Assembly (NCBI GenBank): GCA_036925085.1
Contig: JAUPFP010000011.1
Coordinates: forward strand, 4,274,797 to 4,338,796
DNA from: Brachycybe producta
Lineage: Eukaryota; Arthropoda; Diplopoda; Playtdesmida; Andrognathidae
Direction of reading: 5' to 3'
DNA: 64,000 nucleotides
Of the stretch, positions 1 through 64,000 are shown piece after piece. The notes under the pieces are model-generated. The model had not been told where the DNA came from. It saw nothing but the letters and a program-made list of their open reading frames with translations, and made no database searches. The translations under genes were made by a program, and so were the position numbers. How positions within the stretch are numbered: position 1 is the first letter of the stretch; every line of letters starts with the position of its first letter.

Positions 1-158
1 CACGTCCATCTTGTTGTTTTGAGCAGACGACAACGAGACAAATGAGTGTTCTTATATGGTGTTACTAAAACTGCAAGAAATCGCCTCACAATCGCTCAAT
101 TAAAATACAGTAAAGTGCAAAATGCAATAAAAAGTATTGTTCTTCACGTGCTCGATTT

Positions 159-745
159 ATATAATTTTTGATAAGGTCGTTCTATTTTTAAACAAGGTTC
201 AAAGTCGTTCGTTTTTTCAACCCCATGTTAAATCCCATAGGATCAAAAACCGTCCCACAAACATTTGAAAAACTCTCGTTAAAACTGATTTAGAACAATA
301 ACAAAATAATTAGCACATACATTCATGTATTGGCTTCACGATGTTTCCTTTTTATAAATTTTGAAAAGGTCCTTCTATTTTTTAATAACGTTTAAAATCG
401 TACGTTTTTAAACTCCATGTTAAGTCCCATAGGTCTAAAACACCGTCCAACAAAAGTTAAGAGAACTCTGATTAAAAATGATATAGAGCAATCAGAAAAA
501 TTAGCACGTACTTACATGTGTTTATTGCCTTCAGGATTATTCCTTTTTCTAAATTTTAAAAGGGCTTTCTATTTTTAAATAACATTTAAAATCTTACGTT
601 TTTTAACTCCATGTTAAGTCCCATAGGAGCAAAAAACCGTCACCCAAACATTTGAAGAACTCCCATTAAAAACGACTTAGAACAATCAATTAAAAATTAG
701 CATGTGCATTAATCTATTGGCTTCATGATATTTCCTTTTTATACG
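159..745. repeat. Three tandem copies of a ~195-bp AT-rich unit
   Basis: Three diverged head-to-tail copies begin near 159, 353 and 550. Each carries the same landmarks in order: an AAATTTTGAAAAGG-like start, a CCATGTTAAGTCCCATAGG-like block, an AAAACCGTC block, and a TTAGCACRT..TTGGCTTCA..TTTCCTTTTT end. No reading frame is conserved between the copies, so this is a short satellite-like array rather than coding sequence. Confidence 0.75.
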
Positions 746-1240
746 ATTAGCACGCGAAATTATGTTTCTATTAATTATTATGTGACTTCGAACCGGGAGA
801 AAAAACGTTAAAAAACCGTTTTTCAATCAACAACGATCGCAGCGCCTACATTCGGAGAAATTTTGAACTAAACGATGTATCTAGCCTCTTAACATGTTGC
901 CACAGAAGTTTCATAGAAATAGTGTTCACTATGTGTGTGAAATACCCACACCCCTCACGTGAAAGTTGAGTTGGACGAAACTTGGAAGCCTCCAGCTACA
1001 CCACCTTCCGACTGTTCCTATTATTTTTCCAACTGTTTGTACTGTTGTTCTGACCGTTCTGCCATTTATCAAAATAGCACCCCCCCCCCAAAAAAAAAAA
1101 AAATTTCTATTCACAATAATTGCTTAAGGTGTCATTAGATGGTGATGCATGCAAACTACGTTATGCAGTTTTTAATTGCGCCCCAAAACCTCCTGCGCCC
1201 TCCTCCCGCAGTTGTGGGTCTTGTGGGTCCCCTTATACTG
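746..1240. other. Non-coding stretch, no gene seen
   Basis: No protein or RNA signal was found. A C/A homopolymer run lies near 1080-1103. The segment around 1050-1115 (TTTATCAAAATAGCACCC...ATTCTATKCACAATAA) resembles 6100-6150, so at least part of the stretch is a dispersed repeat. Confidence 0.5.
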
Positions 1241-1676
1241 TAAGGGTGAATTCAGACTACTTGTGCTTGTACTTGGGCTCAGGCTTTTGCTTTTGTTGAA
1301 TTGTTAGGCTCGGGCTCTTGCAGGTGCGCTTGTCAACTGAAAGTTGAAAGCGAAGTTACTCGAGAAGTTTTCACTTGTGCGTATCTGATGAGCGAAAATG
1401 AGCTAGTTATATTATCATGCACTCATTGTTGAGAGAAATGCCACGAGTAAAACGAATCAACGAAACAGTGCTCATTCTTGTCGAATGACTTGCAAGTCTT
1501 GCCAAGCATCTCTTTGATGTGTGGACACCAAGAGGAGCCAGATGAGCCTCTGACTTGCATAACTTGTTACTTGTATCGTTGCTCATGAGTCTGTCCATAT
1601 TACTCAGGCTTGCTCCTGAGCCACTTCACCAAATCGATGTATGAGTACGATCACGAGTAGTCTGAACACACCCTAA
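1241..1676. mobile_element. MITE-like element with ~24-bp terminal inverted repeats
   Basis: The left end (TAAGGGTGAATTCAGACTAC) and the reverse complement of the right end (TTAGGGTGTGTTCAGACTAC) match over about 24 bp with a few differences. The 436 bp between them has no transposase, which fits a non-autonomous DNA transposon. No clear TSD could be assigned. Confidence 0.55.
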
Positions 1677-1731
1677 CTCTAATGCCCTGCTGCACAGTAT
1701 GTGTTAATAGTAGACTAGTAGTATTTAGTAA

Positions 1732-2113
1732 CTAGTGGGATAACCTGTCATAAATGACGGGAGCAAAATTCACAGGCAATTGTGCGCATGCGCGTCGTTT
1801 TTTCCTTTTTTTACTCCTTTCATTTCAATTTCAGTTACCCCCTCCCACTTTTCTCTCTCTCTCCCCCTTCTACACTTTCCAACCTTTTCCCCTCACCCCC
1901 TCCCACTTTTCTCTCTCCCCCTCCCACTTTTCTCTCTCCCCCTCCCACTTTTCTCTCTCTCTCTCCCCTTCTACACTTTTCAAAGGAAGAGTTCAACATA
2001 TAGTTGACCTTGAAAAAAAAAACGGTTCATTTATTCAAATTTATATAAATTCCGACGTGCTTCAGTGGTTTTTGTTACTCCACACACACACACACAAACA
2101 CACAGACCTGGGA
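1732..2113 (-). mobile_element. Non-autonomous Helitron copy 1
   Basis: On the minus strand the element starts with TCCCAGGTCTGTG after an A. It ends with a perfect 18-bp palindrome-type hairpin region (CCCGTCATTTATGACRGG variant), about ten bases, and CTAG, followed by T. These are the known Helitron signs: 5' TC, 3' hairpin plus CTRR, insertion between A and T. The inside is dominated by a GA/CT-rich polypurine tract that gives spurious proline/serine/leucine-rich ORFs on the plus strand. No Rep/helicase is present. Confidence 0.7.
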
Positions 2114-2389
2114 TATTATATATATAATAGTTTGTATTAGGCTCACAAGCATTCACTGGCTGTTACATATGTCTTACAAACACTTGAAAACCCTGCCTAG
2201 TAAAGATGGGACCATAGTTGCCAGGAACGTATCCAGCGACTTGACAACATCTTTGTTGGATACAGCCACTGCCATCTGAATACATGTCACCAGTGGTGAA
2301 GAGGGAAATTGATACCCATCCACTTACCAAGGTATGAATCCAATCTTGAATTAGAGAAGGAAAATTAAAATTATGGCAAGAAGCCTTTC

Positions 2390-2870
2390 CAGTTGTTAAA
2401 CCAGAGAGACTGATATATGGAAAATTTGTACAGTTAATAACCGGGCATGGTCCGTTTAACAGTTACTTATCAAGATTCCGGTTAAGGTAAGGAGCAAGTT
2501 GTGAATGTAGCCAAGAGGGTTTATGGGGATTTATTTGGGTATCAGCTAGAGCGTAGACAATCAGCCAGGAAGGTATTAAGGTGGAAGATAAGGGCAGCAT
2601 GTTTCCATTGACCATGTGTGATAGGGGTTTTTGCAGATCTAGAAATTGTGAATCATGTGGTTGAGTTTGCTGGGTTGGTAGTTTTTAGACACTTAGTTCA
2701 AAATAGAAATGATGGAGTAATAGTATGTCAAATGTCTTCTGCAGTTGTCAGGGTTTGTTATGAAGATTTGAAATACTTTACAAGTCCGAAGGTATATAAG
2801 TCTGAATATGGGCATGGGAAAGGGGTGGCTGTGGTTTTTGCATACTCTAACCAAGCTCAGGGAGCTTGAT
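2390..2870 (+). pseudogene. Non-LTR retrotransposon relic (C-terminal region after RNase H)
   Basis: Conceptual translation around 2430-2500 gives LITGHGPFNSYLSRFRLR. This closely matches the ITSGHGPFNSYFKRFKLR peptide in the RNase H-bearing relic at 20998-22300 on the other strand. Known non-LTR elements with RNase H carry such a segment, followed by a Cys-rich end. Stops and shifts follow directly. The ORF at 2618-2869 may be part of the same relic, but it shows no motif I can name. No endonuclease or reverse transcriptase is nearby. Confidence 0.55.
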
Positions 2871-2984
2871 AAATTAGGAATTTTAAGGATATATCCTATA
2901 CTCTTATAGTACTATTTGTGGATGTAAGAAAATGCATTTGTACATAAAAAAGTGGAAGTTGGTGTGCCCAAAGCTTTTGTGGGG

Positions 2985-3320
2985 GGGGGGGCACATGAGA
3001 CCACATAAAATTATTATTAATGAAAATTAATTAAATTATTAATTATTTTTAATAATAAATACATAAAATACATAAATACATATAATAAATTACAAAGAAA
3101 ATGAATTTCACTATTATCATTAGCACTTTCTTAATAAAATCCTTCATTCCTTGTTCGCTTCTAAATACAGACGTAGGGATGTTTTTCATTTTAAAGAGGA
3201 AACCAAGAAAAAGCAACACTATTTAATGTGAAGCTGCCGGATACTTAGCTGATGTTACTTTCTATCCAAATAATGTAATCATTATTGCCGTATATCCTAT
3301 GATACCGTTACTATTACAAT
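2985..3320. other. AT-rich spacer with a G homopolymer run
   Basis: A run of G (2980-2991) is followed by TAATAAATACATAAAATA-type low-complexity sequence. No gene signal was seen. Confidence 0.5.
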
Positions 3321-3329
3321 TACAACTAA

Positions 3330-3850
3330 AACGCTGCTAGCAGCCAAACAGGCCTAAGGCAAAGGGACATGAAAGTTCACATGCAGCATTAAGCATTGTC
3401 AAGCACACATACAAGCACATATATAAAAACAAAATGAATATACAAATGTCAATCCCACAAAACAAAATATCCCCATTCACCACTTCCTCAGGAAGAGAGT
3501 TCTACTGTCTTATAACTCTAGAAAGAAAAAAGACCAATAATATCAATCTGTCCTAGCAAAAATCTCCCTAACTTTTTAGATTGGTCAGCCCTGCCCATGT
3601 ATAGTGCTTTATGAATATCACTGGACTGTGGTTTAGGACAATCACCACGTGTAATTTTTCCAAACAATTTCAAACTTAACTCTGCTCTGCGATGTGACAA
3701 ACTATGCCATTGTAGCACTGACAGCATCTCAGTGACACTTTCTGTAAATCTGTGCCTGCCACAAAGAAACCTAGCTGCCTTATGCTGAACCATTTCAACT
3801 GTGTGAGTGTGACAGAGTGAGGATTCCATACACTGCAGCAATACTCAAGA
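3330..3850 (-). pseudogene. CR1/L2-like non-LTR retrotransposon, 3' end fragment
   Basis: The minus-strand ORF 3841-3518 contains VEMVQHKAARFLCGRHRF and ends KKLGRFLLGQIDIIGLFSF. It matches the C-terminal domain of the elements at 10.2-12.0, 24.1-24.8, 42.2-43.1 and 56.8-57.3 kb (VQRRAARFV, then GWDSL-like, then YWSFVP-like). The 3' UTR on this strand (3330-3510) matches 55680-55951 almost base for base. The copy is 5'-truncated, with no polymerase active-site region, and is dead. Confidence 0.8.
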
Positions 3851-3859
3851 TGAGGTCGA

Positions 3860-4310
3860 TGATTGCCTTGATTTTATAGATAAATATCAATGCCATTGAT
3901 AAAATTGAGAAGAATCTTATGATTTATGGTCACTGTGTGAAAACCTGCTGTAAAAAAACGTTGTAAAAACATTCGAGTTGAGTTATTTTTAATTAGTAAC
4001 CGTTCATACTGATTTTTTTTTTGAAAAATAAACGTTTTTCATGTTAAATACAAATCTTTGTTTTAATTGCACATTTATTAATGTATTTTTAATAAAAAAA
4101 CAAAATAGATAAATGCCTACAACATACAGTAGAGTTTAACTGTTAAGGGGCCGGGGATAATAATCTAGCCCACGGCCTGAGACCCTGCGAGCGAGCAAAT
4201 GTTTGCTTGCTTGCTTGCTGGTACTCACCAGACGACCATTGAGTGAATGGCTCACTCGCTCTCGTTGTGACACGTGCCAATTTTGGGACACGTGACGATT
4301 TAAAATGTGT
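3860..4310. other. Spacer, no gene recognised
   Basis: AT-rich to about 4140. This is followed by a GC-richer patch with GCTTGCTTGCTTGC and CACGTG-containing inverted pieces (ACACGTGCC / GGACACGTGACG). Nothing that could be coding was found. Confidence 0.4.
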
Positions 4311-4314
4311 AAAC

Positions 4315-4980
4315 ATATTTTAAGGCAGTTATTTTATTATATTCAGAGAATTATACAATAATCATTCTGAAGGAAAATCACTACATAGAAAAAATTAATC
4401 TTGTATTAACTTATTTTTCTTGGATCACAATGCTTGCATATCATTTTTTAAAGTTTGCTTTGTGAACAAAATTAGCTTTTATACCCGGCTTCGCCCGGGT
4501 TTTAAAATCACAGATTAATTTTTCTGAAAAAGATCAAAAAATATTGGTGCTAAGACACGGCGACTGTAACAAAAAACCACACCCCTTTCACAGCCAACCA
4601 AAACAATTCTGCAGCTTTTTTTGCTGTCGAAAAGCACTGACAGTCTCTGGTCGGTTAGGATAAGGCAGAGTGAGTTGGCAACCCGGGCCCTGAAACGGCC
4701 AACCGTGGTCATTTCTGGGTTGCCGAAGCCCAAAAGTGGCCACGGCAGCAATATGTTGAGAACGGGTAAAAAGTTTACTCTCTCGAGGCGTAAACCCCTG
4801 GAGCATTGATGACTTAGTTGCGCGCCCCACTGCATAAAACTTTGCGCCCTGGGCCACTTCAAACTTAGTGCTCCCTTTACCTCCCCCAAGGGGTATGAGG
4901 GCACAGACCCCGACCTTTTTTTTAAGAATTATGAAATCAAATTTGTCCATTTTTCCAACCGTTTCTCCCATTAAACAAAT
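4315..4980. repeat. Dispersed repeat, partner of 52571-52970
   Basis: 4600-4810 is the reverse complement of about 52600-52830 with few differences (shared CAACCCGGGCC..GAAAYGGCCAACCGTGGTCATTTCTGGGTTGCC). By contrast, 4315-4370 (GTGTAAACATATTTTAA...ATTATACAATAA) matches 52868-52925 in the same orientation. The two copies therefore differ by an internal inversion. ORFs here lie in the repeat and do not resemble any known protein. Confidence 0.65.
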
Positions 4981-5224
4981 TATGGAACAGTGGGAACAAT
5001 AGACTAATTTGATTTAATTTTTCTTAAAAAAAAGTCGGGGTCTATGCCCCCCAGACCCCCTGCAATAACTCAATTTTACTAAACCAAACTTTTGGACTGT
5101 TCGTACTATTTTTCTGACTGGTTCACTTGCAATGGATTTTCGAAGTTATATAAATTTTCCAAGTCTATGAATATTTTCAAAAAATGAAAGTCTTCTAGAT
5201 GCCCTGAAAAGCACTGAAATGAAG

Positions 5225-5957
5225 TAACATCCCGACTGGACCGCTACAATACCGCAGGCTCCTTACAGGGACGGGACCACACCCGTAGCCACCTCTCACG
5301 GTTAACCCTGGGTAGTGTCGGCTCCTCCGGAGCCTCTCTCGATGGACACGATGAGAACCACAAGTCACCACGGAGAGAATATCGCGTGGGGAACTCCGGT
5401 TCCAATGTGAGCCAACACGAGTTACTGGCCGAAAGAGGACGGTAAAAGATGGTAGAATCCCTTAGCAACTAGAAATCCCACCCTCAAGCAATAACACCAC
5501 AATGACAGACACAAACACAGTATAAGTAAAATGAAAATGCTATATTTATTCACTTACACTAAACAAAAGGCAATGCAGGTAATTACACAACTTGGCTGGT
5601 CTTCTTGACCAGCCAAGCCACCATAAAACAAAGACAAGGCCAACAGGCCAAAAGCCACAAAAAATCCACCACAGGAGGTCTTCCTGACCTCCAGAAGTGA
5701 TGTCTCCAGCTGTCCTGCCCACAACACACTGCCCAGATTAAATGGCTGACCAAACCATTTAATACCTCCAGGCAACTCCACCTGGAGGGGACAGTGGTCA
5801 CTTCTGACCTCTCACCCATTGACTCCAATGGTGAGAGGTCTGCTGGCACCAAATGGGCGTCTGTCCCAACATTCTACTGCATGCTGTCAGGCAGACCACC
5901 ATAGGGAGTTCGTCTGCTCAATCAAAATATTTGATTAGAGCAGACCAGGTTGCCACA
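5225..5957. mobile_element. Solo LTR, family 1, copy 1
   Basis: The 733-bp unit starts TAACATCCCG and ends GTTGCCACA, flanked by the 4-bp direct repeat GAAG (5221-5224 and 5958-5961). It aligns along its length with 17911-18590 and more distantly with 31957-32563: GACGGGACC..CCCGTAGCC, TCGGCTCC..GGAGCC, the GGCCGAA.RAGGACGG segment, then the AACTTGGCTGG and AGGCAGACCACCATAGGG blocks. It has no internal coding region, so it is a solo LTR. The expected terminal TG is missing here. Confidence 0.75.
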
Positions 5958-5959
5958 GA

Positions 5960-6860
5960 AGTCAGGAGGGCCCAACAACCTTCGGAGGAGCAAAAAACCC
6001 CATAAATTCAAAAAAGTAAAAATTGTCAAAAAATGACATTTTTCCAAGAGTATAATTCTTGGAAATTCCAGTTCCATTCTCGCTTGTCTGGTTCACTTGC
6101 AGACCGTTCATCAAAATAGCACCCTCTAAAAAAATTCTATGCACAATAAATGAAATGAAAGGCGATTTATTTTCGAAAATAACTTGAATAAATTCAGCGA
6201 GGGATTCGGAATCACTTGTTTAATTTATTCAATTAATTTTTGAAAATATATCGACTTTCATTTCGTTTTTGCACCAGCCAAACCTCCTGCGTGGTCTCTG
6301 TTTATGTGCTGGTATGGAATTCCGCTGGTGTGCATTGCCTATTTTAAGGCGTCCAAACTATTTTCCCCTTTTCAGGTTCCTAATCTTTTTTAAATAAAAT
6401 GGTTTGCCTATTAGGAATGGCCATCAATAGTATCGTCATATAAATATTTCAATGGCGATATCGATAGTCGATATTGAACCATCGATAGTAGGTCCCATCC
6501 TCATTGCCTATATATGAAGACGCTGCAACACGTGTAAAACTTGGGAAGGGAATGACGTAGCGAGCTAATAATAGTTGAATTAACTCGGAAATTCCGGAAA
6601 GAATAACCTATGCAAATTTCATGACGCCAGCCCTCACGTTCAAAAGCCTATGATGTGCAAAAAATATCGACTTTGTTTTATATGTAAGATTATGTTAAGC
6701 TTAACACAGATTAGATGGAAGAGTAATAAAAATCACAATCAGCAGAGGGATCACTGTGATTAGTTTATTTGTTCTATTGGTGAAATTGGGCAGGTTCTGG
6801 AAATATGCTGGCAGGTCAGATTCAAGCATATTTATGATGCTGTTGTATACTGTTTTTGAA
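5960..6860. other. Non-coding stretch
   Basis: A short repeat shared with 1050-1115 lies at 6080-6150. The rest is AT-rich, with GATATCGATAGTCGATATTG-like imperfect palindromes at 6450-6490. No exon of the gene family and no TE protein was detected. Confidence 0.4.
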
Positions 6861-6869
6861 TGTTATTTT

Positions 6870-7295
6870 AAAAAATTATTAAATATTTATTAAACATTTA
6901 TTAAATATTTACTAAAAATTTATTAAATATTTATTAAAAATGTATTAAATATTTATTAAAAAATTACTTAAAATTTATTAAATATTTATTAAAAATTTAT
7001 TAAATATTTATTAAAAATTTATTAAATATTTATTAAAAATTTATTAAATATTTATTAAAAATTTATTAAATATTTATTAAAAATTTATTAAATATTTATT
7101 AAAAATTTATTAAATATTTATTAAAAATTTATTAAATATTTATTAAAAATTTATTAAATATTTATTAAAAATTTATTAAATATTTATTAAAAATTTATTA
7201 AATATTTATTAAAAATTTATTAAATATTTATTAAAAATTGATTAAATACTTATTAAAAATTTATTAAATATTTATTAAAAATTGATTAAATACTT
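6870..7295. repeat. AT-only minisatellite, 22-bp unit of two 11-bp halves
   Basis: About nineteen units of ATTAAAAATTTATTAAATATTT are arranged head to tail. Each is made of two 11-mers (ATTAAAAATTT and ATTAAATATTT) that differ at one position. The centre is nearly perfect. Both edges decay (ACTAAAAATT at the left; GATTAAATACTT at the right). Confidence 0.9.
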
Positions 7296-7355
7296 CCTTT
7301 GTTGGCGCCATCTGCTGTTGTTATCTACAAGTTTGCCAGTGCGACTACCTCTTAT

Positions 7356-7785
7356 GGCGCAGTCACACTAGGCTGGTTTCCCAGCCGCTGGTTGCTGCTG
7401 GCTAGTTATAGCGCTCTAGCAGCATAGTCTGAACTGCTACTAGCAGCTGCTTTCACCAGCGGGCTAGTGATTTTAACAGCGACTGGTGAAGTTGGACATG
7501 TCCAACTTTAGCAGCTACCAGCTGGTCATGTGACTCTGTTCCTGCTGCTGCCATCTAGTGTGAACTTTTTGTTGCTAGTAGTGGCACTAGTGGTAGTTGA
7601 AACTCCACTGCTTGGGTTGGTTGTTGTTAAAGTTTGTGTTTTTACAAGACGGTGATTGAATGACTTGCACTGCTAATACCAGCAGTGACTGGACAAGTGT
7701 GAACCCAAAGCAGCTGCTGCTTGCTGTTGTTGCTAATAACCAGCAGCAACCAGCGGCTTGTAAACCAGCCTAGTGTGACTGCGCC
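7356..7785. mobile_element. MITE with ~46-bp terminal inverted repeats
   Basis: The ends GGCGCAGTCACACTAGGCTG and CAGCCTAGTGTGACTGCGCC are exact reverse complements. The match continues inward through AAGCCGCTGGTTGCTGCTGG with a small mismatch block. The interior is full of CAGC/GCTG motifs and has no transposase. The target duplication is unclear (flanks TTAT and TTTAA). Confidence 0.75.
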
Positions 7786-7984
7786 TTTAAGGTAATCATC
7801 AACTTCACATACTTGCTTTCTGCAGACAAATAGAATATTGCGACCTTTGGACGGATAGTAAGAATGAAGAGAGTGCATATATGGTGACATTTTTGGACCA
7901 TGTCCTCCCCTATATGAGGGCTTGTATGCAAAGAAATATTATCAAAATGATGTCCATCTGGAAAGTTTTTTTTTCTTTTACAAA

Positions 7985-8157
7985 TAGCTCTGGGATTTTC
8001 AGTACCTCAAACTTTAAATTGAAGTTTTGGCTATAAGAAAATAATTCAGTTCTGATTTTTAAAATCAAATATAACAGGTTTTATTCACCGTTCAGACAGG
8101 AATTTTACCATGATTAATTTCTCATTTGTTTGTGACTTATGACCCACCCTGTATATT
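7985..8157 (-). mobile_element. Mariner-like transposon end downstream of gene A
   Basis: The segment from CAGTACCTCAAACTT to GACTTATGACCCACCCTGTA is shared with 39330-39520 (gene B) and 54000-54137 (gene C). Those two copies continue into transposase relics, so this is the shortest remnant of the same insertion. It contains TTTATT at 8080-8085, an AATAAA signal on the minus strand about 110 bases after the gene A stop. Confidence 0.6.
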
Positions 8158-8190
8158 AACATTTGAGCACAAAAAAAACACGTGAAAAGG

Positions 8191-8439
8191 TCAGGCATGT
8201 GTCATTGAATTCATCATACTGTAGTACAAACCATAATCCTGCCCATTTTCGCACAAGTCGTTGATTATTTTTATGACACGTTTACATTTCTTACCTTTGC
8301 CCACATATGGCATGAACTTCACTTTCTTTTTTTCTCGAACTGAATAAACTCCATTAGAATAGTCATCCGTTACAAGTAAGTCACACTTTTCAGCATAGTT
8401 TCTGATATTTCTTGGTAGACAGTCGCGAGAAGTATACAG
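8191..8439 (-). CDS. Gene A exon 3 (domain 2, stop codon)
   Basis: The acceptor CTTATAG precedes CTGTATACTTCTCGC. The exon encodes LYTSRDCLPRNIRNYAEKCD and onward, with cysteines at exon residues 7, 19, 52 and 63, a lysine/arginine-rich middle, and the end NSMTHA before TGA. It is 249 bp, identical in length to gene B exon 3. Confidence 0.87.
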   Translation of the reverse strand: MYTSRDCLPRNIRNYAEKCDLLVTDDYSNGVYSVREKKKVKFMPYVGKGKKCKRVIKIINDLCENGQDYGLYYSMMNSMTHA

Positions 8440-11400
8440 CTATAAGATGAATAAAATGATGGAATATATTCCAAAAAAAGTACAATAATTAGTTTTCTAT
8501 TTATTAATGTTGACCTAGTCTTTATAAACCTAGCATGTGTTTGTTAATTTGAAAACTTTTGAATAAGTACAAAGCGGTTGTATCGGCAGCATCGCGACCT
8601 TCTGTTTGGCCGTGATATGATGATACTGCAGGTAGAATTGTTGTACGAGGATTATTACAACAGTCTACAAAATGCGAACCTATTCATTACTGAATGCAAT
8701 TTATTTAGTTAATATCAAAATATACTTAGTTAATATTTAAATATATTAACTGTAATAAATAAATAAATAAATCTGCTCAGCCCAAATATAATGCTCTGCT
8801 CATTTTGCTTGAAGTTTGTTTAGGCAAAGAGCCCTCTATCATCCACTTCAAATTGTTAAGACTAAAATGTGTTCTTCTTGCAAGTAAATTGTCCCAACCA
8901 TGCTTTGAAATCATTTTAGTTGCACTCTCAGCAATCTTATGCCTGCCACAAATAAACTAATCAGCTCTACTTTGAATCATTTCAACAGAATAAATTAACT
9001 TTGTGGTCTTGGGACTCAACATTTTTCAGCAATATTCTAGTGATTTGTATGCTATTTACTTTGCTTTTTAGGATAACTTTTTAGAATTTGTTGGCCAAAT
9101 TTCAACATGTGGCAACTTTAAAAAAGAATGTGTATAAAAAACTGTTTACAATGCTATGTTATCAACTTATCATTTATTTCAACATATAACCTTTAACTGT
9201 ACACCAACATTAACATGTAACACCCAGTAACTTGCGATCCCACCAAAACCATAGCCTGGGGGTAAACAACTCATGCCTGTCCCTCCCTCCTCTCTTAATT
9301 AATATTCAAGTGGCGGATTCATACTCTTAGGACCGTGGTAGTTTGGACCTGGTTACACCTCGAAGGTGTACACAGGCCAAGGTATAAAAAGACCATGTTC
9401 CTCTTTGTTCGGAGTTCACTCTTTTTGCCCTGTCTTTGTACTACGTAGATCTTTATCCATATCACATAATGGGCTCGTGGACGCACCTTTAATATCAAAC
9501 ATTCATTCTGGACAAGAATGAATAAAGTGTTTATAATGAGAAACTGCGTTGTCTATTTGTCTGGAAACTAATCCTTCTCTAGACAAGCCGGAGACATCAC
9601 AAGGCAAGTAGATATTCAGATCCTGAAGGAGCTACAATATCTTCTAGCAAGAAAGGAAGATGTACATCAATGGCAGCCAGAAGTGATGGTCACCATCCTT
9701 CTGCCCAGATTACACCCCTACGCAGAATTATGATCACAATCGATCACCATCTGACTACTTCCATAGCTTGAAGCTTCTCCTTGCAGTCACCGCGTGATTC
9801 AGGGAAGAAACGAGTTATAGATAACATCATAATAAGTTGGTAAAAATTATAATGTCGTCATCAAAAGCTCACAGATATCTTTTGCTATTACCAAATGTAA
9901 TTATATCTTTCTGCAAAATTATGTATAACACTTTTTTGGTAAGAATTATATTTTAAAACTATTTTATTTTACCCATTTTGTAACGAAAGTGTATATATAT
10001 TTTAAATGTAGACCCTGAAAATGATTGTGAATGCAATAGAAACATCACCAATGTCTTTATATATTTTTAAAATAAATAAATTGTTTTAAATTAGAGATGG
10101 TTTTTAGTATTCTTGTAAATTTTTAAGAAATTTTAAAAGTGACTATTTAGAAGAACTAATTATTAATATGAAAATAGTCAAGAACTTAAATTATATTTTT
10201 TCATATATATTTTAAAATTTCAACAAAATTCAAAATAATATAACTTCAATTATAACACCACTTGGTGATGTCTGTACTGACAAACAGGTTATTGCAAGCA
10301 CACTTAACGATTATTTCCAAAGTGTCTTTCATGCTAATGATGGCAATGAGGAACCACAACTTGGCACCTTATCTCATGTCATGCCTGATATAATCATAAA
10401 CTCCACTGGATTACAAAATTTGCTTTGTAATCTAGATGTTAATAAATCAGCTGGTCCAGATGAAATCTCGCCAAGATTGCTAAAGGAACTGGCCACAGAA
10501 GTTAGCCCTTTTTTAAGTAAACTTTTCCAAGATTCCCTTGATAGTGGTATACTGCCTATGGCATGGAGGTAGCCAAATATCTGCCCAATTCTTAAAACAG
10601 GAAATAAAAATTGTCCAAAGAACTATAGACCCATTTCTCTGACCTCCATTGTTTGTAAAACTCTCGAGCATATAATTTATTCTAATACAAAAGCATTTAA
10701 AAAACCATAAATTAATTCATGAAAACCAGCATGGTTTTCGAAAATGCAGATCATGTGATACCCAGCTAGCACTATTCATCCAAGACATACAATCTGCCTT
10801 GGATAGTAAGGGCGAATTTGACCAGGTATTTTTAGATTTTGCAAAAGCATTTGATACAGTGAAGCATTCACTACTAATTAAAAGAATGATGACTTTTAAC
10901 TTAAATAAACAAGTAATTTTGTGGACATCATCATTCTTATCAAATAGACAACAGCGAGTCCAAATTGATGGTGCTGTGTCATACTGGGCTAAAGTAACAT
11001 CTGGTGTACCTCAGGGTAGCATTCTTGGACCACTGCTTTTCCTTCTGTTTATAAATGATCTGGCAGACAGATGCAACAGTATGATGTGTTTGTTTGCAGA
11101 TGATGCTGTTGTTTACAGGAGGAGTAGGGATAATGAGGATAGTGAAGTCCTCCAAAGAGATCTAGACAGTGTTGAAGAGTGGTGCTCTGAGTGGCATTTA
11201 CAACTGAATAGGAGTAAATGCAATGTTATGCGAGTTTCGCAAAAGCGAGAATCGTTCATGGCAGATTACACAATGGGAGATGTTCAGCTAACCCATGTTG
11301 ATACCATCAAATATCTTGGCTTAACCTTGTCCAAGGACATGCTTTGGAAAGACCATATAACCAAAGCAGTTGCCAAAGCTAATCAAAAGCTGCGGTTTGT

Positions 11401-14400
11401 CCAATGCACCTTTAAACATTGTAAAGAAAATGTAAAGAAGGTCTGTTACTTTACCCTAGTTAGACCTATCTTAGAATATTGTTCCCCAATTTGGAACCCA
11501 TTTAGAAATAATCTAAAACAAGAAATAGAAATGGTGCAGCGTAGGGCTGCAAGATTTGTAAAGGGACGGTATGCGTATACTGACAGCGTATTGTCTATGC
11601 TCCAAGAGCTAGAATGGGAATCATTAGCAGGCCGAAGAAATGAGCAAAGCCTCGCTCTTCTGGGGCGTTTGCTGTCTTGTGATAACATTACCCTGCTTAA
11701 TGGTTTACTAACTAGAAATCCTCGTAAAAGTAGATTTGGGCATTCAAAAACTTTCAAAGAATTAATGGCTAGGACTGATGCATATTTTTGGTCTTTTCTT
11801 CCTAATGTTATTAGACTATAGAATTCTCTTTCTGTGAATAGTTCTTTGTTAGGACGATTTCAATTTCATGATGATGTCTTATTTTTAAATAATGACAATC
11901 AGTCGTGATTGGGAGCAATCTCTCTCTGCCACATGGCTTTCGAGCTGATTGCAGGTGTATTTAATTGAATTGAATTGAATTAAAAAGAAAAATGGGAATT
12001 CTGTATAATTTAAAAAAGAAATCGTAGTTAAGGAAATTTAAGCAGAAATAATAAATTATTAACATAAATACGCAAGGAAATATTATAGTATATTTGAGTC
12101 ATTCAAGCCCTTTTAGCATTTTTTTTTGTTTATTTACTTTTATTATGACCTGTAACTGTTTAGCGTCTGAGCCATACGACACTGTTGGTGCAATTTGACC
12201 TAGGTTACTGTTAATAAGATGATCGGATGTTTGGGTTTATGGGTTTTTAATTTGATTTTGTTTTCGTTTTTGCTTTTCACACTTACTTGTGATAAGATGA
12301 AGTTATCGTCTGGTCAACTGGCTCAATCTGCTGATTGGTTCAATTGGGCCAGAATTTTTAAAGTGACCAGTTGAAAATGTGCTCTGAGAATCCACCAATC
12401 TATATTTTGTTGATTCTCAGAGTATATAAAGAGTTGCATTTTGTATATTTAAAAAAAGGAGGCTTAAAGAGAATTCATAGCATGCAGAGAGTCTATGCCA
12501 AATCTTGAATAGATTAAAAACGATTGTGTTTGCAGTTTATTTTTATGTGTTGTGTTAACTAAACTTTTACCAGTTAGAAATTTATATTTTTATAATTGCT
12601 ATTAAACAAGTTATTCTTAAACTCAACAAGAGTAGTGAATTTTAATTTAATCTCTGATTATTTTTTGCTATTGTGCTCATCATCATCATTGCAGCTATCC
12701 ACCTCGTCATCATCTACAGGACGACGATCAGGTGCAAACCTGCCAACTACAAGGCAGTCAATCCAATCTTCGGAGGTAATTTATCAGGCACAAGCCTCAC
12801 AAGATACAGATGATGAAAGATCCTCAAAACTGTGAAAGTCCTTTTGACGGCTAGTGAAGGTGCTAGAAAGGTATTATATTGGTCTAGTCCCCCCCCCGGA
12901 CCAGATAGAGTAAGTTTCCTAGCCAATCATTTTCCAATCGAGTGAATAACTCGACCGGTAGCCAATAAAGAGCAGATTCTATCTAGTTGAGAAGGGTCTG
13001 TCACATAATGTTAATGCACTGATATCTCCAAAATAAAAGTTTTCATTCAACTTGCAATGCAACCTGTGATGTGACTTGCAACTAGAACTTTGTGATAAAC
13101 TTCTATATCACACTATGCAACCTAGTTGCAATCAATTTTTTAAAACTTCGTTTATGTCAAGGGGCCGACATTCGGGTGAATCTCGTACGGTATCGGAAAC
13201 CATTTTACTTTTAATCCGCGTTTTACTGAATTTTAAAATTTCAATTCTATTCTGGATTCTATTCTAATTCTATTCTGCAGCTAAAAAGTAAAATGACTTT
13301 CCATCCACACGATCTGCTGTGAATCTTAGTGAAAATCGTACATGATTTTCTTCAATGTCTGCCCCCTTAGTTTGTGTCCATATTGTGACCAACTGACAGA
13401 AGGTTCATAAACCGGAAGTCATGAAACCGGGAATTCGTTCAATGTTACGTATGTCATTCCCGGCAAACGGCCTGGTTGGTTGTTTGTCAGAAAGTTTACT
13501 TGAAAAGTCTCTCGCAGTTGAACCTGTTCAACTCGGTGAGACTGAGTTTAACACTAGTTAAAAGGAAAGTTTTATCCAGTTGCAAGTTGCATGTCATATC
13601 ACACTATAAACATTGAAGTTGCATGTCACATTGCACGTTTTATTGCATCAAAAGTTGCTAGTGTGATAGGGGCTTTACTAGTAAGACACAAGTTCCACTA
13701 ACTTTTCTTGTAATAAAGCGCTGTTCAGTTATGAAAAATTAGGATAGAAAGTAAAATAAACACCTACCATGGCCAGTGTTTTCCTTGAGCAGTCTCTGTT
13801 CAAGTAAAAGACTGCTGCTTCGCACCCCCTTACTCCTTCAGGTGTGAATGTCGCTAGTTCTTTTCCTTCTACACTGTACTGTCCATTGCGATTACGTGTA
13901 AAAAGACCGCAATGATTGGTTGCAAATTGAAATAGTTTATTGCCATCACAATCGCTAGGAAAATGCAGCTATAAAGTGCAAAGAAGGACGTAATGTAAAA
14001 TTATTTATTTGTTGCACTTGCTTGTAAAAAAAATTGAAGTCTGCAATGTTTTTGTAATACTAGCTCGTACTTTTTTTCTGCAAATATGTATGCTAGAATC
14101 ATTTTACCTGAATAAATATTCGTGTTGCAATTCTATCAAAACTTACCTAACAATTGACTAAATAATGTTTAATTTTTTATTTTAAAAAATTAAACATTAA
14201 TATAATAAAAAAAATGTAAATTCACTTTTTCATAAATGGACTTTATCAAATAGTTACGCAACCAAGCAGTAGACATTGGCAATAAAAACCAAAAGTGTAA
14301 TTCTTAATTTAAATCGAATTTAGACATGTCATTCAGCTTTGACTGAATGTCTTGAACAAACAGTGCCAATTGAGTATAACATATTAGCTATTTTCTGAAA

Positions 14401-14770
14401 CTTTACTGACTTTAATATGTTAGGTTATATTGTCAAGTAGGTGGATTCATTCTGCTAGACTATATTTTGTGTTCAAGAGATTTACAAACTATACGCTTAC
14501 CTTGTCCGGGTGACCTTCATAAGAAAAGTACCCGTAATCTGGAACTGGACCATTTGTCTCTGCATTTTTATCATTCATTTTCCGGTGTGTATCGTATTCA
14601 GACTGAACGGGCATATTGTCCCAAAATGCACCCATGGCAGTGTTATCTCTTGGAAGTTTTTGATTCCTGTTTCTAATACGACCAGTGCCAACGCATTCAA
14701 TTGAAACGATGCAAATGTAACAAATCACCATAACCACATAGAGATTTGTTGAAAGAGTGGTGAAATTCAT
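8191..14770 (-). CDS. Gene A: secreted two-domain cysteine-rich protein (239 aa, 3 coding exons)
   Basis: Coding exons are 14770-14501 (90 codons), 13968-13768 (67 codons) and 8439-8191 (82 codons plus TGA). All junctions are phase 0 with GT-AG introns of 532 and 5328 bp. The protein has an N-terminal hydrophobic signal peptide, a polar linker, and two related domains, one per exon. Cys spacing is C-x12-C-x28-C-x10-C in domain 1 and C-x11-C-x32-C-x10-C in domain 2. It should be exported, with up to four disulfides. The reading frame is open throughout. The structure is repeated in genes B and C, which is the main support. I do not recognise the family. A secreted effector, a defence protein or a hormone-like protein are only guesses. 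Intron 2 hosts a solo LTR, two non-LTR elements and a MITE. Confidence 0.85.
8775..9050 (-). pseudogene. Decayed CR1-like 3' fragment in gene A intron 2
   Basis: The minus strand retains the order of the CR1 C-terminal end: Val-Glu-Met-Ile-Gln-like start, GRHKI, 'SW(D/N)NLLARRTHFSLNNL'-like and an 'RALYLG'-like end. The best nucleotide match is to 24260-24500. Many frameshifts make it older than the other CR1 copies in the window. Confidence 0.6.
9216..9873 (+). mobile_element. Solo LTR, family 2, copy 1
   Basis: It starts TGTAACACCCAGTAAC and ends AAAGCTCACA. It matches 27588-28253 along its full length. It carries a TATA-type box (GGTATAAAAAGACC, 9384-9397) and AATAAAGTG near 9520, which sets a plus-strand sense. 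There is no coding region and no matching TSD on the two sides, so it may have formed by recombination between elements. Confidence 0.7.
9880..10220. other. AT-rich intronic spacer
   Basis: Only A/T-rich sequence such as TATATATTTTAAA repeats. Nothing recognisable. Confidence 0.4.
10225..11985 (+). pseudogene. CR1/L2-like non-LTR retrotransposon, reverse transcriptase region
   Basis: Translation gives the reverse transcriptase blocks in order: NKSAGPDEISPRLL, a FLDFAKAFDTV block, SGVPQGSILGPLLFLLFIND, the active site CLFADDAVVY (FADD in place of YADD), KYLGLTL, then the C-terminal VQRRAARFV and AYFWSFLP. The long ORF is 10799-11821. Upstream, 10381-10572 ends at a stop, and a frameshift near 10700 separates the two. 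The endonuclease is missing (5' truncation). The 3' end is a (TTGAA)n tail at 11962-11982, typical of the L2/CR1 group. It lies inside gene A intron 2 on the opposite strand. Confidence 0.9.
12150..12850 (+). promoter_or_regulatory. Promoter-like block, possible LTR (uncertain)
   Basis: Seen: CCAAT-type boxes (GATTGG at 12336, CCAAT at 12397), a small inverted repeat (TCTGAGAATC ... GATTCTCAGA, 12382-12421), and directly after it TATATAAAGAG at 12421-12431. About 170 bp downstream is an ORF (12596-12835) rich in Ser with no recognisable domain. This layout would suit an LTR promoter, but no paired LTR, TSD or TG..CA boundary was found. Confidence 0.3.
13035..13668. mobile_element. MITE-like insertion in gene A intron 2, absent from B and C
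   Basis: Genes B (41700-41880) and C (61110-61250) run directly from an ATATCTCCRAA-TTAAAAG-like block to ACTAGTAGAYATACTG..ACTWAYTTTTCTTGTAATAAA. Gene A carries about 630 bp between these points. The inserted segment begins and ends with related motifs (CACACTATGCAACCTAGTTGCA; AAAGTTGCTAGTGTGATAGGGGC), as in a TIR element. The exact ends are uncertain. Confidence 0.5.
13768..13968 (-). CDS. Gene A exon 2 (domain 1)
   Basis: 201 bp, acceptor TTTATAG, donor GTAGGTG, phase 0 at both ends. It encodes LHFPSDCDGNKLFQFATNHC and onward, through an EGKELATFTPEG core to SRKTLAM. Cysteines are at exon residues 7, 20, 49 and 60. The exon is the same length in all three genes. Confidence 0.88.
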
Positions 14771-14783
14771 TTTGAATTTTATT
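14501..14783 (-). CDS. Gene A exon 1 (13-nt leader, signal peptide and linker)
   Basis: A long pyrimidine tract and TTTAG acceptor at 14785-14784 precede 13 untranslated bases and the ATG at 14770. The signal peptide is MNFTTLSTNLYVVMVICYIC, continuing through IVSIEC. A basic GRIRNRNQK stretch, a polar linker (DNTAMGA, PVQ, NDKNA) and a PDYGYFSY motif follow. The exon ends DK before donor GTAAGC. The start is fixed by conservation with B and C. Confidence 0.87.
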
Positions 14784-15108
14784 CTAAAGCAAAAAAAAGA
14801 ATAAAAAGTTATTTTTCTCGCTAATTTTTGAATCCGATGTAGTGTGCTACAAGCTTAAGGCTTTGGTTGCATTGGCTGCAATAACTGATGACAAAAAGTG
14901 TCGTACGATTGTCGTCAGTTAATGCATCCAATTCGAGGACTGTATCAAAAATGTATGCGCTCTTTGCTGAAATTTAAAGGGAGTAATGTTCTGACCATCT
15001 TTGAGTTTAGAACTTTCCATAAGATTGAGCAAATAATACGCCCCCCTCCCGAGAACCGTTTTCTTTCTCCATTCAGGCCGCCACTTTGACAAACACATGT
15101 AAACTTAC

Positions 15109-15183
15109 CAATTGCTGAGATGATACGAATGTTAATTTGAATGTTGTGGAAAGTATGATTACTGCAAAAAAGCAGTATTTATA
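15109..15183 (-). promoter_or_regulatory. Gene A TATA box and untranslated leader exon
   Basis: On the minus strand GCATATAAATACTGC (TATAAA at 15183-15178) is followed, after a plausible start site near 15150, by a leader ending CTCAGCAATTG and the strong donor GTAAGT (15108 onward). Splicing to the acceptor at 14784 would remove a 325-bp leader intron. The same box, leader end and donor are at the same place in gene B. An inverted CCAAT (CCTATTGGGA) lies about 20 bp upstream of the TATA box. Confidence 0.65.
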
Positions 15184-15199
15184 TGCCTCTTGAATCCCA

Positions 15200-15625
15200 T
15201 TCCCAATAGGACAAAAGGGCTGTCAAACTGAACTGCCTTTTTTTGCATTGAAAGATCCAGAAATGCAAACTTCAGTTGTTGCTAACTGTGTTTTGATTGG
15301 CAGTATTTATATGCCTCTTAAAAAAAAGAACAGAATTCCACTCCCAATAGGACAAAATGGCTAACTGAACTGCCTTTTTTTGCACTGAATGATACAGAAA
15401 TTCAAACTAAGTTGTTGCCAACTGTATTTTGATTGGCTGTGAAAAAATCCACGTGTGATATGCTCTCATCGTAACCACATTGCACGTTGCCATTTGATTG
15501 TTATTGATGGCAGACAAGTGTAAACGTACAATAAAGCGCCTTCGTTATGTTGGCCATGAATTGTCATGAACAAAATTAATATACCGGATTTGACGCAGCT
15601 AATGGAAGAAAAAGAATTTATCATA
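15200..15625 (-). promoter_or_regulatory. Conserved upstream region of the gene family (gene A copy)
   Basis: It matches 44870-45190 upstream of gene B and the orphan block 50079-51260 (ACTGAACTGCCTTTTTTTGC..., TTTTGATTGGCTGTGAAAAA, GTACAATAAAGCGCCTTCGT, ATGTTGGCCATGAATTGTCATGAAC). It contains a short internal tandem duplication: GCAGTATTTATATGCCTCTT recurs at 15174 and again at 15301. It probably acts as promoter-proximal DNA, which is an inference from position and conservation. Confidence 0.55.
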
Positions 15626-15629
15626 TGTG

Positions 15630-16080
15630 TCTATCACCATAGTGCTCTGGTGCTCTGGCCGCCTTAAGGCTTTGGGTTGTGTGACTCTTCTCGCAAAAAC
15701 GTACAGCCACCCCCATCCCCTGCCGATAGGCAGAACTTATTAATGGATAGACTTGAGCATTTTATAATTTTAAAAATTTACAGCATAATGGAGCCAACTC
15801 CCAATTTCACTAGTGAAGTATGTTACAACCAATAACCACTGTTGGTATGGGCCTCCACTTTACCCTACATGCTCATACTCCACACATGATACATGACCAA
15901 CCACAACAACAGCATTCTTATACCCAACTATATAAGAACAATCGCCCAATGACCTTGTTCTCCATCAGGTAAATTACAAAACATCCTACATTAACACACT
16001 TCTCAAAAATTTGCAAACTTTCCTCCAATTTAAGGACCCCACATTAAACTAACATCGCCAAATATGGCACATATAGGTAT
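15630..16080. other. Unique-looking spacer upstream of gene A
   Basis: No match to other parts of the window, no open frame with protein-like content and no RNA gene signal. Confidence 0.35.
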
Positions 16081-16089
16081 GGTATGTGA

Positions 16090-16560
16090 TATTATATCAT
16101 AATTTGCTAAGGGCTGACTCCCTCCCTCACTCCCTTTGTGCACGAATGTTCTCGGAAAGTACACACTCTAGAATCATGAAAATTTACCAGTATACACATC
16201 TTTAGATGGGCTTTTTGGTAGGCTACATTAGAATTTTTAATTTTGTTCCATTTACCTTATTTTTGTGAAAAATCATCAAATTTTAAAAAACCCTGAACAT
16301 ATAAAAGTTGGCAGCCAGGAAAGCAGGCTTTATTGCATCACGTTTTTTCAAAGAATAAATGAACCCACGTGGGTCATGGTAGAGGTCACCTTTGATCTCG
16401 CAATTTACATTGGTAGCAAATTTGGTTATGTCTGATGAGAGAGGTCCTTGGATCAAGTTCTGGCTGGGGTTTTTGTAAATTAATTTCTTCAATGCAAGGC
16501 AAGCTTATACTAGGATCAAGAAAAGTATTTACTCCAAATGTATATCACGGAGGGTTCTCA
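16090..16560. repeat. Dispersed repeat, copy 1
   Basis: It shares GGCTGACTCCCTCCCTCACT, TTTGTGCACGAATGTTCTC, CACATCTTTAGATGGGCTT, AACCCACGTGGGT and TTTGGTTATGTCT with 45215-45690 (same orientation) and, inverted, with 56186-56550. The gene A and B copies sit at the same place relative to the genes, so they were duplicated together. Confidence 0.7.
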
Positions 16561-16572
16561 ATCAGAGATATT

Positions 16573-18850
16573 ATACAGTGCATAAAAGTTTATAATGTTA
16601 TAAATGTTTATAAAATTATAACATAATGTAAATGTTTATAACATACGAAATTTTTTATAACTTGGGCTATACTTCATGGATTTGCCTGAAATTGTCAACA
16701 TTTTCATCCTATATTATAAGCGTTCTGTTAGGCAAAATTTTTTTTTCAAAAAAAGGTAAAAATTTAGAAAATTAAAAACTGGAAAATGGCAGTTTCATAA
16801 TTATAAACAAACTATTGAACTTTTCACTTTTATCAATTAATGTGACAAAATAACATACTGAACACAACAGTAACATTAAAATTAATAAAGTATACGACTG
16901 CCCTGATGTTTTATAAATTAACACATTGATTTCTACAAACTTTAAACAATATTTATAAGAAAATTTACAAAAATTCTGCCCAGAAGCAGCTAAAATGGCA
17001 CTTTTCAGCTCTACTGCTGTAGTATAATCATGGCAATCTGCTTAATCATTATGTACAATGATGTCCTAAAAGTTCTCTGTAGGATTTAAGTCCGGGGGGG
17101 GGGGGACACGCCGGCCATTTGAGAGTGGTGATATTTTGGTTTCGTAACCATTCATTCCTTACGTTACTGGAGTGAACTGGTACATTTCCTTGCTGTAATA
17201 CTAACCTAACACTAGGGAATCGACTTTGGACTGTTAGTAAACACTTTCATAACGTTGTCTGATAATAAACATTATTTTTTTGGTTGAAATGAAGGCAAAG
17301 CTACTCATTGCAAGGGGAACTAAACACTGCATATTGTTAGGCTCTCACCACCAAACTTGATGATTTTGACGTTTTTTTTCATTCTTTTTTATATTGGAAG
17401 AATGTGAGAAAATCACCACAATGTTTTCTAAATCAAAATTTTGGCAGTGGTTCAGCTTAATGATATGGGAAACATTTAGTGTCTTTCGAATGAGCAGCTT
17501 AGTTTTTCAACTGCATAGCTTAGGATTTATTTCAACCTAAACAAATATTATTGATTATCAGACAATGTTTGGAGGTTATGTACTGCCAAAAAAACATCGA
17601 TTCCCTAACATTAGCTTAGTATTCCAAAAAGAAAATGCACCAGTTCACTCCAGTAACCTAACGAAAAAATGGTTACGAAACGAAAATACCACCACTCTCG
17701 AATGGCCGATGTGTTTTCCTAACTTAATTCCTATAGAGAACGGTTGGTACATCATCTTAAGTGATGAATAAGCAGATTGCCGAGATTATAATACATTAGC
17801 TAAGCCGAAAAGGGCCATTTACCTGCTTCGGGGCAGAATTTCTGTAAATTTCCTCATAAATATTGTTTAAAGTATGCAGAAAAAAATGTTTTCAGTTATA
17901 ACAGGACAGTTGTAACATCCCGCCTGGACCGTTACAATGCCCGGTAAATTTGGAAAAAACAAACTTACCGTCACCGGCTCCACAACGGGGACGGGATCGT
18001 CCCCGTAGCCGCCTCCGCACGGTGATCCTCGGGATGTGTCGGCTCCTTGGAGCCACCCACAATGGACACGATGAAATACCACGTCGCCATGCCGAGAATA
18101 TCGCGGTGAAACACTGATTTCACCGCGAGCCGACACGATTTACCGGCCGAAAAAGGACGGAAGTGGATGGTGGTGTTGCCCCGAACCGGCGACCCACCCT
18201 CCCATGGCAAATCCCCAATAAGTAACATGACACAAGTGTAGATGAATAAAAGGTTTTAATATACACTTACGATGTATGAGAGTGATGCAGTGACTATTTA
18301 CACAACTGGCTGGTTAATTCAACCAGCCAGGCACTATAAATTATACAAAACAGGGTCAACAGGCCAAAAGGCACAAAAACAAGACCAAATGCCGGACAGT
18401 GGAGGTCTACCTGACCTCCACCCACAGGTCTAGTCTCTTCAGCTGCCCACAACACACTGCCCAGATCTTGTGGCTGACCAGGCCACAGGAAACCTCCAGG
18501 CAACTCCACCTGGAGGGGACATCTGACCTCTCACCCATAGACTTCATGGTGAGAGGCCTGTAGCTATCAGGCAGACCACCATAGGGAACACAGTCATATA
18601 CTTTATTAATTTTAATGTTATTGTTGTGTTCAGCATGTTATTTTGTCGCAATAATTAATAAAAGTGAAAAGTTCGTTAGTGTGTCTGTAATTATATAACG
18701 GTCATTTTACAGTTTTTAATTCTTTTAATTTTTACCTTTGTTAAAAAGTTTTTTTGACTAGCAGAAAATTTATACTATAACATGTTCTCTTTATGTCAAA
18801 AATTTCAGGCGAATCAATAAAGTGTAACTTGAGTTATAACCAATTTCTGG
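16573..18850. mobile_element. Foldback Tc1-like element, copy 1 (interrupted by a solo LTR)
   Basis: Left arm starts CAGTGCATAAAAG after TA. The right arm ends at TAACTTGAGTTATAACCAATT..GG. The two arms are long imperfect inverted copies. Each arm carries the 3' end of a Tc1-type transposase: in the right arm 17565-17771 reads VFQKENAPVHSS, TLEWP and PNLIPIENGW, equivalent to the Tc1 FQQDNAPVHTS..LEWPA..PDLNPIENLWG region with its D and E. Reading frames are broken. The left arm has the same segment inverted (17090-17220). A family 1 solo LTR splits the right arm. Confidence 0.7.
17911..18590. mobile_element. Solo LTR, family 1, copy 2
   Basis: 680 bp, starting TGTAACATCCCGCC and ending ACCATAGGGAACA, with the 4-bp TSD CAGT on both sides (17907-17910, 18591-18594). 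The interrupted foldback arm reads straight across the insertion when the LTR and one CAGT are removed, which confirms both ends. ORFs inside are accidental. Confidence 0.85.
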
Positions 18851-18851
18851 A

Positions 18852-18897
<46 letters not shown>
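18851..18897. repeat. (AT)n microsatellite
   Basis: An uninterrupted TATATA run between the foldback element and a Helitron. Helitrons here repeatedly sit next to AT runs. Confidence 0.9.
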
Positions 18898-18899
<2 letters not shown>

Positions 18900-19394
18900 G
18901 CCAGGTCTGTTTATGTGTGTGTAACGTCGGAATTTATATTAATTTAAATGAATAAATGAACCGCTTTTTTCTCAAGGTCAACTATATGTTGCACACTCCT
19001 CATCCAAGAACCCTATGATATTAAATTGAAGAGGGGAAAAGGTTGGAAAGTGTGGAGGGGGAAAAAGGGGAGGGGTGACTGAAATTGAAATGAAAGGAGT
19101 AAAAAAGGAACAAACGATGTGCATGCGCACACCAGAAAAAATGAAAAACTCATTTTCTCTTTCAAATCTTAAAAGGGGAGAGGATAATAGTAGCAAAATT
19201 AAACTACAGTTTATCACAGGCAATTGTGCCCAGCATTAGATTTTTTTTCTCAGCCCTTTTATGAACGTCATCAATTTCTAATTGATTTGTTACTTGGTCT
19301 GACGTCATAAAAGGGCGGAGAAAAAAAATTCTAATGCTGGGCACAATTGCCTGTGAATTTTGCTCCCGTCATTTATGACAAGTTAACCCACTAG
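18898..19394 (+). mobile_element. Non-autonomous Helitron copy 2
   Basis: It begins AAGCCAGGTCTGTTTATGTG, a variant of the TCCCAGGTCTG start. It ends GTCATTTATGAC...TTAACCCACTAG followed by T. Internal landmarks are the polypurine tract and an imperfect inverted repeat (CTCAGCCCTTTTATGAACGTC ... GACGTCATAAAAGGGCGGAG, 19243-19322). It carries no coding capacity. Confidence 0.7.
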
Positions 19395-19483
19395 TATATA
19401 ATATATACAAACAAATAAATTTAAGACGGCACATGCAGGACTAAACTGAAACAAAGTAGCCCCAAATGGCCGAAAATATATAC

Positions 19484-20839
19484 ACCTTGAGTCAGTGAAT
19501 CTGGCACCCTTTTTAAAAATTTAATAACTCGGTCAAAAATCATCCGATTATTATGAAATTTGGCACAACTGTAGATGAAATGTTAACTAACATTTTGTGT
19601 TCAAAATGTCCACTGCCAGTTGCAACACACGTTAAGTCGGATCCGCCACTTTTGCACTGCAGCGTTTATGATGATTTGGTCTAGCTCACTCCACGCCTGC
19701 ATTATCCGATTTTTCAGCTCATCATTGCTGTTTATTTTGCTTCGGTAAACCTTTTCTTGCATGACGCCCCAAATGCCATAGTCCACGGGGTTGAGGTCAG
19801 GACTATTGGGTGGCCACAAAGTCGGTTCGATGAATTCGGGTGTTTCCTGGGTGAGAAACGCAACTGTATCCTTGGCAGTGTTATCAGGTTCTCCATCAGG
19901 CTGGAAAATGAAGAATTCTGACATTTCCTTCATGTCAGGAAGGAGACAGTTTTTCCGAAGTTTGTTGCGGTAGTATTCGCCATTAATTTTGACTCCCGGT
20001 TCAACAAAATATTCCTGTGGCACTAAACAATGACACTCTCACCGACACCATTACTGATTTGCTGAACTTTGGTTTCATTCGCAGCAATCGTTCAGCGGTA
20101 TGTCATTCTTTCTAGTGGTAGCTGGCGAGTAAGCACAGTGAAAACTTTTTCAGCTGTGAAAAATATGAAGCTCACTTTGTGTTCTGGGAAACGACGCATA
20201 AGTTGTTTGCAACGTGAAAGATGAGAGACTTTGTTACTTTCAGTTAATTCCGTTGCTCGACGTTTTTGAAACTTTTTAAGTTGAGTTCTTTTTTGATTAT
20301 TCTGGACACATAACTTTGCGAAACATCTGTCAGATGAGCAATTTCACGTTGTGAACGATGTGTTTGCGGTTGTTCTTCCTGACTCAAAATGAGCTCATTA
20401 ACGGCATTGATGTTATCGTCAATCAGCGCAGTCCAGTTTCCCCCACTGCCTTTCCGATGCAGAACACTGCCGGTTTTGTTTATCTTTTGAAGAAGGTGGT
20501 TCGGTCCGCGTAAACTCCATCATTTGTTTGGAAATTCTTTAAGAATTTGTTTAGCACCAAAATTTTTGTTTTCACGAAGAAATTTGATGGCAATTTTGTC
20601 TTCTTCAGTGAACGGCATTTTCAAGCTAGCAGACGAACCAATTGGTAATAGCGCCACTGTGCTACAGCGCCCTCTGCAGACCAAAAAAACTCTGTGGTGA
20701 GAAATTAAAGGCGCGCTTATTTAAATTCTAAAATAAGGCATTCTAATCTACAGTTGTGCCAAATTTCATAATAATCGGATGATTTTCGACCGAGTTATTA
20801 AATGTTTAAAAAGGGTGCCAAATTTCCTGACTCACGGTG
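19484..20839 (-). mobile_element. Mariner-superfamily element with ~115-bp TIRs
   Basis: The 1356-bp element is bounded by TA dinucleotides. The left end CACCTTGAGTCAGTGAATYTGGCACCC and the reverse complement of the right end match for about 115 bp (through TTATTATGAAATTTGGCACA). It encodes one transposase relic on the minus strand. Confidence 0.85.
19601..20618 (-). pseudogene. Mariner-type transposase pseudogene
   Basis: The start MPFTEEDKIAIKFLREN at 20618 opens a helix-turn-helix region (GSVLHRKGSGG, REIAHLTDVSQSYVSRIIKK). After several stops and shifts, the catalytic C-terminal half is open at 20023-19601: FQPDGEPDNTAKD, then PPNSPDLNPVDYGIWGVMQE. The last catalytic residue is Asp (NPVDY) rather than the Glu of Tc1, as known for mariner-type enzymes. 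The first acidic residues are in a damaged section. Inactive. Confidence 0.85.
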
Positions 20840-20997
20840 TATAGTCTTCTAATCCTTGAATACCCATCAAATATAAATATAGCTATATTAAAATAAATAG
20901 AATATAAGATATAAAATGTAAGATAAAATATAAAATATAAATAAGCTAAAATAATCCGGAAATAAAAATCTAATTACAACAGAGATAAATATTCAAG

Positions 20998-22300
20998 GTG
21001 ACTCAAAATTGCTATTTATCTGACTCTCTACCATCACAATCGTTTTCCTCAAAGACTGCCTTTTCTGCGAAAATTTTTAAAACATCAGCTGCCTCCTGCG
21101 AGAATAGAACCCCAATTGGACAAGGCCACAGTGTGCCAGGGCGCCTCTTGAGTTCAGTCCTCGCCTCAACTCAACGCTGGACTTGACACCAAAAAACAAT
21201 TTGCTCCAAGGTGCCCACGCCTTTGCCACAATAACATGCGCTATTATTTCGTAGTTTGAATCTCTTGAAGTAAGAGTTAAATGGACCGTGACCAGAGGTT
21301 ATTTGTGCTGCCTTACCAGGCACAATCCTATCTGTTCCTACTATGGGAACCATCTCATGTGTCTGTTGACCAGTTTAAGCTCCATTTGAGAGGTTTTGCC
21401 ATTTAATCGTCATCATTTCCCTACTCTTTTTAGTAATATGGTTCATTGGGTATAAATACTCTTCGCAGGCACCCTCGGTTGTGCTCAGCTTAGCCACCCC
21501 ATTAACACACTCATTCCACCTTTGTCCTGGGTGGGCCTTAACCCACACCAAGCGTCGGTTGCAGCCAAGATTTTTAAGACTGACCAGTTTTAAGTTTGCA
21601 TTGATTGCTTCTTGATATGAATGATCACAGCTAGCGATTACATTTTAGGACTGATCTGCTGTCAACACACACAACCACCAAATTTAGGACTCTGAGCACA
21701 TTTTATTACCAATTCATTCAACAAATTGCCAGCTGCTAATAGTTCAGCTTGGAAAATACTACATTCGAGGGGCATCTTCCTTCCCTTAGCTGCAAGTATC
21801 ACCTCTCTTTGAATTATGATCCAAGCCCACCCCACACCATCCACTGATTTAGATTCATCAGAGAAAGCTAGCAGACAGCTGGGGGTCCTGTAGAGAATGT
21901 TCATTAGCATTTTTGACTGAGAAATGCATCTTGAGTCCAGGATGAACTGACTCTTGATCTGTCAATATTTTTAAGTTTTTTCTAGATGTCCAAGCCTCAA
22001 AGCGAACCCCAGCCTTGATATGCAAGGATTAGATAATAAAAATGGCTGCTGAATGGCCTCCAGCTGGCTCACAATATGGGAATCTGTAGCCCATTGACCC
22101 CAACACTCTGCCCCGTGCAATACCATGGGGACTATAGCAACCAAGAACACCCTCTTCAGGATCTTTTTTTTGTTGCCTCACCATTTACTAGCTACACAAT
22201 AAAGTCTAGTTGCGATGGTTCCACCTTCCTTTTGAATACAAGTTACATGTGGGATTTATGAGAACCTGGAGACCCAAGTACCTCATACTCGGCTCTTTTT
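20998..22300 (-). pseudogene. RNase H-bearing non-LTR retrotransposon relic
   Basis: On the minus strand, a thumb-like region (PMVLHGAECWGQ, SQLEAIQQPFL) is followed at 21910-21662 by an RNase H domain: LAFSDESKSVDGVGWAW with the first acidic residue, then PLECSIFQAELLA with the Glu. At 21353-21171 comes ITSGHGPFNSYFKRFKLR and a Cys-rich CYCGKGVGT end. The order RT thumb, RNase H, terminal segment matches I/R1-type non-LTR elements. Stops separate the blocks. Confidence 0.75.
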
Positions 22301-22309
22301 TATTATATG

Positions 22310-23230
22310 ACCATTAAAGTGAACCATTGACCCCCTTTTGTCATTGTAGTATAAAAAACTCACCTCTGCATCACGGTGATCACTTTTGCATCACCGTAAA
22401 CAATGTTCACCAAGCTGTACTACACTGCTACATTTCTGGCATAATATAAAATCACTGCTGCATTAATTAAAGTCTCCCCTCAACCATTATTAAATGTCCA
22501 TTAAATAATATTATATTTTTCTTTTTATGCCTGAATAGTTTTTTTCAACAATAGAGGACATTTTTAAACAGCATTAGCTTGCTATATTCATTTTTTATTT
22601 TACAAGATTTTTTTTTCATTATTTATTTTTTTGTTAAAAATCCTATTGTGTTTTTTCAATGTAATAGTTTTTGTTTAAATATGTTTTTAATTATTTTTAC
22701 ACCATTAATTAGTTTTTAGCTTCGGTTTTTCTATATTTGTGAAAAACATTTTAGATTTTTAATTCTGAAGAACATAATATAATTTTAAAAGAAATATTTA
22801 ACAAAAATCAAATATCACGGGGTAAGATTAGGCTTGTTTATGCATTACTTATAGAATTTGTAAGACAACAATCCAGTTATACATATTGAAAATTGTCTGT
22901 CTGCGACGGTTTCAACATGGGTTGAAGTTAGTGGTAGATGGTCATCAGTCTATGATATTGGGAAAAATGAACCTCATTTTTCAGAAGTTATTATAAGATT
23001 GAATTGCATCATTTTGACCATTCAATTAATTCTATTTTCTATCTTCTGCTAGCATGATATTGAACATGCCAAGACAGGTTTTATACAGGATCGAATATAA
23101 GCCATGTGATCTGCAATAGCATTGTCGAACTGAATATAAAAATGCCACAACAATTTAATAAAATCATTTCACCTAAGAACACTGTTGGAAGTTTCTTTTT
23201 ATAAGGTTTGACTATGAAACATGAACATTA
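22310..23230. other. AT-rich spacer
   Basis: Long T- and A-rich stretches. No exon of the gene family, no TE protein and no RNA gene could be seen. Confidence 0.4.
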
Positions 23231-23241
23231 TTTTTTTTTAA

Positions 23242-23720
23242 ATGAATTCGCTAGAGAATATAGAAGTAGGGATTGATTGTCATGGCTTCCAAATTGATGC
23301 TGAATTTTGCATAAAAGAAATGAGATATTTTAAAATACAGAAAAAGAACCATAGTGTTTTTATAACAGTTCCATTTGATATACCATTCACTGCTCATCAC
23401 CTAAAAACTGTGAAAATGATGGAGATGACATAGAAGTAGCTGGTCTATGTGAATTAGCTTGTACCACAAGTCTTGCTTAAAAATACAAATGCAATATTTG
23501 CATACATGGGCAGATTAATAGAAGAAACAATATTATCAGCATTAAATATTTCATGTGTGAATCTTGAGGAGCTTGGTTTAAATAAAAAAATATGAGGACC
23601 TTATGGATTCCTTTGGAGTATTTGAACGCGATTATTCATATTTGCATCATAAAAAATGCTATGACCACAGAGTACACTGTTCAAAAAATGAGTCTTTTAT
23701 ATTTGGATTATGGGTACTGA
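23242..23720 (+). pseudogene. TE-associated protein relic (uncertain family)
   Basis: The first ORF (23242-23433) reads VGIDCHGFQIDAEFCIKEM. Further on in shifted frames come VNLEELGL and a CYDHRVHCSKNE-like Cys/His piece. This order resembles a widespread TE-linked protein of unknown function with an early 'ID.QGF....FIVKE' motif and a late Cys/His motif. The match is by memory of pattern only. Position upstream of the Polinton ATPase suggests the same element. Confidence 0.4.
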
Positions 23721-23944
23721 AGCAAAGAAAGTCAAAGTAACAATCTTTTTTTCCCCTATTTGTTATTGTTATTTTATATTAGAAACTATACGCATGGATT
23801 TTCCAGATAATGAGAAATGTTTAATTCGTCATATGCAAAGTTTGATACTGCTTCCACGAGGTCACCAAGCAAATCATGACTATGGAAGTGGACAAGATGA
23901 AGCCTATGGAAGTCAAGACCCGACAAATTACTACATTGATAGTT

Positions 23945-24769
23945 TGAATTTTTGAATTTGAAAAATTACTCTGCAAGCAGCCATAAAGGCCTATGGCAGA
24001 GGGACAAGAGTCCAAGTGCAGCATAGAAAATGCATTGTCAAAACCAGAAAATATAAAACCCTAATGATATAAACCCAACAACAATTTCAATATTTTTTAA
24101 TGCTGCAAATATATGCATTGTCAAAACAAAACAAAACTATGACTCCCATAAAATACGTTTTTCCTGCACAAAATCCCCAGCAAGCGAGTTCCATTGTTGA
24201 ATCGCCCTCGGGACAAATGACCAGTAATAAGAATCTGTTCGTGCAAAAATCTCTCCAACTTTGTTAGAGTGGTCACCTCTACCCAAATATAATGCCCTGC
24301 AAAGTTTACTTGAAGTAGGTTTAGGGCAAGAGCCTTCTAGCATTCGATTAAAGATATTAAGATTAAAATCTGAACGTCTTGCAAGTAAACTATCCCAACC
24401 AAGCTCTGAAAGCATTTTAGTTACACTGTCGGCATATCAATATTTACCGCAAACAAACCTAGCAGCCCTGCGTTGGACCATTTCTATAGAGTGAGCTAAG
24501 TCCTCAGTGTGGGGATTCCACACGGAGCTGCAGTATTCTAGATGGGGACGTACTAATGATTGATATGCTATACATTTTACCTCCCTGGGACACCTTCTTA
24601 GAACGCGTTGACTAAACCTAAGCATCTGCATAGACTTGGAAATAATCTGTTCGACATGCAGCTTCCAAGAAAGTTTAGCTGTAATCGTTACCCCCAAATA
24701 TTTATAAGAATTTACATTATTAAGTGGAATGGCCCCTATAGTATTGATGGTCAACGAGATATAAAACAC
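23945..24769 (-). pseudogene. CR1/L2-like element, 3' half (copy near the Polinton)
   Basis: ORFs 24769-24437 and 24415-24137 on the minus strand give NVNSYKYLGVTI, QSLVRPHLEYCSSVWNPH, VQRRAARFVCGKY and then SYYWSFVPRAI. A frameshift lies at about 24430. It is nearly identical to the copy at 42205-43146. The 3' end has the TTCAAATTC-type tail at 23945-23960. 5'-truncated, no active-site region. Confidence 0.85.
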
Positions 24770-25127
24770 AAAAACAAATACAAAAACAATCTAGATCTAC
24801 TATTCTCAAAGGTAGGGCCTATTATATTTATTAATGCCCATTGGTCAGATTTATTTATGAAACATGTTTAAATACAGAATAAACTTTTTCTTTTTCAACA
24901 ATTGACTTTTATTTGTTGAAAAATGATGAATTATAAATGTATAAGCATATCAACAAAAAATGAAGATAAGTGTTTCACAAAAGCATACAGTTAATATAAA
25001 ATATATTATAATAGTTTGTGTATTTTCATTAATGCACTCAAATTTGTGAATATTGCTTTTTGTCATTCAAGTCCAAGTGTCTTAAAATCTATAAAAATGT
25101 TAACAATATCAACTATGAACAATGACT

Positions 25128-25672
25128 TATTTCAATTTAAAGCACCTTTTCGGATGAAAGTTGTTGGCCCATCAACTAGCGGCACCAATGCCCACCACCA
25201 ATGAATATAACTTGGTTTTATTTGCAATGGCAGGACTTGTTTTCAATATATAGAAGACAAATAACATTTACAAAAGGAACGCCAATTATGAAAGACATTA
25301 ACTATGCTAAAAATCATCTCATTGTAAAAGATGGCCTTTTTCAGAAGATGCACAAAGAAACTGTTCAATTGTTTACCTGTGATTCTCGTCATCGAAATAT
25401 CAGTGTCATTTTTATTACACAAAATATTTTCCACAAAAGTCCTCATCAAAGAACTATTTCTTTAAATGCATCATACCTCATACCTCCTGCTCTTCAGAAA
25501 CCCTCGTGACAAATCACAGATAGCTCATTTGGCACAACAGATGTATCCGAATAACATTAAATTTATGATTGATGCATTTCATTAGAGTATTAAAGAACCT
25601 TATAGTTATTTATTGATTGACATTACTCAGACTGTAGACGATAAGGTACGTCTTCGTACTAATATATTCCCC
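25128..25672 (+). pseudogene. Polinton/Maverick packaging-type ATPase relic
   Basis: Pieces in order: FKAPFRMKVVGPSTSG (P-loop region, with Thr where the Walker A Lys should be), ITWFYLQWQDLF, NHLIVKDGLF (Walker B region, altered), then HRNISVIFITQNIFH and HQRTISLNASYLI, and finally QIAHLAQQMYPN and VRLRTNIFP. This is the known block order of the A32-like ATPases of Polintons. A stop at 25200, a shift near 25495 and the lost P-loop Lys make it inactive. Confidence 0.8.
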
Positions 25673-25719
25673 GAAAAATGCACCACAGTACATTTTTGTA
25701 CTTTATGTTGTAAATCTCG

Positions 25720-25855
25720 ATTCAAGTTCAGAGCCGGGATTCCACTGGGTGGCAATTTATTTCATCCCAAATGGAACGGCAGAATATTTTGACAACTATG
25801 GAATAGCTCCTTCAACTACCAGATATGTTGATTTATCAAAATAAATAGCATTCAA
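25720..25855 (+). pseudogene. Polinton adenovirus-type cysteine protease fragment
   Basis: It reads SEPGFHWVAIYFIPNG followed by AEYFDNYGIAPS. It has the His of an HW motif and the acidic YFD-YG segment characteristic of C5-type proteases found next to the ATPase in Polintons. The part carrying the catalytic Cys is missing, as A/T-rich sequence follows. Confidence 0.75.
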
Positions 25856-26107
25856 TGGAATTATAACATGAAGCATCTTCAACATTCAAGAACTGCTGTT
25901 TGTGGGCAATATTGCATTTATTTTTTCAATCCTTCGATGTTCCAAAATTACTTCCATGTTTTCTAAGCATAACTATTTTTATAATGATAAAATAGTACAT
26001 TTTTTTGTTAATAACATGATTAAAAAATATTTACCACTGTATTATGAATGAAGCTGTATTGAATGAATATTGAATAAAATACTTTATATAATTATATATA
26101 TATAATA

Positions 26108-27290
26108 TCCCAGGTCTGTGTAAGTGTGTGTGTGTGTGAATGGAGTAACATCGGAATTTATATAAATTTGAATAAATGAACCATTTTTTCTCAAGGGCAA
26201 CTATATGTTGAACTCTTCCTTTAGAAAGTGTAGAAGGGGAGAGAGAGAAGTGGGAGGGGGTGAGGGGAAAAGGTTGGAAAGTGTAGAAGGGGAGAGAGAG
26301 AGAAAAGTGGGAGGGGTGACTGAAATTGAAATAAAAGGAGTCATCATCATCATCATCATCATCGTTTTCTGTACCTTATCCCGCAAGCAGCAGGGTCAGC
26401 CTTGCTGGTTCTAACTCCACTCGTTTCCGATTTTGCACCAAGCCCCCAGTGCCCCCACATGCCAGCATATCCCGTTTTACTACCCCGTCCCAGGTTTGCT
26501 TGGGTCTTCCTCTACCCCATTTTACCTGCCTCAGCAGCCCATCTTCTCCGCTCCTGAAGACATGCCCAAACCACCGCAGCCTATTTTCCTGCATCTTTTC
26601 TACTTTATTTGTTAAACCTACACTACCCCTAATAAAATCATTTCTGATCCTATCCCTTCTGGTTACCCCATTCATAAACCTTAGCATTCTCATCTCAGCT
26701 ACTTGCATTCTATCCTCATGCACCTTCTTGATTGCCCAACATTCTGATCCATACAACATAGCTGGTCTGACTACTGTCCTATAAAACTTTCCTAGGTACT
26801 TTAATAAAACTTTATAGGTAACTTCCTGTCAAATAAAACCCCACTAGCCTGCCTCCACCTATGCCAACCTGCTTTTCTCCGGTTTGTGATGTCTAAGTCT
26901 AAGCTCCCATCATCTTGCAGCACAGATCCTAAATATTTGAAGTCGTGCACCTGCTGCATTAAACTGTCCCACGTGTAATCCCCTCATTCAACTGTTCCTA
27001 CCCATCCCACTGAAATTTCATGTACTCCGTTTTTGCCCTACTTATTCAACCCCTTTGATACCAAGGCATTCCTAGTCTCCTCTAACCTTATCTCGAGTTC
27101 CATTTTGGATTCCCCAACTAAGACTATGTCATCTGCAAACAGCATGCATACACCAGGGGACCTCCTGCCTCACTCCTGCCAGTAACTCATCCAGGACCAA
27201 AATGAATAGATATGGAAAGGAGTAAAAAAAGGAAACAATGAAGTGCATGCACACAATTGTGTGTGAATTTGGTCCCGTCATTTATGACGG
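26108..27290 (+). mobile_element. Helitron copy 3, split by an RTE insertion
   Basis: It starts A|TCCCAGGTCTGTGTAAG and ends in the hairpin CCCGTCATTTATGACGG at 27274-27290. The last bases, including CTAG, are gone because another Helitron starts there. The polypurine tract (26231-26330) is intact. An RTE 3' fragment lies inside, flanked by AAAGGAGT. Confidence 0.65.
26341..27215 (-). pseudogene. RTE-clade non-LTR retrotransposon, 3' fragment, copy 1
   Basis: The minus-strand ORF 26759-26376 has MLYGSECWAIKKVHEDRMQV, EMRMLRFM and RLRWFGHVFRS, and a shortened RGRGRPKQTW end. This is the C-terminal region of RTE/BovB-type proteins. It ends in a (CATCAT)n tail (ATG repeats on the sense strand), as known for RTE. 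The 8-bp direct repeat AAAGGAGT flanks it. Compared with copy 2, it lacks the segment between LLRQ and the RGRG block. Dead. Confidence 0.85.
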
Positions 27291-27297
27291 TATATAT

Positions 27298-28529
27298 AAG
27301 CCAGGTCTGTGTATGTGTGTGTGTGTGGAGTAGCACTGTACAAAACCCTTGAATCATGTCGGAATTTATATAAATTTAAATAAATGAAGAAATGAACAGC
27401 TTTTTTTCTCAAGATCAACTGTATGTTACACCCTTCCCAGCGAACCCCATGATATTAAATTGAAGAGGGGAAAAGGTTGGAAAGTGTAGAGGGGGAGAGA
27501 GAGAGAAACATGGATGGAGAAAAAAGTGGGGGGGTGACTGAAATTGAAATGTAAAGAGTAAATAAAGGAAAAACTGACGTGCATGTTGTAACACTCGGTA
27601 AATCGTGATCCTGCCAAAACCATAGCCCGGGGGGGTAAACAACTCTCAACCGTCCCTCCCTCCCCTCTGACTCACCTTTCTGACTCATAAACAAGCGGCG
27701 GATTAATACACATAGGACCATGGACACTTGGACCTGGTTACACCTCGCAGGTGTACACAGGTCCAAGGTATAAAAGGACCGTGCTCCTCTTTGTAGTTAG
27801 TTCTTGTCCTTTGCCTGTATTACGTGATCTTTATCTGAATCATGGGCCTGAGGACGCACCGTTAAGTCTTTATAAGTTCATCCTTGTATTCTGTGTTTCT
27901 TACAAGTGATGAATAAAGTTATAATAAGAAACAGCATTGTCTTTCTGTAATGTAACCAACTTCTCTTCAGAGGCCGGAGACTCCACAAGGCAGGAGGTAT
28001 ACGATTCCTAGCAGCTACAACATCTTCTCTTGTCGGTGTACTGAAAGAAGAAGATGTATATCAGCATCGACCGGAAGAGAGAGAGAGATGGCCATCACCC
28101 CCATGCAGAGGAGTGACCACAATTTGTCTCCATCCAACTCTCTGCAGCTCGAATCTTTTCCGTGCGGCACCGTACGGTTCAGAGAAGAATCGAGATACAG
28201 AAGATGTCATCTTAAGGTTGGTAAAATAAAATGGCCGATGCCAAAAGCTCACAATGTGCACACGAGAGAAAATGAAAAGTGCATTTTTTTTTCAAATATA
28301 AAAAGGGGAGGGGGTAATAGTAGCAAAATTAAAATAGAATTTATCATGGGCAACTGTGCCCAGCATTAGAATTTCTTTTGCTCAGCCCTTTTATGAACGT
28401 CATCAATTTCTAATTGGGTTTGTTTACTTGGTCTGATGTCATAAAAGGCCTGAAGAAAAGAAATTCTAATGCTGGGCACGATTGCCTGTGAAGTTGGCTC
28501 CCGTCATTTATGATGGGTTACCCCACTAG
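27298..28529 (+). mobile_element. Helitron copy 4, split by a solo LTR
   Basis: It begins AAGCCAGGTCTGTGTATGTG and ends GTCATTTATGATGGGTTACCCCACTAG before T (28530). It carries the same internal inverted repeat as copy 2 (CTCAGCCCTTTTATGAACGTC region). A solo LTR sits at 27588-28253. Confidence 0.7.
27588..28253 (+). mobile_element. Solo LTR, family 2, copy 2
   Basis: 666 bp, TGTAACACTCGG ... AAAGCTCACA, with TSD ATGT (27584-27587 and 28254-28257). The Helitron sequence resumes in register after it. TATA-type box GTATAAAAGGACC at 27767 and AATAAAG at 27912 give a plus-strand promoter/poly(A) layout. Confidence 0.85.
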
Positions 28530-28532
28530 TTA

Positions 28533-28957
28533 TTATAGAATTCCTGTTGATTCAAACCCTTGATTACTTCATGAACTTATTGCAAGCGAATCTTCAATAA
28601 AATTTATATCAGCATAAATTTTCTCAAATATTATTTGTGCGATTCAATCACCTTTTTTATATTATAGTTATAGTTTCAAAAGTTTATTAATAATATTCCT
28701 ATATTTCCTCCATAATTAGATTCAATAACTCTTTCGTGAACATCAATTCCAAAATGAAGAGCAATCCCAGACCTTGGCAAAATTCTTCCATAGAATCCAA
28801 TAGGTAAAGCTAAGGCTAGATCAGTCATACAAAGCATTTTCTCACCATGTTATAACCATGTTATAACATAATTGTATGCAGAATAGAGATCATATCCAGC
28901 ATCTCCAATGTTCATCTTCTTAGGCATAAAACAGTTACCACTTAATTTTTGAAACAT
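28533..28957 (-). pseudogene. dUTPase (dUTP diphosphatase) pseudogene
   Basis: All five conserved dUTPase motifs can be traced on the minus strand. GDAGYDLYSA is motif 1, GRILPRSGIA is motif 2, and VIESNYGGNIGILLINF is the motif 3 region. A motif 4-like RIAQIIFEKI appears after a frameshift. GFESTG is the C-terminal Phe-containing motif 5. The enzyme hydrolyses dUTP to dUMP. Two stops, at least one frameshift and a changed motif 3 break it. It has no introns. It could be a processed copy of the host gene or cargo of the neighbouring Polinton, as it lies on the same strand just after polymerase B. Confidence 0.8.
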
Positions 28958-30590
28958 GATTCTGCATGCTAAACAAAAAACAAAAAACAAAACAAGAACA
29001 GTGTAAAACAGTATTTATTTGTGTTTATTAATTTTCTTTTATACAATTATACTTCTAAAAAAATATCTATGTGCAATAGTGGTTATTCTATTATCATTTA
29101 CATACCTTTTATCATCAAAAGCATTCAGTGCAATTTTATGAACTTCAAGAGAGTAAATGTCATGTCTTTTTTAAATAATCTGGTTTTGTATGATTAAATT
29201 GTGTTGCTACAATTTGTTTCTTTATACCTTTTGCTTTACATTTATATTGTTTGTTACTCAAAAGCACTGAATACATTTTAGCCTTAAGAGCTACAAATTC
29301 AGTAATAGGCACACCATTCATTTCACCTTCATTTACCTAATACTTTTTTATTCTTGGCAAAATATAAAGGATGATTTTTAGGATAATCACTTTTATCCGT
29401 GTAATATTGGTATTGCTTCATATCATTATACAAATCTTTAGTTTTATATACATAATAAAACTATCTGTATCAGTATACAATAATTTTAAGTGTGTTCCTG
29501 AATATTTTGATTTTAAAACATAATAAAACAATTCATACATTAAAAGTTTTGTAATTTCTAAAATAGTGAAACCAGTATACAAAGGTTTATTAAAATGTAT
29601 GGACCACTTTTTCATTTTGAAAATTGTTAATTTGAGATCAATAATTTGAAAGGATTCAATATTAGCTCTACTCATAAGCTTTAGACATCTACTTTTTCAG
29701 TAACAATTTCTGCTTTAGTTTTTTTCCTTTGATCTTCCATAGTTTTTCTAAAAACAGCTTTATTCATTAATTTAAAAGTCTTTTTCAAAATCATCATTTG
29801 CTTTTTTGCACCTGCTAATATTAAAATCTATGTAAGGTTTTAACCACGATCCTTGTGTGAATGACAAAATGGGATTATTTTGGTTAATTTCATTCCTAAG
29901 TTTAAATAGCATTGTAAGTTTCTAATATGAATTGCATACTTTTCCTTGTTGCACAGGTTTGATGCTAATTTTTTTGACTTGTATGTATCAGGCCATTTGC
30001 CTTGTATATTTTCAAGTAATGATTTACTATCAAAAGATGACATGTATAAACTTATATGTAGTTGTTTTGGACAAAGTGTGTAATCACTATGATCTGCATG
30101 TAAATTTTAAGGATACTCTAAGTCTACTTCTAGGATGTACCCCTCATTTTCATTTTCATTGATAGCATTGATGTCAAATAAATCTACTTTATCTTGTGCA
30201 AGCCAGTGAAAGTTTTTCATTGGCATATGTTCACACATTGCAGTTGCATAAAAAGAGTTGCAATCCCAGTAAGTTATATATGAGTTTTTTTTCCTTTGGA
30301 TTATAGTCATTCTAATATGGATTGTTTGACAAATTCCTTTTTCATAAATAAATGCATATCATAATCAGTTAATAAATCAAGTTTGATTTTTGTATATTTT
30401 AGAGTAGCTGACCATGCATACATGGTTAATGCGAAATAATTAGCAGGGTCAAGTCCAAAACTCTTGAAAGAAATATTTTGAAAATTTTCAAAAACACCTG
30501 CTAAAATCAAGCAGTCACTACTTAAGTACAAATCATGACAATCATCCAAGGTCTAACAATGAAATGTATTCCAAACATTTTGCACATGAA

Positions 30591-30868
30591 CAGTACCGTC
30601 TTTAATATAAGGGCACACGGGGCCCGTGCCCAGGGCCCCCGACCTCACGGGGGCCCCGAAAGGCTAATATATTCTCTTACACAAAAAAAGGAGCTCACAT
30701 TTTTTTCTATTTTAGGTAGATACCTACTAAGAATTACTGTCAACATTTCTAAATTGAAATGTTAATAGGACACCAGATCAGATTTTTAAATTTTTTCTAA
30801 TTTTTACTATCCAATGGGGCCTCCAATTCTTGTGTGCCCAAGGGCCCCGACATGCCCTAAGATGGCCC
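30591..30868. mobile_element. 278-bp GC-ended insertion in polymerase B with a 10-bp TSD
   Basis: TGCACATGAA is duplicated on both sides (30581-30590, 30869-30878). The polymerase frame (DISDEDYIHVQ to VWNTF) is restored when the insert and one repeat are removed. The ends are GC-rich with inverted GGGCCC/GGGGCCCC motifs, and the middle is AT-rich. No coding region. Class unknown. Confidence 0.7.
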
Positions 30869-31956
30869 TGCACATGAATGTAATCTTCATCTGAAATGTC
30901 TTCATTATTTAATGAATTGTTAAAACAATCTTTGCTTGGGATCTCCATCATATCAAATTTCGAATAATGATCCAAGTATTCATATGGGAAATAACCTTTT
31001 TGGCACATGAAATTAACTTTCTGAGATTCTTTGAAAAACCATGAAACACATTTAAATTTATCTTTTGGTAGATTTTGAGCTAGGGAAGACAAAGATGCAG
31101 ACAAAAGCTATCTAGGAAAACAAGACCATTTACAATAAAACTTGTAAAACATTCAGTATTTAGAAGAATAACATTTATTGGCTTTTCTGTTTTATTCTTT
31201 CTAGTACAATAAAATGCTCATCATATGAACATAAACAATGAGCAAAACATGGTAGATATTATCTGTCTTTTAGAGATGAGTTGCAGCTAATACATGATGC
31301 ACTTAAGAAATTATATCCTGGTAAGTGATGATCATGATCTCTCACTTTTCCAGTATATATTTCATGTAATTCAACATAACACATATAGCAGTGAGTTGCC
31401 TTTTCAAAATGTTTTTCATTTTATTTTGATAATTTCATTGGCTCAATTGGAGATAAATTTAACAATTAACTTGCTTTTTGTTTTAAAGTCATTACAAGTT
31501 CATATGCAGGATCCTCAGATTATTTACACTCATCTGCAACAACATTTCCCAGGTAATCTATGATAACATAGAAATATGAGCATGCTTCATGCTTTTGCAT
31601 GGGTTTAGTTTATGAAGAAGTAGGAATAGGAGTAGGTCCATTCACCTTTTGTATTAAACTCTCAAAATCAAAATAAGCAACATATGGACAACAGAGAGTT
31701 TTATTAAAGTCAATGAATTTTAATTGAAATTGTCATCATTTGGAAGTGTAACTTTTGCTGCTTGATGGGTTAAGCACATAGGACTATGTCAATCTAAAGT
31801 GCTTTTTACAAAAAATCCTTGACAGCATTGATTACAAAAAAACTTTTTATTCAAACTCTGATGTCCAAGCAGTTTAGACATATTCCGTATGAGAAAATAA
31901 TGCTTGTCGTGGTATAGCAGATTAATTTTGTGAATTGAATCAAAAGTGCTTATTTG

Positions 31957-32563
31957 TATAACAACCCGGCTGGGGTTCGTCACAACACCCAGTAAAACTT
32001 CTCCATCCTTATCCTGACTCTTTTTGGGGCCGGTATCACAATGCTGGCTTGCACCACCCATGTCCCTTGGTGGTGCCAACTGTCGGAAGTCCTCCTCTCC
32101 GAATGTCGCCGGGCGGTTGTCCACCACACAAGAAGAGAAACCCACGGTGTATTCCCGATAGATCACACCATCAAACTGGCCAAAATGACGGAAATAGGAT
32201 GGTAAAGTGCCGGTATACTCCCACTGGCAAACTCCCACCCTCTCTGCCGATACTACCCCAGAATAAGTGACACCAGACACCAGTGTAGGAAATGAAATAA
32301 ATATAATTTATTCAAAATAAATATAACACTATTTAAGCACAAAACCAAAAACCAAACCACAAGAGCACAAAGAGATGAACCAATGGTGGCCATCTTGGCC
32401 ACCAACAAACAAAGCACACATCCTCTCCATGTGGGGGTTGACAGTGACCCGACCTGGAGTTCATTTCATCTGCCGGGCTGCCCACTACAGCATCCTAGCA
32501 GATGACATCAGGATTCAGTCTTGCTCCTCCTAATTAAAGAAGGAACATAACTGGGTCATGACA
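31957..32563. mobile_element. Solo LTR, family 1, copy 3 (inside polymerase B)
   Basis: 607 bp starting TATAACAACCCGGCTGG and ending GGGTCATGACA, with 4-bp TSD TTTG (31953-31956, 32564-32567). It aligns weakly but in order with family 1 copies 1 and 2 (CCCAGTAAA, GGCGGTTGTCC..., TTTATTCAAAATAAATATA). Removing it rejoins the polymerase reading frame (…VPLQ to ISTFD…). Confidence 0.75.
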
Positions 32564-32809
32564 TTTGTAATGGGACAATATACTTTTTATAAGCAAAAAC
32601 ATTAATTTTTAAGTTATTAGCAATTTCAAATTTTGATATCTGGCTAATACATACTGGATACTGAAGCATTGATGTATTTAATTTTGGTTCATATTTAGAA
32701 TAATGATTCACTCTATTTGGATTATTACATCTATGTATTGGATATAGATGTGCTAATATACACCATAAAAAGCATTTATTATTTTTAGACATGATGTTTA
32801 AAATTGCTT

Positions 32810-33016
32810 TTAGTTTAGTTGAACACCCACCCCGAATGTATATGATCTAGTCATTCTTGTTTTGAACTATGATGTATATTACATAAGCAACATAAGTCTT
32901 CTTGTTTAAAAAATCCATTATTTGAAATTAAATCCCAAATCTTATACAATCAAAGGCAGGTCTTGAATTGTCTTAGCTAATATAGGAAAAATTTTGATGG
33001 GCATAAATGCACCCTA
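32810..33016. other. Spacer upstream of polymerase B
   Basis: Possible further N-terminal polymerase remnant, but no motif could be confirmed. Confidence 0.3.
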
Positions 33017-33020
33017 AAGC

Positions 33021-33762
33021 CTAGTACATACCGGATGCTTTGTTGCGACACATTGTTGCAGGACTGCTCCGATTCAATGTCGTGGAGCAGAATCGCAACT
33101 GACACGATTCAGACCCGAAGCATCATTCCGTGTCCGCACCTACACTTAGTGTTTCTTCCTCCTTCTTGCTTTCACCATGTAAATATCACCAGTGGAAGTG
33201 GCCCTTGCAATATAGGCACACACGGTGAATCATAAAGACGGGCAAATAAATCAAAAAACGGTGGTGGACACACATGCTCTTCTCAGCTGAGAGCACATTC
33301 GTTTTAAGCCTTTTGGACACCCTGAAATTGGAAGATGGGGCAGGATTTCTAAATTTCATTTTTTTTATTTGCCTTTGTAGTCTGAACACCATATCTTCCC
33401 ACAAACACAATTCATACAAAAGGTCCTCAAGTCTAGTAGGTTTTGTCTAGTACTAGACTTAAAAAACGAAGTGGACCACTGAGAAATACTCAAAGAGCTC
33501 AGTTTGCTTTTAATTATTAAAGACATCTTTAATAATTAAAAGCAAACTGAGCCCTTTGAGTCTTTGTTCATGTTCCAAAAGACGTCCACACCATGAAATG
33601 TCCCGCAACAATGTTGAACTAAAAAACATGAATCTGAGCTGACGCGATTCAGCCCTGAAACATTTCAACAATGTTGTGGGGCAGAATTGCAACAGACGAT
33701 ATTCAGCCGCAATTCAGCCCCGCAACAATATATCGCAACAAAAAATCCCGGTGTGTTCTACC
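33021..33762. mobile_element. MITE-like element with ~40-bp imperfect TIRs
   Basis: The left end CTAGTACATACCGGATGCTTTGTTGCGACA pairs with the right end (reverse complement GTAGAACACACCGGGATTTTTTGTTGCGATA). The halves share repeated GACRCGATTCAG..CC and TTGTTGCGGGAC..C motifs. A 35-bp palindrome lies off-centre. No transposase. Confidence 0.6.
33489..33560. repeat. 35-bp inverted repeat with 2-bp loop
   Basis: The arms CTCAAAGAGCTCAGTTTGCT... (33489-33523) and 33526-33560 are reverse complements with one mismatch, separated by CA. This is a strong cruciform or hairpin candidate within the MITE-like element. Confidence 0.9.
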
Positions 33763-34189
33763 CATTCTTAGCCTTATTACTTTCAATAAATTTTCGAATA
33801 TCTAGAAACCAGTCACCAGTTGTTTGCTCAGTGACATTTCTAGCTGTTCAGTGATTAATTAAAGCCATTGTTTTTAATGTTTTAAATTTTAAGTCACTAG
33901 CTTTTTCTTTTTTAAGTGATCTGTTGATTCACTTACTGATCAGGTCATTATTTTTTTTTTTGATGGCCGGTATCAGTCACATCAAACTTGCATTTTGTTG
34001 CTCTTTTCTTCTTTGGAAGCTTGCTGTAAACATAGGTTTCACTGTCTGTATCACTCTGTCTCAGTAGGAATCTGCTCTGGTGTGGTTTTCTTCAGCTGGT
34101 ACTTTCGAGGTTTCTGCTTTTTGGTGTTTGTTTTCTTAGGTGCTTCCTTTGGAATTGTGAGATCTACTAATAAACTACTTCATAAATGA

Positions 34190-34660
34190 CAATAGAAATA
34201 TATTCTTTGATGAAAATTTTGAATTCATACCTATGTTATCCTCCGATATATAACTCATCCTCACTATCGTTCCCGGTGACTTCAACACTGTCACTAAAGT
34301 CACACATGAACTTTTTGATCAGCAACCAAATGTGTCAGCAACTAGCCATAAAGTGTTTCCTGTGTCCAGTAATACCCCTGTGCAGCCCAACTCCAACTAC
34401 AATGAATGTTTGTATTGATTGAAGAATCATATCGCCAATCTGACATCTCAACTTGGACATGTGCTTGCCATCCAAACCAAATCTCATGATTCCAAGCACT
34501 ACAAGTCACAACGACAGTCTCGTTCACCTCATCAAAGATTGTCTTCTGCTTCATCAGTCTGCTGGTACCACCATCGCTTTGGGACCAATGCCAGCAAGTG
34601 CACCAAGCCATGTTTCTTCACTTCGGGAAACCAGCAAGCGGGTCAGTAGAGACAGCCACT
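34190..34660 (+). pseudogene. Gag relic of a CsRn1-like Gypsy element
   Basis: The ORF at 34419-34649 ends with VCWYHHRFGTNASKCTKPC (34560-34613), a C..H...C..C arrangement. The CsRn1 group of Gypsy elements is known for this CHCC-type Gag box in place of the usual CCHC knuckle. Upstream, 34186-34422 is a likely Gag piece in another frame (SLMKILNSYL, PVIPLC). Broken by stops and shifts. Confidence 0.6.
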
Positions 34661-34804
34661 GATCCCACTACAACCAGCCATGACCTTTTTATTACGGACT
34701 TTGTAACAAAGGTTCAGTACCTGATTAACACTGGTGCTGATCTTTGTGTGTATCCAGTTCATCTAACATCGGGACAATCAAAACTTATGGCAGCATCAGA
34801 CTGA
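34598..34804 (+). pseudogene. Retropepsin (protease) of the Gypsy element, catalytic Asp changed
   Basis: VQYLINTGADLCVYP contains the retropepsin active site with Asn in place of Asp (AAC for GAC at 34726-34728). The flap and C-terminal part run into stops after 34804. It overlaps the Gag end in another frame, as is usual between Gag and Pol, but this may also be decay. Confidence 0.7.
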
Positions 34805-35229
34805 ACCTCGACTTCAAGCTTCGCCGACAGTTCTTGTGAAAGTTTGTCGTAGCTGATGTCACCACATCCATCCTCAGAGCTGATTTCCTAAGCCACTAAA
34901 GTCTACTGCCAGACCTCGGACAGCGACGCCTCGTGGACAGCACCACCAGTCTTTCTTCATCCGGGTGCATCAATAGTGTTACTAGATTAGGCCTGCGAAC
35001 TGTCAGTGGCAATTCTGAGTATCACAACATCATCTCAGAATTTCAACCTTTCTCAATGCTTTCTCCAACCTTTCTCTATGCAAAAGGACATAAAACACAT
35101 GACAGAGCATCATATTCCCACAACCCCTCGCCCACCAGTCTATGCCAAGCCACGATGTCTCGACTGTTCTAAGTTAGCTATTGCTAAACGTGAATTCGAA
35201 GTCATGCTGCAAATGTGAATATGCCATCC

Positions 35230-36440
35230 TTCTAAAAGCAACTGATCAACTCCACTTCATATGGTTCCTAAAAAGAATGGCGAATGGCACCCTTGCGGAG
35301 ATTTCCGTGCTCTCAACTCCAGGACGATCCCTGCCAGATACCCAGTTCCACACATTGAAGATTTCGCACACAGAACTTAGCAGGTTCTTCAATCTTCTCT
35401 GCTATTGATTTGGTTCGAGCCTTTCACCAAATCCCCGTGGCTAAAAACAACATCCACAAGACAGCAGTCACAACTCCATTTGGTCTCTTCAAATTCCCAT
35501 TTATGACGATTGGACTATGCAATGCAGCACAGACATCTCAATGCTTAATCAATGAAGTTACAAGAGACTTACCTTTCTTCTATGCCTACATTGATGTTGT
35601 CCTAATTGCCTCTCATAACCCTGATGAACATTGTGACCACCTTCGACAACTCTTCCAATGTTTCAGCACATACGGTGTCACAATCAAATCTTCCAAGTGC
35701 ATCTTCGGAGTTTCTTTTATCAAATTTTTGGGTTACCTCATTGATACCACTGGAACACGTTCATTACCCGACAAAGTGGACACCATCATGAAGTACCCGC
35801 TACCTACAACCATCAAAGATTTCAGACAAATCCTGAGGATAATTAACTTTTATTATCGCTTCATGCCAAAAGCAGCTTCATTCCCAGCACCTCTAGATGT
35901 CTTTCTTCAAGGTCCCAAGCGCTCCAGCAAGAAACCCATTTTATGGACAGAAGAAACAATCACTGCATTTGAGAACCTCAAGAAAAGCTTTGCCAACGCA
36001 GCATTACTTGCTCACCCAGTGCAGACTGCACCTTTGTCATTGATGGTTGATGCCTCTAACTTCGCCATTGGTGCCAGTGTCCAACAACTTATCGATAATG
36101 ATTGGCAACCTCTCGCTTTCTTCTCAAAGAAGCTCAGTGCAAGTCAACTCTTATGGTCAGCATACGATCGCGAGCTCCTTGCTGCCTACTCTGCTGTCAA
36201 GCACTTCTGATTTTTGTTGAAAGCAAGATCATTCATCCTCTTCACCGATCATAAACCTCTCATTTACGCTTGGAGAAAACGACCCGAGAAAGCATCACCA
36301 AGACAAGCTAAGCATCTTGAACTCATCGTGCAGTTCACAACAGACATCCATCATCTTGCCAGTTCAGCTGATGCCTTGTCATGCATAGAATCCATTTCTA
36401 AAGACCTTGACTTCCAAGCCATCTTTGAAGCTCAATAAAC
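35230..36440 (+). pseudogene. Reverse transcriptase and RNase H of the Gypsy element
   Basis: Fragmented PKKNGEWHPCGDFRALN and RYPVPHIEDF precede a clean ORF (35410-36210): VRAFHQIPV, TTPFGLFKFPFM and GLCNAAQT, then YIDVVLIAS, where the second active-site Asp is Val. FLGYLID and the connection follow. RNase H starts LMVDASNFAIGA and continues YDRELLA. A stop at 36208-36210 splits it before FILFTDHKPLIYAW. Both the altered YIDV and the stop show that it is inactive. Confidence 0.9.
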
Positions 36441-36489
36441 AGATATTGAACTGCAGCATCTTCTCAACTCAGAGACAAGCCTCAAGTTA

Positions 36490-37650
36490 TCCAGAATGCA
36501 GCTTCCTACAACATCACACCCATTATACTGTGATGTGTCGACATCTTCACCTAGACTGTTCGTACCTGTGAATTTTCGTCAGCAAGTTCTTCACAACCTG
36601 CACGATATTGCCCACCCTGGTACTCAAACAACTTTTCGTCTAGTCAGCAAAACTTTCATTTGGCCAAACATGGAAAAAGATAGCGAAACATTTGTGCATT
36701 CCTGTTTGCAATGCCAATGTTCCAAAGTTACTTGACACGTCTCAGCACCACTCTCAGCATTTCCACATCCACAGATGCACTTCAAGCATGTCCACATAGA
36801 CATTATTGAACCCATGCCTCCATCTTCTGGATGTGCTCATTGCCTCACCATGATAGATCATTTTACACGATGGCCAGAAGCTGTCCCCATCATGGACATC
36901 ACAGCAATAACAGTTGCAACAGCATTTTTCAACTGTTGGATTGCAAGATTTGGTGTACCTCTCTACATCACATCAGATCAAGGATGCCAGTTCGAGTCGT
37001 ACCTTTTTAAAGTACTTGCAACTTTAACTGGTACAACACGAATTCATATTACAGCTTTCAATCCAGCATCTAATGGCCTCATAGAACGTTTCCATCACTA
37101 ACTAAAAGCAGCCATCATGTGCCGTGGTAATAACAAGTGGACTGAAGAACTACCTATAGTACTCCTAGGTATCCATTCTTCCTTCAAAGAAGACCTCAAT
37201 GCAACATCAGCAACATTGCTCTATGGTCAAGAACTATGTCTACCTGGTGAATTCTTCACTTCTCAGGAGGACAACAGCATCGTTGCATCTGACTTTGCTA
37301 AACGACTTCAAACCCACATGTGGAATTTACAACCATCGATACCCCAGCATCATGGAGCACATCCAGTCTTCGTAGTCAAAGAACTTTCCAACTGCACACA
37401 TGTTTTCATTCGACATAGTGCAGTGCGCCGCCCTCTTCAAACACCATACGACGGACCACATGAAGTTCTTTCAAGGTTTCCAAAGTTCTTCATGATTAGA
37501 ATCAACAGTCGCCAAGTCTGCATATCTATTGACCACCTTAAACCAGCTTTCATCACAGCAACACAAGATCAACAGCCACTCCTACCTGTCCCTGCAAGCC
37601 CACCTGTTGCTACAGAACCTCCAGTCATCACAACTTATTCTGGACGATGA
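36490..37650 (+). pseudogene. Integrase of the Gypsy element
   Basis: The zinc-binding HHCC region (HDIAHPGTQTTF...CLQCQCSK) ends at a stop (36733-36735). The catalytic core has all three acidic residues: VHIDII, TSDQGCQFES and NGLIERFHH. A stop follows directly at 37099. The C-terminal domain (37117-37650) includes WTEELPIVLLG, FIRHSAVRRPLQTPYDGP, and ends VITTYSGR. The order Gag-protease-RT-RNase H-integrase is that of Gypsy/Metaviridae. Confidence 0.88.
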
Positions 37651-37659
37651 GTTTGGTTC

Positions 37660-38240
37660 ACAAGCAAAGCAGCAGAAGCATTTCTCAAAAGACATTGAAT
37701 TTTCAACTTTTTTTTCTCCTTCTTTCAGTAACTTCGTGCATGACCGTGCATGTTTACAACCGCATGTACATTATTTAGTGTAAATATTATGTCTTAACTT
37801 ATAGTTTACCTGTGTTATGATTATCTTGTTTAAATTGTTTTTGACAATTATGTGTTTTCTGGTTGTGTATCATTTCATGTACTTTGAAGTGCATTATCAT
37901 GTACCAATTATTTTATAATACATATGTAAAGCATCCACGTTCACCACTACAGTAATGGTCAATAACCCAAGCCTCCGCATTCACCACTACAGTAATGGTC
38001 AGTAACCTTCCATATCCTTCCAGCTTTTTCCTTGCAAAGGTAGCACTTATGAGCACATTTGGGGTGCCTTCAGCAGCTCCTATCGATGTGGACAGTTTGT
38101 CTTGCTAGTCATCTAACTGTCATGTTGAACCCCCGTGTTCCTCTGGATCATAAACAGACACTTGGTCATTTGGACCAGCTTAGGTGTTGTTCTGCAGGTT
38201 TCAACCTCAGGCAATTCCTCTGGCAACTCTAGTGGTGGAC
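37660..38240. other. Possible 3' LTR region of the Gypsy relic
   Basis: Non-coding. Contains a 40-bp tandem duplication (TTCACCACTACAGTAATGGTC at 37940 and 37980). No matching 5' LTR was found near 33.8-34.2 kb, so the LTR assignment is open. Confidence 0.3.
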
Positions 38241-38247
38241 CTTATGG

Positions 38248-38729
38248 TCAATGCAAGTAAATAAATTGATGCAGCAAATAAATACAACTATTCAAAATGT
38301 TATTTGCAGTGTTCATGTTGAGCAAAAACAATTTATTAATAAAAAGTTGTGCAATAACCACAACAGTTGTGTGTAACAAACCACAACAATATTGTCTTCT
38401 CAATTCCAGATAGTAATTTTTGAAAGCCTCTCTTTGTGGTAATCTTGCTACCCTTATGCCTTTCATTAAGTTAGACAGATTCTGGTTACACCAGGAGCAC
38501 CTCCACTTTTGCCTATTTACTGTCATGTTTATTTGTATCATGGATTCCTTACATCCCTTATGACAGATTTCCTGCATTCGTTGTGCCTCAGAATCAGGGT
38601 CTTCCTCATTACCCTGTCTTTAATCTGGTTAATAATTTTTTTAAAGATTGGCAAGTAAAGGCAGTAAAATACAGTAGTTTGTCCCGCCTCTTTTATGAGG
38701 CCTGGCGATAAGCAATTCACCCTCAACAC
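38248..38729 (-). pseudogene. Unidentified relic, two overlapping frames
   Basis: ORFs 38729-38538 and 38577-38248 share a junction (CRKSVIRDVRNP / CHKGCKESMIQINM), which suggests one frameshifted protein. It contains a Cys-pair region WRCSWCNQNLSN, a zinc-ribbon-like feature also found at the start of ISXO2/Merlin-type transposases. No catalytic region could be recognised, so this remains a guess. Confidence 0.3.
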
Positions 38730-38924
38730 TTTTATTTAGCTTCATGCAGTTTCCCATGACACCCTATTTTTGATACATTTGCTCCTGCACTACTAGCATT
38801 TGCAAGGTCTTATCCAAAAAACAAGGATTCAAAGAACCCTATGGACCTCCATTGCTTTAATATAAGCTTTCATATATATTGACATCACTATTCTGTATTG
38901 CCGCATGTGCTACGTTAGTCACAC

Positions 38925-39521
38925 GAAGATAACAAGAGGTAAAAAATCACCCCAATCCAACCCTGTAGCAACCGGATTTCTATACGAATGTCGTCCTTGA
39001 GCTGCTGGATTGACAGGAGCCTGCTGCGATATCTACCGATTTCTTCATGTAACCTCCTAAAGATTAGATGATATTGACTTGCCAACAAATTGCTTTTGGA
39101 GCTCCATTGGGGCACCGGCTGTGTGGGCAGTGGTTCCATCGTGCTGATACCACATCTAACGCTTGTTCTTCACAACAGGACACAATTTACTATTAAGATT
39201 GAATAATGCTCGCACGTGACTGTCATTGAACAGCCATCATTATTTTGAAAGTAAGCTCTGATGACCCTCTCTGTCATAAAAAGGCACACCAATCAATGCA
39301 TCTGAAGGTGTGCAATTGATACTTATGAATAGCTTGGGGAGTTCAGAACCTCAAACTTGACACTGAAGTCACCAGTGAAGTGGCGGCTGCAAATTATGTT
39401 AAAATAATTTATTTCGGATTTTTAAAATCAAATATAACAGGTTTTATTCATCTTTCAGATAGGAATTTCACCATGATTAATTTCTCATTTGTTTGTGACT
39501 TATGACCCATCCTGTATATAT
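38925..39521 (-). pseudogene. Mariner-like transposase relic downstream of gene B
   Basis: The minus strand reads from a TACAGGATGGGTCATAAGTC end (39520). The middle region has VGVPFYD, then WYQHDGTTAHTA (a catalytic D region). The C-terminal QQLKDDIRIEIR (38990-39025) matches the copy at 53494-53691. The N-terminus is deleted. The segment next to gene B exon 3 is also present next to A and C. Confidence 0.7.
39443..39448 (-). terminator. Conserved AATAAA downstream of gene B
   Basis: On the minus strand AATAAA, 150 bases after the TAA stop, lies in the TE-derived flank. Counterparts are at 8080-8085 (gene A) and 54064-54069 (gene C, shorter spacing differences). Confidence 0.5.
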
Positions 39522-39597
39522 ATAGTTCTACATTTGTTGTTCAATAATCATATCATTGGTGTTTTAACATTTTAGCACAAAAAACATGTGAAAAGGC

Positions 39598-39846
39598 TTA
39601 AGCATGTGTCATTGAATTCATCTTACTGTAGTACAAACCATAATCCTGCCCATTTTCGCACAAGTCGTTGATTACATTAATGGCATGTTTACATTTCTCA
39701 CCGTTTCCCACGTATCGCATGAACGTTACTTTCTTTTTTTCTCGAACCGAATAAACTCCATCGAATCGGTCATCTGTTACGAGTAAGCCACACTTTTCAG
39801 CATAATTTCTAATATTTTCCGGTAGACAGTCGCGAGAAGTATACAG
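39598..39846 (-). CDS. Gene B exon 3 (domain 2, stop codon)
   Basis: Acceptor TTTATAG, then LYTSRDCLPENIRNYAEKCG and onward. Cysteines at exon residues 7, 19, 52 and 63. Ends NSMTHA and TAA. Fourteen replacements against gene A, many of them changes of charge (R/E, K/E, K/N, Y/R). Confidence 0.88.
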   Translation of the reverse strand: MYTSRDCLPENIRNYAEKCGLLVTDDRFDGVYSVREKKKVTFMRYVGNGEKCKHAINVINDLCENGQDYGLYYSKMNSMTHA

Positions 39847-42800
39847 CTATAAAATGAATAAAATAATAGAATATATTCCAAAAAAAGTACAATAATTAGT
39901 CTACTATTTATTTTTAGAAACCTAACACAAAGTGGTTGTATCGGCAGCATCGCGACCTGCTGTTTGGCCGTGATATGCTGATACTGCAAGTACAACTGTT
40001 GTACGAGGATTACTACAACAGTCTACAAAATGCGGGCCTATTTTTTACTGAATGCAATTTATTTAGTTAATATCGAAATATATTTAGTTAACTAGTGGGG
40101 TAACACGTCTTAAATGACGGGAGCATCTAGTTTAATTTTGTGTGAATGTAATGTAAATGTAAAGTAATTTGCCTTGACCGCTTGCATTTTTATAAGCACC
40201 TTAATATAGTTTGGGTTCTTGGATCGAGAGACAAAAAACCATGAGATAAAAAAACCGGTTCATTTAAATTTAAATAACTTCCGACGTGCTTAAAGGTTTT
40301 TGTCCTTGTTTGTACAGCGTTATTCAATTAAAATAAAACTAGTAGGGTAGGGTAAAATTTACACCAATGAATTTATTATGATGAAAATTTATGAATTTTT
40401 TTCCATTTCTTGATCACACGGGTTACTTTTTAAAGAGGTCATTACCTCTAGAAATTTCTTGTCAAAACATCGTCAAGATTTACCCAACGATTGCCAAAAT
40501 AATTTTTAAAATTAAAAATAATTCATTAAAATAATAAAAAACTTAAAAATGAAGCGACTTTTATGAGTCACCAAACAACGCCATTTTATATTTCTAAAAA
40601 CATAAGTCAACCCCTCAATTATGCGGCAAATCACATTTCCATAATTCCTTAATTAAAAACATGTATTCTTTATTCATATTCAACTCAATACATTCTTCCA
40701 ATGAACTTTACACCCTGGATATTCACCCCTGTAAAGTTCATTGGAAGAATGTATTGAGTTGAATATGAATAAAGAATAGAAGAAATATTGCCTTAAATGA
40801 CATTTGCCCTATAGACACTTGCACTACAAATATTTGCCCTAAAAACCATGGTACCTAAAGAGACATTTTCCTTAAAACCATTTGCCCTAAAGCCATTTTC
40901 CCTACAGCCATTTTCCCTAAAGGAATGTTTATCATAAAACGACTTGCCCTAAAATCACATTTGCACTAATTTCATTTGCCCAAAAGGGACATTTGCCCAA
41001 AAACCACTTGCCCTAATAGGATGTTTGTCCTAATACCACTTTCCCTAAAGGGACATTTGTCCTAAACCCATTTGCCCTAAAGGGACATTTGCAGTAAAAC
41101 CATTTGCTATAAAGGGACATTTGCCCAAAAACCTTTTACCTAGACATTTGCCCTAAAATTACATTTGCCCTAAAAGTGCAGTTGCCCTAAAACCACTTGC
41201 CCTAAAGGAATATTTGCACTAAATTCATTTTCCCAAAAGGGACTTTTGCCCTAAAACCACTTGCCCTAATTAAAAGGACATATGTCCTAAACCCATTTGC
41301 CCTAAAACTATTTGGCATAAAAACCATGTGCCCTAAAGAGGGTTGCCATAAGAAGTTAGTTTAGTTAATCTTTAATTTAACATTTAATTTAACATTTAAC
41401 ATTTGAAATTAAAAAAAAAATCATTTGTATGCTTCTTAAATTTAAATTCAAAATAAACCATACTAATATGGGCTCCACTGTTAGTTTTTAAATAAATAAG
41501 GAGGTAGGATTCACCATACCAACCTCTAGGTTGGTAGCCAGAGACATTACAACATGGGCTATTCAGGCAAGCTTGAGTTTTAGGAACTTTTTGGTAAATA
41601 TTAAAATGTTAGTAGGCCTAAGCTTTAGGCATTGCTTACAGAAAGCTACAAATTTATAAACACACACAAACAATTAAAACTATATATATAGATACTGTAC
41701 CCTGATATCTCCGAATTAAAAGTTTTTATCGTAGTTTGAAAATATTAATTTTTGCAACAAAATGTTAACAATATTTTAATGAGACACGTAGACTAACTAG
41801 TAGATATACTGTAATTCCACTAATTTTTCTTGTAGTAAATTGCTGTTCAATTATGAAAAATTACGATGGAAAGTAAAATAAACACCTACCATGGCCAATG
41901 TTTTCCTTGAGCATTCTCTGTTCAAGTAAAACACTGCTGCTTCGCAACCCCTTACTCCTTCGGGTGTGAATGTCGCTAGTTCTTTTCCTTCTACACTGTA
42001 CTCTCCATTGCGTTTATGTGTAAAAAGACCGCAATGATTGCATGCAAATTGATGTAGTTTATCGCCATCACAATCGCTAGGAAAATGAAGCTAAAAAGTT
42101 CAAAGATAGAGATAATGTAAATTATTTATTTGTTGCTCTTGCTTGTAATAACGTTTTTATAATACTTTTTTTCTAGAAACATGTTTGCTAGACAACTAGA
42201 ATCATTTTACCTTAAAGAGACCATTACTGATAGTGACTTGAAAGCAATAGAGGCAAGGTGTTCTAAATGGCAACTTCAACTTAATAAGGGAAAATGTTGT
42301 GTAATGAGGGTAGCTAGGGGAAGGAATCCAATAATATTTCCATATAGAATAGGGGCCATTCCACTTAATAACGTAGATTCATATAAATATTTGGGGGTAA
42401 CGATTACAGCTAAACTTTCTTGGAAGCTGCATGTCGAACAGATTATTTCGAAGTCTATGCAGATGCTTAGGTTTAGTCAACGCATTCTAAGAAGGTGTCC
42501 CAGGGAGGTAAAATGTATAGCATATCAATCATTAGTACGTCCCCATCTGGAATACTACAGCTCCGTGTGGAATCCCCACACTGAAGACTTAGCTCACTCT
42601 ATAGAAATTGTCCAGCGCAGGGCTGCTAGGTTTGTTTGTGGTAAATATGGATATGCCGACAGTGTAACTAAAATGCTTTCAGAGCTTGGTTGGGATAGTT
42701 TACTTGCAAGACGTTCAGATTTTAGTCTTAATATCTTTAATCGAATGCTAGAAGGCTCTTGCCCTAAACCTACTTCAAGTAAACTTTGCAGGGCATTATA

Positions 42801-44330
42801 TTTGGGTAGGGGTGACCACTCTAACAAAGTTGGAGAGATTTTTGCACGAACAAATTCTTATTACTGGTCATTTGTCCCTAGGGCGATTCGACAATGGAAC
42901 TCGCTTGCTGGGGTTTTTGTGCAGAAAAAACGTATTTTATGGGAGTCATAATTTTCTTTTGTTTTGACAATGCATATATTTGCAGCATTAAAAAATATTG
43001 AAATTGTTTTTGGGTTTATATCAATTGGGTTTTATATTTTCTGGTTTTGACAATGCATTTTCTATGCTGCACTTGGACTCTTGTCCCTCTGCCATAGGCC
43101 TTTATGGCTGCTTGCAGAGTAATTTTTCAAATTCAAATTCAAATTCCAGAAATTTCTTGTCAAAATATTGTCAAGAATTATTCAACGATTACCAAAACGA
43201 GTTTTAAAATTTAAAATAAGTGATTAATATAATTAAAAAAATTAAAAATCAGTTGACTTCATGTAAATGAACAGACAGATCAGATAGAGATGTGCCACCA
43301 AACAACAGACATTGGCAACGAAACCCCCCAAAGTCTACTCCTCTACACGAATTCTGACGTGTTGTCACCTCACATTACTTTCATTTCAAAGTACTATTGG
43401 ATTTAATATTTGAATTATTCCACATGGAAGGTTGTAGGCCTATTGAGTTGAATATGAATACCTATATTTCATTAAGGAATTCTGGAAATATGAGATGAAA
43501 ATCTTTGCCACAAAAAATGGAAAATTAAAATGGCGTCATTTCATGACTCGAGATAAGTCACTTCATTTTTTATTTTTTTATAGTTTTATTGACTTTGATC
43601 TATTTTAAAATTTAAAAATCGTTTTGGTTATCTTTGGGTAAGTCTTGATAATATTTGAAAAGAAATTTCTGGAGGTAAATGATGTCTTTAAGAAATATTC
43701 GTGTTGAAATTCTATCAAAACTTACCTAAAGCAATTGGCAAAATAATTTTTAATTTTTAAAATAAAAAAATAAGTCATTAATATAATGAAAAAAATTTAA
43801 ATTGACTTTTCATCAATGGACTTTTTTAAATAGTAGCGCCACCAAACAGCAGACATTGGCAATAAAAAAAAGTATAATTCTTATCTTAAATCGAATTTAA
43901 ACATGTCATACAGCTTCGATTGAATGTCTTGAACATACATTGCCAATTGAGCAACACATACTAGTTAATTTCTAAAACTTTACTGACTTTTATAAATTAG
44001 GTGGATTCACTATGCTATACTATATTTTGTCTTCAAGAGTTTTATAAACTATAGGCTTACCTTGTCCGGGTGATCTTCATAAGAAAAGTACCCGTAATCT
44101 GGAACTGGACCATTTTTCTCTGCATTTTTATCATTCATTTCCCGGTTTGTTTCGTGTTCAGGCTGAACCGGTATGTAGTCCCGAATGGCACCCATGGCAG
44201 TGTTCTCTTCTACAAGTTTTCGTTTCCTGTTTCTAATACGACCAGTGCGACCACATTCAATTGAAACGATGCAAAGGTAACAAATTGCGATGGACACAAA
44301 GAATTTTGTTGAAAGAATGGTGAAATTCAT
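39598..44330 (-). CDS. Gene B: secreted two-domain cysteine-rich protein (239 aa, 3 coding exons)
   Basis: Coding exons are 44330-44061 (90 codons), 42090-41890 (67) and 39846-39598 (82 plus TAA), with phase-0 GT-AG introns of 1970 and 2043 bp. The product has a signal peptide, a polar linker and two four-Cys domains, as in gene A. Of the 67 residues of domain 1, 60 equal gene A; of the 82 in exon 3, 68 do. Domain 1 has a fifth cysteine (FACNHC) not found in A or C. The frame is open and all splice sites are intact. An upstream in-frame ATG 12 codons earlier is not used in A and lies across the acceptor, so the start at 44330 is preferred. Function unknown. Confidence 0.87.
40092..40320 (-). 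mobile_element. Helitron fragment, copy 5, in gene B intron 2
   Basis: The plus-strand text AACTAGTGGGGTAACACGTC..AATGACGGGAGC is the 3' end of the Helitron read in reverse, with CTAG at 40095-40092 and T outside. The piece continues to the CCGACGTGCTTAAAGG..TGTACAGCGTTATT segment known from the other copies. It has lost the polypurine core and the 5' TC end. Confidence 0.6.
40664..40778. repeat. 49-bp perfect inverted repeat
   Basis: The arm 40664-40712 (TATTCTTTATTCATATTCAA...TTTACA) and the arm 40730-40778 are exact reverse complements with a 17-bp spacer. Perfect identity over 49 bp suggests a recent event or gene-conversion upkeep. Confidence 0.92.
40779..41345. repeat. Degenerate TTGCCCTAAA minisatellite in gene B intron 2
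   Basis: About 30 diverged units around the core TTTGCCCTAAA, spaced 15-20 bp, with interstitial GGGACA, ACCA or GGAATG. It is the same repeat family as the homogeneous array at 57640-58830 in gene C intron 2, but old and unhomogenised. Confidence 0.85.
41346..41880. other. Remainder of gene B intron 2
   Basis: AT-rich. The last 170 bp before exon 2 is homologous to genes A and C (ACTAGTAGATATACTG...CTTGTARTAAA..GCTGTTC). Confidence 0.5.
41890..42090 (-). CDS. Gene B exon 2 (domain 1, extra Cys)
   Basis: 201 bp, acceptor TTTTTAG, donor GTAGGTG. Reads LHFPSDCDGDKLHQFACNHC and onward, with cysteines at 7, 17, 20, 49 and 60. The extra Cys comes from a two-base change (ACC to TGC) relative to gene A. 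Confidence 0.88.
42205..43146 (+). pseudogene. CR1/L2-like element, 3' part, in gene B intron 1
   Basis: The open frame from about 42205 to 42951 codes the end of the polymerase and C-terminal domain: SDLKAIEARCSKWQLQLNKG, YKYLGVTI, VQRRAARFVCGKYGYADSV and SYYWSFVPRAIRQWNSL. The 3' end is a (TTCAAA)n-type tail (43122-43146). It interrupts intron sequence that reads through in gene A (GAATCATTTTACCT at 42204). The element is opposite to the gene. The long open frame suggests a fairly young insertion. Confidence 0.88.
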
Positions 44331-44343
44331 TTTGAATTTTATT
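44061..44343 (-). CDS. Gene B exon 1 (leader, signal peptide, linker)
   Basis: The TTTAG acceptor (44345-44344) and 13 leader bases precede the ATG at 44330. The protein begins MNFTILSTKFFVSIAICYLC and continues IVSIEC, then GRTGRIRNRKRK. The exon ends HPDK before donor GTAAGC. Length equals gene A exon 1. Confidence 0.88.
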
Positions 44344-44778
44344 CTAAAGCAAAGAAAGAATAACAAATCTTTTTTTTTCTTCTAATTTTTGCTGCTAATA
44401 CTTTTATATTATAATTACTATAGCTGTATTTCGAAAAGGAAACACCACATCCGCAAGGTTCCTTTAAATCTCATGTAATGTGCTACAAGCTTAAGGCTTT
44501 GGTTAGATTGTTTGCGTTAACTGATGACAAAACGTGTTTTACGATTGATACTAGACCTACAACTTTGTCGTCAGTTAATACATCCAATTCTAGGACTGTT
44601 TAAGAAATATATGTGCTCTTTGCTCAAATTTAAAGGGTGTAATTTTCTGGCCACCGTTGTGTTTCCAACTTTCCATAGGATTGAGCGAATAATTCCCCCC
44701 CCCCCCCCCCCAACCAGGACCGGTTTTTTTTTCTCGAACTTTTCAGTTCGCACCTGCGAAAAAGGCATGTAAACTTAC

Positions 44779-44853
44779 CAATTGCTGAGACGATACGAAT
44801 GTTACTTTTGAATTTAGAAGGTATGATTACTGGCAAAAATGGCAGTATTTATA
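44779..44853 (-). promoter_or_regulatory. Gene B TATA box and untranslated leader exon
   Basis: TATAAA at 44853-44848 in GCATATAAATACTGCC, leader end TCGTCTCAGCAATTG and donor GTAAGT at 44778. The leader intron to 44344 is 435 bp. A 16-base C run (44695-44711) and other differences against gene A show that the intron itself drifts while box, leader end and donor stay. Confidence 0.65.
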
Positions 44854-44869
44854 TGCCTCTTAAAAAAAA

Positions 44870-45190
44870 AGAACAATCCCACTTCCAATAGGACAAAATG
44901 GCTGTTTAACTGAACTGCCTTTTTTTGCACTGAATGATACAGAAATTCAAACTAAGTTGTTGCCAACTGTATTTTGATTGGCTGTGAAAAATCCACGTGT
45001 GATATGCTCTCATCGTAAGCACATTGCACGTTGCCATTTGCATGTTAATGATGGCAGACAAGTGTCATCATCGTACAATAAAACGCCTTCGTTATGTTGG
45101 CCATGAATTGTCATGAACAAAATTGATATTCCGGATTTTGATGCAGATAATGGAAGAAAATGAATTTACCACAGGTGTCTATCACGGAGA
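44870..45190 (-). promoter_or_regulatory. Conserved upstream region of the gene family (gene B copy)
   Basis: Near-identical to 15300-15625 and to the orphan block 50079-51260. Contains TTTTGATTGGCTGTGAAAAA (a CCAAT-type box in reverse) and ACACGTGG. Function inferred from position only. Confidence 0.5.
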
Positions 45191-45214
45191 AGTGCTCTAC
45201 GTACTATCTATTAT

Positions 45215-45690
45215 CATAATTTGCTAAAGGCTGACTCCCTCCCTCACTCCCTTTGTGCACGAATGTTCTCAGAAACTACACACTCTAAAATCGTGAAAAA
45301 TTAACCATTATACACATCTTTAGATGGGCTTCTTCGTAGGCTACATTAGAATTTTCAATTTTGTTTCGTTTACCTGATTTTTGTGAAAAATCATCAAATT
45401 TCACCAAAATCCTTGAACGCATAAAGTTGGCAGCCAGGAAAGCTAGGATGATTGCATCATACTTTTGTTCAAATGAATAAATTAACCCACGTGGGTTACA
45501 GTGAGGTCACCTTTGATCTCACAATTTACATTGGTAGCAAATTTGGTTATGTCTTTAGCAGAGAAGTGAGAGGTGCTTTAGTTCAAGTCCTGGCCAGAGT
45601 TTTTGTATTTTCATTTTTTCAACACGAGGCAGGCTTATACTAGGATCAAGAAAAGTATTTACTCAAAATGTAGATCTGGAAATGTTCTCA
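45215..45690. repeat. Dispersed repeat, copy 2
   Basis: Same landmarks as 16090-16560. It contains a short ORF that is not conserved in the other copies, so it is non-coding. Confidence 0.7.
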
Positions 45691-45710
45691 ATCTGAGATG
45701 TTATACAGTG

Positions 45711-46630
45711 CATATAGATAGACACACTCCAGAAATTGTTTATAACTCGGGCTACACTCAATAGATTTTCCTGAAATTTTCAACATAAAGAGAGCATCTT
45801 ATATTATAAACGTCCTACAAGGCAGACATTTTTTTCTTAAAAAGGTAAAAATTTAGAAAATTAAAAACTGGAAAATGGCCGTTTTATAATTATAAACGAT
45901 CGCACTAATGACCTTTTCACTTTTATTAATTATTGTGACAAAATCACATACTGAACACAACAATAACATCAAAAATAATAAAGTATACGACTGTCCTAAT
46001 GTTTTATAACTTAAAACATTGATTTCTACAAACTTTAAACAATATTTATAAGCAAACTTATAAAAATTTTGCCCAGACCCAGCTAAAATGGCACTTTTCA
46101 GCTCTACTGATGTAGTATAAACATGGCAATCTGCTTAACACGCTGGCCAATTGAGAGTGGTGATATTTTGGTTTATTAACCATTCATTCCTTATGTTACT
46201 GTAGTAAACAGGTGCATTTTCTTACTAAGGTTGTCTGATAATAAACATTATTTTTTTGGTTGAAATGAAGGAAAAGCTACTCAATACAAATGACGCTAAA
46301 CACTTCTCATATTGTTAGGCTCCCACCACCAAACTTTCTGAGAGGGAAAAATTCAATCTTGATGATTTTGAAGTTTTTCCCTTCTTTTCTTCATATTAGA
46401 AGGATATGAGGAAAACAATATTTTTCTAATAAAAATTTTGGCAGTGGGTGAGCCTAATGATATGGGAAACATTTAGTGTCTTTGGAATGAATAGCATAGT
46501 TTTTGAAATGCATAGCTTAGGATTCATTTCAACCAAAACAGATATCATCATTTATCAGACGATGTTGGGAGGATATGCACTGCCTTAAAAAACATCAATT
46601 TCCTAGCATTAGCCCTAGCATTAGCTTAAA
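45711..46630. mobile_element. Foldback Tc1-like element, copy 2 (truncated)
   Basis: Starts CAGTGCATATAGATAG after TA and follows copy 1 in order (AACTCGGGCTACACTC..., GAAAATGGCCGTTTTATAATTATAA, the inverted transposase piece CTGGCCAATTGAGAGTGGTG, the central AATTTTGGCAGTGGGTGAGCC). It stops within the right arm (GCACTGCCTTAAAAAACATC), where unrelated sequence begins. Confidence 0.7.
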
Positions 46631-46639
46631 ACAAACTTT

Positions 46640-47537
46640 TATCTTGCCACGTGGGACTCTCTTGTCCCCCCTTTTCTTTGTTCTTTTACTTCTTTCATGT
46701 GTTGACCTTGGGACCCTCTATGTCCCAAGTCATCATCTTCAAAACAACTCACCACAATCTATCATCACATAAACTATCTCCATTGGACACCATTGAAGCC
46801 CAGCCGCCATTTTTTATTGACTGGCCACTTCAAAAAGGTGCCAACAGAGCGGTTTTTTGCTTCATGTGAGTGCATTGTTGTATCTTCTATTCTCTTTTTG
46901 TTCTCTTCTTCTCTTTTCTCTTCCAAATGGCCTGCACTTGCGTGCCCCTGGTAGAGTTTTTCTTGTTAGAGAAAATTTCTCTTTTTCTTTCTGAATTTTC
47001 TCTCTTTTTGTGTTTTTCCTCCCGGTGGCTACAAAGTGCCATCTGGCGGATTTCATCATTTTGAACATTTCGGACAATACAATAAACTCTATAACCGGAA
47101 GTGGCCACACCAGTGTCACCTATGCACTTCTTCTCTTCACTCATCATAGTTCCTCACTTGCTACTGACTCTGTCTTTTCATCCAGAGCCATTCATCAGTT
47201 AGGATCACGAAATTCATCCATCTGAACATTTCTTCTTGTTTAGAAAGAACTTTTCTTTCTTAGAAAGAACTTTTCTTTCTTAGAAAGAACTTTTCTTTCT
47301 TAGAAAGAACTTTTCTTTCTTAGAAAGAACTTTTCTTTCTTAGAAAGAACTTTTCTTTCTAATTTCTTCCATTTCTGCACTGAATTGCTCTTCTTTCAAT
47401 AAATGAAATTCTGGACATGTGGTCACCACACTAGAATTCACTACACTTTTGAGCAATTCAGCTTTCATCCTCACTCTCTATATAAAAGCCCAGCCATCTT
47501 GGACTTTTATTTCTTTGACTGTTCCTCTTCTGAAAGT
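46640..47537 (+). promoter_or_regulatory. LTR- or promoter-like block next to the Gag/protease relic
   Basis: CT-rich sequence, the 20-bp tandem array, AATAAATGAAAT at 47398, and a TATA-type CTATATAAAAGCCC at 47478-47491 followed about 40 bp later by a TCAGCCTCTCGGCAG end. This resembles the promoter side of an LTR in plus orientation, whereas the adjacent Gag/protease is on the minus strand. No paired copy in the window, so left open. Confidence 0.35.
47241..47360. repeat. Six perfect copies of a 20-bp self-complementary unit
   Basis: TAGAAAGAACTTTTCTTTCT repeats six times without a mismatch. Each unit is itself nearly a palindrome (AGAAAGAA / TTCTTTCT), so the array can fold into serial hairpins. 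Confidence 0.95.
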
Positions 47538-48450
47538 TCAGCCTCTCGGCAGCTCTGGTGAAACAATGTTCACAAACCCGTGAACCTTCTTGAGTGCAGG
47601 TTGGACCACCGGGAGTTGCCATCCCTGACGCAAAGCCTCTGGTTTTGGTGGTGGAATTGCTTCCACCTCCACAGGTACCCCAAGCGCTCGATCGGTGAAT
47701 GCAGCTTGGATGGCGTCTGGATGTGCAGTCCAGACATCCTCCCGGAAGTAGACCTTCCGGTGCACGATATCTATCGTCAAGCCGAAGCGTGAGGCGTGAT
47801 CAACGCCCAACAATGCTTCGCCCTCTCCTTTAACCAAAAGGAGAGGCACCTTGATGGTTTTCTTGTGGATGGTCAATTCCACATTTGCAACCCCTACGAC
47901 CTCGATGGAGTGCTCACCCATTCCAAGAAGGAATGAAGGAACCACCAGTTCCTTTATAGGCAACTCCATCACTCGTGCCACCGCAATGCTCAAAGCTCTG
48001 AAGCTCAGGAATGGGAACCCATGGGTTTTCACCATCAAACTTCTGCAACCCGTCCACCTTACCATCCACACCGGATGGTAATCCCAGACATGCAGAAGAC
48101 TGGGACTCTGTCTCAGAAAATAGAGACTTCCCAGGTGCAGCAGGAGGTATGAGCGTACCAACTCCTCTTGCCTGCTCGATGACAGCACAATCCAGCACCT
48201 CGCCACTAAGCATGTAGGGTGAGGGGGCAAACCAGCAATCCAGCTGACTGCACACAGCCTCCAATGTGGAGCATGGCATTGGAAATATCCACTGAGTAAC
48301 TTCCGGGTCCGCAGGCCTCGCCAGAGGCACCCCTGCCTTATGCAGGACAGCCACATACTTGAAGACCGCCCGGAGGTACGTCCCTTGTTCCGAACTCCGA
48401 CCATGACAGGCACCTGAGTTTTGAAGCATTACCGGTCGCCCACCACTCAG
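47538..48450 (-). pseudogene. Retroelement protease region (C-terminal part)
   Basis: The minus-strand frame 48413-47538 ends with a retropepsin-like C-terminal half: a VANVELTIHKKTIKVPLLLV strand pair and then EALLGVDHASRFGLTIDI, equivalent to the known LLG.D...RFG. A second frame (48429-47914) contains the preceding part. The N-terminal DTG region is not recognisable, probably because of a frameshift near 48060. No reverse transcriptase follows. The GC content is visibly higher than in the surroundings. Confidence 0.55.
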
Positions 48451-48644
48451 TTCGGTGGTGACCGGCGGCGGTTTAACGGAGATTTCTCGTCATTCATGAG
48501 TCGGTAGTAGAACTGGCCCTCATGAATGGTGGCCAGGTACTTGCAACCCTCCAGTCACACCGGTGCTAAGCCAGACATTGGCTGGAGCTTCTGACTTTCA
48601 CCAGGCATCACTCTGGCAACCTGCCCTTTTGCCGAAGCATGCAG

Positions 48645-50078
48645 GCAGTCTTTTTTCAGGTGACCCATCTGGTTACACCCGTAACAAGGACCTAGTCACC
48701 GGAGTGAATCTTTTGAACGGTCCGCACTTTGAGGCATTGCTGCCGGCTGACCTCCACCGGAGTGAATCTTTTGAACGGTCCGCACTTTGAGGCATTGCTG
48801 CCAGCTAACCTCCACCGGAGCCTGCCTTCTTCTTCTTGCCTCTGGTTTTGGCCCCTGCTTTGTCTGACTTGGATGGTGCAGTGGCCTTTGCACTTGTTTG
48901 GCTTGAAGATGAAGCCCTGGAAGAGCTCCCAGAGCTAGCTGTGGATCCAGAGGACTGGGTGCTAGTCTTGTCCTGAGGAACCCCTCTAGTACGTGCAGGT
49001 AATCTACCTGTCAAAAGCAAATCGGCTTCCACCAGCCGTGTCTTCCTGGCATATGCTTCAACCATACCGGCCTTACAACCGATTAACTGATCAGTGATGG
49101 CCGTCAGGAGTTTTCGTTTGAAGCAAATGAGCCGACAGCTCTCGTCTTCACCTGGAGACACTCGGTCGGACAGTTCCAATAACCACCAATAGAATGCCTG
49201 CACAGACTCGGTAGTCCCCTGTTTCATCATTTCAAATTAGGCAAAACAGAGGCGAGCCTGGTTGCTTGTGCTGAAGCGGCTATGCATGGCATCCTTCAAC
49301 TCAGTCCAGGTCAGGTCGGGAAGAGTTTCCACCAAAGTGGCGTAATACTCCTCCGCCGGACTGTCCAGCAGAAACGTAAAGAAACTGCATCGGGACTCAT
49401 CTGTCCCGTGCTGAGCTCAGGCTTTCGCTTCGAACTTGCAGAGAAAAAGCGCCAAGTCCTCTCTGCCATCGTAACGAGCAAAAGAGTGGACCGAGTTAAA
49501 GAACCCAAATGCCTGAACCTCCGCCGGAATCGCTGGAGTGGGCGTCCAAGCAGTGGCACTAACCCTGCAAGGTTGCCTGCTCCGGTCCCCCAAAACATCA
49601 GACCGAGGGTACAGCCATGTGAACCCTCGGCTGCTGTCCAGGTACGGGAGGAACTCCCCGGCCGTTCCCCCTAGGAGACGGCCTGGGTGCTTCCTGCGGA
49701 GGTACCAGCCTGGCTTGCACCGGCGGAGCCTCTCTCCGTGCGCCTTCACACACGGGCGACAGTGAAAACTGCGGATCTGCCCTCGGTTCAATCACCGACC
49801 GGGACAGCCGTCCTTCCAATAGAAGGGCTTCTATCCCATAGGCGATCTCTATGAGCTCCTGCTCGGATAGCCTGGCCAAAAAGGCCCGCCCCTCCCATGC
49901 AATCTCAAGCGGGATTTCCACCATGTCCCGAAGGAGTTGACTGCCATGTCCATCCGGACGTGCAGCGGTGGAAACTTGGACAATCGGTTGCGGCCGATTG
50001 CCATCCCCAATGAGATCACCGTCGGATTCACTGTCTTCGAACGGATATTCCCCAGGGAGAATGCCTCTGGCTGTCAGA
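48645..50078 (-). pseudogene. Retroelement Gag with CCHC zinc knuckle
   Basis: Minus strand. An acidic N-terminal part (PFEDSESDGDLIGDG) and a helical EQELIEIAYGIEALL precede a proline-rich segment. The core has YDGREDLALFLCKFEAKA, then a stop, ESRCSFFTFLLDSPAEEYYA, LTWTELKDAMHSRFS, a second stop and MMKQGTTESVQAFYWWLLEL. A Ser-rich/basic tail follows, and after a 58-bp tandem duplication comes a knuckle CYGCNQMGHLKKDC (48686-48645; C-x2-C-x4-H-x4-C). Gag forms the retroelement particle. In-frame stops and the duplication show decay. The first residues at 50098-50080 come from flanking DNA. Confidence 0.75.
48697..48812. repeat. 58-bp tandem duplication within Gag
   Basis: Two copies of CACCGGAGTGAATCTTTTGA...GCCRGCTRACCTC differ at two bases. 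The period of 58 is not a multiple of three, so the duplication itself shifts the frame. Confidence 0.9.
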
Positions 50079-51260
50079 CTGAAATGCCTTTTTTGCATTG
50101 ATAGATGCAGAAATGAAAATGAAGTTGTTGCTAACTATTTTGATTGGCTGTAAAAAAATTACTTGTGCTATAGGGTCTGCTGTCCTTGTAAGCAAGCTAT
50201 ACATAGCCATTTGGCTATTGATGTTGCCAGACAAGTGCAAATGTACAATAAAGCGCCTTCATTATGTTGGATGTGATTCATCATCATCATTCATCATCAT
50301 CATTTCCTGTACCTTATCCCGCAAGCAGCAGGGTCGGCCTTGCTGGTTCTAACTCTCCACTCGTTCCGATTCTGCACCAAGCCCCCAGTGACCCCACATG
50401 CCACCATATCCCGTTTTACTACCACATCCCAGGTTTGCTTGGGTCTTCCTCTACCCCGTTTTATTCCCAGGTCTAAGTTCATTGCCTGTCTCAGCAGCCC
50501 ATCTTCTCCACTCCTGAGGACATGCCCAAACCACCGCAGCCTATTTTCCTGCATCTTTTCTACTATATTTGTTACCCCTACACTACCCCTAATAAAATCA
50601 TTTCTGATCCTATCCCTTCTGGTCACCCCACTCATAAACCTTAGCATTCTCATCTCAGCTACCTGCATTCTATCCTCATGCACCTTCTTGATTGCCCAAC
50701 ATTCTGACCCATACAACATAGCTGGTCTGACTACTGTTCTATAAAACTTTCCCTTCAATTTTATAGGTAACTTCCTGTCACATAAAACCCCACTAGCCTG
50801 CCTCCACCTATGCCAACCTGCTTTTATCTGGTTTGTGATGTCTAAGTCTAAGCTCCCATCATCTTGCAGCACAGATCCTAAATATTTGAAGTCATGCACC
50901 TGCTGCATTAAACTGTCCCCAAGTCTAATCCCCTCATTTAACTGTTCTTTCCCATCCCACTGGAATTTCATGTACTCCGTTTTTGCCCTACTTATTTTCA
51001 ACCCCTTTGATTCCAAGGCATTCCTAGTCTCCTCTAACCTTATCTCGAGTTCTAATTTGGATTCCCCAACTAAGACTATGTCATCTGCAAACAGCATACA
51101 CCAGGGGACCTCCTGCCTCACCCCTGCCAGTAACTCATCCAGGACCAAAATAAATAGATATGGACTAAGTGGATGTATGGATGTGATTCATCATGAACAA
51201 AATTAATACTCCACATTTGATGCAGATAATGAAAGAAAAGCAATTTACCGCAGCTGTCTA
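50079..51260. repeat. Orphan copy of the gene-family upstream region, split by an RTE element
   Basis: 50079-50283 and 51178-51260 together align with 44900-45190 (ACTGAAATGCCTTTTTTGCATTGA, TTTGATTGGCTG, GTACAATAAAGCGCCTTCATTATGTTGG, then TCATCATGAACAAAATTAAT...). No TATA box, leader exon or coding exon accompanies it. Confidence 0.7.
50284..51177 (-). pseudogene. RTE-clade non-LTR retrotransposon, 3' fragment, copy 2
   Basis: The minus-strand ORF 51148-50300 is open: WCMLFADDIVLVGES (FADD active site), GLKISRAKTEYM, FKYLGSVLQDDG, GVLCDRKLPIKLKGKFYRTV, MLYGSECWAIKK, RLRWFGHVLRS and RGRGRPKQTW. It ends in a (CATCAT)n tail on the plus strand. A 16-bp TSD GGATGTGATTCATCAT flanks it. 5'-truncated (no endonuclease, only the last part of the RT), but the frame is intact, so the insertion is probably young. 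Confidence 0.92.
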
Positions 51261-51269
51261 ATAAGGAAC

Positions 51270-51885
51270 TGACCTAGATGTTACATTAGTATAAAACAAT
51301 TGCACTTAAATTAAACAGAATTAATTATGTAGGCCTATTGTAAGTTGTCCATTGTCCATAAAGGCCTCCACATACATTCCAGTAAACGTGTCAGGTATGC
51401 CTGTGCAAGTCAACCAGATTGTGTAGATGATATATTTGACAATGATTTTGACCACTAATTTTGGCAACCAGAGCAAATATGAAAAATAATTCGATATGCC
51501 TGTCCAGGCGAAAAAACCTCAAACATCGACGTCTGGTCTGATGTTAGGGAGATGCCCTGAGGACCCGTGGCAGACGTCTTATGGTCGCGCACAAAGAACA
51601 AGTCTCCTGATGCTGCTTCATTGCGATTTTCATATTCACTTAGGCGAAGGTGAATTATGGCCGATTAATTCCGAACATTGCGATGACGAGCATTAATGCA
51701 GTAGTCGATAGCATTAAACCCGTTATCAAGAAGGCATGTGAGTGAGTCGTTACGTCCTCCAAGAGTGCAGGGTCGCTTACTAACGACGTGGACACGGCCA
51801 CAGTTTGTTCGGTGAATGTGTCTTTCACAGCATCTTATTCTTATTCAAAGGTTTCATCTTCGAGAGGTCCTTAGTCAAGAAACCT
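51270..51885. other. Spacer with no recognised gene
   Basis: A short ORF (51496-51696) in slightly GC-richer DNA has no recognisable motif. No repeat partner in the window. Confidence 0.35.
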
Positions 51886-51889
51886 CATC

Positions 51890-52215
51890 TTTGCAATGTT
51901 TTAATTAGTTATTCCTGTTGTTTGAATTTGCCACTCATTATGGAAAAAGGCGGAAAAAGCAACCATAGGCATAGGCGTCAAATCTTTGCAACGTTTATAT
52001 TCTGTTATCTGTTTGAACGACAGCTCATTTTGATAAAAAGGCGGAATAATCGCCCATAGGCTGCACATCTATGCAAAGTTTGTATTCAGTTATCTCTGTT
52101 TGAATTGCCGCTTATTATGAAAAAAGGCAGAAAAAGTGCCCGTAGGTGGCACATCTTTGCAACACTTTTAATTAGTTATCTCTGGTTTGAATTACCGCTC
52201 ATTCTCAAAAAAGGT
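51890..52215. repeat. Tandem repeat of ~105 bp, four diverged units
   Basis: Each unit has TTTGCAA.GTTT.TATT, GTTATCTSTGTTTGAATTRCC, a GCTCATTWTG or GCTTATTATG block, AAAAAAGGCGGAAAA..CCCATAGG. Units start near 51890, 51990, 52070 and 52155. Confidence 0.75.
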
Positions 52216-52970
52216 GGCAAATGTACATGTGCATTCTCAAGCATCAGCGGCTTAGTGCACTCAAAGCACGGTGGTTGCTCCTCTCGTGGTGTTGTGTACA
52301 ACTCCACGAGAGAAGCTTGGCCAAAAGTGGGCTCTACGTTCCGTGTTAACCGTAAAACTCCACACGGGACTAAGTCGATGGGCTTTAAGCCTAACATTCG
52401 TTGACAATGATGTCTCAAACAACTTATATCCCAAAAAGGATAAAGTAACTCCATAACTATGACGAGAGTAACTCCTTACCAAAACAGGCACTCGGTCAGT
52501 TATGACTGAGGAGCGCCCACTTATGACCACGGCTGGTCAAAAGTGGTCACAACTTTCGTACACTTTTGGCTACAAATGCAATGCAAACATGCGGCAGGCG
52601 TTACTTCTGTGGCAATTATGTCTTTGATGCTCCACGGGTTTACGCCCCAAGAGAGCAAACTTTTTACCCATTCTCAACCTATTGCTGCCGTGGCCACTTC
52701 TGGGCTTAGGCAACCCAGAAATGACCACGGTTGGCCATTTCAAGGCCCGGGTTGCCAACTCACTCTGCCGTATTCTAACCGACCAAAAACAGTCAGCGCT
52801 TTTCGACAGCTAAAAAAGCTGCAGTAGTTACATAGCTACACAGTAGTTAAGTATTTTTAGAATTTTAATGTGTAAACATATTTTAATGAAGTCATTGTAT
52901 TATATTCAGACAATTATACAATAAAGACTCATTTTGAAAGTAAATAACAACAAGGAAAAAAGGAATCTTC
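52216..52970. repeat. Dispersed repeat (partner of 4315-4980) and flanks
   Basis: 52571-52830 is the inverted partner of 4600-4810. 52868-52925 matches 4315-4370 in direct orientation. An inverted repeat with CTCTCGTGG..GTTGTG..CCACGAGAG arms lies at 52291-52315. Confidence 0.6.
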
Positions 52971-52974
52971 AGTA

Positions 52975-53490
52975 AATAATCGCAGATTTCGTACATGGAT
53001 CTTAAAAGAATCAGATAGGTTGTACGAGAGTGTGACAAAAAACCCGGAAAGTGGACATTGGCTATATCTGGAAACTTCGTAGAAATATAACATAAAAATA
53101 GGGTTCACAAACAACATGTGGGCTGGACGTCAGTTCAGATAATATGTATAAATTAGTTATCACAATCGGCTTACTATTTTTTTAACAAAATTCGCACACA
53201 ACATAAACTCAAAGGGTGACAACTTCAAACCTTTTGGCGACCTTCAACTTTTTTTTTTTTTTAAATCGCCTGAAATTTGACAGGTGACTTAATTTCATGA
53301 GAAGAAAATTTTATAAAGGCTGAGATTTTAAATTATTCAAATTTTGTTTTGGGGACAATCTAATGTGCATATACAAAGTGGGTAATAAGTCATGAAAGGG
53401 TTTAATTATATAATGTTAATAACTTTTTTGACACTTATTTTATTTTGTTTTTTACAATAGTAATATTATATCTAATTGGGTATGAAAATT
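52975..53490. other. AT-rich spacer
   Basis: No gene signal. A 14-base T run is at 53251-53264. Confidence 0.4.
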
Positions 53491-53493
53491 AAT

Positions 53494-54141
53494 TTAAGAT
53501 AAATGTTCTCCATTTTTAGCTTTACAAACACGGGTCCATTTCAGAGCATTTTCCACAATAGCTGCCAATGTTTCTGGCTGTAGTGCTCGAACTTCTATAC
53601 GGATATCGTCCTTGAGCTGCTGGATTGCCATGTTTTTTTTATATATACCAACTTCTTCAAGTAACACCCAAAAATTATATGCCTTCTCCAAACATTTACA
53701 TTATGAGGTCTATTAGGGCACTGGCTGTGTGTGTGTGGGCAGTGGCTCAGGTATATGGGCGGGCGGTGACTCAGCTATATGGACAGTGACTTCATCGTGC
53801 TGATACCACATCTCACACTTGTTCTTCACAACAAGACACACTTTACGATTATGGTTCAATACTGGTCGCACGTGACTGTCGTTGCACTGCTATCGTTATT
53901 TACTGAAGAAAGTTCTGATAACCCTCTCTAACATAAAAAGCCACACCAAACAAGGCACCTGAGGGAGTGAAATTGATGTTGGTGAATAGCTTCAGGGTTT
54001 TCAGTGCCCCAAACTTGACATTGAAGTGGTGGCTGTAAGCTTTTTATGTCAAACTTAACAGTTTTTATTCATCGTTCAGTTAGGAATTTTATCATGATTA
54101 ATTTTCTAGTTGTTTGTGACTTATGACCCACTCTGTACGTA
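53494..54141 (-). pseudogene. Mariner-like transposase relic downstream of gene C
   Basis: The minus strand from the TACAGAGTGGGTCATAAGTC end (54137) runs through a shifted middle with WYQHDEVTVHI and ends with AIQQLKDDIRIEVRALQPET and AKNGEHLS (53691-53494), a C-terminus known from IS630/mariner-type transposases. It is homologous to 38925-39521 and, for its first 150 bp, to 7985-8157. (TG)n expansion and duplicated GGCAGTGRCTCAG pieces disturb the centre. Confidence 0.7.
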
Positions 54142-54794
54142 TAGTTTTACATTTGTTATTCGTAAATCATATCATTGGTGTTTTAACATTTGAGCACACA
54201 AAACATAAAAAAGACAAGCATTGTTTCATTCAATTCAAATTACTGTTAGTCCAGGAATTTCAGGAAAAATAACGGAAAAAAATAGTAGATACCTAGAATT
54301 TGGTATAGCTGCTTAATTAAACGTGTAGTTTAACATACTAAAAGTCCTCATGAATATAATTTGAGATTCTGCCGCTGTGACATTGAAAATCCCTTCAAAA
54401 TGAGTGTATTGCATATACCTCGTGTAAATGCTGGAAATGTAGTTTTCTACAAAAAAAAGGTCCTTATCATATTTATCGAAAATCCACTCTTTCTCCCTCA
54501 ACATCCAGTAGAGCCGAATCCACTTTGGAGATAATAGCAAAAACCAAATGAGAGGTGGAAGTGAACTTGGGGATACATTTGATAAGAACCGTTTTGTAGG
54601 ATATTAAATATCCAACATTGTTTGGTTAGAAACAAAATTTGTAGGTGCCAACGTTTATGAGTTATACACAAGAAACTGATTTTCAATGTCTTTTCTTTTT
54701 TGTATGTTAAACTACATGCCTAAATGAACTTTTATACTAAAATCTGGCTATCATTTTTCCTGCTATTTGCCAAAAATGTATACAATGACTGGAC

Positions 54795-55019
54795 TTACAA
54801 ACTGGAATACCAACTATAATCCTTCCCATTTTCGCACAAGTCGTTGATTACTGTTATGACATGTTGACATTCTTCACCGTTTTCCACATTTTGCGTGAAC
54901 GTCACCTTCTGTTTTTCTCGAATTGAATAGACTCCAGCGTAGTCCTCGATTACAAGTAAGTCACAGTTCTCAGCATACTTTTTAAGATTTTTTGGTAGAC
55001 AGTCGTCAGAAGTATTCAG
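54795..55019 (-). CDS. Gene C exon 3 (domain 2, shortened tail)
   Basis: Acceptor TTATAG. Reads LNTSDDCLPKNLKKYAENCD and onward, with cysteines at 7, 19, 51 and 62. The stop TAA lies where A and B read on for eight more codons. Confidence 0.85.
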   Translation of the reverse strand: MNTSDDCLPKNLKKYAENCDLLVIEDYAGVYSIREKQKVTFTQNVENGEECQHVITVINDLCENGKDYSWYSSL

Positions 55020-58000
55020 CTATAAGAAGAATAAAATGATGAAATTATTCCAAAAAATATATAATAAATTATATAATTAATCTTCTATTTATTAATGTTG
55101 ACCTAATCTTTAGAAACCTAACATGTGTTTGCTAATTTAATATCATATAAATTAATACAAAGAAATTGTATCGGCAGCATTGTGACCTGCTGTGTGTTTC
55201 GTAACACCCTGGTATTGCTGGTACAATTGTCATAGTGGCCCCCGCCAAGGGGGGGGGCAATAAGGTGGCTGGGAAATAAGAGGAACGCCATGGCTGGTCG
55301 GCTAGCTAAGTTAGATGAAGAGAAGACAAAAAACGACTTTATAAAATACTGACTTTTGTTTTGTCCATCCGACGAAAAAATAATTGTTTTATTATAGGCA
55401 CGCTAAATAATCCTCTCATCAAACCAACTTTTTGTTTTGTGTTTGTGATTGATCGCCATTCATACACTTATTTATGAAAATGGACAACACGTGCTTTTTT
55501 TGATATATTTAAAAAAGAAAATGATTTTATTCTAAATCCTGCAGACCATCAGGCTGCCCTTAACCTTAGTGGTAGGTAGGGCGAACCTGGCAAAGAGCCT
55601 GGCCTGGGGGCTGGCTTCAGGATACGGTGGCTATGATTGTTACATAAGGATTACAACAGTCTGCAAAATACGAGCGTATTACTACAATTACAATTAGTAC
55701 TCTGCTAGCAGCCAAATAGGCCTCTGACAGAGGGACATAAAAGTCCACATGCAGCATTAAGCATTGTCAAGCACATATAAAAACAAAATGAATATACAAT
55801 TGTCAATCTCACAAAACAAAGTTATCCCCATTCACCACTTCCTCAGGAAGAGAGTTCCATTGTCTTATAATTCTAGGAAAAAAGACCAATAATATGAATC
55901 TGTCCTAGCAAAAATCTCCCTAATTTTTCTAGAGTGGTCCGCCCTGCCCATTGTAACACCCAGTAACTCGTGATCCTGCCAAAACCATAGCCCGGGAGGG
56001 GGGGTAAACAACTCATACCTGTTCCTCCCTCCTCTCAATTAATATTCAAGTGGCGGATTGATACTTTCAGGACCATGGTCACTTGGACCTGGTTATACCT
56101 TGTAGGTGTACACAGGTCAAAGGTATAAAAAGACCATGTTTCTTTTTGTTCTTTGTCCACTCTTGCTCAACTTTTTGTTCTATGCCCAAGACTCACTTCT
56201 CTGCCAAAGACATAACCAATTTTGTTACCAATTTAAATTGTGGGATCAAAGGTGACCTCACTGTAACCCACGTGGGTTAATTTATTCATTGAACAAAAGT
56301 ATAATGCAATCATGCAAGCTTTCCTGGCTGCCAACTTTTCTGTTCAGGTGTTTTGTTGAAATTTGATGATTTTTCGCAAAAATCAGGTAAACGGAACAAA
56401 ATTGAAAATTCTAATGTAGCCTACCAAAAAGCCCATCTAAAGATGTGTATACTTTTTAATTTTCACGATTCTAGAGTGTGTAGTTTAAGAGAACAGTCGT
56501 GCACAAAGGGAGGGAGAGAGTCAGCCTTTAGCAAATTATGATATTAGATAAATGGAGCATACCAGTGATTTGTATGCTATTTACTTTACATGTACTTTTT
56601 AGGCCACCTTTTTAGAATTTGTTTGCCAAAACTCAACATGTGACAACTTTAAAAATAATTGTAGTTAAGAAAATTTAAACAAAAAACATTATTAAGATAA
56701 ATTCGCATGATAATAATGTACTATACGAGTAGGGTAACCCGTCATAAATGACGGGAGCAAAATTTCAGTTTACTTTGGCTACTAAAACTATTTAACTATG
56801 ACCATGAGAAAAAACCAATTCATTTAATATGCCGACAGTGTAACTAAAATGCTTTCAGAGCTTGGTTGGGATAGTTTACTTGCAAGACGTTCAGATTTTA
56901 GTCTTAATATCTTTAATCGGATGCTAGAAGGCTCTTGCCCTAAACCTACTTCAAGTAAACTTTGCAGGGCATTATACTTGGGTAGGGGTGACCACTCTAA
57001 CAAAGTTGGAGAGATTTTTGCACGAACAGATTCTTATTACTGGTCATTTGTCCCTAGGGCGATTCGACAATGGAACTCGCTTGCTGGAGATTTTGTGCAG
57101 GAAAAATGTATTTTATGGGAGTCATAATTTTGTTTTGTTTTGACAATGCATATATTTGCAGCATTAAAAAATATTGAAATTGTTGTTGGGTTTATATCAA
57201 TAGGGTTTTATATTTTCTGGTTTTGACAATGCATTTTCTATGCTGCACTTGGACTCTTGTCCCTCTGCCGTAGGCCTTTATGGCTGCTTGCAAAGTAATT
57301 TTTCAAAAAAAAAAAAAAAAAAAAAATCTAAATTTAAATAAATTTCGACATGCTTAAACGTTTTGGTTCTTGTTTGTACCGTGTTATACACAGACTGACA
57401 AAGCACAATATATAGAAAACTATTCAAAATTGAAAAGAACGGGGCATGTGACATCAGACGACATAACAAAATAATTAAAAGTTGCTGGCCCTCATAAAAA
57501 AGCGGGGAAAAAGACTGTATTTTACTGTCTTTACTTGCCTGTCCTTACTATTGTTTGGATTCTTGGATGGGGAGAGTGCAACATAAAGTTGACCATGAGA
57601 AAAAAGCAGTTCATTTAAATTTCAATCTGATTAAGTTTTTGTCCTAAAACAATTTACCCTAAAGAAACATTTGCCCTAAAGAAACATTTGCCCTAAAGGG
57701 AGATATTGCCCTAAAGGGACATTTGCCCTAAAGGGACATTTGCCCTAAAGGGAGATATTGCCCTAAAGGGAGATATTGCCCTAAAGGGAGATATTGCCCT
57801 AAAGGGAGATATTGCCCTAAAGGGAGATATTGCCCTAAAGGGAGATATTGCCCTAAAGGGACATTTGCCCTAAAGGGACATTTGCCCTAAAGGGACATTT
57901 TCCCTAAAGGGACATTTGCCCTAAAGGGACATTTGCCCTAAAGGGACATTTGCCCTAAAGGGACATTTGCCCTAAAGGGACATTTGCCCTAAAGGGACAT

Positions 58001-61000
58001 TTGCCCTAAAGGGACATTTGCCCTAAAGGGACATTTGCCCTAAAGGGACATTTGCCCTAAAGGGACATTTGCCCTAAAGGGACATTTGCCCTAAAGGGAC
58101 ATTTGCCCTAAAGGGAAATATTGCCCTAAAGGGAAATATTGCCCTAAAGGGAGATATTGCCCTAAAGGGAGATATTGCCCTAAAGGGAGATATTGCCCTA
58201 AAGGGAGATATTGCCCTAAAGGGAGACATTTGCCCTAAAGAGACATTTGCCCTAAAGGGAGATATTGCCCTAAAGGGAGATATTGCCCTAAAGGGAAATA
58301 TTGCCCTAAAGGGAGATATTGCCCTAAAGGGAGATATTGCCCTAAAGGGAGATATTGCCCTAAAGGGAGATATTGCCCTAAAGGGAGATATTGCCCTAAA
58401 GGGAGATATTGCCCTAAAGGGAGATATTGCCCTAAAGGGAGATATTGCCCTAAAGGGAGATATTGCCCTAAAGGGAGATATTGCCCTAAAGGGAGATATT
58501 GCCCTAAAAAGACAGTTGCCCTAAAAAGACAGTTGCCCTAAAAAGACATTTGCCCTAAAAAGACATTTGCCCTAAAAAGACATTTGCCCTAAAAAGACAT
58601 TTGCCGTAAAAAAACATTTGCCCTAAAAAGACATTTGCCCTAAAAAGACATTTGCCCTAAAAAGACATTTGCCCTAAAAAGACATTTGCCCTAAAAAGAC
58701 ATTTGCCCTAAAGGGACATTTGCCCTAAAAAGACATTTGCCCTAAAGGGACATTTGCCCTAAAGGGACATTTGCCCTAAAGGGACATTTGCCCTAAAAAA
58801 CATTTGCCCTAAGGAGATGTTCCCCTAATGAGTAGTCTAAATATACAGTAATTGGTTTTAGGGCATATGTTCTTTGAGGGCAAATAGTTTTAGGGCAAAT
58901 GTTTTTAAGGGCAAGTGGTTTTAGGGCAAGTTGTTTTAGAGCAAATGTTCTATTAGAGTAAATAGTTTTAGGGTGAATGGTTTTAGGGCAAGTGTTCCTT
59001 GATGGCAATTAGTTTTAGGGCAATGGTTTTAGGGCAAATGTTCTATTAGGGTAAATGGTTTTAAGGAAAATGTTCCATTAGGGTTAATTGTTTTTATGGC
59101 ACAATTGCCTGTGATAAACTTTAGTTTAATTTTGCAACTATTATCCCCTCCCCTTTTTATATTTGAAATAGAAAATGTGTTTTTCATTTTCTCTGATGTG
59201 CGCATGCGCGTCATTTTTTTTTTTTTTTTTTACTAATTTCATTTCAATTTCAGTCACCCCCTCCCACTTTTCCTCCTTCCACATTTCTCTCTCGCCCCCC
59301 CCCCCCTTCTACACTTTCCATCCAACCTTTCCCCCTCTCCAATTTAATATCATGGGGTTCTTGGATGGGAAGGGTGCAACATATAGTTGACCTTGAGAAA
59401 AAAAAAAGCTGTTCATTTCTTCATTTATTTAAATTTATATAAATTCCGATGTGCTTCAATGGTTGTACAGCGTTATTTCAGACAGAAAGACAGACAGACA
59501 GACAGATACACAGACCTGGGATATTATACAGTGCGTTTCATATATATAGACGCACCCCAAAAATTGGTTATAACTCGAGTTATAGTCAATGGATTCACCT
59601 GAAATTTTCAGCATAAAGAGATCATCTTATATTCTAAACTTTCTGCTAGGCAGAAATTTTTTTCTTTAAAAGGTAAAAATTAAAAAAATTAAAAACTGGA
59701 AAATGACCGTTTCATAATTATAGACGCACTAATGAACTTTTCACTTTTATTAATTATTGTGACAAAATAACATGCTGAATCATTAAAAATAGTAAGGTAT
59801 ACAACTGTTATGATGTTTCAAAACTTAAAACATTCTTTTTTACAGAATTAAACAATATTTATAAGCAAATTTGCAGAAATTCTACCCCGAAACAGCTAAA
59901 ATGGGACTTTTCAACTCTGCTATTGTAGTATAATCATAGCAATCTGTAAATCATTATTGTATGATGTTGTCCCGAAAGTTCTCTGTAAGATTTAAGTCCG
60001 GGGACACCCTGGCCATTCGAGAGTGATGATATTCTGGTTTCGTAACCATTGATTCCTTAGATTACTGGAGCGAACTGGTGCATTTTCTTGCTCGAATGCT
60101 AAGCTAACGCTAGGAAATCGACTTTGGCAGGTCAGTAAACACTATCATAATATTGTCTGATAATAAACATTATTTTTTGGTTGGTTCAAATGCGCTAAAT
60201 ACTTCGCATATTGTTAGGCCACCACCACTGACATATCTGAGTGCGTGAAAAAATTCAATCTCGATGATTCTGACGGTTTTTTTTTCTTTCTTCATATTGG
60301 AAGGATGTTACGAGAAAAGCACAATATTTTCCTAAACAAAATTTCGGCAGTGGGGGAGCCTAATATTATGGGGAACATTTAGTGCCTTTCAAACGAGCAG
60401 CTTAGTTTTTGAAACGCGAGCTTAGCATTTATTTCAACCCAAATAAATATCAGTGATTATCAGACAATGTTACGAGGGTATGTACTGCCATATTACATCG
60501 CTTCTATAGCATTTGCTTAGTATTCCAGCAAGAAAATGGCCCAGTTTCCTCCAATAACCTAACGAAGGAATGGTTACGGAACAAAAATATCACCACTCTC
60601 GAATGGCCGGCGTGTCTCCCGGACTTAAATCCTGATGAAAACGTTTGGGACATCATTGTACATGATGATTAAGCAGATTGCCATCATGATAATACAATAT
60701 CAAAGCTGAAAATTGCCATTTTAGCTCCTTTTCAGTAGAATTTCGGTAAATTTGCTTATAAATATTGTTTAATTCTGTAAAAAAGAATGTTTTAAGTTTT
60801 GAAACATCATAACAGTCGTATACCTTACTATTTTTAATGATTCAGCATGTTATTTTGTCACAATAATTAATAAAAGTTAAAAGTTCATTAGTGCGTCTAT
60901 AATTATGAAACGGTCATTTTCCAGTTTTTAATTTTTTTAATTTTTACCTTTTAAAGAAAAAAATTTCTGCCTAGCAGAAAGTTTAGAATATAAGATGATC

Positions 61001-62616
61001 TCTTTATGCTGAAAATTTCAGTTGAATCCATTGACTATAACTCGAGTTATAACCAATTTTTGGGGTGCGTCTATATATATGAAACGCACTGTATATATAA
61101 TTGTTAATGCACCGATATCTCTAAAACATGCAGAGAAGCTTATTTTAATGAGACACATAGACAAACTAGTAGATATACTGTAAGTTAAACTAACTTTTCT
61201 TGTAATAAAGAGCTGTCTAGTTATGATAAATTAGGATAGAAAGTAGAATAAACACCTACTATTGACAGTGTTTTCCGTGAGCATTCTCTGTTCAAGTAGA
61301 AGAAGGCTGATTTACAACTGTGTACTCCATTAGGTGTGATTGCCGCTAGTTCTTTTCCATCTACAAGGTACTTTCCGTTGCGATTATGTGTAAAAAGATT
61401 GCAATGACCAGCTGCAAATTCATATAGTTTATCTCCATCACAATCGCTAGGAAATTGAAGCTACAAAGTTCAAAGGAGAAGGGGACTGTAAATTATTTGT
61501 TTGAACACTCAGTTTTTTTACAAGCAAGTGTAAAGTTCGTAATGACGTTTTTATAATACAGAGTGTCCATAAAGTCTTTCCCTGATTACAAAAATCCACT
61601 GTACACAAACTATGCAAAGTACAAGCAAACGGTTTTCACCTATTTGTAGCCACACTCATATAGGTTTTTTTCCTGCCCGGTTTTCCAGCCCGTAAACAGT
61701 CCAGGCGGCGCTGCGGTCATCAACATTGGCTTGAGTCACAGTTGATCGCCCAGTTCTTTTCAAATCTTCAACACTACCAATCTCTTTAAAATTCAGATGC
61801 CACTGTTTAATGCTTTTAACATCCGGTGGTTCTCATCGATATTCCGTTCTAAAGTTTCGATGAACCGCAGTTGCCGATTTCGTTTCATGAAACCACAAAA
61901 CACAATGCAATGACGCCATTTTGGTTTTGATAACCGCAGCGCCGACTAAATATTCTGGCAAAAGGTTTTCCGGACAGCGGACGTTTTGCCCACATTTCCG
62001 ACATAAATTTGTTTGTTGGGCCAACATGTTGAAAGCAGAAGCGTAGCTAGGGTCCAGGGACGCAGAGGGGGCAAGCGCCCCGAGCGCCGTTCTTGGGGGG
62101 CGCCAAAATAGCAAAATAGGATTCGATGTCATGCAATTTTAATGTTGAAAATTCAGACATCTCATTCAGCTTCGGCTGAATGTCTTGAAGAATTCTGCAA
62201 GTACCAATTGAGTATCAAATAATCGGTCTTTTCTAAAACATTACTGATTTTAATAAGTTAGGTTTTATTGTTAATTAGGTGTGGATTCATTGTGCTAGAC
62301 TGTATTTTGTGTTCAAGAGATTTACACACTGTAGACTTACCTTGTCTGGTTGTTTCTTATAAGAACGGTACCCGTAATATTTAAGTGGACTGATTGGCGG
62401 TGCATTTTCATCATTCGTGTCACGGTTTGTTTTCTGTTCAGGCTGAACGGGCGTGTTGTGTTGCATTGCAATTGCACCCATGGCGGTGTTTTCTCGTGCA
62501 AGTTTTTGTTTTCTGTTTCTAATAAGAGAAGTGATGCAACATTCAATCGAAACGATGTAAACGCAACAAATCGCCATCAACACAAAGAATTTTGTTGAAA
62601 GAGTGATGCAATTCAT
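54795..62616 (-). CDS. Gene C: diverged secreted two-domain cysteine-rich protein (233 aa, 3 coding exons)
   Basis: Coding exons are 62616-62341 (92 codons), 61460-61260 (67) and 55019-54795 (74 plus TAA), with phase-0 GT-AG introns of 880 and 6240 bp. Same plan as A and B but clearly diverged. There are two further cysteines near the signal-peptide end (ICC, ECC), the linker is altered (PPISPLKYYGYRSY), and domain 2 is one residue shorter between Cys 2 and 3. The C-terminal tail is eight residues shorter: it ends WYSSL rather than NSMTHA. All eight domain cysteines are kept and the frame is open, which argues for function. The promoter and leader exon seen in A and B were not found upstream. 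Function unknown. Confidence 0.83.
55230..55680. other. Gene C intron 2, unannotated part
   Basis: Includes a G run (55250-55258) and a segment with AGGCTGCCCTTAACCTTAGTGG. No relation to other parts of the window seen. Confidence 0.3.
55680..55951 (-). pseudogene. CR1-like 3' UTR fragment
   Basis: Matches 3330-3605 (TGCTAGCAGCCAAAYAGGCCT...CCCATTCACCACTTCCTCAGGAAGAGAGTT...). It is cut at 55951 by the family 2 LTR, directly after GCCCTGCCCA. Confidence 0.75.
55952..56185 (+). mobile_element. Solo LTR, family 2, copy 3 (truncated)
   Basis: TGTAACACCCAGTAACTCGTGATCC... through GGTATAAAAAGACCATG. It stops after about 230 bp, where an inverted dispersed repeat begins, so only the promoter end remains. 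Confidence 0.75.
56186..56550. repeat. Dispersed repeat, copy 3 (inverted)
   Basis: Reverse complement of 16090-16450 and 45215-45560, with the same CACGTGGGTT and GGAGGGAGAGAGTCAGCC landmarks. Confidence 0.7.
56732..57640 (-). mobile_element. Helitron copy 6, split by a CR1 fragment
   Basis: Begins (reverse sense) with AGGGTAACCCGTCATAAATGACGGGAGCAAAATT, the 3' hairpin end, with CTCG in place of CTAG. After the CR1 insert it continues with the AAATTTCGACATGCTTAAACG..TTGTACCGTGTTATAC segment. The 5' TC end is lost. Confidence 0.55.
56826..57322 (+). pseudogene. CR1/L2-like 3' fragment nested in a Helitron
   Basis: The ORF 56849-57127 gives MLSELGWDSLLARRSDF through SYYWSFVPRAIRQWNSLAGD. Nearly identical to 42660-42950. 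Ends in a 22-base A run (57306-57327) rather than TTCAAA repeats. Strongly 5'-truncated. Confidence 0.85.
57640..58830 (+). repeat. Minisatellite of 17- and 18-bp units in gene C intron 2
   Basis: About 67 units. Three homogeneous types alternate in blocks: GGGACATTTGCCCTAAA (17 bp), GGGAGATATTGCCCTAAA (18 bp) and AAGACATTTGCCCTAAA (17 bp). Blocks change abruptly (for example near 57760, 57850, 58110 and 58510), as expected from local amplification. CCCTAAAGGG inside each unit is nearly self-complementary. Confidence 0.95.
58855..59097 (-). repeat. Inverted, degenerate arm of the same minisatellite
   Basis: About 14 units of TTTTAGGGCAAATGTT-type sequence, the reverse complement of the TTGCCCTAAAA unit, directly after the direct array with a 20-30-bp turn. 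The array is therefore a long imperfect inverted structure. Confidence 0.85.
59098..59521 (-). mobile_element. Helitron copy 7 (3' end lost)
   Basis: Reverse sense: 5' end TCCCAGGTCTGTGTATC at 59521 after A. The polypurine tract and the CACAATTGCCTGTGATAAACT segment are present, but the hairpin and CTAG are replaced by the minisatellite. Confidence 0.6.
59529..61091. mobile_element. Foldback Tc1-like element, copy 3 (complete)
   Basis: 1563 bp between TA dinucleotides, with ends CAGTGCGTTTCATATATATA and its exact reverse complement. The two halves are inverted copies almost to the centre near 60260. Each half includes the transposase 3' end; the right arm (60510-60670) reads KMAQ/ENGPV-type, LEWPACLPDLNPDENVWDII, retaining a DLNP..E..W catalytic motif in a broken frame. 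The left arm holds the same segment reversed (60000-60125). Located 168 bp downstream of gene C exon 2. Confidence 0.88.
61260..61460 (-). CDS. Gene C exon 2 (domain 1)
   Basis: 201 bp, acceptor TTTGTAG, donor GTAGGTG. Reads LQFPSDCDGDKLYEFAAGHC and onward, then SRKTLSI. Cysteines at 7, 20, 49 and 60. Confidence 0.86.
61556..62130 (-). pseudogene. Mariner/IS630-type transposase N-terminal relic in gene C intron 1
   Basis: The plus-side end ACAGAGTGTCCATAAAGTCT resembles a mariner TIR. On the minus strand, from 61919: MASLHCVLWFHETKSATAV, NFRTEYR, stop, PPDVKSIKQWHLNFKEIGSV, EDLKRTGRSTVTQANVDD, a paired helix-turn-helix N-terminus. The catalytic domain is missing. The other gene copies lack this insertion. 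Confidence 0.75.
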
Positions 62617-62629
62617 TTTGAATTTTCTT
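62341..62629 (-). CDS. Gene C exon 1 (leader, signal peptide, linker)
   Basis: TTTTAG acceptor at 62631-62630, 13 leader bases, ATG at 62616. Starts MNCITLSTKFFVLMAICCVY and continues IVSIECC. Ends QPDK before donor GTAAGT. Two codons longer than in A and B. Confidence 0.85.
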
Positions 62630-62737
62630 CTAAAACAAAGAAAGAATAAAAAGTTATTTTTTTTTTCTCTAATTTTGCTGCAAATAATTTTATAGTAAAA
62701 TTACTATAGCTATATATCAAGTTACATTTTCGTGTTA

Positions 62738-62935
62738 AAGCTTGTAGCACACTACATCGGATCGGAACGGAACGAATCGGAATATGTTGATAACAAGCAT
62801 TTCAATTGAGCCGCACTTACTAGCTTGCATGGATCGGATTGGAAACGCCACGTCAATGGACCTCAAGTGAAATGTTTGTTAGAAAAAAAAAATTCCGAAC
62901 CCGTTTTGTTCCGATCCGATGTATAGCGGAGACCA
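62738..62935. mobile_element. MITE-like element with CATCGGATCGGAAC inverted ends
   Basis: Left GTAGCACACTACATCGGATCGGAAC pairs with right GTTCCGATCCGATGTATAGCGGAGAC. 198 bp, no coding. The same left end motif survives upstream of genes A (14838) and B (44470), so an older copy was already there. Confidence 0.55.
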
Positions 62936-63067
62936 CGGGTAGAACCAAACCGTTTCTAATCGGTTCAGAACTGGTTTGAACCACCGACAAGCAATTTATA
63001 AAAAACCAGTTCTGATCAGTACGTCCATCTTGCGGAACCAGTTCGAACCGCTTCCGAATATGTACTA

Positions 63068-63143
63068 GCAGATTTGTGCAGCGAAATATGCACTATATTG
63101 CGCATCTGCCCATAATTTGCTGCACAAATCTGCTAATGCATTT
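63068..63143. repeat. 16-bp perfect hairpin AGCAGATTTGTGCAGC
   Basis: The arms AGCAGATTTGTGCAGC and GCTGCACAAATCTGCT enclose about 36 bases. It lies within a larger palindromic region (62940-63190) of GAACTGGTT/AACCAGTTC motifs. Confidence 0.8.
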
Positions 63144-63189
63144 GAACCAGTTGGTCAAGATCAACGAACTGATCAGAACTGGTTCACGA

Positions 63190-64000
63190 TAAGAAGCTAC
63201 ATCACAAATTTACTTCGAAAAATCTCTGCAAAGAGCGCTAGCATCGTTTTTCTATTGAGCCCATAGACCCAATGTTAAAGAAAAAATGTTAATTTTTAAA
63301 ATACACAGTCGCAGCGGCAATATGTTTATTTTTCATATTTAAAGTTGTCCAAAATTAAGCTTTCAAGGTGCAATGTGCACCTTAAATATATGCTGATCGA
63401 GTGATAGAGTGGCAAAACATTGGTAAGTGCGGTTAGATCTATATTTTTAAAAAAACTATTTCAAAATCGCGAATTTCTAACTCTAATGTTAAACTCCATT
63501 GAGTATGCGCGCTCATAAGCAAAAAACATCCATTAAATAATCGTAAAAATACCTATAAATAATTTTAAAAAACACAATTAAATCACAGTGAAGCCAACAC
63601 AGTTACACATTGATGCACGTGCTGTTTTTTTTCGGGTTTTTAAAATTATTTTTACGTATTTTTATGTTTTTTTTTTTTTTTTTCTTATTTATGCGTACTC
63701 AATGGAGTTTAACATAAGAGTTAAACATTTCCGATTTTGAAATAGTTTTTTTAAAAATATAATCGCACTTACCAAATTTTTTTTTTCATTTTATCACTCG
63801 ATCAGCATATATTTAAGGTGCACATTGGCACTTTGAAAACTTAATATTCGACAACTTTAAAGATAAAAAATAAACATATTGCCGCGACTTGTGTAGGCCT
63901 ATTTTAAAAATTAAAATTTGTTCTTTAACATTTTTTCAAGAGAAAAACGATGCTAGCGCTGTTTGGAGATTTTTCAAAGTAATTTTGTGATGTAGCCTCT
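63190..64000. mobile_element. Large inverted-repeat (foldback/MITE) element running off the window
   Basis: 63190-63510 is the imperfect reverse complement of 63695-63999 (GAAGCTACATCACAAATTTA..., AGCGCTAGCATCGTTTTTCT, GGTGCA..GTGCACCTTAAATATATGCTGATCGAGTGAT, AACTCCATTGAGTA). The spacer is about 190 bp. The outer end lies beyond 64000. Confidence 0.8.

Follow-up and report, generated by a model that had tools for sequence, protein, structure and literature searches.

What kind of protein is encoded by the cysteine-rich genes repeated along this part of the Brachycybe producta genome, and where did its domains come from? By "the window" we mean the whole 64,000-nucleotide stretch that was analyzed. 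A preliminary description of it reported three minus-strand genes built to one plan with phase-0 splice positions, and we confirmed this plan. Genes A, B, and C each have three exons separated by phase-0 introns with GT-AG sites, and the frames of all nine exons are open. In each gene, exon 1 encodes a signal-like N terminus and a linker, and exons 2 and 3 encode one four-cysteine domain each:

14501..14770, minus strand: gene A exon 1, predicted signal peptide and linker, 90 codons, phase-0 donor
13768..13968, minus strand: gene A exon 2, first four-cysteine domain
8191..8439, minus strand: gene A exon 3, second four-cysteine domain and stop
44061..44330, minus strand: gene B exon 1, predicted signal peptide and linker
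41890..42090, minus strand: gene B exon 2, first four-cysteine domain, with one additional Cys
39598..39846, minus strand: gene B exon 3, second four-cysteine domain and stop
62341..62616, minus strand: gene C exon 1, predicted signal peptide and linker
61260..61460, minus strand: gene C exon 2, first four-cysteine domain
54795..55019, minus strand: gene C exon 3, second four-cysteine domain and stop

Each exon of gene A identified its counterparts in B and C by tblastn within the window (E values of 1e-42 and 1e-27 for exon 1, 2e-39 and 7e-30 for exon 2, and 1e-43 and 3e-28 for exon 3). The two domains are also related to each other, A exon 2 being 27 to 28% identical to the three exons 3. 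As had been stated, all eight domain cysteines are present in all three window genes. The same eight are invariant in an alignment of seven of the nine two-domain proteins of the genome, in which two other contigs are represented. The proposed secretion is supported by a hydrophobic N terminus, judged by eye in all three genes and found with a hydropathy window in gene A. The products are thus predicted, from sequence, to be spliced and exported.

We also scanned ten long open reading frames (ORFs) in the window, all of which had been described as derived from transposable elements. This held for five, with matches to reverse transcriptase (three), integrase (one), and DDE transposase (one, below the curated cutoff); the remaining five had no match at an E value of 0.001. 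Long arrays of minisatellite repeats lie at 6762-7300 and 57650-58826, their periods being 11 bases and 17/18 bases, and both strands of the second array contain open, repetitive 148-codon ORFs. Three segments outside the exons (16811-17820, 45711-46591, and 59539-60721) are repeated between places at 80 to 91% identity and are perhaps transposon or duplicated flank.

Extent of the family in the genome

We searched the 295-Mb assembly, in which the window lies on contig C11, with exons 2 and 3 of gene A. The genes do form a tandem array, as first described, but three is an undercount. There are six copies on C11, all on the minus strand, of which c0 lies upstream of the window, A, B, and C lie inside it, and D and E lie downstream. 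Contig C2 carries five genes within ~16 kb, two of them two-domain genes on the plus strand and three single-domain genes on the minus strand, and contig C1 carries one two-domain gene. The family therefore has at least 12 genes and at least 21 domains at three loci, and 3 of the 12 genes are single domain. Every domain exon begins with L/I/F-x-x-x-x-D/E/H-C after a phase-0 boundary. Exon 3 of c0 has an in-frame stop. Our domain alignment covers 17 of the 21 domains (all but c0 exon 3, the two domains on C1, and a single one on C2), and the cysteine columns are common to all 17. Since the identical plan recurs at three genomic loci, we concluded that it is not due to chance. One of the C2 single-domain paralogues (L026 9431-8750) has a C-terminal tail that is Ser/Gly rich and then Arg rich. 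In the remaining two, the stop directly follows Cys4, and the domain is strongly basic in both (pI 9.8 and 11.2).

A mitochondrial contig of 15,359 bases (C442) was also found in the assembly. TGA is in frame in its cox1, and it was read with code 5 only. The gene order includes cox1-cox2-K-D-atp8-atp6-cox3-G-nad3-A-R-N-S1-E-nad6-cob-S2, from translations read by eye and ARAGORN tRNAs, with atp8 assigned by position; nad1 and nad2 lie outside that run, and the rRNA genes were not located. In the passages of PMC8948135 that concern it, the millipede Polydesmus likewise has cox1 adjoining cox2 and nad6-cob-S2 after trnE, whereas the Strigamia order, as given in part of PMC4368715, differs from that of C442. 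By its mitochondrial gene order, the animal is likely a millipede-like myriapod. Further cox1 matches on large contigs (G000 C1:12697416-12698753 and C17:3332011-4029047), one of them near full length, are probably nuclear copies.

Sequence and structural links to HicA

The window proteins had no significant match in Pfam, in PDB sequences, or among 5.8 billion proteins, and the preliminary description could not place their fold. That statement is superseded, as HMM and structure searches made by way of the single-domain paralogues link the family to secreted-looking bacterial relatives and to the HicA fold. HicA is the RNA-cutting toxin (an mRNA interferase) of the bacterial HicAB type II toxin-antitoxin module. 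One C2 single-domain paralogue matched Pfam HicA (PF07927; E value, 1.2e-4), and the same exon was the best match of the HicA model in the whole animal genome (E value of 0.048, below the cutoff). With the three single-domain sequences as queries, we retrieved eight short database proteins (P0001 to P0008) at E values of 4e-23 to 5e-8. HicA is the top Pfam family for six of these eight (E values of 0.0003 to 0.009) and, below the cutoff, for 7 of the 10 members of the secreted-looking group; no HicA match to these 10 was found in NCBIfam. The curated PF07927 cutoff of 27 bits was reached neither by the animal paralogue (22.5 bits) nor by a protein encoded in a Lysobacterales MAG (22.4 bits), and the window proteins had no HicA match. 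Hence, we class these proteins as HicA derived rather than as members of HicA.

We then compared alignments. A canonical HicA alignment of 11 proteins matched the 10-row secreted alignment with a profile probability of 92.4% (E value, 5e-7), and the secreted alignment matched the six window domains, with which it has no rows in common, at 97.1% (E value, 7e-11). Reversed and 100 column-shuffled controls scored no higher than 16.3, compared with 36.3 and 55.0 for these two links. Direct comparison of canonical HicA gave only 0.2% with the window domains and 1.0% with the 17-domain alignment, so the link from the window to HicA runs via the intermediate group. Among phage families, PHROG 353 was matched by canonical HicA (2e-27) and by 6 of the 10 secreted rows (best, 5e-7). 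A phage family of unknown function, phrog_2089, matched 8 of the 10, above the count for the HicA PHROG family, and could be related to the secreted form on the phage side. Against PDB sequences, the secreted profile retrieved cathepsin K first (E value, 0.3) and HicA 6hpb at an E value of 1.1, neither of which is significant.

The model of the secreted relatives has a predicted helix-three strands-helix (double-stranded RNA binding domain [dsRBD]-like) fold, as does HicA. For the P0002 model, Foldseek returned nothing at an E value of ≤0.001 (best, 0.06), and the structures in its first six rows are of HicA type. The window-domain model has a helix-four strands-helix arrangement (pLDDT, 70.6) that did not retrieve HicA and had no clear structural match. 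Alternatively, the likeness to HicA could be convergence on a small helix-sheet-helix domain, in which case the animal genes would encode unrelated cysteine-rich defense peptides. The window domains do lack a direct HicA match, and none of the listed scores of the family reached the Pfam cutoff. However, several lines support a sequence link through the intermediate group, and the top structural rows are HicA type, so we consider convergence highly improbable. The HicA toxin and the single-domain relatives share the G-x-x-H motif, the TTIPH...RSII motif, and the helix-three strands-helix core. Unlike the toxin, the relatives have a signal-like N terminus and four cysteines, the animal genes have introns, and the window domains lack the histidine. 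The secreted-looking group thus appears to be a branch of bacterial HicA that carries disulfides.

Relatives outside the animal

P0001 to P0008 and the MAG gene share 48 to 64% identity with the first of the animal single-domain sequences. They resemble the window genes in having a four-cysteine HicA-like domain and differ in having one domain per protein. By eye, six of the eight database proteins have a signal-like start; it is absent in P0003, and P0008 is a 37-residue piece. In five of the seven longer relatives, Cys2 lies two residues later than in the animal proteins, whereas P0001 (on a 721,948-base contig) and P0003 have the animal register.

The MAG gene came from a scan with a single peptide pattern and one genome per species (84,980 species), which gave 15 stretches and this one relative (L067). 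Its neighbors include DUF3841, cytochrome c, and acetyltransferase genes, and no HicB match was found in the five neighboring ORFs scanned. The final base of the HicA-like gene (L067 625-897) is the first base of the DUF3841 gene (897-1454), so the two might form an operon in which a partner or immunity protein is encoded. The same MAG encodes a second, divergent four-cysteine protein (L069 1360-1761, on contig C62 of G001) that the secreted profile matched at an E value of 3.7e-6 and that had no HicA match at an E value of 0.1. The bacterial form is scarce. At an E value of 1e-5, it was found in 1 of 369 genomes of the MAG's class, namely, the MAG itself.

This scarcity, together with the single relative among the 15 stretches and the animal Cys2 register of P0001 and P0003, would fit an old innovation in animals or other eukaryotes from a HicA-like source, with the bacterial copies taken from animals. 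Against this order of events, canonical HicA is bacterial, and the MAG copy sits amid bacterial genes. In addition, a Moraxella phage HicA (30.9 bits in Pfam, with a HicB model matching the next gene) is nearer to P0002, a bacterial-type relative (50% identity over 42 residues), than to the animal single-domain protein, to which its match is weak (29% over 45 residues; E value, 0.001). We therefore regard an animal-first origin as unlikely and favor a transfer into the animal, most likely from bacteria.

Loss of the HicA histidine in the two-domain proteins

The conserved histidine of HicA is His24 of a G-S-H motif, according to the relevant passage of PMC4848639. It is kept in all 3 single-domain genes, all 10 rows of the secreted alignment, and all 11 HicA rows. 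In the window domains, exon 2 has Q in gene A, E in gene B, and K in gene C at this column, and all three exons 3 have V. Among the other 14 domains of the 17-domain alignment, a histidine occurs in 1, and this one is uncertain owing to an adjacent HH. The corresponding exon 2 codon, codon 30, is among those that vary between copies C, D, and E (see below). Since the histidine is lost, the two-domain proteins of the window most likely bind rather than cut. The single-domain paralogues, in which it is intact, may be secreted RNases.

Rapid change in recent copies

The preliminary description had likened the array to rapidly evolving families. We compared domain exons with all noncoding rows in the recent copies C, D, and E, whose three pairs are not independent. 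Domain exons diverge 1.6 to 5.1 times more than introns and flanks. The excess is clear for D-E (27/429 versus 34/2,761; 5.1-fold; P = 3e-9) and C-D (27/426 versus 60/2,528; P = 5e-5) and marginal for C-E (18/426 versus 66/2,507; P = 0.053), which bears out rapid evolution in two of the three pairs. Exon 1 was significantly raised in D-E only. Gene conversion could have lowered the intron rate.

The 14 variable codons of exon 2 account for 19 replacement and no silent steps (P = 0.002 to 0.009 across three transition weights), and 13 of the 14 lie between Cys2 and Cys3 (P = 2e-5). Exon 3 has 14 replacement and 4 silent steps, with one gapped codon left out, and 8 of the 12 codons that vary in it fall in the Cys2-Cys3 segment (P = 0.065). 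For exons 2 and 3 combined, the depletion of silent steps is borderline (P = 0.013 to 0.069). dN/dS over all exons is 7.4 for C-D, 1.3 for C-E, and 1.8 for D-E; pairs involving A, B, or c0 give 0.58 to 0.95. Seven residues distinguish exon 2 of D from those of C and E and occur in neither A nor B; c0 lacks six of the seven and has the other, Leu27.

Decaying duplicates under relaxed constraint would also accumulate replacement changes, and such decay would be in keeping with the in-frame stop in one of the six C11 copies and with the many pairwise dN/dS values close to 1. Relaxed constraint cannot lift exons above their own introns, however, yet D-E differ 5.1-fold. Moreover, C, D, and E have kept all eight cysteines and their splice sites unaltered, and the exon 2 changes cluster between Cys2 and Cys3. 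We find decay a very unlikely explanation of the replacement changes and favor positive selection.

Rapid change under selection is often seen in defense proteins. A replacement excess in tandem copies is equally expected, on general knowledge, in reproductive or toxin families. It is thus a real possibility, if somewhat short of even chances, that the two-domain proteins are HicA derived and serve not in immunity but in reproduction (egg or seminal recognition) or as part of a secretion that is injected or defensive.

Origin and role of the family

Taking these data together, we consider it likely that the animal family is a horizontally acquired HicA domain that was duplicated as an exon, inactivated, and diversified, probably for defense. 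An ancestor would have acquired a single-domain gene of the secreted, disulfide-bearing HicA type, most likely from a bacterium, and the acquired domain would have come to occupy a single exon downstream of an exon for the signal peptide, the introns being in phase 0. The two-domain plan would then have arisen when the domain exon was duplicated, and the copies on three contigs through gene duplication. With the histidine gone, the two-domain proteins would have lost RNase activity and become, most likely, binders. The segment between Cys2 and Cys3, which spans three strands in the relative's model, would have diversified in an arms race. The expressed two-domain products would most plausibly be secreted antimicrobial or recognition proteins.

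Borrowing of bacterial genes by animals is a known phenomenon. Myriapods have taken up bacterial genes, and in the portion of PMC9151784 on which we draw, the candidates named are enzymes (GH16, GDH, and NRPS) and the term "hica" has a count of zero. Centipede venoms have recruited bacterial genes, according to part of PMC7864903; these acquisitions resemble the present family in its proposed bacterial origin and, in centipedes, were recruited into venom. HicA is discussed for prokaryotes in the pertinent section of PMC2701414. Among the matches listed from the open-access full-text literature, none concerned HicA in an animal or as a secreted animal gene family.

We tentatively extend this reading, at rather less than even probability, to an animal multigene system of secreted defense in which active single-domain extracellular RNases work beside two-domain binders that are dead enzymes, their former active-site sheet diversifying under selection. 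The bacterial secreted HicA would then be an undescribed exported branch and the donor. An exported HicA-like branch would likewise be indicated in bacteria, with no antitoxin found beside the one copy examined. If this reading is correct, it suggests how a toxin could become an animal protein, by gaining an export signal and disulfides, being captured as an exon, having its domain duplicated, losing catalysis, and coming under diversifying selection, and it would tie toxin-antitoxin modules to the extracellular defense of animals.
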